Below the pieces are notes generated by a model. That model made no database searches. It was not told the origin of the DNA and saw nothing but the letters and a program-made list of their open reading frames with translations. From Entrophospora sp. SA101 (lineage: Eukaryota > Glomeromycota > Glomeromycetes > Entrophosporales > Entrophosporaceae): a stretch of DNA of 64,000 bases. Every line of letters begins with the position of its first letter. Position 1 is the first letter of the stretch. This document shows, one piece after another, positions 1 to 64,000 of this stretch. The position numbers and the translations under genes were made by a program. The DNA lies in assembly GCA_958430865.1 (NCBI GenBank), contig CAUDNR010004301.1, positions 59,368-123,367 on the forward strand, written 5' to 3'.

Positions 1-74
1 TTTTTTAAAATCCAATGTGTGGATCACATAATATTTCAAAAAATTTAACTTTTGAGTATAGATGATCCGCACTG
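1..74. mobile_element. Right end of a 600-bp TA-flanked MITE
   Basis: The inverted end at 57-74, read on the minus strand, is CAGTGCGGATCATCTATA and is followed by TA at 75-76. It mirrors the left ends at 26525 (CAGTGCAGATCATCTATA) and 30006. The full-length copy of the same element is 30006-30605. Ends beginning CAGT with a TA target suggest the Tc1/mariner-pogo superfamily; that placement is inference. Confidence 0.6.
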
Positions 75-248
75 TATGTAAAAGGACCTTTACTTCACGG
101 GAAAAATTTTAAATTTTTTCTATAACTTTATTATCTATCAAATTACAGTTTTATTTTTTTAATTACATATTTATATGGGACCCTGAAGCCTTTTAAAGAT
201 AGCCCCCAAAAATTGAGCCATATAATTCTATTTTATTTTATTTTCTAA

Positions 249-404
249 ATGCCGAAAAGAAAAATAGCCGAAATAGTAGAAAGCAGCAGCACAGAAGAAA
301 AGAAAAAAAAACAGTTCACACTCCAAAGTGGTATAAAATTTTTTACAAAACATGTGAATCTGGATGCTGCTACACAAAATTCATACCGCAAAAAAAAAAT
401 TTGA
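249..404 (+). CDS. Small Lys-rich ORF of 51 residues, uncertain
   Basis: An open frame starts with MPKRK, runs through a Ser/Glu/Lys-rich stretch, then a more ordered segment (QSGIKFFTKHVNLDAATQNS) and stops at TGA. It lies just inside the duplicated block, about 170 bp beyond the MITE end, and recurs at 30780-30935. No intron or domain is visible. It could be the first exon of an unrecognised gene, a truncated transposon ORF or a chance frame. I do not recognise it. Confidence 0.25.
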   Translation: MPKRKIAEIVESSSTEEKKKKQFTLQSGIKFFTKHVNLDAATQNSYRKKKI

Positions 405-1072
405 GCCCAAGCATTGCGGGCATTGAATTATACATTGACATTCAAAATTTGTAACGATAAAAAAACCGTAAACGATTTATGAGTACGCATTTAACCATAA
501 ATCAGTCGAAATAAAATAAAACCAGACAAGATGATAAAATTTATTTCAATAGCCCCATATAAAATTAATTTGAAAATTATTTTATTTTAATAATAGAAAA
601 AAAAATGAGAATGAGGATGTAACTATATACACAAGGAAAAAAATTGATAAATAATGAATGATGATAATTGTTTGTAATAAATAGCGATTTTTATTTTACT
701 CTGTAATAATAATAAAAGCACTTGTTTTTTAAAATCTATTTAAAATTGCCACCACCGCCACCGCCACCATTACACTCAAATTGTTTTATTCAAAGGATAC
801 AATACAATTACAATTATTAAATATAATAAATTGAGGATAATTTTTTTTTTAAAAAAATACATAAATGTAAACACCAAACCATACACACCACGCATTCTAA
901 AAATATGTACAAAAAAAAAATAATAAATAAATAAAATAATGTGTGATATGACAAATAAATTCAAAAAAAAAAATTTTTTTTTGAAAATATGAAAAGTAAA
1001 TATGAAAATAATAAAGAAAATATGAGAAAAAAAATATTAATATTAAAAATACATATCTAAAAAAAAAATCAT
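405..1072. other. AT-rich spacer
   Basis: This is the 3' flank of the Ser-rich gene. It is very AT-rich, with a short (CCACCG)-type run near 750. I see no gene; a 62-codon minus frame at 776-964 is Phe/Ile-rich and looks like chance. Confidence 0.6.
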
Positions 1073-3142
1073 TTATTTTCTTCTATTTGAAGATATTTTA
1101 GATGGCACCGTGCTACCAGGCGCAGGAAGTTTTGAATTTCTTGAAGTTGCCATTGACATTCTATTTGCTGTTGTCGGTGATTTTTTACTAGTAGATTTTG
1201 TGGGTGAAGTAGTGGTGGTGGTATTTTTACTCTTTATATTACTATTATTGCTATTATTGTTGTTATTGTTACTGTTACTATAATTATTTATTGGTGAAGG
1301 TGATGTGCCTCTACCAACAGAAGATCCGTATGATATGGAACTTGTAAAAGATCTCAAAGAATCAGTTTCTGATCCACCAAGAGGAGAATCTGGTGGACTA
1401 TAACAATAATTATCAGGTTCATCATAAATACTATCTGTTTGAAGACTAAATTTACGTGCAATTCCTTTAGCTGTTTTAGCATTTGATCCAGCAGATGACG
1501 GTGTTCTAATATTACTGTTAGGTGAAGTGATGTGACTTTTAGATGATGCTGTGTTAGTAATGGCTATTGAACTAGGTCTACCAAGCCTACTTAACGTTCT
1601 GGTGTTGTTTGATGTATTGTTGTTGCTATTGTTGTTGTTGTTGTTGTTACGAGGACTTGGAATATTTCCTGCCCTACTACTTGGTCTGGCTAGACCTGTC
1701 ATTTGTGAAGGAGGACGTTTAAGTCCAAGTCTAGAATTATTATTTGCTGTTCTAGACAGTGTAGGTGATGTTGGCCTTGATGGTGATGAAGGCTGCATGC
1801 TAGCACGAATTTTTTTTGACGATGAATCAGTTGGCGAGTTAATTGAAGTCTTTGTAGTACCAGCCCTACTTAATGGTCTAAAATTTGATGATGTTGATGA
1901 TGATTTACTCATAGATAAAGATGAAGATGGTCTTGGTAGTACTTCGTCAGCTGAACAACCTCCACTAATAGATCTTTGACGAAATTTATTATTATATATT
2001 GCTAGTCCTCCTCTCGCATTAGTAGGTGATGCAATTCTTGATGTAGTAGGTGTAGTTGATGAAACAGTGCTGTCATCAGTCATGGTACTACTATTACTAG
2101 TGGTACTAATGCCACTTAATGATCTTGGACGAGTAGAATATAACGATGGCGATGGTGATGATGATGATGATGGTGATACTGCATCTGATTTATTTGCACT
2201 CGATCCAGGCTTACCGATTCTACTCGGTGCTCTTATTCCCAAAGTATTTGATGGTTTCCTTGTTCCACTTCCAGTTATTGTGCCTCTTGAACTAGTGCTT
2301 GCTGCTGATCTAGTAGATCCATTTGACATTGTTTCAAATAATTCATCCGGATCTGCTGTCGATGAGGCTTGTGATGATGTAGGTGATAATGGAGTTAATG
2401 GAGATATGCCGAAATGACCAAAAAATGCAGATTTTGACATTCCAGCTGGGATTCCTGATTTACCACCTGTTAATGAAGCACGTGGAGTTGGTGCTGGTGA
2501 TGGTGATGGACATGGTCTCAGAATCGGTGTGATTTGTGTATCTAACAATAAATCTAATTCATCCTCCACTTCTTTTGACTCCAGCTAGAGATTATAACAT
2601 GAAAAATAAATAAACGAATAGTTTTAAAAATGCGAATATAGATATTTTAAAGCCGCTTACATCAAATATATTATCTTCGTTATTTGAAGTTTTCCAAAGG
2701 TCATCGGCTTCTTGATTATCAATTTCAAGTGGAGTATCACTTAGACTTTCTTCTTCCTCAGCTATAATACTAACAGGCCTGGCTGTATTAAAGTTCGGCG
2801 ATGGGCCACGTAAAGGTGTAGTTGATGGTGTTAGATGTCTAGCAAGCTATTAAAAAATTATTTATATTAGCATATATATTTAGAAAATAATAATGATATG
2901 TATATATATGTATTATAATAAATAAATAAATATTATACCTCGGATGGATCGATTTTCCAAAAATCTTCACTATCGTCACATAAATCGTCAACGTCATCGC
3001 CTAGATTAACACCGCCACCCGCATCTAAATCACTTGTTTGAGCAATCAATTCATCCAAATCTATCGAACAATCTGATTCAATGTCTGATATTAATCCATC
3101 TTTATATTTTCTAATTAATATGGAGGAAAAAAATTATAATTA

Positions 3143-3185
<43 letters not shown>

Positions 3186-4068
3186 AAAATCATTAATTTT
3201 TAAAAAAACTCGTACTTTTTATCATCTTTACTATTAATAGTTATTGTTGGTTGTTGTGAATCATTTTGATTCTTGGTAGGTGTTAAAATAATAATCTCAT
3301 CATCATCATTATTATTATTTTTAAGTTTTCTTTGTTTCATAAGGTTTTTTAGTTCCATTCTTTGTTTTGAACGATCAGCAGCAGCTCTTTGACGTTTTTC
3401 ATCTGGTGTTAATTCTTCATTTGGTGATGGTGATATTGACGAATTTGAAGATGAAGGAGACGGTGAAAGTGAATTTGATGAATTTGATGAATTTGAACTT
3501 GAAGGTGAAGATGGCGAATTATTTAATTGTTCATTTAAATTAATTTCATCTTTTGAATTAAGTTCACTGAATAATATAAATAAAATTTAATTATTAGTAA
3601 TTTTTTCATCATCAAAAAAACAATTAATTTGTTTATTATTACCTACCTTTCATTATTTAAATTTATTAATGATGGTTCATCTTTATTATCGTTACTATTA
3701 CTACCATTACCGTTATTGTCATTACTATTACTATCATTACTATTACTATCATCATTACCAATATTATAAGGCTGTTTTTGTAAAAAGAACTCTTTAATGC
3801 TTTCTCTTTTAGTTTGTAATTTTAATTTTCCTTCGTCCTCTTCTTCTGCATTTTCATTATCTTCTATATTATTTGTATCTTTAGATTTATTTATACTTTC
3901 TATATTACTTGTATCTTTAGATTCATTTTTGTCTTTAGACTCTATTATTTCATCTTCTTTATTATTATTATTTGAATTTTCTAAGTTATTTTCTGATGAA
4001 AGTTCATTTATTGATGATGAAGACGACGAAGATGTTATTGAAGACATTGATGACGGTGATGATGACGG

Positions 4069-4112
<44 letters not shown>

Positions 4113-4347
4113 CTAAGTTATCTATATTGTTATTATCATTATTATTATTAGTATCTGATAATTCTTTATTATTTTGAATAATTAAAGATTCTACCTCTCC
4201 ATTATCGTTACTATTATTACCATCATTATTACTATCACTATTATTATTATCACTATTATTATTATTTATTTCGCTATTACATTCATTTTCTTGATTTTTT
4301 TTCTTCTTTTCTTCTTCTAATTTACGAACTAATAATAACTCTCGCAT
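1073..4347 (-). CDS. Ser/Asn-rich disordered protein, candidate microtubule-tip binder (left copy)
   Basis: Five exons can be joined on the minus strand: 4347 to about 3647; then exons beginning with ELNSKDE, YKDGLISD and LARHLTPS; and a long last exon from LESKEVEDE to the stop at 1073. All junctions are GT-AG. The N-terminal exon is Asn-rich with a 14-Ser run. A middle basic segment (DEKRQRAAADRSKQRMELKN) looks helical. Acidic segments follow, then about 500 residues of Ser/Pro/Arg-rich disorder. The last exon repeats motifs of the type SRIGKP, SGIPAG, GNIPSPR and SKLPAPG. These resemble SxIP/SKLP motifs by which disordered proteins bind EB1-type microtubule tips. That role is inference; no folded domain is visible. 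The promoter side has a (CT)n tract near 4400. Confidence 0.75.
3147..3185. repeat. (ATTG)n microsatellite in an intron
   Basis: About ten units of a tetranucleotide lie in an intron of the Ser-rich gene. The same array recurs in the right copy near 33678-33716 with no visible length change, which is notable for a fast-mutating repeat. Confidence 0.85.
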
Positions 4348-4866
4348 ACTATTTTATTATATTATTTATACAAAATAATATAATATATCGATATATGTTT
4401 CTCTCTCTCTCTTGTACTGTCTACTGTTTGTCTGTATAAAATAATTATTTAAGTATTTCTATTTTTGTGGATTTTTTATCTTTTTTTAATTTTTACGAGT
4501 TGTAAAAGAAGACGACAAAGAAATTAGGCTCTTTAAAATTTATTTCTTGGAATTAGTAGTATTTTTTGAACATTAATTAATTGCTTTTCTTCTTTACTTT
4601 TTTTTATATTTTAATAATAAAAATTATGAAACAAACAAAATATATAATTTTTTAAAAATATAAATATTTTTTTACAATATGTAGTATTTAATATTATTAA
4701 ATTGATTGATTGGGCTCGTGTAATATAGTAAAATAAAATACTAACTATCTAATACATACAATTATACTTAATTTATCTTTATACTAACAACTATTAACAA
4801 ATAAAAAAAAAATTTTTCAATTATTATTTATATTAAATATAAAAAAAAAAATAATTTATACAAATA

Positions 4867-4899
<33 letters not shown>

Positions 4900-5981
4900 A
4901 GTAATTATACAATTTATACGTACAATTATACACACGTACTTGCACATTCTCATTCTCATCTTAACAACTCTAATTCACTAATTCTAGTCTATTTAATATT
5001 TTTTACAAAATTGGTAAATTAGTTTCTAAAAAAAAATTTTTCACACATGCACGTTTTTATTATACTAGACTAAAAGATGTTCTGAACTCTTTTTATCATA
5101 AAGAAAACTAAACCTCTTGTACATAATAAAGAAAATATTTAATATCGGAAGGGCATCATTATATCTTCCTACCATTCTGTTCCCATTATATTATTGCTAA
5201 GGTTGTAGACCCAATCCTTCGAAATGCATAAAAGTATGAATTTTTTTGGTAGTTTCCCGCCCGCCATACATTATACATACATATGTATGCATTTAAAAGT
5301 AACAAAAAACATTTGCTATCACGGATGTTTCTCTCCATCATCATGATTTATTGCAGATAAACAAAATAGAAGGTTGGTGAATGAACCGTAAAGTAATCAA
5401 TCAAATAACTAATAGTAAAATCCGATCCAAACTCAAATCCGATCCAATCCAATTCAATTTTAAGGATTGATGCAATTCTAATTTAATTTATCGGATTCAA
5501 GAAAAATATGGAAATTTTCGATCATACTAACTTAAACGACTATTGTGTGACAACATCTGTCTGACTAATTAATTAATTGGTATTTCTACATGCGCGTGTT
5601 ACCGTTTTTTGTAAATAACGTGTTTTAAATAATCATTAGACTCTATTTATCAAACCATTATTATTATTATTGATAATATTGTTGTTGTTTCTGACTTTCT
5701 TATTAAAGTTTAAGTAATAATTGATGAAAAGGAGATGAATGATCTGGTCTGTGCTTTTTTAATTTATGCAATATATGCAAAAAAAAATTAAAACAATCAA
5801 ACAATAATATTTTTATCGATTGTAAATAAGATTTATAATAAAATATTTGATTGATGAGATGTTTTACATAAGCGCGTTCCTTTTTATTTTTCATTTTGAT
5901 GAATGTTCGTTCACTCTTGAAAATAAAATTAATCATTTATCTATCGTTATTATTATTATTATTATCCGTTAATTAATTTTG
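4348..5981. promoter_or_regulatory. Divergent intergenic region between the Ser-rich and GPCR genes
   Basis: This 1.6-kb spacer separates two divergently transcribed genes. It holds a CT-rich tract (about 4397-4415), an (ATT)n array near 4868-4900, and otherwise AT-rich DNA with no convincing gene. Promoters of both genes must lie here, but I identified no specific factor site. Confidence 0.5.
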
Positions 5982-6642
5982 ATGAAAAATTTTCTCTCTT
6001 TAATTAATTTTTCCCATGATTTTTCTTCTTTTATTTCAAATGAAGATGCTTTAATTGAATATAAAAAATATTATCCAAATGTAAATCCAAATGATTACCA
6101 AGGTCATTTATTGCTTTATTTTTGTAAGTGGGTTTTTTATTTTTAAAAATTAAAAAGTTTCGATTAAAAATTAACGATTATTTATTTATTTATACTGTAT
6201 AATAATAATAGCACTAATTATGACGCAAGTAAGTTAAAATTAACCTTAAATAAACTCAATTAATTAAACTTTAAAAATTAATTAATTAATCAATCTAATT
6301 TTTCCGCTCGAAATTATTTTTTCTTCAGATAAATTTAATTTCGAGCTTTTTCGTCATTTACCAAACATTACAAAGGGTTAAACTTAATTCAAATTTATCA
6401 ATGGGGGTACGTCTACCAATGTACATAGCAATTAATAACGCATTATCCGCTGTATCGTATTCTGCTAATGCTATTGGTACGCTGGTAATTGGTATTCCTT
6501 GGGCTGGTAAGGCTTGTAAAATTTATGGGTTTTTTGACACATTCATTATTTCAATGAGGTAAGCAGTATTATTGTTATTATTTGAGTATAAATATATCAG
6601 ATATATGGTGATTAATGTTATATTATTATTATGAATATTTTA
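5982..6642 (+). pseudogene. Truncated 5' part of GPCR gene (left copy)
   Basis: The frame starts at ATG 5982 with MKNFLSLINFSHDFSS. It carries two short exons and one longer exon that encodes a hydrophobic helix (SLIMTQ/INLISSFFVIYQTL) and a second membrane segment ending FFDTFIISMR. The sequence equals the start of the intact gene at 36513. At 6642, inside the next intron, it switches to unrelated sequence, so the later membrane segments and C-terminal tail are missing. If the assembly is right, this is a dead fragment; if wrong, it is a false copy. Confidence 0.75.
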
Positions 6643-7130
6643 GGTATATATCCAGTATTTTTATGAAGTTGTTCTGATAATCCATTAATTTGTAAATCAA
6701 CTTGCAAGGTTTTAAGTACATATTCAATGATTCCACATAATTTTATATATGCAGAGTAACATAAGGGTAAATGATGCATAAAATTATATTTATAATTATG
6801 TCTAGCTTCTGATTGAATACTAGTTGTTTCAAAAGACATCAATTGAGCTTTTATGAATGATTCAAGTGCATCTTTTCCTAATGCATGTAGTTGAAGATGT
6901 CTTTCAAAAAACTGCTTAAATCCTATTTTTTCATAACAGGTTCTTAAATCATTTTTTGTAGTTTTACAATGACAATTATTTTCTTGAAAAAATGTCATTA
7001 AATCATGTATGGTATCAAGAACTAATTCATTTTCTTCATAATCTTCTAAGCCTAATTCTATGAAATTATATACTGGTCTTAAATTTGAGTTCAAAGATAA
7101 ATTTTCCATATTAATTTTAAAATTTAACAA
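6643..7130 (-). pseudogene. TE-associated ORF fragment truncated at the block breakpoint
   Basis: A minus-strand frame starts at 7130 (an internal MENLSLN is an alternative start). It has a CxC(x8)C cluster (NCHCKTTKNDLRTCYEKIGF), a helix ending in a QL motif (FIKAQLMSFE), a PLCYSAYIKLCGI segment and then NGLSEQLHKNTGYIP. This order, Cys cluster, F..R, QL..F, then NGL..(R)H.NTG, resembles N-terminal regions of dispersed transposon-like proteins that are abundant in Glomeromycotina; this is from memory of the pattern, not a search. The recognisable protein stops exactly at 6643, so the downstream domain is lost. It lies tail-first against the truncated GPCR. Confidence 0.5.
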
Positions 7131-7323
7131 AAGTAAAATTTTATTTAAAAAAATATTAATATTAATATATATAACGGAATTTTTTTAATAATATTAATGT
7201 TTAAATTTTTTATTTACAATTCTTTGTTGTACAGAAAACGTGCCCATGTAGATCATATTAATATAGTAAAAAATCTGTGAATTCTTGTCTCGTCCGACTG
7301 ATGTATATATATATTTTTGAAGG

Positions 7324-10300
7324 ATGTCAACAAATCTACATTTAAAACAACTTGCAGAAAGATCCCGAAAAACTGTAAACTCCATTGTTAAACAAGATCT
7401 TCCACCGATAGAAAGGAATTTAGAACAAATTGAAAAACAATCACGTAAACTTGCTGACAAAGTTGTAAGACCTGGAGAAATTGCAGAAAGAAAAGCGTAA
7501 TACATATATATATATTTCATTTTCTTTATAATTTAATTGTTTCTTTTATCAAGCAATATTACTCACATCCATTTAGTCCTTATTTTTTGGCTAGCATTGG
7601 AATTGATGGCGATAAATTATCACAAGAGATAAAAAGCATCAATGTATTTGATGCTTTTGAACCGCGAGTTATTTTATCTGATACTGATATTGAAGTGGGT
7701 TTATTGATTTAATTTAATCTATTTTTAACTATCGATTAAATATCATTAATATTGTCATAATGATAAAATTATCACTATTAAAGAAATTCCTTGATCTTAA
7801 AAATCAACAAGCCATAACTACATTAATAAAAGATGGATATACACAAGTATTTTCTTATTCCCTTTTTTTAAAAAAAAAGATTCGATATTACATTTATATA
7901 ATGGTAGCCATTTTTCCAAAGAATTAAAAATATTTTATTGATAAAATTTAGGCAATAGATGATTATAATACACTTTATGACCAAAATCTTATTAAAGAGT
8001 GGGACAAAACAAAAAGAAAAGTTTTCGAAGAACTCGGGCAATTCAATTCACCGAAATCAAATACTTTCAATTTAGATTATGGTATTAGTAATATGTCAAT
8101 TTCAAATCAAATAGTGAGTAGTCGACTCTTTATAATTTATACATAAATGATTTTTTTAAACTATCTTGTTTTCACATGTAATCTTTTTTAAAAAATAAAT
8201 AAATAAATAAATAAAACATAGAAACAGCCTTATACTCCTGTAACAGATCGTCAAGCTATATTAAAAACCAAATCAGCAATAAATTTAAATCAACGCCACA
8301 TGGTTTGTTTTGATGTCGTTGTTAAATTAAATAACTTAAGGCTGTCGAATTATAAATATGGTTTAATTAATGAATTTCTCGAAGCGGCAAAAAAAATTTC
8401 AGCTGATCAAGTATGTAATCTTTATCACACATACATAAGTATATTCTTAATTTGATTTGATTATTTAAGAAACCTTCATTTTATATTTATGCATATTAGA
8501 ATAAAAATTTTTTTGATTGTTGGCGAGCACTTTTATTTATTGTTGGGGAACATAATGTCATTGAAGGAAGATTCACACGAAACTCTTTAAGTCAACATCA
8601 TTTTTCTCAAGCATATGAAGCACCACCTCAAGATCTCGCACATAAAAAATTATCAATGGCTTTTGTGAATGGCGCTAGACAATATTTGGAAGAAATGTAT
8701 CCAAATAATTGATTTTTATGTTATTTTTTATGACTATATATATATGCATATATATGTACATATTTATCTATCCAAGTCCTTAATGATTGTCACGAAAATT
8801 GGGTTAGGTATCGTATTTGGGCAAGGAATCTAATAGATTCTTTTCGAAACGAGGCAACAGTAGGAGGTCAACCATCAGCAATTGCCATTTCACTTGGAGT
8901 TTTGCGCGTTATTCATCGGCCAAATGGTGGTATTCCGACACATAATCTTGAGGTTTTATATCTAATTTAATGAAATATGGATTTATATAATAAAAATTTA
9001 TAATTGATATGTATTTTGTACTTTTGTATTTATAATTTAGCTTGCAGAAGATAATATTCCTATATGGGGTTTAATATATGTTCTTATCAGACAAGGTTAT
9101 TATAATGAAGCTATGGAAGTAATGGAAAAATTCGCAAAAAATTTTTTAGCTGAAGATTTAACTTTTTTAACAAACTTCAAACAATTTATTTCAAACGACA
9201 ATAGGTTGATTTTTTTCCTTTAATATAATCTAATATTTTAGCTACTAAACCAGTTAATAAAAATTTTTTTGATGATATTTTTTAGTCTTCCATCAATTGA
9301 AAGACAAAAATTTATTGCAGAAATAAAACTCAAAACAAAATTAATAGTCCAATCTCAAGATCCCTACAAATCATTAATATATCAAATAGTAGCACAATTG
9401 GAAGAATTACCTCAGAAACCACAAACTCACACAGTTTCTCCTTCAACAGAAGACTTTATGTGGTTAAGGGTGATTTATTAATGACTGACCGATGGATTGA
9501 TTGATTTTATTAATTTTATTATATTTATTTACTTACTAATCAATTATAAATAATTTCTCAAATATTATCGTTATTGTTATTAGTTGGGCTGTATTAGAGA
9601 AATTGAATCAATTCATGGTGGTGTAAATGACGTAGTGACACTAAGTAGTTTTCAGAATGAAATTTTAAGCTTTGGCCCTAAACATTTTACTTCAAATGGA
9701 AGAAATCCTATAAAATATTTTTATGCTTTATTACTTTCACTCCAATTTGAAAGGGTAAAGAAAATTTTTTCTTTCATTTTCTTTATTAATTATTTTGCAT
9801 AAATTTGATTTAATATATTTACATATATAGGCACTTGATTATTTATGTCAAACAGAATATGTTGTAGAAGCTGTACATTTTGCTATTGCTCTAGCCTATT
9901 ATGGATTATTAAGAATTCCAGAAGATGGAGAGGCATTATCATTATGTACGCCTTGACTTATTTTTTTTTTTTAAAAATACTAATTGATTTTACTAAAAAA
10001 ATTTTATTTAATATTGTTTAAATCAGTTTTTGAAAAGAAAGAAAGTGTCAATCATGTAGTGACTAAATTTAATTTCAATATGCTTATTATTCAATACGTC
10101 CATACGTTGATTAGAGATTACGACAATGTTGCAATTCATGCATTTCATTATTTACTTTTATTATATTTGTACGGTGATCCTAATAATGATCGTGGAAGAT
10201 ATCAAATAGAAATAAGTCATGATCAAATGAGAAACCTTGTATTTGTAACAAATTCTGTTGGTGAACTTATTGGCGATGCACAACAAAAAGAGGTATTTGA

Positions 10301-11430
10301 TTTATATTAAAATTATTATTAATTATCATTAATGATTTGAAAAATTTAAAATATTTATTATGAAAAAATAAAAGGGTCTTATGAAAAAATTTATGAAGTT
10401 AATGTTTATAAGAAATGAGGGAGAATTTAAAGAGAAAATTATCAATATACTTGCTAACCAATTTTATGATGATGGAAAGTATAATTCTGCAAGACGTTTA
10501 CATGAAATAACCGAGGTATATTTATATATTTACGTACCTAAATTTTTAAAATTTAAATATTAAAATTTTTTTTTTATATTTCATAGAATTATGAGGAATG
10601 TGTAATATTACTCAACAAAATGCTTGCAGAGTATATATGGATTAGTATATGTAGATTGACGTTACAATCAGATACATCAATTCAACTTAATCCTAAAGAA
10701 ATTGCTAGAATATCTAAAGAATATGATCAAAAGCAATATACCAAAAATGTTTCACACAATCTTATAAATGATAATAAAACATTACTTAAATTGGTCGATT
10801 TTGTAGAGTATTATAAAAAGCATGATTATGAAAGAGCCTTATCCGTAAGTTTTTTCCCACTTTTTTTTTTTTAAAAAAAAGGTAGTAATCTTTTTTTTAT
10901 ACTGATATTTTATTATATATTTATTTGTATAAAGTGTATTAAAATTCTTGATCTTTTCCCATTTGAAGATGATATTAATATAATCAAGCAAAAGGCAATT
11001 GAAATTGATGACATAGATGAATCATTGAAAAAGTCTATTGCTGAACTGTTATACACAACCATGAAATGTATATTTCATCGTCAACAATATTTAAAAGATC
11101 AATTGTCTCATGGAACACCAGGAGCAAAAACTATTTATGGAGATGTAAGTAACGTTTACGAAATTATAACAGTGATGATAATTATTGTTATTTCTTTAAT
11201 GTTAATGATATTTTTCAAAACTTTATAATAGGAATTAAGCGAACTTCAGAGGAATGCTAAAACTATTATTACTTTTGCAGGATATGTGTCAAATAGGTAA
11301 AAAAGTTATATTATTAATTAAAAGAGATTTTTTTCATTATTAACTAATATTTTCATTTCACTGCCTATATAGTGTGGTGATGTCTGACATTTATTATAAA
11401 TTAAATGAATTAGAAGTGCAGATGAGATAA
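7324..11430 (+). CDS. NIC96: Nucleoporin NIC96/Nup93
   Basis: About 17 exons with clean GT-AG junctions give a protein of roughly 800 residues, close to the usual NIC96 size. It starts MSTNLHLKQLAERSRKTVNS. The early exon with FLASIGIDGDKLSQ and FEPRV..DTDIE matches the N-terminal region of Nic96/Nup93. Later exons give a long helical solenoid with the signature stretch YRIWARNLIDSF, GGQPSAIAISLGV and IPIWGLIYVLIRQG, and a C-terminal part with LGCIREIESIHGG and LLYLYGDP. It is a linker nucleoporin of the inner ring of the nuclear pore, needed for pore assembly and for anchoring the central channel complex. It ends VVMSDIYYKLNELEVQMR. The ATG is 194 bp from the TE fragment, so the promoter is short or overlaps it. 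Confidence 0.93.
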
Positions 11431-12767
11431 TATATTAATTCATTTTTCAGAAATCACTTGCCTGTAAAAATTCCTCGTAATGCACATTATTATTCATTGT
11501 GGTGTCCATTAACTTTATAAATGTTAACTAAAAAAATTACAAAATAATGAAAATTAATTATATCCCCAAAATAATTGTCTTACAATGTAACCAGCTAAAA
11601 TAATTTCATACATAGCCCGAGTAGTGATAATACCAAGGCCATGCGGAAATGAAATTTAAGAAAACAAGTCTAATCCTTGCCTTGTCATTCAAATGGTAGT
11701 ATACAATAGCAATGGTTAATTAAGGGTAGAGTGTAGTCATGTGATTTTATATAATGATCGGCAAGGATAAATAATTCCTGAACCTCTTTTAAATCACTCG
11801 CTTCATACACAGCTACACCAAAAAACTAGTTTTCGTGAGACGAAAATTAACACAAAATTTATTGTTAGATGGTTATTTCAAAAAAAAAATTTTAAGTGAA
11901 TAATAACCATATTATTAAATACCAAAAGAAAATTGCCTGTTTTTAATCAAGGTACGTGTAAGTGATATTAGTTTTACTCATGTAATTTGGATCATTAAAA
12001 ACATTTAAAATAGAATTTTTTGAAAACAACTATATAGATGAGTTGAGGGATGGTAATAGAAGTCAATAACAAGATAGCAATATATCTCCGCCTATTCTAC
12101 ATATACTATTTGTTCTATATATATACTATTCTTCGGGGAAGTTATATCAAATTTTCTTTTACTTTAAACAAAACGTGGGAGCTTCCTGTAATTTTACTTG
12201 GTATTTTGTGAAATAATTAATATAATTAATATAATTAACTAACATCATAATTTATTTATAAATAAGGAACATGGGAAATATTTTAATGAACCTTCCATCC
12301 ATATATGTGCCTTTTTTCATTATAAATACTAAGATGTTCATTATAGAGAGAAATTAATTAAAAGGGAGGTTCATTATAGAGATTTTACTTAGTGTTTGTT
12401 ATAGAGAGAGTGAACTGTAGCTTGTTTATTTTATTTTTTTGTTTGCTAAAGGATGTCATAGAAGAAAAGAACAATGTTATATTAAATATTTAATATAAAT
12501 GAAATAAAAATAATTTTTTTTATATTACTGTTATGTATATATAATAATAATAGTAATAGTAATAGTGTTATCATGACTACACTAATATTTTTGATCGGCA
12601 GTCAAAAAATTATCTACTACTACTGTATCATAGTAAAATTCGTGTTTCCTACACTCTACTCTTAAAGATCGCAGTTTATCTACTTTCCCTATTTAATGTT
12701 TTTTTAAAAATTAGTAATTTTTTTTTAAAAAAACCGTAATTATTAGTTTAAAGTTTGTTGAAAAGAA
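11431..12767. other. Intergenic spacer
   Basis: This 1.3-kb stretch is AT-rich with no recognised gene. It includes a putative transposon end at 12342-12421, listed separately, and the upstream region of NMT1. Confidence 0.5.
12342..12421. mobile_element. Possible pogo-like MITE end
   Basis: Repeated units of the form 'ttcattatagaga' and 'tgttatagagag' end in 'gagtgaactgtag'. Read on the minus strand this begins CTACAGTTCACTCTCTCTAT, which looks like a pogo/Tigger-type terminal repeat. No matching left end was found, so it may be a solo or decayed copy. Confidence 0.3.
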
Positions 12768-14559
12768 ATGAGTGGTGAAGAGATTGATAAGAATGGTAAT
12801 AAAGAAAGTGAGGATGTTGATAATGTAACTGTTGATGATACAACCAAGACTGTTGTTAGTACCAATGCTACTGAAGAGACAGCAGCAGCAGCAGCATTGC
12901 AAGAAAAAGTTAGACTATTAGTTAATCAATTGGCACTTTGGGATGCAATCAATCCACAGCCTACCACTTCGGCTAGTGCCAAAGATCATAAATTTTGGAA
13001 TACTCAACCTGTGCCAAAACTTGGTAATATTGATTATCATGATGATGATTGGTGACTTATTGTTATTAATTATTAATACTGTAATATCAAAATATCATTT
13101 CTACATTTAATAGATGAAGTAATTGAGAAGAATGAAGCAATAGAAAAAAATACCCCCCATGATGAAATTCGTAAAGAACCTTATAATCTACCAAAGGAAT
13201 TTGAATGGACTTCATTAGAATTAAACAATGAAGATGAAGTAACTTGCAATTAATTTAAAAATTATTAATTCATAATTAATAATTAATGAAAAATTTGTTT
13301 TATTAGTTGAAAGAACTTTATAATCTTTTAACAAATAATTATGTGGAGGATGATGATGCAATGTTTAGGTTTGATTATTCACCTGAATTTTTGAAATGGT
13401 AAAATATTATTTTTTTTTTTTTTTTGATGGAGGATTGTTATTTATGAGTGTAATTTAATTTAATTTTCATTTTTGGGGGGGGATAAAGGGCACTTATGCC
13501 ACCAGGTTATTTAAAGGTTTGGCATGCTGGAGTTCGTGTTACTGCATCAAAAAAACTTGTTGCATTTGTGAGCGGGATTCCTGGAAATATTAGAATATAT
13601 AATTCGTAAGTTTAAATAATAATCAATTAATTATTATAATAAATAATTTTTGAATTAATTTCCTTTCCTCTTGTTTTTCTACTTTTACTTTTTTTAATTT
13701 TATAGTAGACAAAATCTTGTTGAAATTAATTTCTTGTGTGTTCACAAGAAACTTAGAAGTAAAAGATTAGCACCTGTGTTAATTAAAGAAATTACACGTA
13801 GATCTCACCTACAAGGAATATTTCAGGCTGTTTACACTGCTGGAGTTGTATTACCAAAACCTATTTCCAAGGCAAGGTATAATAAATGATACCTTGGTTA
13901 TTAAATAATTGATTTACAATTATCATCTAATGAGCCATTAATTGATAGTTTCTTTGTTATTTTAGATATTTTCATAGATCTCTTAATCCAAAGAAATTGG
14001 TTGAAACAAATTTTTCACGCTTACCACAAAATGTGCCATTATCACGATATGTTAAAAAATATAAAGTGTCAACTAAAACTGTAACACCTGGAATTAGAGA
14101 AATGTTAGAAAAAGATGCTTCAGCAGTTAGAAATTTATTAAATTCATACATGGAAAAATTTGATTTTGTGCCTGAATTTAAAAATGATGATGAAATCAAA
14201 CATTGGATTTTACCTAGAGAAAATGTTGTCTGGTCATATGTTGTTGAGGTTATTATTGTTATTAATAATGATGATGATAATATTAATAAGATTATTGCAA
14301 TATATTTAATTGAACATTTCTAATTTTAAAATATTATCATTTAGGATACAGAAACTAAAGAAATCACAGACTTTTTTTCATTTTATTATTTACCTTCATC
14401 AGTTATTGGTAATCCAACACATAAAACTATAAATGCAGTTTATCTTTTTTATTATGCAATTAAAGAAACTGATGAAGAAGGAATTAAAGGAAAATTGCAG
14501 TCATTAATGAAAGATGCTTTGATTTTGGCTAAATTAGTTTAGTATATTTAATATATATA

Positions 14560-14600
<41 letters not shown>

Positions 14601-14786
14601 TTAATTTTTTCCCACATTTTATAACAGAAAAATGTTGATGTTTTTAATTGCCTTGATATTATGGATAATAAAGTATTTATTAGTGATCTTAAATTTGGTG
14701 CAGGTGATGGATATTTAAATTATTATATGTATAATTGGAGATGTAAAGATACAACAAGTGAAAAAGTTGGAATTGTAATGTTATAA
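12768..14786 (+). CDS. NMT1: Glycylpeptide N-tetradecanoyltransferase (N-myristoyltransferase)
   Basis: The enzyme transfers myristate from myristoyl-CoA to N-terminal glycine of proteins such as Arf GTPases. Exon 1 (12768-13023) gives an acidic, low-complexity N-terminus and then the conserved [10 protein letters not shown]. Later exons give [28 protein letters not shown], the core [20 protein letters not shown] with the acyl-CoA-binding region, and [20 protein letters not shown]. The end [16 protein letters not shown]...GIVML is typical; in this family the C-terminal carboxylate takes part in catalysis. Two GNAT-like halves are complete and no break is visible. A long (AT)n tract (about 14560-14596) sits in the last intron. 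Total length is near the family norm. Confidence 0.95.
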
Positions 14787-14946
14787 TTATATATATATGT
14801 ATATAATTATTATTATGTATAAATTATTATTATTTAAATTATTAATTTTGTTTTTGTTATTAAATGAAAAATAATTCTTTTGCTTTTTTAAATTCATTCC
14901 CCCTACCTACCTACCTATGTATTTAAATCTTTAATCTTTCTTTAAA

Positions 14947-16179
14947 TCATTGTTTTTGAACTTAAACTCCACCTTTTGTCATAATAAATATTTCTAAACA
15001 ATTGGCAGTGTATATATCTCCTTCTACAGCTGATGTAAATGCATATTTTGTGATAATAAACACTTTATCAAGTTATAATAACATTTTTCAACATTCAGTT
15101 GATTATTAAATTCAACCTGAATTAGATGCACATGTAAAATACAATTAATAATTATGATAAGATTTTAATAACATATGGTTAACACAATAATAGTAATAGT
15201 AATAATGTATCACCAGCGTAAAAATTTTTTACTTGATTATCTAGAAAAGGTTGAACCAATGTTGCTGTTAATTCTCCGGTACAACAAATCAATGGTTCAT
15301 ATGAACCAACTGGATCAAAACTATAAGCAACTCCTTTTCCTATATGTCAAATTAACATGGATTGATTGATATATGCAGTTAATGAAAATAATATTCAACA
15401 TTCACCATTTCATCAAGTCTAGTTAAATATATTGAAAATATAATACAGAAAAAATCACTTCATATATAATGTAATTGAAAGCATTTGAGCTGAAGCTGGT
15501 GTTGTCATCTCTTTATCATGTGCATGTTTGTACCACTTGGATATTAGATGTCAAACTTGAAACCGAAACATCAGGAGCTAAAAACGAGGTTGGGACAGAA
15601 AGTTATACGAATAAAATCTCATCTTATTTTTATCTTTCTGAACCGTTACTAATTTATTTTGTATTTCCGGACCGTTAGGAACTCCTATTTCGGCTTGGTA
15701 ACTAGTTTTTTCTTTAAGCGAAGTGAAAAAATTGTCAAATTCTACCAAAAACTTCTCAATTTTGGTCTTTTCCGCAAAAATTTAATAATTTACTTAAATT
15801 TAAATTTGAATATAAATTAATCCAATTGATGAACTTCTATCATTTTTAACCAATGCAATACCATCTGTTCCAAATCCATTAGAAGCAATCAATTAATGCA
15901 TCAATAAAGCGGATATAAAGCAACACATCTACTTACAATTTAAAAGTTTTAAGAGCATATCTTGAATTAATCAAGTGTCATGAACTTTAATGAGTATTAG
16001 ATGCTAATTTACAAAAGTCTTTGCCTGCATTGCTAATGATTTGCTTTGTTGTTTATTAAAAATAACTTTAGTTAATTAAAATTCCATTATTATCATTATA
16101 TTAAAAAAAAACCAAAATTTTACATACCTCCATTATCATCATATGAATAAAAAAAACTGGAACCAAAATCAAAAATCAT
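14947..16179 (-). pseudogene. PRE7: Decayed proteasome beta-6 subunit (Pre7/PSMB1)
   Basis: Minus-strand fragments in order match the 20S proteasome beta-6 subunit: a start exon MIFDFGSSFFYSYDDNGG (16179, before GTATGT); GKDFCKLASNTH, stop, SS, stop, then HLINSRYALKTFKL; ASNGFGTDGIALVK; KWYKHAHDKEMTTPASAQML followed by a stop; GKGVAYSFDPVGSYEPLI and QPFLDNQV; and finally FTSAVEGDIYTANCLEIFIM with stops near 14947. At least four in-frame stops plus frame changes show it is dead. Exon order and intron positions are retained, so it decayed in place and is not a retrocopy. Its start lies 107 bp from the intact beta-5 gene, head to head. A functional copy should exist elsewhere because the subunit is essential. 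Confidence 0.88.
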
Positions 16180-16286
16180 GATTATTGCCAATCCCCAGTA
16201 GAAAATTCATTTATAAAATGTATGATGTGTACTGTGTAACCAAATGTCAAATTTATTAGATCAAAAAAAAAATTTAAAATTAAACC
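16180..16286. promoter_or_regulatory. Probable former bidirectional promoter of two proteasome genes
   Basis: Only 107 bp separate the start codons of the decayed beta-6 gene (minus) and the beta-5 gene (plus). A CCAAT box (GCCAAT, 16188-16193) is present. The classical yeast Rpn4 site GGTGGCAAA was not seen. Shared promoter use is inferred from spacing and orientation. Confidence 0.5.
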
Positions 16287-17676
16287 ATGGATACTTTTGT
16301 TAATAATTTTAGAAAAACTACCTTTTCCTCAATCGATAGAAATGTATTTAATGAATTTCTTGGTTATGGAGGACGCGGATTTGATGATGCAAATGAATTT
16401 GCCAGTCCAAATTTCGAATTTCCAGCTTGCCATAATGTAAGAGTTCTTTTATAAAGAAACTAATTGATTGAGTTTGGTATTGCTTTGTGATTTACAAATA
16501 TATAAATACGTAGCCAGTTGAATTCTTAAAAGCACATACTGACAAGGATTCCAAAGAAGAATGTCGTATAAAGTTAGATCATGGTACAACGACTCTTGCT
16601 TTTAAATTCAATTCAGGAATTGTTGTTGCCGTAGATTCTAGAGCTTCATCTGGAGAATACATTGGTAATTATAATAGAATCAAAATAATATTTTCATAAT
16701 TTGTAATTACTAATATAATGATAATTATATATTATTTATATATTTATAATTATAATTATTATTTTTCAAATATTAGCGTCAGCAACTGTGAAAAAAGTTA
16801 TTGAAATAAACCCATATCTTTTGGGAACTATGGCAGGCGGCGCTGCTGACTGTTCGTTTTGGGAAAGAGAACTCGGTCGTCGATGCAGGTAAATCAATTA
16901 ATCAATCAATAAATCTATCATCTTTGTAAACCATTTATTCATTTATATTATCAATTATATTAGATTGCATGAATTAAGAAACAAAGAACGTATTTCGGTA
17001 GCAGCTGCATCGAAATTATTAGCAAATATGGTTTACCCTTATAAAGGAATGGACCTTTCCATGGTATTTACAATATCTCATATCATATATTGTTATATAT
17101 ATATATGGTAGTATGTTATTATGTAACACCTTATTTATTATTATCATTATCATTATTTAGGGAACCATGGTAACTGGATGGGACAAAACAGTTAGTAATC
17201 TTTTTTAATTCTCTACTTTTTTTGACCAAATTTTCATAGAATTTAATCAACCAATCGATTCCTTTTGATTTTCTTTGCTTTATTTTAAAGGGACCTAATT
17301 TGTTTTATGTTGATTCAGATGGTTCAAGATTGAAAGGAGAAAGGTTTTCAGTTGGATCAGGATCAACATTTGCTTATGGTGTAATGGATAGTGAATTTGA
17401 TTATGATATGAGCGTAAAGGATGCTTTAGAATTGGGAAGACGTTCAGTTTATCAAGCAACTTATAGAGATGGTGCATCTGGCGGATCAATTAATGGTTAG
17501 TAAAAAAAATCTATTATTATTATAATTAAAAATTTTTGCTAACATAATTTTTTTATTTAGTTTATCATGTAAAAGAATTAGGTTGGGAATACATGGGAAA
17601 TTATGATGTTTACGATTTACATTGGGAATATCAAGACCAGCCCAAACCAAGACTAACCGCTCAACAAATGATTTAA
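16287..17676 (+). CDS. PRE2: 20S proteasome subunit beta-5 (chymotrypsin-like)
   Basis: Spliced exons give a complete beta-5 precursor. The propeptide starts [13 protein letters not shown]. Processing is expected at HG/TTTLAF, leaving the catalytic Thr1. The mature chain has [14 protein letters not shown] (Asp17 region), [20 protein letters not shown] (Lys33 region), [30 protein letters not shown] and [13 protein letters not shown]. It ends with [11 protein letters not shown]. The subunit provides the chymotrypsin-like site of the 20S core in nucleus and cytosol. Active-site Thr, Asp and Lys are all present. It is divergently paired with a dead beta-6 gene. Introns are short, with GT-AG ends. 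Confidence 0.95.
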
Positions 17677-17785
17677 TAAATATTAATTTTTTTTTTGTTT
17701 AAATAAATAAATGTTAACATATTATATAAGTCATAAATTATTGTCATTACTATATGATTTTTATTATTTTTTTTTTTTTATTAAA

Positions 17786-20107
17786 TTAAGCTTTATCTGT
17801 TTTTTCTTCAATTGGTTTCATTGCAGGGAAAAGTAAAACCTATTTTATAACAAAAAAAATTTATTATATTTTTAATCATCCAATAAAGATATATTCCGAA
17901 ATAAAAATATTACCTCTTTGATATTAGAGCTATCGGTTAAAAACATGGTAAGACGATCAATTCCCATTCCCCATCCACCACTTCCAAAATAAAATAAGTT
18001 CAGATAAATAAAATAAAAAAAATACAATTACCACACAAGGAAAAAATTTAAACTTACGTTGGAGGTAATCCATATTCCAAACTTGTACAAAAAGTCTCAT
18101 CAATAAGTTGTGCTTCATCATCACCTTGTTCTTTCTGACGCGCTTGTTCCTCAAAACGGTCTCGTTGATCAAATGGATCGTTTAATTCAGTATAGGCATT
18201 GCATATTTCTTTGGTCGCCACAAACAATTCAAATCGTTCACAAAGTCCAGGAATATCTCGATGACCCTTGGCTAATGGTGACATCATTTGTGGATGTCCA
18301 ACAATAAACGTTGGTGACACACAATCAACTTCAATAAAATCTCCAACAAGCTAATTAAAAAAGAATTATTATCAATAATTAATTTTTTTTTTTTTTTTTT
18401 GAAAAATCACAAGAAAAAAATTTTAATCGATTTTTTTACTTTATCTAATAATCTTGAGTTGGTTCTTGGTGACGAACATTCAACTTCATGTTTTTTACAA
18501 AGCTCTAAAAGAAACTTGTTAGTTTCTTCAGTGTGCAATTCAGAAGCCGGCGGAAACTTGACATTCAATTTTGTTTCCAATGTTTCAATAATATTAAACC
18601 GTTTAAAAGGCGGTGTGAAATCTATATCCATTGCTGGTCCATCAGGTCCGTGTGGATGATAAACGAGCTTGTAATCGCCTTTAATGGACTTGATCATACC
18701 CGATAACATCTTCTCAGTAATCTCCATCAAATCATACATGTCAGCATACGCCATATAAAATTCACATGTTGTAAATTCTGGGTTGTGTGTTAAGTCAATT
18801 GATTCATTACGAAACTGACGTCCAATCTCATAAACTCTATCCAATCCACCGACAATCAACATCTTCAAGTATAATTCTGGTGCCACTCTCATGAACAAAT
18901 CAAGTTTAAGATCGTTATGATGAGTGATAAATGGTTTGGCTGTTGCACCACCTGCAATCATATTCATCATAGGTGTTTCCACCTCAAGAAATTCAAGATC
19001 ATCCAAGAACTTTCTGACATAATTAATAATTTTGGATCTAACTATAAATTTGTCTCGAACATTATTATTCATAATCAAATCCAAATATCGTTGCCGATAC
19101 CGTGTTTCCTGATCCTTAAATCCATAATGTGCTTTAGGTAACATGCGTAGGCAAGGCGAGAGAAGTATAATATCTTTAGGAAAAATAGATAATTCTCCAC
19201 GTTTGGATTTTCCTGGACATCCATATACTCCCACGATATCACCACGCCGAAGTATATCATGAACTTCATTAAAATCTCTTTCTGAGTCTCTAATATATTA
19301 TTATTAATAAGATATATATATATATAGAAAACTTTCAAAAATAAATTATTCCAATTATTTTATTATCGTTACTTACTGTGCTTGAGCCATGATTTGAATT
19401 TTAACACCTTCAGAGTGCAAATCATAAAATCTTAATTTAGCACCACTTGCTCTTTTATTATGAATTCTGCCAGCTACATGAACCACTTCATCCAAATGTT
19501 GTCCCGGTTCAAGATTTTCATATTTTTTAATAAAGGTTGGAATGGAAATATCTACATGGAATTTATACGGATAAGGACTTGGATTATGAGATTCTCGAAG
19601 TTTTCGAACTAGCTTAGATCGAATTTCAAAATATTGCTATTTATTTATTTAATAAAAAAAATTTTTTGTTGATAATTTATTTAACTGAAAAAAATTTTTT
19701 TTTATTAGTAATTTTTTACGTTTGGATTTAAATCTTCTTCTAAAGCTTCAGCATTTTCCCCTTTCTCGACTTTTACTGTAGCTGTAGAAGTTGTTGCCTA
19801 AACATGAATATCATAATAAATATATAATAATTATTAGATATTACAATCAATTGATTATTAAATTGTTATAGATTATTGCAAAGAAAGAACCATAGTCATT
19901 GATATACCTTCTTTTCCTCTTTTTCTCTCTTTTTAAGACGTCTTTTGAATTCACTTTTTTTTTACCAAAAAAGAAATCTATAAATATCCCAGTCAAAACA
20001 ATTTATTTTTGAAATAAAAAATCTTATAACCTTTTAGATACTCTTTCCCCAGTAACTTCGTCTAGAATAAGGTTTTCTTGGTTTTCTTTAGCTTCTATCG
20101 TACTCAT
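17786..20107 (-). CDS. KRS1: Lysyl-tRNA synthetase, cytosolic class II
   Basis: The minus-strand gene starts [17 protein letters not shown] at 20107 and ends [14 protein letters not shown] at 17786. A Lys/Glu-rich eukaryotic N-terminal extension ([11 protein letters not shown]) is followed by the OB-fold anticodon-binding domain ([20 protein letters not shown]). The class II catalytic core has motif 1 ([19 protein letters not shown]), motif 2 ([20 protein letters not shown]) and motif 3 ([15 protein letters not shown]). It charges tRNA-Lys in the cytosol; some fungi also use the gene product in mitochondria, but no presequence is visible here. It has about eight exons, is complete, and is in tandem with the PEPCK gene on the same strand. 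Confidence 0.94.
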
Positions 20108-20483
20108 TTTTTTTTTAATTAGAGATCAAAAATTCAAATGTCGATCAGATAATCGGCTGCTACAGGGATAACGTAAGCCGGATGGACTTTTGATTAATCT
20201 TGGGGTTCAAATTTATTGTGGTGGCTTAAATATCTGTGGCTGTTTATTTTTTAATTTTCAGATTATCAAATTATCAAAGGAATAATGTATGATTTTATTT
20301 TATTAATAAAATTCTTTTTCTATTGCTAATTACAATATAAAAAAATAATCAAATAATTTTTATGTTTAAGAATTAATTAAAAAAAAATTTTGTATATTTA
20401 TATTTATATATTTATATGATTGATTATTATATATGCATTATATTTTTTTCTTGAATTGTTTGATTAATTAATTAACCTTAACA
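20108..20483. other. Spacer between KRS1 start and PCK1 end
   Basis: This 376-bp AT-rich stretch holds the KRS1 promoter and the PCK1 3' end. I see no further gene or clear motif. Confidence 0.5.
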
Positions 20484-22595
20484 CTAAAGATTTGGACCAG
20501 CGGCAACTACTTCAGAAGTTGTTTTATCTTGATAATTTTTAAAGTTTCCAACGAAACGCTCAGCCAATTTTCTTCTTGTGTTGATGAATTCATCTTTTGA
20601 TCCTTTCCAAGTTTTCTCTGGATTTAAAATTTCAGATGGTACGCCGCTAACAGTTTTTGGAATATTCAAATTGAACACACCGTAGTTCTCATACTCTGTA
20701 TCTTTAGCAGTCAATTCATCATTATGGATTGCATCAATTATGGCACGTGAATATTTCAATTTGATTCTTTCCCCAACACCATAAGCACCGCCACTCCATC
20801 CTGTATTAACTAACCAGGCATTAGCCTTATGGTGTTCCATTTTATCTGCCAACATTTGTGCATAACGAGCTGGATGCAAGACTAAAAAGGGTTGACCGAA
20901 ACAGGCAGAAAATGTTGCCTCGGGTTCTGTGATGCCATCTTCTGTACCTGCGATCTTGGCCGTGTAACCGGAAATGAAATGATACATAGCTTGCGCTGAT
21001 GAAAGTTTTGATACTGGTGGGAGTACACCGTATGCGTCACAGGTGAGAAGAATTATATTTTTTGGATGACTGGTTGACACACAGGGTATCTTGGCATTTG
21101 GAATGTATTCAATTGGATAGGCACAACGTGTATTTTCTGTTAATGAACTGTCGTCATAATTGACTGACCGAGTGTATTGATCATAAACAACATTCTCCAA
21201 TACTGAACCAAATCGAATTGCATTGAAAATCTCGGGTTCTTTTTCTGGTGACAGGTTTATACATTTTGCATAACACCCACCCTCGATGTTGAAGACATTA
21301 TCGTCGGACCAACAATGTTCATCATCGCCAATCAAATATCGTTTTGGATCTGCTGAAAGTGTTGTCTTCCCAGTACCTGACAATCCAAAAAACACTGATA
21401 CATCACCATCTGAACCTTCATTGGCAGATGAATGTAATGACAATACATTATGTTTTACCGGCATCAAATAATGCATAACTGTGAAACTATATAATATATA
21501 AATGTAAATGGGTAAATAATATAATTCTAAAAATAGATGTTTTTTTTACACGCACTCTCTTTCTTTACCAAACAACGATAACAAATAATACTTACACTCC
21601 TTTTTTCATTTCTCCAGCATATTCAGTTCCCAAGATTACCATTTCGTTTAATTTGAAATTGATAGCAACAGAGGTTGTGGAAGTCATTCCGGTGGTATAA
21701 CGATTGGCAGGGAAAGCACCAGCATTATAAATGGTAAAATCAGGTGATCCATAATTTTCTTGTTCTTGAGGAGTTGGACGAATCAACATATTTCTCATGA
21801 ACAAAGCATGATAAGCACGAGCACATACTACACGAACTTTAATTCTGTATTTTGGATCCCATCCAGCAAAACCATCAAAAACATAAATTCTTTTACGAGT
21901 GTTTAAGTAATCAACTGCGCGTTCACGATTGATGAGGAATACATGTTCAGGTAATTTAGTATTTACGGGACCCCACTATATTTTAAAAAAAGTAGGTGAA
22001 TGATATATATATGAATTTTAGTGTAATTTAATTGGTCAAATTTTATTTTGAAAATTGGATTGGTCAATTAAAACAAATATAAACAAACACTTACCCAAAT
22101 ATCATTGGTTGAACTAGGCTCGTCAACAATACGTTTATCTTTTGGAGAGCGACCTTTCTTATTACCGGAGGCAGTAACTAAGGCACCGGCGGAAGAAATG
22201 GCAGAACCTTCTTCATATTTTAAAGCATCTTCGTATAATTGGGCGACTGAAGGATTCCATTTAATAGCAACACGATCGTAATCGATGTGTGCGTTTTCAT
22301 GAAGCTCTTCTTCTACTTTTGTGTGATTTGAACTCTTCATTTGTGAATTGATAAATAATGATGAAGCAGTAGAATGATACTTGAAGTAAAAATAATTTTT
22401 GTTTTTACAAGAAGAAATTTTAGAGAGTTTCTTAAAATTATTATTATTATTATTAATTGTATTGTTATTAATATTATTACAATTGATGGATGAAAAGAAT
22501 TTTTTTGTTTGAAGATTTTGAAATTTAGAAAATTTTCTAGAAATAAGAAGAGGCGAAAATTGAGGTTTATATACAAGTCGAGGTAATGAGTTCAT
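20484..22595 (-). CDS. PCK1: Phosphoenolpyruvate carboxykinase (ATP) with basic N-terminal extension
   Basis: The enzyme converts oxaloacetate and ATP to PEP, the first committed gluconeogenic step. Three exons (22595-about 22095, about 21976-21605, about 21480-20484) encode about 620 residues, against 530-550 for most fungal enzymes. The core is complete: [15 protein letters not shown], the P-loop [14 protein letters not shown], the metal site [32 protein letters not shown] and [15 protein letters not shown]. The usual fungal start corresponds to the internal Met86 (ATG 22340-22338, [16 protein letters not shown]). The 85 residues before it contain no Asp or Glu, are rich in Arg, Lys, Ser and Asn, and begin [20 protein letters not shown], as expected for a mitochondrial presequence. 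Dual start use is inferred. Confidence 0.93.
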
Positions 22596-23460
22596 TGATG
22601 CTATTTATTGGATTATCTAGTATTTATATTTATTTATATCAAAAAATCAAAAACTTGAGCTTTTAAAATTTTTTAAAAATAAAACACAAAATTTAATTGA
22701 TTAAAATTTTAACAAAAAAAATTTTTAATTTATATATACATTTAAATATGCATGCATAAATGTGAGAACTACGTATCGGAAGAAAACGGCGAGACGTTTA
22801 TAAACAAGCAATTGGTTTCTGTATCTGATGGCTTGCATACACGTTTAATATATATATAGAAGAGTGTGCCGGAAGAAGACGGTTGAAAGTGAATGAGCGT
22901 GTTTCGTGAAAATGATTAAAAAAGTTCGAAAAAAATATTTGAAATTAGAAAATTTTCATTTTTCCTTTATTGATTATTTGTTTGTAAAATTTATTCTAAA
23001 ATTCGTCAAATCATTTAAATATTTTCCTACTTCTTTCTTTAAACGATAATTATCGGAACGGGACGGATTTATTTATAATTTGTTGATTTATTTATATAAG
23101 TACATATTATTTAGAAAGACATTAAAACGCTCCAATTATTATTATTTGTTATTCCCGGAACGGAACGGGTTCGATAATAAATAATTTGATAAACCAAAAG
23201 ATAAATAAATAATAAATATATATGCACGAATAATCAATTAAAAAAATAGATTTTCTGATTATTTTTTCCCAAAGTTATTTGACAACTTTACAGATTTTAA
23301 TAAAATTGTCCTTTTTATTTACTTAATTAATCAAACAAATAATTCACATTAATTAAAATAATTTCATAAATTAATAAAAATTGGAATATTATCCTTGTTC
23401 TTTTATCTTGAATTTACCCTGAAATTATCCCAAATCTGCTTAAAATGAACTTATCATCAA
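22596..23460. promoter_or_regulatory. PCK1 upstream region with CGG repeats
   Basis: Two near-identical 14-mers, TCGGAAGAAAACGG (22776-22789) and CCGGAAGAAGACGG (22869-22882), lie 181-287 bp before the PCK1 start codon. Each is a direct CGG-N7-CGG repeat. Further upstream are CGGAACGGGACGG (near 23055) and CGGAACGGAACGGG (near 23158). Direct CGG repeats are typical Zn2Cys6 factor targets; gluconeogenic genes of other fungi are controlled by such factors (Cat8/FacB type). Binding here is inference. No gene is seen in this stretch. Confidence 0.45.
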
Positions 23461-25262
23461 CTATGGTTGTGTAGAATCATTATCATTATCATCATTAATA
23501 TTATCACTACTAGCAATCAATGGAAATGGATATGCGCCACCAGCACTGATGCCAATTTCTTCATCTATGGTTGAACCAGAAGTTCTGATATTTAAACAAT
23601 GTATATTATTTTCATTCATACTGTTACTATCACCAATATTTGAAGGATTAGTGATTCTGGATGATATTGGAGCAAAATGAAATTTTAATATTCTAAATTT
23701 ATTATTATTGCTATGATTATTATTGAGCAGATCAAAATCTCTTCCTGCTCTTCCTTCAATATTATCATTATTACTAATAAACAAATCTGGTTATGCTCTA
23801 TGCAATGCCAATTTTCTCGCCCTGATATATTCCATATCAACCAATTTCCAATTTAACAATCTGACAATCATTCTTTTTATTAAATTGATTTATATGTTGA
23901 TGTCTTGTTTTCTGACAAAATTGTAAACATGTAATCAACTCATTGTTGAATTGATTCATTAGTGGATTTCATAAATACCATAATCTAATGTATTTCATTC
24001 AAAACCTAATAATTTGGTTGTGATGGATGGGACACCCATTACTATGCATTCAGCAGAAGTGTAACCCCATGGCTCATAATAACATGGGAACACGCCTAGA
24101 TGACAACCCATACAAAATCCTCATAATCTAAGCCAATTAGAAGATTGTTTGAAGTTAGAAATTCAGGATGAAATATAACCTTTACATGATCATCTGAACT
24201 GTTAACTATATAGTTCCAGTTGATGTAATTGTGTCAATATTGGATCCGATTCAGGATCAAACAATATTATGAGCTAATATTGATGGAATTATGCTAGATT
24301 TTAGTGCCATGACATGACATTTCAGTAACACTTTGTCTTCATCAGTTAATAATTCAAAAGGGTCAACCACCACATTATTGATTTCCCCCCTGTATACATA
24401 TTTGTGTGTTGAATACATATATATATGAATATAAATATAATATTTAAAGCATAAATAATAATATATTTATAAATGTATACATACCCAACATATCTTGCGG
24501 CCTTCTGAAACCAATTTTATCAGTAATGTCTTTTACAGTTGTTTTGTGATTACTTGGCCTTTCAAAGCTCAAACAGCAAAAAGATTGTATTTTAGTTGGC
24601 ATGATAATAATACAATTACTGAAATTGTAAATTGCATGCTTTTAACCTTTGATTTAATCCTTCAAAAGCATGAATAAATAATTGAAATATGTTTATACAT
24701 ATTATATGCATATATTTATATCTACAATAATAATCACATTCATTATGATGTTAACATGGCAAATTAATACTAACTTGCTAATGATTCAATAAACATATCA
24801 ACATCTTAATTTTTGTAGTGATAATGACCAGAAATAAAAAAAATACAAGGTATTATCCAGGGTCAATTGTAATGACCCATAGAAATGACCATTAACAAAT
24901 CCATGAATTTTTTCTTTATTTCTTGCATGTAAATTTTGAAATTCATGTATTGCTGAAAATTTCAACCACTTGGAAGAACTCCATCTTAACAATAAGTTTT
25001 TACAAATTATTATTAGAATAATTATATTAATATATATATAGTATCAAACAATAATACATGAGGAGCATCTTTGATTAATCATCTACCATATATCCATATT
25101 ACACTTTTGTTTGACATTCTATCAAGAACTCCTTTAATATGAGGATTTTCTGCTTCCACTTCTGCAGATGCTGTCTTGATGGATAATGGACCAATCAGTG
25201 TATACCTTTCACAATACTCATGAGCTGTCACTGGAACCTTGGGTATAGATTGGTCCAACTAT
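23461..25262 (-). pseudogene. GSY1: Decayed glycogen synthase
   Basis: Minus-strand fragments follow glycogen synthase order: VPVTAHEYCERYTLIGPL, then SIKTASAEVEAENPHIKGVL, [21 protein letters not shown] (Trp to stop), [20 protein letters not shown] then [44 protein letters not shown] with MGVPSITTK, and MIVRLLNWKLVDMEYIRARK followed by LALHRA-stop-PDLFIS. The C-terminal low-complexity tail still stops at 23461. Multiple in-frame stops and frame changes, and a span too short for about 700 codons plus introns, show it is dead. Glycogen synthase (GT3 family) elongates alpha-1,4-glucan from UDP-glucose. Introns appear retained, so it decayed in place or by segmental copying. Confidence 0.88.
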
Positions 25263-25818
25263 AAATTATAAAGGACTAATGATAATTATTATTATCACCC
25301 AGTCACATATTGTGTAATGAAGTAGATCATTAAGTTATCATTCAGGTTTATTCATCACCTATCAGGATTTAATAGTTATCATCCCTGAGATGAATAAGAC
25401 CAGAATGATAACTATCAAAATCTACAATCATACATTATTGTGATAACTCTCTTATTATTATCCCTCACTTCATGGGGGATAACTATTATTTATTACTGTT
25501 ACATTATTACCTTTATTGGCAGCTTCCCCATGCAATTTCAAATAAATAAGACTATTAATATCTCATTGAGTCATGTTTTTAACTTTAATTTGTTATAAAA
25601 ATTCAAGGAAAAAAATAAAATTTTTTTTTTGAAATTTAACAAGGCACTGCAAGCAAGTTTTAGGGGTTAACATTCTAGTTAACCAAGACATCAGAAAAGG
25701 CATGGACAATTAGTATCCTTCAAAAATTGGTAATATGTAAAGTTAAGACTAATAACTAATAATAACTTTAATCTAGATACCAATATCCAAAAGATTGCAA
25801 TACCTGTGATTAGGACTA

Positions 25819-26070
25819 AGGTTTTTGGTCAAAACTGCTTCTATTAGTAGCCGAAATTGCCCAAATACTTTGGGCAAAATTATTTTTTTATAAGCCCAAA
25901 CTACTTTTTGTTATTAGCCAAAATTGGGCGAAATTATTTTAAAGTTGTTTAAGTTAAAACAAGTTGATTCATATAGTTTTTTAATGTTCATGCTTATAAA
26001 AAATGTTGAGAAGCCCAAATTGCCCCAACTAGTTTGGGCTTTGGGAAAACAGTTTGGACTAGAAATCTTA
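25819..26070. mobile_element. 252-bp MITE with 10-bp direct repeats
   Basis: The direct repeat ATTAGGACTA flanks the element (25809-25818 and 26071-26080). Imperfect inverted ends read AGGTTTTTGGTCAAAACTG on the left and TAAGATTTCTAGTCCAAACT on the right complement. The interior is full of GCCCAAA/TTTGGGC inverted motifs. A 10-bp target duplication would fit a Mutator-like origin. No coding capacity. Confidence 0.55.
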
Positions 26071-26082
26071 ATTAGGACTAGA

Positions 26083-26149
26083 GATGTGGCATGCGCATGA
26101 AAAAAAATGCAATGTGCATGATTTTTTTTTTCAAATCATGCAATGTCAC
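26083..26149. repeat. Imperfect hairpin
   Basis: Copies of ATGCAATGTGCATGA/CATGCAATGTCACAT-type sequence face each other around an A/T tract, giving an imperfect foldback of about 65 bp. It may be part of another small element. Confidence 0.3.
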
Positions 26150-26524
26150 ATAGACAATTCTATCCAATTAAAATTTTTCAAAAAAAAATAATATAAATTA
26201 ATTTTATTCATTGAAATGTCAAAAATGTCAAAATCAAAAATTTGGCTTCATTTTGTCAAATTGGGTAGAACTGATGGTTTTAAACAAAATAGGACTGATA
26301 CAAATATTGTGACTATGAATTAAATCATGCAGTTGGAAGGTGTGAACTGCATTTAAAAAAATGTATCTCTGTACCAGTTTCTGTTCTACAATCATTATTC
26401 AGTCCAAACTTTCTCAAGATACAAATTTGTTAGCATCATCATCATCATCATCAATTAGTACAATTTCAACTAATTTGCACAGTAGATGACATAGATTTAA
26501 TCACATGGTGTTTTTCTTCAACTA

Positions 26525-26860
26525 CAGTGCAGATCATCTATAATCATTAATTGCTTATACACAGTGAGTCTCGGTATAGCGGATGTCTAATAAAACTCTC
26601 AGTTTAATGGATCAAAGCTCAGAACTGTCTATAAGTAAATTCTCTTGGTTTAATGGATTTACTAATTAAATCTTGAATTAATCTCGGTATAACAGATTTT
26701 TGAAATTTTGTTCTAATTGCCCAAATTATCCGCTATACTGAGACTCACTGTGTATATAGTAACAATTGGTCAACTCCAAAATGCTAAAACAAAAAAAAAT
26801 TATATCATTTTAAAAAATTTAACCGATAAGTTTTATTGTTCATGACTCAAGCTTCAAAAC
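26525..26860. mobile_element. 600-bp family MITE, left half, interrupted and gapped
   Basis: It starts CAGTGCAGATCATCTATAATC after TA and aligns with 30006 onward at a few percent divergence. It is interrupted by a 193-bp nested MITE (26560-26752). It then breaks at 26860 into ten Ns, after 'gcttcaaaac', where the full copy continues 'ttatcgtctgg'. The break is in an internal hairpin (GATAAGTTTT...AAAACTTATC), a likely cause of assembly failure. Confidence 0.7.
26560..26752. mobile_element. 193-bp pogo-like MITE nested in another MITE
   Basis: Terminal inverted repeats of 25 bp match at all but one position (left CACAGTGAGTCTCGGTATAG, right complement CACAGTGAGTCTCAGTATAG). Both sides carry TATA, consistent with TA-targeted insertion. 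The related copy at 30006 has no insertion here and so acts as an empty site. The ends resemble Tigger/pogo elements, so it is probably a non-autonomous derivative. Confidence 0.8.
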
Positions 26861-26870
26861 NNNNNNNNNN
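26861..26870. other. Assembly gap (10 N)
   Basis: Ten N bases join two contigs. The gap lies in the middle of a MITE and immediately before a perfect 202-bp terminal inverted repeat, so order and distance across it are uncertain. Confidence 0.99.
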
Positions 26871-28430
26871 TCTGATTGGCTAATTTGAATTTCACGCGCG
26901 TGAATTTCGACGCGGATTCCAAAATTAAATTCATTAATTCAAAATTCGTAAAAAAATATGGATAAAATAATTATTGAATGTTCTTCAAAAAAAGAATTCA
27001 ACCAACTTGGAATATATATATCTTGATGAAGTTGACATCAACAAGGTAATAACATAAACACACATAAACATTGTTAAAAACTTTCCAAGAAAGAAGTGAA
27101 TCAATATCACCTATTGACCTTTCTTGATAATAAAAGCAATTGAGAAATTAATGATGAAAGCTCATTGATTTCTGTTGAATCAAATTGTCTAAAAAATTAA
27201 AACAAATAAAATATTATCAAAAAATATAAATAATTAATTAATATAGAAAAAAATCCCGCCTCAGAATTTTGTTAATCACCAATTCCAACTTTGTATATTT
27301 ATTTAGGTATATAAAAAAAAGATATAAATAAAATTATTCATAATTGTTATTATAATTATTACAATTAATTGATTAATATATTAATGTTTACCCCATCATC
27401 TAACATTTGAATATCTTTTAATTCACCAGTTAAGCTTAAAATGTTTTTTGGGTTCCATATAGAGCAACATATTTTATTTATTAGATAATATTTATAATTC
27501 TGAATTGTCATTGATTCACCAGATGGAAGAACCAAAATTTTCAGTCCAAAACTCTAAAATATACATCAAATTTGGCAAAAATACAAATAATTTTTTGGAT
27601 AATGGTCTACAACTTCCTATAGCTTGAATTATGCAATTGATGCATTCTACAAGCATTTGTACTGTGATCAGAAAATCGAGCGAACTAAGTAATATCTTTT
27701 TTAGTAAGATTAATTAATTAATTAATAGAGGAAACACAAAATATAAAATAAAAAATAAATAGTAAATTTATTAATTCTAAACCTCTTTAATGTACATTGA
27801 CATCAAGTCATTTAATGTACTTTCTAACAATGGAGAATTTTCATCATCTTTCCTGACAACCTATAAATTTGTTTAATATTAGAAAATTTCAATGATTTTT
27901 ATTTATTGTTCAATGAATTAATTATACCATTTAATAATTTCTTTGATAATTATAACATGTCTTTTATTTCTCAATTCTCGTAATTCATAGTTTTCTAAAT
28001 AACCATCAATAACTGACGCTTTGTAATTAAATTTTAATCAAAACATCATAGGATTGGATGAATTTCTAATTAGCAAAAAAAAATTTTGACAATAGATACA
28101 TTTAAAAATAGCAGCAACATACATATTCATCGCTTTTACAAAAAATTATTTGTCATTTAGCAGAGTGTTTACTAAGTTCAATATCTATAAATTTATGAAC
28201 CCGGTCATTGGAAAGAAATATTAAATATAATGTTTATGTGTGTTTATGTTATTACCTTGTTGATGTCAACTTCATCAAGATATATATATTCCAAGTTGGT
28301 TGAATTCTTTTTTTGAAGAACATTCAATAATTATTTTATCCATATTTTTTTACGAATTTTGAATTAATGAATTTAATTTTGGAATCCGCGTCGAAATTCA
28401 CGCGCGTGAAATTCAAATTAGCCAATCAGA
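26871..28430. mobile_element. 1.56-kb element with perfect 202-bp terminal inverted repeats
   Basis: Left repeat 26871-27072 and right repeat 28229-28430 appear perfectly complementary over 202 bp by line-by-line reading. Each outer end reads TCTGATTGGCTAATTTGAAT and contains the palindrome TTCACGCGCGTGAA and a CCAAT box. Long inverted repeats and a small size fit a non-autonomous Mutator-like element, but no transposase is visible. The target duplication cannot be tested on the left because of the adjacent gap. The interior carries decayed minus-strand exons, listed separately. Identical arms suggest recent insertion, gene conversion, or a foldback assembly error at the contig end. Confidence 0.75.
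27111..28225 (-). pseudogene. Decayed multi-exon gene inside the TIR element
   Basis: In minus-strand order the readable segments are: FLSNDRVHKFIDIELSKHSA, a stop, then QIIFCKSDEYVC; YKASVIDGYLENYELRELRN with KRHVIIIKEIIKWYN; VVRKDDENSPLLESTLNDLM; FGLKILVLPSGESMTIQNYK with CSIWNPKNILSLTGELKDIQ; and a last segment QFDSTEINELSSLISQLLLL that stops near 27111. Intron-like AT-rich gaps separate them, and in-frame stops occur in the first part. I do not recognise the family. Position between the inverted repeats suggests a captured host gene fragment, as in Pack-MULEs, or a dead transposon gene. Confidence 0.4.
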
Positions 28431-28555
28431 ATTTTGTATTCAAACGCCCACCCCAAAATTTAATTTTCACGCACACTAGAAAAGGATGGCAATGGTACAG
28501 GTGCTCTGCAAAAAGGACGGGCATTAATATTGTATAATAAATATAATAATGCACA

Positions 28556-28611
28556 ATGAAAAGGACGGGGGACGGGTTCAAACCACACCTGCCCGCCCCT
28601 GTCCTTTTCAT
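28556..28611. repeat. GC-rich hairpin with arms ATGAAAAGGAC / GTCCTTTTCAT
   Basis: The two arms pair as ATGAAAAGGACGGGG with CCCCTGTCCTTTTCAT, with only small interruptions, around a loop holding GGTTCAAACC. It stands out as GC-rich in an AT-rich setting. A related GGACGGGCA motif precedes it at about 28515. It is probably a MITE end or foldback. The GGTTCAAACC motif resembles a Pol III B box, but no A box or tRNA fold is present. Confidence 0.4.
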
Positions 28612-29249
28612 GTATCCGATTATATTATATATTTTAATTAGCTTATTTATTATCTATTATGATTTGTATTCTTCATTATTTTATTTTTACATGAGTTTAG
28701 CCTCAATTGTATAATAAAAAAATAAAGATCAAGACTTTAGATAAATAAATAGAGATGGAAATTATAATAGTCCAACTTTGCCGCCCGTTTCTTAAAAATT
28801 ATATTTATCACAAACACCTTTCACCTGTCCTTTTCATTTTTTTACATTATTTTGCAGAATACCCGTTCTTTTCCAGCATCCCTTGCGATTTATTTATACA
28901 CATCTGTTATTTTATTTTTTTTTGCTAAATTAACATTAATTTTCACTTTCATTGAATCTTGACATTTGCTAAAAAATAGCATGTCATTACATATTACATC
29001 ATAAAATCTAAAAAATTATATGAACCGAGATATAAATAGCATTGACAATTAATAGTATAATTGAAAAAGAAAAAAAATACTGACTTCAATGGAATATAAC
29101 TAAAGCAGGTCAAGTTTATTTGCTTTTCTGTTAATAAAGAATCATCTATCTTAAAATCAATATAATTTATTAATGTGTCTATTGTCTTTTTTACCAGATT
29201 GTTTTTATTATGTAATCATATGCTAATATTAGTCTATAAAAAATTTATA

Positions 29250-29297
29250 ATTAAAATTTTGGGATGGATGTTTGGATATGAAATTCTGATTGGCGTG
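29250..29297. repeat. Diverged inverted copy of the TIR junction sequence
   Basis: Its reverse complement GCCAATCAGAATTTCATATC, followed by a 'caaac..cca.cccaaaatt' pattern, matches 28421-28465 at most positions. This gives an 877-bp interval (28421-29297) bounded by inverted repeats, perhaps an older or nested element of the same family. Confidence 0.45.
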
Positions 29298-30005
29298 AAT
29301 TGCAAATTCACATAGATTTCATTTTCACGCACAACATTACTAAAAGTTTTTTTTAATATAGAAAAAAAGTTGTTTAGTTAAAAAGTGATTTTTTACTATT
29401 TTTATTACAAAATACAAAATAAATTAGGCGTGCCTCAATAATTGTAAAACAATACAATAAATTCATTCATCTTAAAATTAAATGCTAGAAATCACATTAA
29501 TAGAAATTTTTTCAATTGTTATTATAGTCAATGTAAATATTTTGATTGATCCTTATGACAGTTGGTGGTTATATCAAACAAAAATAGCCATTATAGTTAA
29601 TATATAATAAGTTTCTGACCAAAGTTAATTATGAATGAATCTATAAATTATTTGGAAGAGACACAATCACGTTAAATTGATAATGCAATTCTGCAATTGT
29701 GGCATTTAAAAATGTGTCATGTTCACTTCGTCTGGTTTTGTTGCCCGTTTAGTATGTAAAGTGCTTAATGCCGAGGAAATATGGAAATTCTTGATTCATT
29801 TTATAAATTTGATTAAGTGATATCAATTCTATTTCAAGAAATATTCCATTGGAATTTTTAAGTTGTAGAAGGTGTTATTGTTGTAATAAAAGAGAATCGG
29901 AAAAGATGGATGACTATATATAAGAAATAAAGCAGAGCTACGAGGTTGCTTGATGAAGTGGGCCAGACGTGTCGATCGCGTGGAATCTGTTTTATTATTA
30001 CGGTA

Positions 30006-30605
30006 CAGATCATCTATAATCATTAATTGCTTATGGTAACAATTGGTCAACTTCAAAATACTAAAACAAAAAAAAATTATATCGTTTTAAAAAATTTAAC
30101 CGATAAGTTTTATTGTTCATGACTCAAGCTTCAAAACTTATCGTCTGGTTTTTTTTAAAACTGAAAATTGGTGAGCCTTAGCATTTTGAAAATTCCGAAT
30201 TTGTTATATACTTAAGAAATTGAGACCAAGTAAATTTCGTGTAACAACTTTTTTTTTTCATAAAATATTTTCTACAAGATACATTTGATTTATTTTTTAT
30301 TAATAAATAAATAAAAGTTCTTTACAACAAAAAAGTTTAACGAAAATATTACATTAAAAGAAAATCATTACCAAATTTGGTCGAGATTCAAAATATTGTA
30401 ACACGAAAATTATTGTTGCACTTATGAGCATAACTTTCAAATTTAAAAAATCAATGAAAAAGAAAATTTGAGACAAATTTTTTTTTAGATTAATAGACTC
30501 TCTTTTTAAAGCTGAATTGAATGGTGGTGGGTTTTTTAAAATCCAATGTGTGGATCACATAATATTTCAAAAAATTTAACTTTTGAGTATAGATGATCCG
30601 CACTG
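30006..30605. mobile_element. 600-bp TA-flanked MITE, full copy
   Basis: The left end CAGATCATCTATAATC follows TA (30004-30005). The right end is the complement of CAGTGCGGATCATCTATA and is followed by TA (30606-30607). The left end lacks a few bases relative to the copy at 26525. There is an internal hairpin GATAAGTTTT...AAAACTTATC near 30100-30145. No coding capacity. Its right end lies inside the duplicated block. Confidence 0.65.
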
Positions 30606-30779
30606 TATGTAAAAGGACCTTTACTTCACGGGAAAAATTTTAAATTTTTTCTATAACTTTATTATCTATCAAATTACAGTTTTATTTTTTTAATTACATA
30701 TTTATATGGGACCCTGAAGCCTTTTAAAGATAGCCCCCAAAAATTGAGCCATATAATTCTATTTTATTTTATTTTCTAA

Positions 30780-30935
30780 ATGCCGAAAAGAAAAATAGCC
30801 GAAATAGTAGAAAGCAGCAGCACAGAAGAAAAGAAAAAAAAACAGTTCACACTCCAAAGTGGTATAAAATTTTTTACAAAACATGTGAATCTGGATGCTG
30901 CTACACAAAATTCATACCGCAAAAAAAAAATTTGA
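30780..30935 (+). CDS. Small Lys-rich ORF of 51 residues (right copy)
   Basis: Identical to the frame at 249-404: start MPKRK, Lys-rich middle, stop TGA. It lies about 175 bp beyond the MITE end. No family is recognised and it may be non-genic. Confidence 0.25.
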   Translation: MPKRKIAEIVESSSTEEKKKKQFTLQSGIKFFTKHVNLDAATQNSYRKKKI

Positions 30936-31603
30936 GCCCAAGCATTGCGGGCATTGAATTATACATTGACATTCAAAATTTGTAACGATAAAAAAACCGT
31001 AAACGATTTATGAGTACGCATTTAACCATAAATCAGTCGAAATAAAATAAAACCAGACAAGATGATAAAATTTATTTCAATAGCCCCATATAAAATTAAT
31101 TTGAAAATTATTTTATTTTAATAATAGAAAAAAAAATGAGAATGAGGATGTAACTATATACACAAGGAAAAAAATTGATAAATAATGAATGATGATAATT
31201 GTTTGTAATAAATAGCGATTTTTATTTTACTCTGTAATAATAATAAAAGCACTTGTTTTTTAAAATCTATTTAAAATTGCCACCACCGCCACCGCCACCA
31301 TTACACTCAAATTGTTTTATTCAAAGGATACAATACAATTACAATTATTAAATATAATAAATTGAGGATAATTTTTTTTTTAAAAAAATACATAAATGTA
31401 AACACCAAACCATACACACCACGCATTCTAAAAATATGTACAAAAAAAAAATAATAAATAAATAAAATAATGTGTGATATGACAAATAAATTCAAAAAAA
31501 AAAATTTTTTTTTGAAAATATGAAAAGTAAATATGAAAATAATAAAGAAAATATGAGAAAAAAAATATTAATATTAAAAATACATATCTAAAAAAAAAAT
31601 CAT

Positions 31604-33673
31604 TTATTTTCTTCTATTTGAAGATATTTTAGATGGCACCGTGCTACCAGGCGCAGGAAGTTTTGAATTTCTTGAAGTTGCCATTGACATTCTATTTGCT
31701 GTTGTCGGTGATTTTTTACTAGTAGATTTTGTGGGTGAAGTAGTGGTGGTGGTATTTTTACTCTTTATATTACTATTATTGCTATTATTGTTGTTATTGT
31801 TACTGTTACTATAATTATTTATTGGTGAAGGTGATGTGCCTCTACCAACAGAAGATCCGTATGATATGGAACTTGTAAAAGATCTCAAAGAATCAGTTTC
31901 TGATCCACCAAGAGGAGAATCTGGTGGACTATAACAATAATTATCAGGTTCATCATAAATACTATCTGTTTGAAGACTAAATTTACGTGCAATTCCTTTA
32001 GCTGTTTTAGCATTTGATCCAGCAGATGACGGTGTTCTAATATTACTGTTAGGTGAAGTGATGTGACTTTTAGATGATGCTGTGTTAGTAATGGCTATTG
32101 AACTAGGTCTACCAAGCCTACTTAACGTTCTGGTGTTGTTTGATGTATTGTTGTTGCTATTGTTGTTGTTGTTGTTGTTACGAGGACTTGGAATATTTCC
32201 TGCCCTACTACTTGGTCTGGCTAGACCTGTCATTTGTGAAGGAGGACGTTTAAGTCCAAGTCTAGAATTATTATTTGCTGTTCTAGACAGTGTAGGTGAT
32301 GTTGGCCTTGATGGTGATGAAGGCTGCATGCTAGCACGAATTTTTTTTGACGATGAATCAGTTGGCGAGTTAATTGAAGTCTTTGTAGTACCAGCCCTAC
32401 TTAATGGTCTAAAATTTGATGATGTTGATGATGATTTACTCATAGATAAAGATGAAGATGGTCTTGGTAGTACTTCGTCAGCTGAACAACCTCCACTAAT
32501 AGATCTTTGACGAAATTTATTATTATATATTGCTAGTCCTCCTCTCGCATTAGTAGGTGATGCAATTCTTGATGTAGTAGGTGTAGTTGATGAAACAGTG
32601 CTGTCATCAGTCATGGTACTACTATTACTAGTGGTACTAATGCCACTTAATGATCTTGGACGAGTAGAATATAACGATGGCGATGGTGATGATGATGATG
32701 ATGGTGATACTGCATCTGATTTATTTGCACTCGATCCAGGCTTACCGATTCTACTCGGTGCTCTTATTCCCAAAGTATTTGATGGTTTCCTTGTTCCACT
32801 TCCAGTTATTGTGCCTCTTGAACTAGTGCTTGCTGCTGATCTAGTAGATCCATTTGACATTGTTTCAAATAATTCATCCGGATCTGCTGTCGATGAGGCT
32901 TGTGATGATGTAGGTGATAATGGAGTTAATGGAGATATGCCGAAATGACCAAAAAATGCAGATTTTGACATTCCAGCTGGGATTCCTGATTTACCACCTG
33001 TTAATGAAGCACGTGGAGTTGGTGCTGGTGATGGTGATGGACATGGTCTCAGAATCGGTGTGATTTGTGTATCTAACAATAAATCTAATTCATCCTCCAC
33101 TTCTTTTGACTCCAGCTAGAGATTATAACATGAAAAATAAATAAACGAATAGTTTTAAAAATGCGAATATAGATATTTTAAAGCCGCTTACATCAAATAT
33201 ATTATCTTCGTTATTTGAAGTTTTCCAAAGGTCATCGGCTTCTTGATTATCAATTTCAAGTGGAGTATCACTTAGACTTTCTTCTTCCTCAGCTATAATA
33301 CTAACAGGCCTGGCTGTATTAAAGTTCGGCGATGGGCCACGTAAAGGTGTAGTTGATGGTGTTAGATGTCTAGCAAGCTATTAAAAAATTATTTATATTA
33401 GCATATATATTTAGAAAATAATAATGATATGTATATATATGTATTATAATAAATAAATAAATATTATACCTCGGATGGATCGATTTTCCAAAAATCTTCA
33501 CTATCGTCACATAAATCGTCAACGTCATCGCCTAGATTAACACCGCCACCCGCATCTAAATCACTTGTTTGAGCAATCAATTCATCCAAATCTATCGAAC
33601 AATCTGATTCAATGTCTGATATTAATCCATCTTTATATTTTCTAATTAATATGGAGGAAAAAAATTATAATTA

Positions 33674-33716
<43 letters not shown>

Positions 33717-34599
33717 AAAATCATTAATTTTTAAAAAAACTCGTACTTTTTATCATCTTTACTATTAATAGTTATTGTTGGTTGTTGTGAATCATTTTGA
33801 TTCTTGGTAGGTGTTAAAATAATAATCTCATCATCATCATTATTATTATTTTTAAGTTTTCTTTGTTTCATAAGGTTTTTTAGTTCCATTCTTTGTTTTG
33901 AACGATCAGCAGCAGCTCTTTGACGTTTTTCATCTGGTGTTAATTCTTCATTTGGTGATGGTGATATTGACGAATTTGAAGATGAAGGAGACGGTGAAAG
34001 TGAATTTGATGAATTTGATGAATTTGAACTTGAAGGTGAAGATGGCGAATTATTTAATTGTTCATTTAAATTAATTTCATCTTTTGAATTAAGTTCACTG
34101 AATAATATAAATAAAATTTAATTATTAGTAATTTTTTCATCATCAAAAAAACAATTAATTTGTTTATTATTACCTACCTTTCATTATTTAAATTTATTAA
34201 TGATGGTTCATCTTTATTATCGTTACTATTACTACCATTACCGTTATTGTCATTACTATTACTATCATTACTATTACTATCATCATTACCAATATTATAA
34301 GGCTGTTTTTGTAAAAAGAACTCTTTAATGCTTTCTCTTTTAGTTTGTAATTTTAATTTTCCTTCGTCCTCTTCTTCTGCATTTTCATTATCTTCTATAT
34401 TATTTGTATCTTTAGATTTATTTATACTTTCTATATTACTTGTATCTTTAGATTCATTTTTGTCTTTAGACTCTATTATTTCATCTTCTTTATTATTATT
34501 ATTTGAATTTTCTAAGTTATTTTCTGATGAAAGTTCATTTATTGATGATGAAGACGACGAAGATGTTATTGAAGACATTGATGACGGTGATGATGACGG

Positions 34600-34643
<44 letters not shown>

Positions 34644-34878
34644 CTAAGTTATCTATATTGTTATTATCATTATTATTATTAGTATCTGATAATTCTTTAT
34701 TATTTTGAATAATTAAAGATTCTACCTCTCCATTATCGTTACTATTATTACCATCATTATTACTATCACTATTATTATTATCACTATTATTATTATTTAT
34801 TTCGCTATTACATTCATTTTCTTGATTTTTTTTCTTCTTTTCTTCTTCTAATTTACGAACTAATAATAACTCTCGCAT
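31604..34878 (-). CDS. Ser/Asn-rich disordered protein (right copy)
   Basis: This five-exon gene encodes the same protein as the left copy at 1073-4347. The order is an Asn-rich N-terminus with a poly-Ser run, a basic helical segment, acidic stretches ending in FWKIDPSE and LWKTSNNE, and a Ser/Pro/Arg-rich C-terminus with SGIPAG and SKLPAPG motifs. The two acidic segments with a conserved Trp (SEDFWKID, ADDLWKTS) look like short linear interaction motifs. If the left copy is an assembly artefact, this is the only gene. Function is unknown; binding to EB-type microtubule-tip proteins is a motif-based guess. Confidence 0.78.
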
Positions 34879-35397
34879 ACTATTTTATTATATTATTTAT
34901 ACAAAATAATATAATATATCGATATATGTTTCTCTCTCTCTCTTGTACTGTCTACTGTTTGTCTGTATAAAATAATTATTTAAGTATTTCTATTTTTGTG
35001 GATTTTTTATCTTTTTTTAATTTTTACGAGTTGTAAAAGAAGACGACAAAGAAATTAGGCTCTTTAAAATTTATTTCTTGGAATTAGTAGTATTTTTTGA
35101 ACATTAATTAATTGCTTTTCTTCTTTACTTTTTTTTATATTTTAATAATAAAAATTATGAAACAAACAAAATATATAATTTTTTAAAAATATAAATATTT
35201 TTTTACAATATGTAGTATTTAATATTATTAAATTGATTGATTGGGCTCGTGTAATATAGTAAAATAAAATACTAACTATCTAATACATACAATTATACTT
35301 AATTTATCTTTATACTAACAACTATTAACAAATAAAAAAAAAATTTTTCAATTATTATTTATATTAAATATAAAAAAAAAAATAATTTATACAAATA

Positions 35398-35430
<33 letters not shown>

Positions 35431-36512
35431 AGTAATTATACAATTTATACGTACAATTATACACACGTACTTGCACATTCTCATTCTCATCTTAACAACT
35501 CTAATTCACTAATTCTAGTCTATTTAATATTTTTTACAAAATTGGTAAATTAGTTTCTAAAAAAAAATTTTTCACACATGCACGTTTTTATTATACTAGA
35601 CTAAAAGATGTTCTGAACTCTTTTTATCATAAAGAAAACTAAACCTCTTGTACATAATAAAGAAAATATTTAATATCGGAAGGGCATCATTATATCTTCC
35701 TACCATTCTGTTCCCATTATATTATTGCTAAGGTTGTAGACCCAATCCTTCGAAATGCATAAAAGTATGAATTTTTTTGGTAGTTTCCCGCCCGCCATAC
35801 ATTATACATACATATGTATGCATTTAAAAGTAACAAAAAACATTTGCTATCACGGATGTTTCTCTCCATCATCATGATTTATTGCAGATAAACAAAATAG
35901 AAGGTTGGTGAATGAACCGTAAAGTAATCAATCAAATAACTAATAGTAAAATCCGATCCAAACTCAAATCCGATCCAATCCAATTCAATTTTAAGGATTG
36001 ATGCAATTCTAATTTAATTTATCGGATTCAAGAAAAATATGGAAATTTTCGATCATACTAACTTAAACGACTATTGTGTGACAACATCTGTCTGACTAAT
36101 TAATTAATTGGTATTTCTACATGCGCGTGTTACCGTTTTTTGTAAATAACGTGTTTTAAATAATCATTAGACTCTATTTATCAAACCATTATTATTATTA
36201 TTGATAATATTGTTGTTGTTTCTGACTTTCTTATTAAAGTTTAAGTAATAATTGATGAAAAGGAGATGAATGATCTGGTCTGTGCTTTTTTAATTTATGC
36301 AATATATGCAAAAAAAAATTAAAACAATCAAACAATAATATTTTTATCGATTGTAAATAAGATTTATAATAAAATATTTGATTGATGAGATGTTTTACAT
36401 AAGCGCGTTCCTTTTTATTTTTCATTTTGATGAATGTTCGTTCACTCTTGAAAATAAAATTAATCATTTATCTATCGTTATTATTATTATTATTATCCGT
36501 TAATTAATTTTG
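34879..36512. promoter_or_regulatory. Divergent intergenic region (right copy)
   Basis: Same content as 4348-5981: a CT-rich tract near 34930, an (ATT)n array near 35400 and no convincing gene. It separates the divergent Ser-rich and GPCR genes. Confidence 0.5.
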
Positions 36513-38460
36513 ATGAAAAATTTTCTCTCTTTAATTAATTTTTCCCATGATTTTTCTTCTTTTATTTCAAATGAAGATGCTTTAATTGAATATAAAAAAT
36601 ATTATCCAAATGTAAATCCAAATGATTACCAAGGTCATTTATTGCTTTATTTTTGTAAGTGGGTTTTTTATTTTTAAAAATTAAAAAGTTTCGATTAAAA
36701 ATTAACGATTATTTATTTATTTATACTGTATAATAATAATAGCACTAATTATGACGCAAGTAAGTTAAAATTAACCTTAAATAAACTCAATTAATTAAAC
36801 TTTAAAAATTAATTAATTAATCAATCTAATTTTTCCGCTCGAAATTATTTTTTCTTCAGATAAATTTAATTTCGAGCTTTTTCGTCATTTACCAAACATT
36901 ACAAAGGGTTAAACTTAATTCAAATTTATCAATGGGGGTACGTCTACCAATGTACATAGCAATTAATAACGCATTATCCGCTGTATCGTATTCTGCTAAT
37001 GCTATTGGTACGCTGGTAATTGGTATTCCTTGGGCTGGTAAGGCTTGTAAAATTTATGGGTTTTTTGACACATTCATTATTTCAATGAGGTAAGCAGTAT
37101 TATTGTTATTATTTGAGTATAAATATATCAGATATATGGTGATTAATGTTATATTATTATTATGAATATTTTATTAGTGTTACTTTGATTGCTGTGGTTG
37201 CTGTAAAAACATATTTAAAGGTGATAAGGAGCCTTTATTTAGACACTGGTAGATACGATTACAAGTAAAAGAATTTACAATTTATATTATTAATTTTTTT
37301 TTTATCTAAAACAAACAAGCAATTTTAATTTTATTATTCTATTTATTTTATTTGTAGAATATATTTAATAACAATAATTACTGCATTGATAATTTCTTGT
37401 ATTGGTTTACCCTCTTATGGACCATCAAAATATTGGTAATTATTGATATGTATGTATGTGCCCATCACACACGTTCTCATTTTCACATATTTTATTTTAA
37501 CTAAGGTGTCGGACTTCGCCTGGTGAATGGTCACTAGCAATATTACTATCATTGCTAATCTCATTTACAGCAATACTATGCCTATTTTGTTATTCAAGAA
37601 TAATTTACATGATATTCACAATCAAGCGACCAGATAGTAGTGTCAATGGAGGAAGAAGGGGAATCAACAACGAGCAACAAAAGACAGCAACATGTAAAAT
37701 CCTAATTTACACTTTCAATTATTTGATCCAATGGACGCCAACTTTACCATTTATACTTGGGGTTGCAAATAGCGATGATCCGATTTGGGTTTATTATTTA
37801 TATGTCTTGTCAACTAATATTGGCAGTGTATCAAATGCTATTCAATATATTTTTAATGAGAAATATTATATTATAGCTGATGGTGATAGTAGTAATAGAG
37901 GATGTGATATAGCCGATGTAGGTGGTGATGATGATATGAATAGTGCTAATAGCGGAAATAATGTTAATAGTGGCAATAATAATATTGAAAATGGCAAAAG
38001 TGTAGTAGATGAAAGTGTAGGTGGTAGGGAAGGTGGAAGTAATAATGACAATCAACAAATAAATGATCAACAACAACCAAAGAATAAAAAGAATAAAAAG
38101 AAATGGAATAAACCATTTATCATAAGAAAACTAATTTCAATATTTACAAAGGATCCAATTAAAAAAATTAAGAGCAATAATAATATTAATACTAATAACA
38201 CTAATCATAGCAATAATAATCTGCACAATAATGATTGTGATGATATTATTGAATTGAGATCCATGTGTACCATCACTACCACCACTAATAATAACAATTC
38301 TTCTTCATCAGTTAAAAGATCTATTTCTAATTCATCATCAATTCAAATTGAAATTTTAGAATTGGAAAAGGCCGTTGTTGATGATGGTGGTGGTGAATGC
38401 TCTTCTAGTATTATGAATAATAATTGTTGTTGTTGCTATAATGACAATAACAAATTATAA
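36513..38460 (+). CDS. Seven-transmembrane G-protein-coupled receptor
   Basis: About six exons with GT-AG introns start MKNFLSLINFSHDFSS. Membrane segments include INLISSFFVIYQTL, SAVSYSANAIGTLVIGIPWA, SVTLIAVVAVKTYLKVI, IYLITIITALIISCIGLPSY, WSLAILLSLLISFTAILCLF, ILIYTFNYLIQWTPTLPFIL and VYYLYVLSTNIGSVSNAIQY. An extracellular Cys follows the fourth helix region (WCRTSPGEW). The intracellular loop after helix 5 is basic (IKRPDSSVNGGRRG). The 180-residue tail is Asn/Ser-rich with basic patches (KNKKNKKKWNKPF) and ends with four adjacent Cys (NNNCCCCYNDNNKL), a possible palmitoylation site. Overall it resembles fungal cAMP-receptor-like GPCRs; ligand and G protein are unknown. A truncated copy lies at 5982-6642. 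Confidence 0.8.
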
Positions 38461-38573
38461 ATTATATATAAATATAAATAAAAAGAATACATTGTAAATA
38501 AAATTTTATAAATTAACCGTAATATTTATTTACAAAGAAAAAAAATTTATGTATTTTAAATTGAATTATTATT

Positions 38574-39819
38574 TTAATTTGTAGTGACTTTATTTTCAGT
38601 TGTTGCTGTTGTTGTTGTTGCAATTACTTTAGAGAAATATCCCGCCAAATAATTTGCTAATCCAAATGCTCGAGTTTCAGAAATTTCATTATTATTATTG
38701 TGAGTGTTATTATTAGTATTAATATTACCCTGATTTGAATATAATGTTACATTTGTATGATTACCGTTATTATTATTATTTTTACTACTACTATTGCCAC
38801 TACTCTTATCATGGTTGTTTCTTGGTGATTGTCTTCTCCTTAACAATGAATCTTTATTATTATCGTTATTCAATAACAATAATTTTTCTTTTGTTTCTTT
38901 CTGTTTTAGAGCTATTCTTTCCATTTCTTTTTCTAAATGTTGTTGTTGTAGGAGTAGACTCTCTGATGTAAGATATGCATCATCATCATCATCATGATTA
39001 TTCTTTGCATCAGCAGAAGAACCAAAATATGAGTAGATGACGTTGTACGGAATTGTTGGATAAGTGCTAACAACTGATACTGCCGATGATAATGTGGAAA
39101 ATGACGTGATCTTACTATTATCATTACTATCATTATTAATATTATTACCAATATCACTAATACCATTCTTTCCAACATCAACATTACCATTATTATCATT
39201 ATTTAATACTGTTGCCAAATTAATTTGATTACCAAGTAAATTTTGTCCTTTTATTAGAGCATCATAAGCAATTTTTTGTAATGTGCTTAACCCTTGTCTA
39301 CTCAATTCAATACTTTTATTTGTTGCCTCTTTTTGTGCCAATCCAATAGCCGAATCAATCTCTTGTTCGTGATTCGTTAATGTTGGATCAACGAATTTAT
39401 TATATAAGAACGTTGCTCCCTATGAATGAATATCATTAATTGGAATAATATCTAGGAATATATATAATATGAATATATTAATATTATTTACCTCCGAGCG
39501 AGGAAAAATCAACCATAATATAAAAAACATTTTAATTTCATAATAAAATGGAAACCAGAATATAAAATTATCGAAAAATCCTTCCCACATTGTAAATATT
39601 GCCATTATGATCCAATACATTAACCACAGTTTTATAGTTTTAACATCATTTGTTTTAATTGCTTTGAATGACGCATATGTTGGATACAAGAATCCAAAGA
39701 AATTACTGTAAAAGTGAACGAGAAAAAATAGTGAATTGATGAATAGTTGGTTAGTTGGCTTACGAATTATATGATGAAAGTACTTACCGTATAGGCTTAT
39801 AAAATAAAAAGCCAAACAT
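38574..39819 (-). CDS. REEP/Yop1 (TB2/DP1/HVA22) family ER-shaping protein
   Basis: Three exons start MFGFLFYKPIR at 39819. The second gives FFGFLYPTYASFKAIKTNDV, KLWLMYWIIMAIFTMWEGFF and YYEIKMFFILWLIFPRSE, the hallmark hairpin region of TB2/DP1/HVA22 proteins. The third begins GATFLYNKFVDPTLTNHEQE and forms an amphipathic helix (KIAYDALIKGQNLL). About 230 low-complexity Asn/Asp/Ser residues with one coiled-coil-like segment (QQHLEKEMERIALKQKETKE) follow. Family members bend tubular ER membrane. The short N-terminus and long tail fit REEP1-4-like proteins better than the short Yop1/REEP5 type. It converges with the GPCR gene, 113 bp apart. Confidence 0.88.
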
Positions 39820-42800
39820 TTTTATGTATATATTCAACAAAGTTAAAATTATGATAGTTTATAATTGTTACAATTATATACTAGATTTATTTATTCTAAA
39901 AGAAGAGAGAATGAAAAACAAAAAAGTTATAAAATGAAAAAATAGTTTTTGTATTTTATTTATTTATTTATATTTTATTTTTTGCAACCATACACATTTG
40001 GTAAACACTAAAATAGTAACTTCCATTTTTTATCAATTATCTATATATTTAATTTTTTTCATTAATATTTTTTCTTTATTCAACTAGTTGGGCAACTCTG
40101 AGTTTTTCTTTTAACATATTGACAGTTCTGTTAAGCACAATAGAAGCGTCTACTGCAGACTTGCTCTAGTACTGGCAGGTCATAACCAGCCTTGAATGTG
40201 GGGACAGCCCACTTTTGTGATTGCCTAATTGGTTTTTATTCAAGTCAAGTTATAATGAAAAAGTTGAACCATTAAGCAAAACTTCTACGAAGGAAACAAA
40301 CATGAGGATTTATTTTTCTGATGCAAAGATCTCGGCTTTGATAAAGTTCTTTTTGGATTGGCATTGAAACAATGTATTAATCACTACGTACCTCAAATCA
40401 ACGGTGTAATGATCGCGTTATAAACAAAAGGTGGAACATGTGAAATTGGCAATTAGAATATTTCAAAGATTATGATGAGGTGAAAAATGCAAGAAAAGTT
40501 TAATGTGTATAATTGAATATGCTTTTATTCTAGTGTATTGATATCAATTATATTACCAAATTTGTTCTTTCTGCTAAATAACTTGGGATTCAATGAGGGG
40601 ACTGAGAAACATGGTTAACTGAAAGAAGGGTAGTTTGTCCAATCACCACACATTTTTAATATATAGTTTTGCGATTACTAATACTTATATTCACGCTTCA
40701 TATATTCAAGTAAACCATTCAACAAATGTAAATGTACATATATAATACTGATTACATGTGGAGCACAAGTTAATCGTATTTTTGAAATTTAAAAGTCTTA
40801 AAGGAAATTACTACAAACAATATTTATTTTAGCCGCAATTCAAATTTTTATATGCTGCAACTAGTTAATTCAGTAAGGAAACATACCAAACATAGAAATG
40901 GATTTCCCGTTACATTTTAGCTGAATCTTTTACTTTATTATTATAATTATTCCGTTTGTATAAGACATCACAAATGAATTGTTAATAACGATGTTTTATT
41001 TAACTGTATAAAATATGCTTTACTTAAATATATAATAATTCATTGTATTCATTTATTCATTGATTTTTTTACTTGGCTCTATAATAATAGTATTTATTTA
41101 CTGCGGAAAAAGAAGCATATTAATATCATTGCATATCCATATTTAAATGGAAAAAATTATATGAATACATTATTTTGTTTTATTATTATTAGTAATATGC
41201 AATAAAAAAAAATCAATAGTTGCAAATTATAATAATCTTGGTAGGCTTGTAAGGCTATTTTCTTCATAGCCAATTATGATTATTACACAATGAATATCAC
41301 AGTATTTAGAAATTCCAAAATTGGTATATATATTCCCTGGCTGTAATTGAGGAGTGATGAAGAGGGAACGAAAAAAGTGTTGATGAAAGTAATTCTTTAT
41401 GGTTTCATTCTTTCCAGCATGAAGGCTCCTATATCAGCAAATGACAGTGATGATATATTAGAATCAGTGGCGTTGTTCAAGTATAATCAAGAAGATCTTA
41501 TTTCGTTGAATCCCTTGATATAGAGGGGATAACGTGAATTAGTTTGTCTTGAGTTGTTTGAAATCCTGCCTATTATGTATGGAATCATGATTTCACCCAG
41601 ATTATTTACGTTTTGACCCAGACCAAATTTTCTGTCATGAAAACGATACCGAGATTTGATGTAACATTAATGGTACCAAACTTGTTGATCTCAGCCTATT
41701 GCCAACCAAGGATTAGATCATGGCAAAGTTGTTGTAAAACAATAAAATAAGAAATCTACCATTAAAAACGTATAGGTACTGATACCCAAATTAACCTAAA
41801 GTCACGTCTATGAGAATAGTTCACAAACTGTTTAAAGTAATGCCTCGTAATAAAATCGTAACAAGGTAAAATATAAAATGGAAAAATGGTTAACATTGTT
41901 ATTATGTAATTTTTGGGATGAGTCAAATTATTTAGCCACAAATGTGATCGACAAATGGGAGAGATTTTAACGTTAGTCATCTGTTACCTCGAAGAACAAG
42001 TTTAATCATATCCTGAATTCTCATGATCAAAATAAAACTGAAAATATTTATTATTGGTTCTGGGTTATTAGCTTTTAAAAATCATGCGTTTTTATACATA
42101 TAAAATTTTCCCAAATTTGAAACATTGGACTGGGCTCAGTTGTCTAATTTGGAAATCCTTTTACTTAATTTGGAGGTAATAAAAAATTTATATATTATTA
42201 TTATATATTGTGTTAGAGTGACCCGCACCGTACCATCAACATAACTTGCTATGAATCCACCATTATCATCTTTATTCAGAAAATTTGAATACCTATAACG
42301 TCGTTATTCTTTTCTTTACCGAAAACCCAAAATTATTTTTTAGCAAATAATTAATTAAAAGCCTACTTTTTTGGGGGTGAAGAGTTAAAAGAAAATTTTG
42401 ATCACACATAATTACATAAATTATACACCCTCCTACACATATTATTATTTCATTATGTGTGTCAATGTTACATTGCCATTTTCCCACTGATTTGCGCATA
42501 ATAATATAATAAATAATGATGATGATAATAATAATAGCTGGTTGATAAGAGAACTTTTAAAATATTGCTACGCAAAATGGGTAGTCGAAAATGTCCTATA
42601 ATATTAATGGTTGAAAGAGGACCCCAAAATTATAAAGGTTCGAGCCACGCTGTGATTGGCGGGTTAATGAAAATCCTCTCCAAATTTGGCAGTTTTTGCA
42701 TGTTTCGGGGTTCTGAGAGAGAGATAAGAGAGATTAGAAGAAAATTAAAGACTTTATCCAATTAAATCAAATAAATAATTTGTTAGAATGAATTCTTTCG

Positions 42801-43339
42801 CTTTAATCAAATTCTTTAGTTTAAAGAAGGCAAGAAATGGCAATCATCATGTGAATCATATATATAATTATCATCATTCATAACATATCATCATTACTCT
42901 TTTCTATCTTTTCTATGACACGTTCTTACATCTCAAAAAAGTGACGAACAACAACAACAACAATAACAATAACAATAACAATAACAAAAAATCAAAAGTT
43001 TTGAATTCCTTGTATTACACAATCTTTTCTATATTTTTTTAAAGAAGAAAAAACAATAACAACGAAATTTATTTTTGATGAAAAAATTGGGAAAATAAAT
43101 TCAATTATATATATTAGTAATAAAATAAAATAATCATTACGTATACACATTTTTATATATATAAATATATTTAAATAATTTTTTTCATATAAACACCAGT
43201 TCTTTCTCTTACTCATTTCTTTTCTTTTTTGCAAATTTTCATAATAACTAATAACAACAAACAAATAATATTAATATTTAATCTGTTCTTCGTCTTTCAC
43301 TTTATTACACACATTTAAGCTTTTTAAAATATAACAACA
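39820..43339. other. Long gene-poor spacer
   Basis: This 3.5-kb AT-rich stretch has no intact gene I can support. A possible minus-strand coding relic is at 40080-40260. Open frames at 41762-41980, 42293-42499 and 42565-42765 have no family features. The last several hundred bases, including repeats such as (AACAAC)n near 42945-42985, are the upstream region of the histone H1 gene. Confidence 0.5.
40080..40260 (-). pseudogene. Possible coding relic, unrecognised
   Basis: Minus-strand segments KWAVPTFKAGYDLPVLEQ and, in a second frame, AVDASIVLNRTVNMLKEKLR then VAQLVE-stop look like protein sequence split by a frame change. No family was recognised. It could also be chance. Confidence 0.2.
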
Positions 43340-44340
43340 ATGCCAAGAGGTTCTGCAAGTGCTGCTTCAAAAAGCAAGAAAGTTTCTAGTGCTCCTGCTC
43401 ACCCAAAATATGCTGATATGATTAAAGGTATTCTTATTTATTTTAATTTAATGGCTGTTAAAGGGCAACAAGATAATAAATAGTATTAATTGTTAATAAT
43501 AATAATGTCATAATAATTTAATAATAATGTTTAGATGCTATCGTTGCCTTGAAAGAGCGAAAAGGAAGCAGGTATATATATACATACAAATATAATAAAT
43601 AAAATAAACTGTTTATATATATATATATATTTATTATAAATTATTATCATTATTATCATGATATCAGCCGCCAAGCAATCAAGAAATATATTTTGAATAC
43701 GTATAATCTTCCTGATAATCCAACTACAAACAGCCGTCTTCGTATGGCTATTACTAAAGGTTGTGAAAAGGGTATTTTCTCTTTCCCAAATGGTATGTAT
43801 TGATGACATGATGATGTATTTAATAATAATAACAACAATAATAAAATCATTTAACAGGATCATTTACATACATATATGTACTATAATTAATTAAGGTCCT
43901 AGTGGCACTCTTAAACTTGTAAAAAAGGAAAAGGAAAAGAAAGAAGTCGAGAAAAAAGATAAACCTGTTGCTAAAAAAATTGAAAAAAGTGTTCCCGTCA
44001 AAGCCAAAGCATCTGATAAAGTAATCAATCAGTTATTTATCAATTAATTAATTCATTAACGATTAATATCAACGTATTATTTTTCTTTACTTATCATCAA
44101 CATCATCATCACCATTATCATATTTACTTTATATAGAAGACGACTACCAAGAGAGCTGCTCCAACTAAAAGAACCACTGAAAAAGCTTCTACTGGTGCAT
44201 TACCTCCTAAAAAAGCAGCACCAAAAGCCAAAAAAGCCACCACTGCTAAAGAATCTACTAGTTCTACTAGAAAAGCCAAGCCAGCCGCTACTACTAGTAC
44301 TTCTAAACGAGCAGCAGCTAATAAGAGGAAAACTACTTAA
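43340..44340 (+). CDS. HHO1: Linker histone H1
   Basis: Five or so short exons encode about 195 residues. The start is MPRGSASAASKSKK. The winged-helix globular domain runs from HPKYADMIKDAIVALKERKG through SRQAIKKYILNTYNLPDN and NSRLRMAITKGCEKGIFSFP to GPSGTLKLVKK. A Lys/Ala/Thr/Ser-rich tail (KKAAPKAKKATTAKE) ends KRAAANKRKTT. It has one globular domain and the usual length, as in most eukaryotes and unlike yeast Hho1, which has two. It binds linker DNA at the nucleosome dyad and compacts chromatin. Unlike replication-dependent metazoan H1 genes it contains introns, as is common in fungi. Confidence 0.93.
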
Positions 44341-44404
44341 TTGATTGATATATATATCAATAATATTTTTCTTTCCTTTTTAATCACTTATTTTTACAAA
44401 AATA

Positions 44405-44585
44405 ATAATAATACTTTATTAAATAAAAATTAAATATATATATAATGTATATATGTATATGCATATAAAAAATATCATACAACAACTAATTCTTTATATA
44501 TATCAATAATACTTTATCAAATAAAATTAAATATATAAATAATGTATATATGTATATGCATATAAAATATCATACAACTAATTCT
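44405..44585. repeat. Two-copy tandem repeat, about 95 bp unit
   Basis: The unit 'aataatactttat(t/c)aaataaa..ttaaatatata..' ending 'catacaa(caa)ctaattctt' occurs twice in a row with small indels, just after the H1 gene. Each unit contains 'atgtatatatgtatatgcatata'-like sequence that can fold back. Confidence 0.7.
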
Positions 44586-47043
44586 TGTTTATATTCTCTC
44601 GTTTAATAATGGTTTTATGATGCACGGTTTCCTGAGGCAATAGCTATTTATACCATTAGCAATAATATAAATAAATATGAATCCAATTAATGCACTTATC
44701 AATTAACTAATTAATAAATACTTATCAAGCAGTTTTCTTTTTGTTAATCTCGCTCCTATTGCTTGAGATTGGCTCATCTTTGTGTATAACTACTAACAAC
44801 AGATTTTTTCTTGTTGTTACTATCTATTGCATATTACTTCCCACTAATGCATTTTTTATCGTCATTACTTTATGACAAATAACCTTGTTTTTGCTTTGTT
44901 AAACACTTGTTTAGAATTGATTTCTTTCTTTAAGTGAGCTTCTAACGATATTATATACATTTCTTTTTTTACATTTGATATTTTAAATTTACTTTCTCTT
45001 AATTTCCAACCCTATAAAATAATTGAAAATCTACAGCCAATAAAATGGTCAATTTTATTGATTTATGCTACTAACTATCTCAAAAAAAAATTTTTTGATG
45101 ATCAAGACTCTATCCGAAAGGTATTAATATGATAATACTAGAATCAACAACACGTAAAGAAAGCTGGTCAGTCGGCCAACTGTTTTTACATATTGTACCA
45201 ATAATTATAAAAGTCATCATGTGGAAATAATGTCTTCACTTCAGCACAAAACCACCATTAACAAATAAATTAGAATAATCAAAACAAAATTCATTAAAAT
45301 AGAGAAACTGGAGAACAATTTCTCAACTCAGGTGAATACTGTCTTTATCACCTTGAAATAATTATAGTGTCAATGTGGGGGGGTCTATGTTATTTCTATT
45401 GAGTGATGAAATATGGCCATCAACTAAATTACTCCATTCATTACGAACAAATATATGGTACGACTAAACATATGCTCCATTTTAACTTTTTTTAAAAAAA
45501 AAGTCCAATAGGCTTAGAGAAAAGATGAAGGAAAACACTAATGTTATCAGGGCAATGCTTTCAAACAATTAGTTAAGCTCTAGTTCTAGATTAAGTATCA
45601 AGATTAATTTACCAAATTCGATTAATTACATACATTTTCTTTGTGAAAAAATTTTCTAAATGCTTTTTTTATTATCTATTTTCGATATTTAAAGAAATCA
45701 GAAAGAACTGTTTAAAAAAGGTCAGTATATATTTGGCACAACCACCAGATGATCAATTTTTCAAGTGGCACGTGACTATTTAATAGTTTACGCAACTTTC
45801 ATACTTACCATTGAAAATGGTTGTATTGATCGGTAAATCAATAGTTTTAATAGAGGATGCTCTTCCATTAACAATGCTTTTTTAATTAAGAGAGATTGGT
45901 GGATAAGATCAAAATAGCAAAAATTCACTGACAGGCTCTTCTCATAATGATAATCTTATGGGAAATAGGTATTCATGATGCATGTTATATATATCAAAAA
46001 AGAAGCCGTCATGGACAAAAGATTATTGCAAATAGTAGTGTCAATAGTGTGAAAGAATATAACAAAGCATACTAATGGATCTCTTGATTGTTGAGCAATA
46101 GCTGGGCATGTTCAACAATTATGAACTTGTTAATGTGAAATATTTTAGTTTAGAGATATCAATCTTTCTCACAAGAGCTTAGATAATCAATTATAAAAAG
46201 ATTCATAAAATTATAAATTTTCTTTTTAAAAAGGTTTTTGCTTGTTGTTATATCAACGAAAATGTTAACACTCCCACAATCTTACTTACAATCAGAAACA
46301 CCGAGGAAAAAAGAATTGAGAGGATGGATCAACTTGTTAGAGCTCGGCTGGGGGAATGCAAAAAAATAATCTGATGCCCATATCCAAAAAAGAATGCAAA
46401 AAACTGCAGCTGCCTTTGAATTTGAAACACGCTTCTAGGTATGGAAAATCTTGTTTATCAAAGGATAAACCTGATCATAAAAATTAACACACAAAGGAGA
46501 AGAAATCCTATCTAGTAAAATATTTTGGTCTAAGGCATTCATTCAACTACGCTTTTATTTCTCTTCTTGAACCTGATCAGTGCCAGAAAGAGAATTCGAT
46601 CTTGTGTCAAAGCGTGAAGAAACATCATCAATGGGTTCTTGAGAGAATTAATTACAATAGAATCATATCTTTCAATTCAATGACTTGAATATTAAATGTG
46701 AACCTCATTTACCAAATTGTGTGGTAGTAGCGACAGCAGTAAGCGGATAATATATTAGTTTTCTGCATTGAGACTCTAATGTTAAAAAATGAATAGAGGT
46801 TTACAATTCTTTCTTAAATATCTTCATATACACATCATATATATACATAATTTTCTTTCTATATAGTAATTACTAATATTAATGTTTTTTTTTGTTTTTA
46901 ATCTCAATTCATTGTAAATAAATTTATTAAAAAAATAAAATTATAAAATCTAATCTAATCTAATCTTTTAATATCACTGATCGAACGAATGATGTAATAT
47001 CACAGAAACTTTTCTTTCTTGATCAAATAAAAAAAATACAGAT
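44586..47043. other. Gene-poor spacer with possible relic
   Basis: No intact gene is seen in 2.4 kb. On the plus strand near 46290-46430 a frame reads ETPRKKELRGWINLLELGWG, then NAKK-stop-SDAHIQKRMQK and AAAFEFETRF-stop. This looks like a decayed exon of an unrecognised gene. The remainder is AT-rich. Confidence 0.4.
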
Positions 47044-48312
47044 ATGAAATCTAATAATAATTCACCCATCAAAATTAACGGAAATAATAATAATTCAAAT
47101 AATGACACCTTGAATAACTGTAATAATGACGATAATAATAATAGAAACACTAACATTGACACTAATGCTAACACTAACATTAATAAATCCAATAGAAGAA
47201 ACTCGAGAATAGAAAAATCTAAAGTGGTAGATAATGACAATAATCAAGAGAAGTCAATTAAAAATGAAGAAAGAGAAAAAGAGAACAGCAGTAACAGTAG
47301 TAGCAAAGTTTCAAATATCACTGCTGCTAGTGGTAATATTAATACTAACGCTAATAATAGGAATTATGAAGATGTCAATAACGTTATTGAAAATAGTACC
47401 AATAATAATAACGCTAACACTAATCAAGCCACATCAACAATATCATCAGCAAAATTAAAATCAACATCAACAAAGTCAAAACAAGGATCTTCAAATCCTT
47501 TTTTACTAACAAGTAAAACTTTAACAGATAATCATAATCATAATAATAATAATCAACAACATCATCATCAACTTCATAATCATTATAATAACAATAATCT
47601 TCCCCCTCTTCTTCTACATCATTCGCTTAATCATCATCATAAATCAAGAATGATGTCATCACCAGCTGGATCTTCTTCTGGTATAACATTAGTTGCATCT
47701 TCATTAACAACAATACCTTTAGATGTTCATCATCTTCAACATCATAATAATGTAACATCTTTTTTATCAACATTTGATGATGACGATGATGACGATGATG
47801 ATGATGATGATGATGATGATAGATCAATTAGACATAATGATAAAGAGGAGGGGGAAGAAATGTTAGAATCACAAGCTTTCCCACATAAATCAAAATATTT
47901 TTCAACATCGCCAAATAATAATGGAAATAATATATCACGTACTCAACAAAAATTAATGTTACAACGACAACATTTTCTATCTGATTATGGTGATGACGAC
48001 GATGACATTTATTACAACAGTAACTATAACAGTAATAATGATTATAGTCGTAATAGCAATTATTATTTCATTAATCCAAAAAATCAACTGAGATTAACAA
48101 AAACCATCGAAAGAATTAATAGAGAATATTGTGCAATAACATTGCATCAAGATCCGATGATCGAAAGTTTACACAGAGTTTTTGGAAGATGCATCCAAGA
48201 ACATCCGGAAATTTTAGATGAGGATTTTAGTGGTGGTGGTTATAACAGCAACAACAATAAAAGAAGTGGGTTTAGTAGTAGTGGAGGTAATGGAAAAGAC
48301 AGAGTGTTTTGA
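47044..48312 (+). CDS. Asn-rich disordered protein with short conserved-looking C-terminal segment
   Basis: A single exon of 422 residues starts MKSNNNSPIKING. Most of it is Asn, Ser and His-rich disorder with a 15-residue Asp run. Near residues 345-385 an ordered segment, TKTIERINREYCAITLHQDP followed by MIESLHRVFGRCIQEHPEIL, looks like a folded or helical motif. I do not recognise it. After the TGA at 48310, a different frame stays open as VLIANRNKDIANSPILSVAD and on to about 48440, so the true end may involve a frameshift, a sequencing error or an unseen intron. Function is unknown. Such Asn-rich proteins in fungi are often regulators, but that is only analogy. Confidence 0.65.
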   Translation: MKSNNNSPIKINGNNNNSNNDTLNNCNNDDNNNRNTNIDTNANTNINKSNRRNSRIEKSKVVDNDNNQEKSIKNEEREKENSSNSSSKVSNITAASGNINTNANNRNYEDVNNVIENSTNNNNANTNQATSTISSAKLKSTSTKSKQGSSNPFLLTSKTLTDNHNHNNNNQQHHHQLHNHYNNNNLPPLLLHHSLNHHHKSRMMSSPAGSSSGITLVASSLTTIPLDVHHLQHHNNVTSFLSTFDDDDDDDDDDDDDDDRSIRHNDKEEGEEMLESQAFPHKSKYFSTSPNNNGNNISRTQQKLMLQRQHFLSDYGDDDDDIYYNSNYNSNNDYSRNSNYYFINPKNQLRLTKTIERINREYCAITLHQDPMIESLHRVFGRCIQEHPEILDEDFSGGGYNSNNNKRSGFSSSGGNGKDRVF

Positions 48313-48653
48313 TTGCAAATAGAAATAAAGATATTGCCAACTCTCCTATTTTGAGTGTTGCTGATACTTTAACTAATAATAGTGACACTTATTATAAGAA
48401 ATTTAAAAAAACTTTTTTAGTATTTATTATTATCCTTTAGATTTTTTAATTATATTACTAGCATGTATTTTAGGTTTATATTATGATTAGAAATTTTATT
48501 ACATTTTATTTAAATAAATATATTTTGAAAACATTTGTAAAAAATTGGAATTATCACCATCTTACAAAATGAGTTGGGCACTATAAAAAAATAAAATAAA
48601 CGTTAGATATTAATAAGCTACATGGATTTATACAAATAAAAAACAATTTATTG

Positions 48654-49353
48654 TCAATTTACCTCGTAACCACCAGGATTTTTATCAAGATATTGTTGAT
48701 GATATGATTCGGCATCAAAAAACCTACCAGCCTCAACAATTTCCGTGACAATTTTAAAGCCTGAATACTTTAGCGGATTTATTATTTTTTTAGCTTCTTT
48801 ATCCGCTTTTTCTTTAGCAGCATTCAATTTTTCTTGGAGACGCTGTGTTACATCTTTGGCTACATTTTTCTGGTCATCATCATAATAAAAAATCGCTGAC
48901 CGGTATTGACTGCCAACATCTGGACCTTGACTATTTGCAGTTGTTGGATCATGAGTCTTGTAGAAAAATTCTACTAGTGTCTCATATGATATTTTGGTTG
49001 AATCATATTCAATCTGTACTGCTTCTGCGTGTCCTGTATTTCCACTACATACCTATATAGTTGATTTTATCGATGACAATTAATCATTGAATATTATAAA
49101 ATTTCCCACTATCAAAATAATAAATAATTACCTACCTGTTTATAAGAAGGTTTATCAGTTTTACCACCAATATACCCAACACGAGTAATTACATCAAAAT
49201 TCTTTTTAAAAATATGTTCAACTCCCCTAATATTTCATATAAATTCAATTAGGGTTCGATTAAAAATGTATCATGAATCAACACAATTAATGTAATGTTT
49301 AATAACTACCAGAAACATCCAGCAGCGAAGGTAGCCTTTTGAATATGTGCCAT
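48654..49353 (-). CDS. MXR1: Peptide methionine-S-sulfoxide reductase A
   Basis: Three exons start MAHIQKATFAAGCFW at 49353. The catalytic motif GCFWG is split by an intron (TG|G) and restored as GCFWGVEHIF. Conserved segments TRVGYIGGKTDKPSYKQVCS, NTGHAEAVQIEYD and GPDVGSQYRSAIFY follow. It ends FFDAESYHQQYLDKNPGGYE then VN. Length is about 180 residues, as usual. It repairs methionine-S-sulfoxide in oxidised proteins, using the active-site Cys and thioredoxin. No signal or mitochondrial presequence is visible, so a cytosolic location is expected. Confidence 0.95.
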
Positions 49354-50640
49354 ATTTAAATTATTATTTGTTGTTGTATTATTTCGTTTTAAAAATTTAA
49401 TAATGGAATCCAGTTTAATAAAAATTTAGATTTTTTTTGAATTGAGAATTTTTGTATAAGATTATGATTTTTTCTTTTTTTTTAATATTCCAGTTGTGTT
49501 TATATATATACATTTTAAAAAATCACAAATTTCTAATTATGGTCATCTCAAAAATTTACAATTATTCAATCGAATGCGGCATTATTTTTTATAAAATTAA
49601 TATTAAAAATAGAAAATAGAAAAAACTATCGTTTAATTAATTTTCTTTATTATTTATTGATTTTCTATCATTTTTAGTAAAATGTAAAAGGTGGTTGATT
49701 AAAATAGATATACAATTATATATTCTGTTCACTTAGATGTAAATATGACGCTTTACAGAATTGGTTTTACTAGTTCTGACCCAGCAGATGCTAATACTTA
49801 TTATATATAGACACGATACTGAATTATAAAAGTGGGGTTTAGTGTGACAAGATAATTGAATCAGGAATCAAATTATTATGATTATTAGTATAGTTAATGT
49901 TTGGTGGATTGTGCAAGAATGAGTCCATACACTAGTAATTGTTGATGGTGACGGCGATCGTGTTCTCTTATTGGTAACTTAGAATACAATGATAAAATTG
50001 TTGTTGTTGATGGTGAAGATAATGATAGTATTTTTGATTTTATTTATTGATTTGTGGTATAGGAACAATTGGTAGGTGGAGAGTTATTATCCAACATGAT
50101 GTATTATTCATGAGCAGTCATCAAATTGGTAAAACCTAATTTGTTAAATCGATTAATTATTAATTGAAAATGACTTTCTTCTTGTTGAATAAGCCAATCA
50201 ATGAATATCGATGGTGGCATTAAATGGTTTGATTTTCAGTGGCCCTGATCAAAATAATAAAAGTATGTATGTCGTACACTTTACAAAAACTATGGGCGAC
50301 TAATGTAAACATTGTCTATTTTTTGCAAAAGGGTTGTTGTTTTCCTTTGGGCATGGCTTATCTAATAGAAATGGGGTGTATCCAGGGGCAATGCATCAAT
50401 ACCATCCAAAGTGCTTATTAATCCAGTTCAAAAGGTAGTTTCCAGCAACTACGACAAACGTCAACAACAATGCTATTACAGTATCATTGCGATCAGGAAT
50501 AGTATAGTGGCAATATTGTAACATAATAATAATAAGTGATATCTTGCAATAGTGAACTTTTTAGTTTCTCCATTTAATTAGATATGAACTGCCACTATCA
50601 TTCATTCATGGTATTTTCAATAAATACAGATTGTCATTCA
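49354..50640. other. Spacer between MXR1 and PCNA with coding relic
   Basis: About 1.3 kb without an intact gene. At about 50210-50460 plus-strand fragments GGIKWFDFSGPDQNNKSMYV then VHFTKTMGD-stop and, in shifted frames, GLSNRNGVYPGAMHQYHPKC and FPATTTNVNNNAITVSLRSG resemble a decayed coding exon. I do not recognise the family. Confidence 0.35.
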
Positions 50641-50641
50641 A

Positions 50642-50747
50642 TTTCGTGAAACAATAGACGATCATTCCTCTATTAAAAAGCAATTCATTTTTTTTGTTTC
50701 ACGAAAGTTTTATCGCGTCAGTCAACTCACTCACTCACTCACTCACT
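50642..50747. promoter_or_regulatory. SCB/MCB-like G1/S motifs upstream of PCNA
   Basis: Two perfect SCB motifs occur in opposite orientation, TTTCGTG (50642-50648) and CACGAAA (50700-50706). An MCB-like TCGCGTC follows (50713-50719), then a (CACT)n tract (50724-50747). They lie 35-139 bp before the PCNA start. SBF/MBF control of DNA-replication genes through such sites is established in yeasts; its action here is inferred. Confidence 0.55.
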
Positions 50748-50780
50748 AATAATACTACAAGATTCTATCTAATAAAGAAG

Positions 50781-51803
50781 ATGTTTGAAGCACATTTAAG
50801 CCGAGGTACAATACTTAAAAAATTATCGGAAGCTATTAAAGAACTTATTACAGATGCAAATTTTGATTGTAGCGAAGCTGGCATTGCACTTCAAGCAATG
50901 GACAACTCACATATAGCCTTGGTTTCACTTTTACTAAATTCTGATATATTTTCTACATATCGATGTGATCGAGGATTTTCCTTGGGTGTAAATTTAACTA
51001 CTTTTAACAAGTTATTGAAGTGTGCAGGAAATGATGACGCCATTACATTAAAAGCCAATGAAGATTTTCCTGAAACTTTAACTTTATCATTTGATAACTC
51101 AAGTAGGAAAAAGAAAAAAATTATTTAATAAGAAAAGAAAATTATTTATTATCATCATTATTAATTTATTTATTTGATGATTAATAACAGCAAATGATAA
51201 ATTTTGTGAATATGTATTGAAATTAATGAATATTAATCAGGAACATTTGAGTGTTCCAGAAACCGAGTATGACGCTGAAGTAGTTTTATCATCAGCAGAA
51301 TTTCAAAGGATTTGTCGCGATATGATGGTTATCGGTGAAACTGGTGAATTTATTATTTGTTACTATTACTATTATATTATGATTTTAATTGATCAACTAA
51401 TTCATTTTGTTTCAAAAAAATAATAGTGAGAATTGATATTGACAAAGGAGAAATCAAATTCATTACAGAAGGAGATCTTGGCAATGGTAGTATCAAATTG
51501 AAGCCAGTTGATTCCATAAATAAAGTAAATTGGTTTTTATTTAATTTTCAATTATTTGGGGATTTATAATATTTATCTACATTTATTAATTATTAGCCAG
51601 AAGAAAATATCGAAATTAACGTTACAAATGAAGTTTCACTTCAATTTTCACTTAAATATTTAATGAGCTTTACAAAAGGGTCACCATTATCTGATCAAGT
51701 TAAATTACACTTGGCTGAAAATACTCCATTGCTTGTAGAATATACTTTAAATTCAAGTAATAATAGTTATCTTAGATATTATCTTGCACCAAAGCTCGAT
51801 TGA
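50781..51803 (+). CDS. POL30: Proliferating cell nuclear antigen, sliding clamp
   Basis: Four exons (50781-51102, 51191-51343, 51427-51524, 51597-51803) join to 259 residues, the standard PCNA length. I chose MFEAHLSR as start because PCNA begins MFEA or MLEA; the upstream in-frame Met at 50694 would add an unusual extension. Features are ALQAMDNSHIALVSLLLNSD, YRCDRGFSLGVNLTTFNKLL, EFQRICRDMMVIGET, LQFSLKYLMSFTKGSPLSDQ, and the C-terminal YYLAPKLD, where most homologues have YLAPKIEDE. The trimeric clamp holds replicative polymerases and PIP-box partners on DNA in the nucleus. Domain 1 seems rather diverged for so conserved a protein. The promoter has SCB/MCB-like motifs. Confidence 0.95.
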
Positions 51804-53469
51804 TAAATAAATAGATTGACAGATATAGTTTAATGATAATAGTTATAACAATAATTACAATAATTAGTTATAGCAACAATAGCAGCGATAGTAATAATAA
51901 TAAATAGTGCAGAAATGAATTAAATAATTATTTTTTAAAAAAACTAGTTTAGCAGTATCTCTCTCTTTCATCAACATTATCAATTAATTCTATCTTTAAA
52001 ACACAGCAACATTGATGAAATCATTTGGTTTTTTTAATAACATTTTTGATGATAATGAATATTGTGAAAAAATCCTTTGTTTTTAATAACTAAATGCTTA
52101 ATAAAAGATATAACTGATGTTTAACTGATATGATAATTAATAAGGTTTGATAATGTCATAATGTTATACATTAAATTATTTATAGATGTTATGATACATC
52201 CATATTTACTAGTGAAAAACAAATTTCATAAATTATTGTGAAAAGAATGAGGAAATGAGAATCTACTCGTTAATTAAAAGAATTTCTAAACAAATCTGAC
52301 TACAATGGTATGGCATATACTTTTTTTGTAAATTAAATAAACCGATAATGCGTCTAAGAGCTAGATTGGCTTATTAAAACGGAGTGCCCACCTTGGGAAT
52401 GATGCTCTCGATTAACTACCAACACTTGTCATCGCATGTTGTTTGTTTTTACATGTTGCGACCTACAGAGTTCCGGATCTCACTTTCCACCAGTTGCATA
52501 TACCTCTTATTCATCATGGTACTATATTAATTTATTGTAAATAGTGGTCATTGTGGGCATGATTGATATTCCTTCTAATTGGTTCGAGTACAACCAGCCT
52601 CAAGCAATCAAAATAAAAAAAATACAGATATTATTGGTGTAAGTTGGATTTTCCATTTCCTGTTTGTCTCGAATTTTTTGTTTGAATATATCAGATTATT
52701 TATTTGAAATCCACAAAGATGAAGAGGGTAAAGGTGAAGAATCCCTTTTTTAATTTCTCCATCGGGTACTATTCATGACCATTTTTCCTTTCTATTCTTT
52801 AGTTCTTCTATCCAATGCTATTTTTTTCCATTCATTTCCACAGTACATCCTAAAAAAAGACAAACTATCATTAAGTATTAATCTACACTAAAAATGCCAA
52901 GAAAACATTTTACGAATTATCATTTGTCCTGGTAAACTTTTAAATGATTTAACAAAGTTGTTGGATGACTCTATTCTAGGATGGCGGATCCATCAGTCAC
53001 AATGAAGGAAAGTTGGTATCCGATCATCAGGGAGTTTTCCGATGCAGATTTTTACATTCAGTGCGAATATTACATAATTTTATGAGAGTGACATTATGGT
53101 GTGAAAAATTTCCTGATGGAATATATCAACAGGTAAATGGATAACCCGCCATCCATGTTTGGAATTTCAATGACTATAAAAAAACCATATATTTTTTTTT
53201 ACTTGTGCAACAAATTTGATAAAGCAACATGTATGCATTGGAGATGGCGGATATATCAGATCTATCTGCCACGAGGAAGTAAAGTTGGTATCTGGACCAA
53301 CTGCAGAATGTTAAGACTGGTGTACTAATTATCAGCTGACATTTGATATCAAAGAAGATAAAAGCACACATACTCTATATTTTGATAAAGGAAACAATTA
53401 AATTGGCACGTTACTAATCAATATTTTATTTATTTATAATTTACAAAAAAAATTTTTTTTTACAATTTA
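51804..53469. other. Spacer with a possible coding relic at 52980-53400
   Basis: No intact gene. Near the right end the plus strand shows DGGSISHNEGKLVSDHQGVF then RCRFLHSVRILHNFMRVTLW, followed after an intron-like gap by IGDGGYIRSICHEEVKLVSG, PTAEC-stop and NYQLTFDIKEDKSTHTLYFD. The repeated GDGG context suggests a decayed gene of unknown family. The rest is AT-rich. Confidence 0.35.
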
Positions 53470-56033
53470 TTAACTTTTGGATAAAAGGATAATATTATAA
53501 ATTATTATACTACCAACTAAAATCACACTTGAAATCAATGAGAAGAGAACAATATAAAAAGTATATTTTTTTCTTTTCATATTATAATTAATTTTTTTGT
53601 TTGTTGTAAAATATGAAGAAGAAGAAAATAGGAAAGGAAAAGCAATAAATGGTTTTGTTAATGAACTAAAAAAATTTATAATTTCTTCATCTTCTTCGTG
53701 ACTACTGCTATTTGTTGTTGATAAAGAATGAAACACTGTCGAGGAAGATAACTCTTCATAATTATCGCCCGAAGAATTTTTTCTAATTATTGAGGGTAAC
53801 TGTGGTGATTGTGGTGATTGTGGTGATTGTGGCGATTGCGGCGATTGCTGTAATTCTGGCGGTGATGAGCTTTTTTCATTCAATATTTCCTCGTCATTAT
53901 TATCTTCATTATTTGTGACAAAATCAGGTATTTTATCCAATAGAATGGCATCAGAAGACATATGTTTAAATCTTTTTAAACGTTTTTTTCTTCCAATATC
54001 TGAACTCTCTAAATTCATATTAGTTTCTTTTAACTTTGATGATAATCCTAATTCGTTATTATCATTACTTGAAGTTGTTGTAGAAGTTGTTGTAGAAGGA
54101 GAAGGCAAAGAAAATGTTATTCTTGAAGAATATCTTTTTAAATTATAACTTTTATAATATAATATAAATGGTATAATAAAATTTGCTGTACTAATAAATA
54201 ATAAACTTGACCAATTAATAAGTATATTTAGCCAGATACCAGTTTGAAATGGTATAACCACTAGCCATCTAAATAATGTCGAAAGTATTGAAGATATTAC
54301 TGTGGTAAAATAGGCGGGACGAACGTGTAGGAATAATATCACCAGTTATTTATAATTGACAAAATAATAAAACATAAATAGAGTTTCTTCACTAATTGAA
54401 AAAAAAAACTTACTATTATTACATATCCCAGATTCAATTAAATTGTATTTTATGATGATGGCATCAACAGGAATAGCAGTTAATAGACCAACAATTGGGA
54501 ACAGATAAGTTGTGATTTCAATAAAAATATTTTTTTTCAATTTTTCATTATCATTATCTTGGATTTCCTTGATGATGTTCGAGTTCTGGTTCATTTTTCC
54601 AAATGCCAATGAACCCATTATTCCAATTAGTATATATGATAATGATGTAAATAGTACAGAGCATATTATTGTTTTATGAATTGAAACGTCTCTGTTCTGA
54701 TTATTTGGTGGTGGAAATTTGGAGATAAGAAAACTTTTTAAATTAGTAAATTATGTTCAAAATAATACTCTAAAAAACTAAAATTATAGAATGAACCAAC
54801 ACTAACCAGTTCATTAACTAAGCTTGGTATAAAGACAATAAATGCATAATTGAATAATATAGTACCAACTAGTTGAGACTGATCTTTACCAATTAATGGA
54901 ACATTATTATGATTTAATCCATTAACAATAAATACCACTATCCATATAATCATAATTATAAATAATAATATTATTGCCACTATAATAAAAAAAAATATAT
55001 GTAATAAGTATTTTCCAAAAGTAAACAAGTAAATTAACTAAAATAAAATCATTACATATTTGTACTTTGGCATTTTCAGATAAACTTGATAATGTCATTG
55101 GTATAACAAATCCAAATGTTAACTACATAAATAATATCGATAAGTTCCTATATCCACAAAAAAAAAAAAAACTCCCCATCCAACTCAAATTATTAAAAAA
55201 ATCCCCCGTCCACTTACCAATAATCCAAAAGTAACCAACATATAATTTGATCCGAACGGACTGTTCTGTTCGGAAGTCAACTCATTAACACAAATAGCCT
55301 TGAACAAATTTGGATACAATTCAATGCCACAACTTTTCCCTGCGAATTTTATAAACATTTTATCAAGAGACTGCGACGAGATTATTATTGAAGTGATGAT
55401 GATTGATTCAATTGACAAGAAAATTATTATTTGAATTATTGAACAAATTATTTTATTCTTGATTAGAATATTTGATAATTGTATATATTCAATTTTTTTC
55501 TACAATTATTTTATATATAGAATTTGGAGAATGATAGATAAATGGATAATCAGTAAATGGATGGAAATGTTGAGGTATTATTAGCTTTGCAATTTACCTG
55601 AAATTTTTCGTTACCAGGTATGGAACTTAACACTTCACATAATACAAGTGAAGCAGTAGTTGATAAAAATATTGCCAATATAAACATTAAGATTGATCTA
55701 ACAAGCAATGTCATGTCATTTATATGATATATTTATATGATATATTTATATAATCAATGTATGATTAATTAATTGATGACTTACGTTAACCATCCAGCTG
55801 ATTGAAACAATAATGGAACTATATTTATTATCCACATATTCATCAAATAATAACAATAATAATTAATTTTAAGATAAATATTTTCAAAAATGCTATATAA
55901 TTTACATTTGTAAATTATTTATATACGCACTTGTAATTAGACCTGGTCCAATCATTGTAGCAACTAAAACTGACACACCACCAAAAAATGTTATTCCACC
56001 AGATCTAAGGCATTTCAATGTCATTAAAATCAT
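53470..56033 (-). CDS. SLC38/AAAP-like amino-acid transporter
   Basis: About eight exons can be joined from MILMTLKCLRSGGITFFGGV at 56033. Membrane segments include GGVSVLVATMIGPGLITIPL with LLFQSAGWLT, SILMFILAIFLSTTASLVLC, IICSIIQIIIFLSIESIIIT, LTFGFVIPMTLSSLSENAKV, LLFIIMIIWIVVFIV, GTILFNYAFIVFIPSLVNEL, TIICSVLFTSLSYILIGIMG, ITTYLFPIVGLLTAIPVDAI, FRWLVVIPFQTGIWLNILIN and a final helix. The GPGL..PLLFQSAGW and NYAF..IPSLVNE motifs fit transmembrane amino-acid/auxin permease family proteins. The VNEL/NRDVSIHKT join uses the acceptor AATCAG. A 170-residue hydrophilic insert before the last helix is Ser-rich and holds a QSP tandem repeat. Substrate is unknown; plasma or vacuolar membrane is likely. 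Confidence 0.78.
53795..53850. repeat. 9-bp tandem repeat encoding Gln-Ser-Pro
   Basis: Five to six copies of a TGGTGATTG-like unit lie in frame in the last exon of the transporter gene and encode QSPQSPQSPQSPQSPQLP on the minus strand. The later copies carry TGGCGATTG and GGCGATTGC variants. Confidence 0.85.
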
Positions 56034-56312
56034 TTTTTGTGATTAATTGAAATTAAAAGATTTAAGAAAATTTTTCCACTTCGTCAAGAAATATAACGAA
56101 ATTTTTTTTTTTAACCTTTGCCACAATATCATGGCTGTGCAATCAATTTCTTCATAATTACAATATATATTGCAAAAATCAGGCTTATTGATTAATATTG
56201 CTTTTTATGATTTTATAGTATGGTTTAATATTAAAAAAAAAAAAAAAAAAAACGAGAAGTTAAATTGTAAAACGCGTTTAACATCCATCGATCATGCAAC
56301 ATAATGTATTTG

Positions 56313-56800
56313 GATAAATTAGACCCACCACAATTATATTGGTATGTAATGTTATAATGTCTCTTGCCCATGTGTTTTATTTTCGTTTCTCCACTATCAT
56401 TTTTTAAATTTTTTAATTTTCAATATGATAAAAATGGAATAATTAGTCTAAAAGTGCAGATTAGGCGAGTACTTTTCTTTTGGGAGATATATTTGCAAAA
56501 TTATCTATAAATGAAGCTAATTAGATATTGACCATCATGGAACCCAATTTTAAAAAGAGAACAAGATGAGAAAATAGAACATTACATATTTAAATTGACT
56601 GAAACTCAAGCACTTGAAGATTATCTAAGGAAAGAAATAATTACCTATGAAGTTTACTGACAAGAGGAAAGAAAAATAATAAACAATAGGAAAAGAACAC
56701 AGAATGAAGCTAATCGATTGCTTAATAAAAAGTGGAAGAAGAAAATAATATGGAAAAAACCTTATGATAACATAAATTGGGGAAATCTTTTCAAGGTAAA
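56313..56800 (+). pseudogene. Decayed gene with coiled-coil-like segment, unrecognised
   Basis: A first exon MYLDKLDPPQLYW ends at a GT donor. After an intron ending TTAG (about 56525) the frame reads stop-PSWNPILKREQDEKIEHYIF, KLTETQALEDYLRKEIITYE, VY-stop-QEERKIINNRKRTQ, NEANRLLNKKWKKKIIWKKP, YDNINWGNLFK, then GTAAAA. Both stops are TGA, consistent with Trp to stop changes. The middle is strongly charged and helical. No family was recognised; the pattern of intact exon boundaries with two stops indicates recent decay. Confidence 0.4.
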
Positions 56801-57913
56801 ATAGCAAATTATCTATCTTTTTAGTTTTTTTTAGAAATGTAATAAATAATCATAGCTATAATACTGAATACTAAAGTTGCAACCGCTATTATAATCAAAT
56901 AAACTTACATCAACTTTTTCTTTTTCTTTATTTTCATTTTGAGATTACCGATTTTGTAATAAACGTTTTCTCCCTGAACTTTCCCACCACAAGGGTATCC
57001 AAAGACTTGTCAGAAATTTTCCTTGCTTTGAGAGATTATTGCTGGATTATAATTAATAAAGATGTCAAAATCAGAATGACTTACTTTTATTAAACCTCAT
57101 CGTAGCCTTTTCCTTCTTTGAAGTGAAGGAGGATGGGTGTTTATTAAAATTTCGTAAAGTCTTACTTAATTCATGAGTAGTTTCTTTAATTCATAAAATA
57201 ACAATTTTTATTATTATAAGATATTTCGAATCAGGTTTCAGACTCCAAGTCAGAACAGAACCAGATCGGATCAGATCATAATAAGTATTTTAACAATTAG
57301 CTTGACTCATTTATAATTTTTGAATACAGAAAAAGGCTTTTTTTATGTATGCACGAAATTTATTGGATTTAAATTTCAAGAATTCCAAAAATTGTATATT
57401 TTGGCCACATTCTTTTCCATATTCTCTATATTAATTATCATAAAAAAACTACCCAGAATTTTGGCTATTGGATACAATTTTGGTCACTATTAAAATTAAG
57501 TTCAGCTATTATGAAAAGCTATTTTGGCATTTTGAATTTGTCATGATCATTTACTAATAGAATTAATTTTGGCTAATATGTATGGTGGGAACTGTATTGA
57601 TAAATTTTTTTTAGACTTTCACAATTGCAAAATGTTATTGCTCATAGCTAACTTCTAAACAAATATTAAATAGATAAGAGCCATAATGAGCTTAACAAAT
57701 ATACAAGTAAAATGATACATAATCCAACTGTTAAACCAACTTCATCCATCAATTGTGAAGAAAAAAAAAATCTAAAATACAGACAGCCTAACTTTTTTAC
57801 TCAATATTTGATTTTAGAAGAAAAATCAATTAAATTATAAAAAATCATCACTTGCTTACTTGAAACAATAACGGGATTTTTTTCCTGTTTGATGATTTTT
57901 ATTTTAATTGTAC

Positions 57914-58150
57914 AGCCAAAGCTCGTTATAATGGATCCCATTATAATGTATTTTGTCTATATATAATGGACTTTTTTTTATCTCCCCAATTCTCTTTATA
58001 ATAACATTTGTTCGTTATGACGGACTTCTTTATAAATCTCTTTATTGTGTATGATGGACTTTATACAGAACATACATTATAAATTATGTTTGTTATAATG
58101 GAAATAATGTGATTTTAATTTAATCAAACATTGTTGGAGAAAGACAGAAT
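57914..58150. mobile_element. Pogo/Tigger-like transposon end
   Basis: The sequence begins 'tacagccaaagctcgttata' and repeats units of the type 'tataatggac' and 'gttatgacggac'. CAG..AAACCTCGTTATAACGG-like ends are typical of pogo/Tigger elements. The opposite end was not found. A transposase relic follows immediately. Confidence 0.4.
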
Positions 58151-58193
58151 CCTATCTAATACTGAAGCGTTAAGTTTAAAATCAAATTTCTGA

Positions 58194-58440
58194 ATTACAA
58201 GATTCAATTGATGCAAGATCCAATCACTGCAGAACATTTTATTTACATTGATGATGAAGTACCAATAGAAGAACTAACTGACAAAGTAATTTTTTTTATG
58301 CACAGTGCGCATATTGCATATACACCACCAAAGCAATACATGAAGATTTGATTTCATTGTGGAAGACAATGAAATCATCAATTGATAAATTAGTTGATGA
58401 AGGTTTTGAAGATGAGTATGTACATGTTGCAGGTAAAAAC
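58194..58440 (+). pseudogene. Tigger/pogo transposase C-terminal relic
   Basis: The plus strand reads LMQDPITAEHFIYIDDEVPI with EELTDK, then changes frame to AYCIYTTKAIHEDLISLWKT and MKSSIDKLVDEGFEDEYVHV. An 'ITAEE(F/Y)I..DD..P.EE.LTD' stretch followed by a helical 'ALE.LWK..' segment is characteristic of the C-terminal part of CENP-B/Tigger DDE transposases. The catalytic domain is absent and the frame is broken. Confidence 0.4.
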
Positions 58441-59190
58441 TCTAGTACTATTTGACAAAATCGTTATTTCAATGTATTGTTTAAAAACAACAACTAATGA
58501 TTCTATTGCTTAAATTTTATTGCAAAGGTGACGTGCGTAGATGTTATGAATTGATTTTTTTCTTGGTTAATTGAAATTCCCGAGTCATGTAGATCAGTTC
58601 TTGTTTCAAGATTATGGAAACAATAAAAATAGGCCAAAGCTTACCTTGTATTTTTTCTTTATGTTTAAGAATCAGCATGATAATAACATTCAAAGTAAAT
58701 TTTTTTGTTTGAAAATTAGAAATAGAGAAAAATTATCTAACCAAATGACAAAAAAATTTTCGAAATAAATATTTTCCAAAATTTATAGAAGGATAAAAAT
58801 AATCAATAAACAGTATATAACAAATAATATTATTATAGCCATAATTATTAAAGGCTTAAAGAAAGAAATTTAGAGTCTATATTTTAGTTCTTCTGGAGAT
58901 TTGTTTTCATTATTCACATTTAAGAACAATTTGCTTGCCAACTGAAGGTGATTGATTGGTGATTAACCGATTTGAAGTAGTGAGATACTAAAAATAGTAC
59001 TAATTAAAAACTTTTAGAAATGGAAGAATTCATTTTTGATGATTTGTTATTATTTTCAGAATGACATAAAAATAAATAACGTAGATCCATGCATATTTTA
59101 CAGAAAAAGAAATTTTAATTTATTTTTTTTCACCAATTCATTCTTTTATTTAAATTTTTTTTCTAAAAAAAGTAAATTTTTAATCAAAAA

Positions 59191-60560
59191 ATGTTTACGC
59201 TCATACCAATAATTGCTATGACAATTATTTTATATATTGTCCAATCTTACTACAATGACACTAACAGATGCCGGACCTTCCTATTCCCAATATTCGGCAC
59301 TATGCCACAATAATATTCCAACATCGATTTGACATCTCAAAATTTTTCTCGATTGTAGCGAGAAATATGGCGACTTGTATGAAATCCAAATAGAGAGGTG
59401 GTAATTGGCAATCTCAAATAATTTGACAACATGTTTCTCTACACGACCAAAAAAAAAAACAATTACTTTAGGCGATTTTGGAGGACGAGAGCGGATTGAA
59501 AGATTTAGGTCTTTGAATCGTGGATTAATATTTAACAACTTGACGAAAGCTTGGAAATTCAATCGACAAAATTTTTATTGACATAAAAGTTTTGATGAGG
59601 TTGTTATGGCTGCCGTTTATAATTATTTTGTCAAAATGGATACTCTTTGGAAGGATTTTATTGTTTATGACGACGATCGCGTTAGTAGTAAAGAAGAGAA
59701 AGTGATTGATTTAGCTAGCAGCTTGGTTTCAAAGAGTATCGGTAGATTTGATTATTAATGTCACAACTAGCACAAATTCTTACATAGCAGAATCATATTA
59801 TATATTATTAAAAGAAAAACAAAAACAAAAACAAAACCTACTAATAATAATTATAAAATCAACGCGGGATCATTGTTGAATAATAATGGTAAGGCTAGTT
59901 TAGAAAAATGGAAAGAATCCGAGAAAATTTGTTAAGTCCTTTAGAGAAATGATTAGAGCTACCCAAATGTTTACGAAAAAATCTTTATTAAAAGTTTAAA
60001 TAAAAAATGGCCAACAAATTGGATGGAACCATTCTAGAGAAATGTGGAGAGATATCGAAGCAATACCCTTTATATAAAGAATTAAACTATGATATCTTAA
60101 CCTCAATGCTGACCATTAATACACCAGGGAGAGAAAAAATAGCAAAAGTACTTTTACCAACAATAAATTTGATGATGACGAAGACTTAAACGACAATAAT
60201 AACGGACAATTGTCCGTGGAAACCGTTAACAAGTTAGAATACTGCGAAGCAATGATTCAAGAAGTTGGACGTATTTTACCTAGTGATGTTAGCCGGAACA
60301 AGTTGGTGGGTACGTATGACCACCCAATACAAGATTTACAGTTGCAATACAACAGAATGAGGCCGATTGGAAAGATGCCAAAGCTTTTAACCTTGATCGT
60401 TTCCGTGGATCTGATAGAACCATCAAGGAACATAGTTTAATGGTTTTGGTGACGGATTGAGGATTGTCCTGGCAGGGAGATTGGTAATGATTGAATTGAA
60501 GAGCATGTTGATATTGAGTTGGAAAATTGAGGCGCTTTCAATGAATATTTGTAAATGTAT
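59191..60560 (+). pseudogene. Cytochrome P450 pseudogene
   Basis: Plus-strand fragments follow P450 order. The N-terminal anchor is MFTLIPIIAMTIILYIVQSY. Next comes a proline-rich hinge remnant LFPIFGTMPQ-stop, then YSNIDLTSQNFSRL with further stops. Segments after the B helix (NLTKAWKFNRQNFY, equivalent to W..NR) are readable in shifted frames. The I-to-K region is lost or garbled; CEAMIQEVGRILPSDVSRNK resembles the K-helix region, but the ExxR is altered. The PERF-like DWKDAKAFNLDRFRGSDRTI is present. The heme-loop remnant reads FGDGLRIVLAGRLVMIELKS after a frame change, and the heme-ligand Cys is gone. Many stops make it clearly dead. P450 monooxygenases are often expanded in this group of fungi. 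Confidence 0.82.
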
Positions 60561-60940
60561 TATTATTTAATAATAATATTTAATGTCATTCATTCGTTTG
60601 TATTTAATAATAAAAGGAGCCATCGTTATATTTGTTTATAATTTTATTTTTTGCCGATTTTTATTTTTGTTTGCCAAATGCCATGAAAAGAAAATGCGAA
60701 AAAAAAAATTTTTATATCGAATAATCAACGAGAATATGATTATTGATAAAATATTATGAAGAATTGAAAAAGAAAAAAAAAAAGAAAAAATTATATTATG
60801 TAAAAAATAAATAAATAATAACATTGTATTTACAAAACTTTTTATAAAATGGAAAAAAAATCGAATTAAATTGTTTTTTACGAAAACAACGAATTATTTT
60901 TTTTTTACGAGTTGGAATAAAAATATTTTGTAATAATAAT

Positions 60941-62647
60941 TTATGAGACAGTATAAATATCTTCGGAGAATTGAAAACTATAATTTCTTTTATGACAAGA
61001 ACCAATTTGTTGGTTGCTATTGTTGTTATTATCGCTATTACTACTATTTGCATTTCTGGGCTTTGGTAAATTTTTAAATCTATACAATCTACTTGATTGC
61101 ATTAAACTATATCGTGATGGTGACGAACTTCTTCTAGTTGTAGATGATGATGATGATGTTGAAGTGGTGACATTATCTTCTTCGCTCTCATCATCATTAT
61201 TTAACCATGGTTCTTCTTTTCTTTCTAATAATTCAATACCTTCATCAGCTTCAAATTTGTCTTCGCCATAATAACGATCAAGTATTTCTATAATTCTATT
61301 ATAAATGTACTCAGCATTTGGTCTATTAACAGGGTCGGCGTCCCAGCATTGTTTCATTAACAAAATATAATTTTCAGGCAAGTATTTTTGATTGCTGGGT
61401 GTTTTAGGACGTAAGCCTTTCACGATGTCAATAGCCAACTTATAATCATGCGATCGATTGCCAAATGGTGTCTCGCCATCAATCAATTCCCACATAATAA
61501 TTCCAAGACTGTAAATATCCGATTTCGTAGTATATCCATCACCTCTCAAAGCTTCTGGTGCAATATATGGCAAGTTTCCGTAAATATTTCCTACTCCAGA
61601 TGATGATGATGATGATGATGGCTTATTAATTGGACCAGAGAATCCTAAATCACCCAACTTCCAATCTTTCAATTCACTAGAATACAAAACATTTCCAGAG
61701 TGCAAGTTTTTATGTATGGAATTTGCTTCATGAATATGTAATAGACAATCAGCGATTTTCTTTATTATACTATATTTTTTTGACCAACTCAAATTTGAAA
61801 CATTGTTGGCATTGTCTTTAACAAACTCTTTCAAGTCATAATCCATTTTACGCATGACGATCATGTAGTCTGATGTGGTTGGGTCTTTGGTGATACCGTA
61901 ACATGTTACAACATATCCCAGTTTCATATTTAATGTAAGATATGATTCGGCCTAAAAAAAAATAGAATGAGATTATTTTAATTGAGCCAAATTTTTTTTA
62001 AATCAAATTTCTTTCTTTCATTCTAAAAAGAATGAAACAATTACCTCTTCAAACCAATCATTTCCATGATTTTTGAAATTGTCTAGACGTTTTAATATGA
62101 CATCTTTTGGACCGGAGCGATATAACGAGTGGCTTTCAGGTAACCATTCTTCGTTTGGACCTTGAGACCAGACAGCATTGAAAATTGTAGAATAAAAATT
62201 TTTTGATTTGAATTGCACATTGTTGAAGTTTTCATAAGGTATCCATTCAACAATTCCATATGGGACCAGAGTGTTAAGTTGGCATTTACGAATTAATTCA
62301 TCGATTCCTTGATTACCAGAGGTCCAAGACATAAACTGTTTTTCCAGATGTTGTCTAATACACAGTTCACAATACTCAATCGAGTAACACCATTTTTCAC
62401 ATTGGTCACAAAATCTTTTGCTACCATCTTTAAACGACACTTTATAAACATCCACCAAATGATTTAGTTGAATTAATGCAGCGGATTTTTCTTTGGAGTT
62501 TAATGAGGTGTCATGTAGGATTGATCGGTATAAGAAAGAACTTTGTTCGTCGATTCCTCCGTGAATTGTTGAATTCAACGATAGTATGGCATTTCTCAAA
62601 GCATCAAGTACTGCACTCTCCCTAACAATTGTTGTTGTTGATTCCAT
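60941..62647 (-). CDS. TKL-type protein kinase, probably catalytically impaired (pseudokinase)
   Basis: Two exons (62647-62045 and 61951-60941) give 336 plus 201 residues. An N-terminal Cys cluster (C80, C83, C87, C93, C96) may bind zinc. The kinase domain starts near VEWIPYENFNNVQF. Lys186 (DVILKRL) is the likely ATP lysine. The glycine loop is KSKNFYSTIF (147-156) and has no Gly. The catalytic HRD Asp is Asn283 (HKNLHSGN). The metal-binding Asp302 (DLG) and the APE motif (YIAPEAL) remain. The lobe ends normally with CWDADPVNRPNA. An unstructured Ser/Asn-rich tail follows. The family is greatly expanded in arbuscular-mycorrhizal fungi. The open frame and clean intron argue for a maintained gene, so a scaffold role is likely; this is inference. 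Confidence 0.85.
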
Positions 62648-64000
62648 TCTGATAAATTTGTTTTTAGTTTATTTTTGAGAAATTGGTTTCTTTTTTATTT
62701 ATTTTATAAAAAAAATTTTTCTTGAATTTCCTGAGAAATATTTAAAGAATTTTTTTTTAAGGATTTTTTTATTATTATTTATAAAGAAAAAAATATTTGT
62801 TTTGACTATAATTGTTTGTGGATTTAATCCTTTTTTTTATAGTTTTTTTTTTAATTATAAAAAAAAAAATTATATGCGAGATGTGAGAGAAGAAGTTGGT
62901 TGGTTTCAAGATTTATTATTAAAAAAATTTTTTTATCACAAAACAAACAAAAAAATAAATTAATAATTTTTTTATTTTTTAAATTTCACCGTCTTGTTAT
63001 CATCCATCAACAAGTGTGAAACTAAGAACAATTATAAAATTAAAGAACAATTATTTGAAAACTAGCTCGCTCCAAAAACAAATGTCACAACAAACAAAAC
63101 AATCTAATTCATCATCACACGTTCTTTTTTTTTTCTTTTTTTGAAAATTTATTCTAAAAAAAGAATTTTGGCTAATTTTTTTACCAATTAGTTATATCAT
63201 ATCATATGTTATAGAGATAAAGATGTGGAAAAATAAAAAAATAATAAATAAAAAATGTTTAAAATCAAAAAAATAAAATAAAATAAAAAAGTTAAACAAA
63301 TGAACCCATATGCATAGATTTTGATGAAAATATAAAAATAGTATACTTTGTGTTTGGTCTATCATAAAGTTTGTTCAAATTGGTAATTGAATTGCTATAT
63401 TTAATATCCTGTTTGTTTAGCTTATTTCAGTTATTTTAAGATTATTTTTATTTTTTATTTATTGATTGTTATTGTGATAATTAATTAATTACTATATAAA
63501 TAATAATAGTAGACCTATATAGCGAGTGGCTCGTTCAATTTATAATTCCTAATTCTGAAACATTAATATTAAAGAGCGAGTTATGGCAACAATATACTAA
63601 ATATGTGGGATATATTGGTATAATGCAAAAAGTGCATATAAAAAATGTGGGCATTAGCATATAATTTAAAATTTATACAAGTCAATCAATGACTATCTTC
63701 TTTCTTCTACCATTTACTACCATCATAACACATAATAACCAATTACCAAATAATTGTTCATTAATCTATATTTAATTTATGTAACATCATCATGTATGTA
63801 CGTTATGTAATAAAATCATATGTGGTGTGGAGATTGTTGATTAATAAAATAAAACTGTTGAAAATTTGCGGGAAATGCAAGAGAATATAATTTGGAAAGA
63901 AACCCATATGCAATGGAAGAAATTTCCGAATAATAGAAATTATGAAGATCATTCCAGTGATTAAAACTCGTCATTATATAATGAATTGTTGTGATGATCA
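62648..64000. other. Upstream spacer of the kinase gene
   Basis: About 1.35 kb of very AT-rich DNA with long A and T tracts. I see no gene, RNA or element in it. Confidence 0.55.

Follow-up and report, generated by a model that had tools for sequence, protein, structure and literature searches.

A 6.6-kb block present twice without divergence on a scaffold of Entrophospora sp. SA101 is very probably one locus assembled more than once

The window analyzed here is a stretch of 64,000 nucleotides (G000:C1795:59368-123367) from a genome assembly that comprises 101,348,593 bases in 2123 contigs; scaffold C1795, which is 155,937 bases long, was examined whole. A block of 6.6 kb is present in the window twice on the plus strand, as a left copy A (1-6642) and a right copy B (30532-37173), at an offset of 30,531. 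A preliminary description had reported this repeat and proposed a full pairwise alignment, which showed that the repeat is real: the two copies form one ungapped run, in which 6642 of 6642 bases are identical and which stops where the end had been placed. The reported absence of divergence through introns, microsatellites and homopolymers was also borne out, as all of these lie inside the block and the list of arrays is the same in A and B. Because the block contains such elements, chance is excluded as the source of the identity. Beyond the block, no further exact run of at least 30 bases was detected in the window at the offset of 30,531, and scans of the window with Rfam and with ARAGORN (bacterial code) gave no matches.

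Near its right end the block enters a GPCR-like gene on the plus strand, which was located by tblastn with the Gigaspora margarita protein P0017 and the Entrophospora proteins P0014 and P0015 as queries. In copy B this gene (36519-38376) was matched in four exons, at about 36519-36650, 36857-37090, 37173-37436 and 37507-38376. Only the first two of them were matched in copy A (5988-6559), at about 5988-6119 and 6326-6559. The earlier statement that a complete GPCR gene is reached from the right copy alone was correct in substance, with the starting exons in both copies and the later ones in B only. Compared with the SA101 model P0015, the encoded protein has all 52 of its first 52 residues equal and an unbroken identical run of 176; compared with the E. 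candida model P0014, it agrees in 284 of 290 residues over the main part and in 50 of the first 52. The 7tm_1 score of P0015 (29.6 bits) lies slightly below the cut-off of 30.5. Copy B, with its unbroken gene context and its GPCR exons in order, is read as the native arrangement. The best match of the gene inside the block is another Entrophospora sp. SA101 model, P0001, with 232 of the first 233 residues equal when gaps are excluded; the remaining difference reported between P0001 and the scaffold consists of 89 gap columns, which are extra codons in the scaffold. The models P0001 and P0020, which come from other contigs, both fuse residues of the block gene with the GPCR loop, while in copy B these two lie on opposite strands. 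This observation suggests that these pieces are arranged in a further way in the annotated SA101 assembly.

Copy A begins at window position 1, immediately to the right of an N run of 10,174 bases (C1795:49194-59367). The left boundary of the block is therefore set by the limit of the available sequence and is not a mapped breakpoint. The other N runs of the scaffold are at 1-4913, 19406-21920, 32955-32964, 86228-86237 and 137268-138781; they may not all be gaps, as the scaffold even opens with 4,913 N. Copied segments start exactly at the edges of such runs in three cases (copy A, C1795:21921 and C1795:138782), and a fourth segment ends at a 10-N gap. To the left of copy B, and reaching into it, sequence matches outlined a dispersed repeat of about 610 bp (29985-30608, plus strand), the tail of which is 30532-30608. 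The listed matches to this repeat have 85-93% identity, and most of them end at window positions 30607-30609. The last 77 bp of the repeat form the beginning of copy A (1-77, plus strand), and contigs C1180 (13,523 bp) and C123 (40,214 bp) both terminate exactly with this 77-mer, from which they lead into different unique sequence. These two contigs are 99.9% alike over the 1577 bp compared, so they are not independent and count as one observation. Contig C1498 runs through the 77-mer, and has the dispersed repeat as well as the unique sequence of C1180 and C123, while C1265 and C292 start with the 77 bp at 99% identity. One word of fixed length at contig ends at branch points is the pattern of a de Bruijn assembler with k = 77. 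This k-mer length is used by SPAdes. In the study of SA101 nuclei considered below, SPAdes was employed in workflows 2 and 3 (PMC6987183). The 77-mer thereby supports the view that the 10-kb N run to the left of the window marks a contig end. We considered and rejected a mobile element as an explanation for the left block end, because the repeat extends leftwards both in B and in the third copy described below, and is merely cut in A.

At the right end of copy A, the block is joined to a fragment that comes from a different locus and is inverted. Copy A equals B through C1795:66009, and it equals the reverse complement of a segment termed E leftwards through C1795:66004, which leaves an overlap of 6 bp (window 6637-6642, plus strand). 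The fragment behind the join (6637-7191, plus strand) is 555 bp long, is identical to the reverse complement of C1795:48059-48613, and belongs to a multicopy family; an open reading frame within this fragment region (6621-7184, minus strand) had no Pfam match. The related stretches of the E family on C1061 (96% identity) and C1613 (83%) continue uninterrupted across the point where the fragment in A starts. The join in A therefore breaks two genes, since GPCR exons are lost and a member of the E family is cut. The arrangements of B and of E are each supported by relatives, unlike the join in A. A simple insertion at window position 6637 was rejected as an explanation, because no B-like sequence resumes behind it in the self-comparisons, and the fragment is itself cut when set against the related stretches.

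The repetition extends well beyond the block. When second copies were sought in C1795 and in C1586:1-17000, with 98% identity and a length of 500 bp as the minimum, they were found for 45,743 of the 64,000 window bases. For the six gap-free pieces of C1795 the cover by second copies was 0, 98.6, 46.3, 82.5, 46.2 and 97.7%; the value of 82.5% belongs to the piece with copy A (window 1-26860), and the piece without any second copy in the sequence compared is C1795:4914-19405. Self-comparison revealed a third, partial copy C at C1795:28857-32798, which corresponds to window 30345-34286 in inverted orientation (minus strand), with 9 differing columns, all in the outer 80 bases. The match between B and C reaches 187 bases further left than the block, and C is joined across 8 bp to a copy of C1795:37991-44949. 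The part of the window from 11880 to 26860 (plus strand) has a second copy at C1586:699-15658, with 99.1% identity overall; the 143 differing columns all lie in C1795:71247-74499 (window 11880-15132, partly dispersed repeat), and there are none in the remaining 11.7 kb. At the right edge of this part the 10-N gap given in the preliminary description is indeed present (26861-26870), and C1586 continues the left flank there as ordinary sequence. Further to the right, segment F1 (39636-48624, plus strand) has a second copy at C1795:138782-147770 that differs at 1 of 8989 positions, and segment F1b (49788-57540, plus strand) is repeated at C1795:147768-155547 with two A-run indels, its other differing columns being in the last 100 bases. 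The 1163 bp between them (48625-49787), which include an exon of PMSR (methionine sulfoxide reductase), are missing from the second copy, where a 3-bp microhomology marks the join, so that C1795:138782-155547 repeats C1795:99003-116907 without these 1163 bp. In the pairs F1/F2, F1b/F2b, D and B/C, the copies differ only by two A-run indels once the outermost 100 bases are set aside, and in another copied stretch 7658 of 7658 bases agree. The scaffold thus has joins with microhomologies of 6, 8 and 3 bp, of which the 6-bp and 8-bp ones enter stretches that are inverted relative to the other copy, while the 3-bp one is direct.

The view of the rest of the genome is based on searches for the proteasome family, RPB1, PEPCK and ribosomal protein L15e, and on sampled pairs. 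The 78 matches to proteasome exons (PF00227) represent 36 loci. For 25 of them the complete score set recurs at one or more other loci, which gives ten groups; the other 11 have no score-identical twin. The DNA was compared for six multi-copy sets chosen for equal or nearly equal scores: C1256 (four copies), C2 (three, one inverted), C714 (two), C1683 (two, inverted), C974/C1725/C1833, and C289/C1172/C1264, in which the scores of C289 differ slightly. In this sample, 15 of 17 pairs were 100% identical, and the other two had 1 mismatch in 851 bp. A seventh group, C1586/C1795, lies within the difference-free stretch described above; the groups C607/C1046, C1571/C1729 and C1396/C1462/C1746 were left out of the DNA comparison. 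Inverted identical pairs were also sampled on C1613 (893 bp), C1990 (1244 bp) and C783 (1326 bp), which were picked because an earlier search had given paired matches there. PEPCK has an identical pair on C1586 and C1795 and a further gene on C434 at 83.5% identity. RPB1 has one locus in the assembly, and L15e has two loci, which are about 86% identical over the longest aligned piece and have no identical twin. Hence, redundancy is common in this assembly, but it is not total.

These data argue strongly that the duplicated block reflects repeated assembly of a single genomic locus, and so is an artefact to be filtered out and not a biological event; we assign this reading a probability of about 0.94. 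This reading is favored because of the copy ends at N-run edges, the 77-mer shared with other contig ends, the broken genes, the near-zero divergence and the redundancy on other scaffolds. The preliminary description had left a choice between a very recent duplication and a double assembly of one locus, with two nuclei as a possible source; the latter is supported, and nothing that was found favors the former. In the proposed course of events, DNA of separate nuclei would have been amplified by multiple displacement amplification (MDA), which would have joined strands at short complementary stretches into chimeric products. The short-read contigs built from these products would have stayed uncollapsed and then been placed side by side in one scaffold. 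One such contig would span window 1-26860 and open with copy A, beginning where the assembly graph leaves the dispersed repeat and running through 6642 bases of the true locus before a chimeric join into the inverted fragment of another locus.

Uncollapsed duplicate contigs that are contained in or overlap others are familiar in eukaryote assemblies as haplotigs. The containment and overlap are alike here, but typical haplotigs differ by heterozygosity, while most of the stretches compared on C1795 do not. Near-zero divergence, including introns and microsatellites, was found as is expected for redundant contigs, except in the initial 3.3 kb of the pair with C1586, where 143 columns differ. 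The copy boundaries fall at contig ends or gaps, and the other ends examined are microhomology joins. The redundancy is widespread in the assembly and includes core genes, as the 25 of 36 proteasome loci indicate, with RPB1 and L15e lacking an identical twin. The joins at 6, 8 and 3 bp have the short and often inverted microhomology of MDA chimeras, although natural joins can look alike, and we infer that they arose from MDA. Among MDA chimeras described previously, 406 of 475 were inverted and more than 70% of the junctions had 2-21 complementary nucleotides (PMC1855051); the joins on C1795 resemble them in the short complementary stretches and in the frequent inversion. In that sample 337 of the 406 inverted joins span less than 10 kb (PMC1855051), while the order of the C1795 scaffold is unreliable for such distances. 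In a study of SA101 (Claroideoglomus claroideum) from 2020, single nuclei were isolated by sorting, their DNA was amplified by MDA, and several assembly workflows were set against one another (PMC6987183). Its authors state that workflow 2 creates duplications and that duplicated genes rise with the number of nuclei combined, and they advise against consensus assemblies from such contigs (PMC6987183). The gene models indicate that G000 is most likely an assembly of the same strain; the parts of that paper at hand give gene counts rather than this locus. The G000 contigs longer than 220 kb (among them C1351 with at least 296 kb, C1573 with 262 kb, C1683 with 259 kb and C2 with 250 kb) exceed the 1n and 3n maxima in Table 1 of the same paper and fit only 2n, while no row of that table equals G000 in total size and contig number (PMC6987183). 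To name the workflow behind G000 from these long contigs is thus a guess. Later assemblies by the same group are described in PMC10512289.

The other explanations are much less probable. A true and very recent segmental duplication, which would have left undiverged copies, an inverted partial third copy and a truncated GPCR gene in the left copy, is very unlikely. The lack of any difference over 6642 bp is what a brand-new duplication would give, microhomology joins occur in natural rearrangement too, and RPB1 and L15e, without identical duplicates, indicate that the redundancy is not universal. However, the several duplications on C1795 and those elsewhere would all have to be new, three of them would have to start exactly at the edges of N runs, and the 77-mer at the start of A is common to the ends of other contigs. 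The older relatives that could be compared have identities of 83.5% (PEPCK), about 86% (L15e) and 96% or 83% (E family).

It is equally improbable that the copies represent different nuclei, whose alleles or haplotypes the assembler kept apart. Such a source is consistent with the assembly of SA101 from many nuclei (PMC6987183), with the second F1 copy, which lacks 1163 bp and the PMSR exon as a structural allele might, and with the 143 differences in the initial 3.3 kb of the copy on C1586. Alleles should differ, yet the block and the 7658-base stretch agree throughout, and the differences of the other pairs are at segment ends or in A-runs; the 143 differences lie partly in a dispersed repeat and stop abruptly. 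Alleles would also leave unexplained the four copies on C1256 and a copy that ends inside a fragment of another locus. The least probable of all is that SA101 nuclei carry many fresh, identical and partly inverted duplications, so that the nuclei of one spore differ in structure and not in sequence. If the duplications were true, it would become possible to test for structural differences among the nuclei of a spore, but the evidence points elsewhere. Gene counts, family expansions and claims on copy number or synteny that rely on the present assembly would be too high or out of order, and this holds even for core genes of the proteasome type.

The exons of a proteasome-family gene (window positions 16577-17494) were found with identical sequence on C1586, another contig of the same assembly. 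The exons of a Class II tRNA synthetase and of an ATP-type PEPCK are located on the minus strand at 18410-22604; for the PEPCK, C1586 carries an identical copy, and C434 a relative with 83.5% identity. A protein kinase domain exon is also encoded on the minus strand, at 60944-61951. Elsewhere in the assembly, two ribosomal L15e loci (C1573:162794-163792 and C1448:12643-13568) are about 86% alike and have alignable flanks, and this pair may stem from an ancient duplication or from nuclear types that have diverged.

A terminal-inverted-repeat element at 26871-28430 directly follows the 10-N gap of the window; its terminal inverted repeats are perfect over 202 bp, and its relatives, with about 82% identity, are present on C2026. 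Inspection by eye also pointed to a short element with inverted ends CACAGTGAGTCTCG... at 26561-26752, and an end resembling this one immediately precedes the separate gap at position 32955 of C1795, the scaffold that contains the window. The same scaffold starts with 4,913 N (C1795:1-4913), which is unusual for a deposited scaffold, and these N may stand for sequence that was withheld.

The block gene and the GPCR loop are fused in single Entrophospora sp. SA101 protein models, P0001 and P0020, even though copy B (30532-37173) has them on opposite strands. This fusion is possibly another chimeric arrangement.
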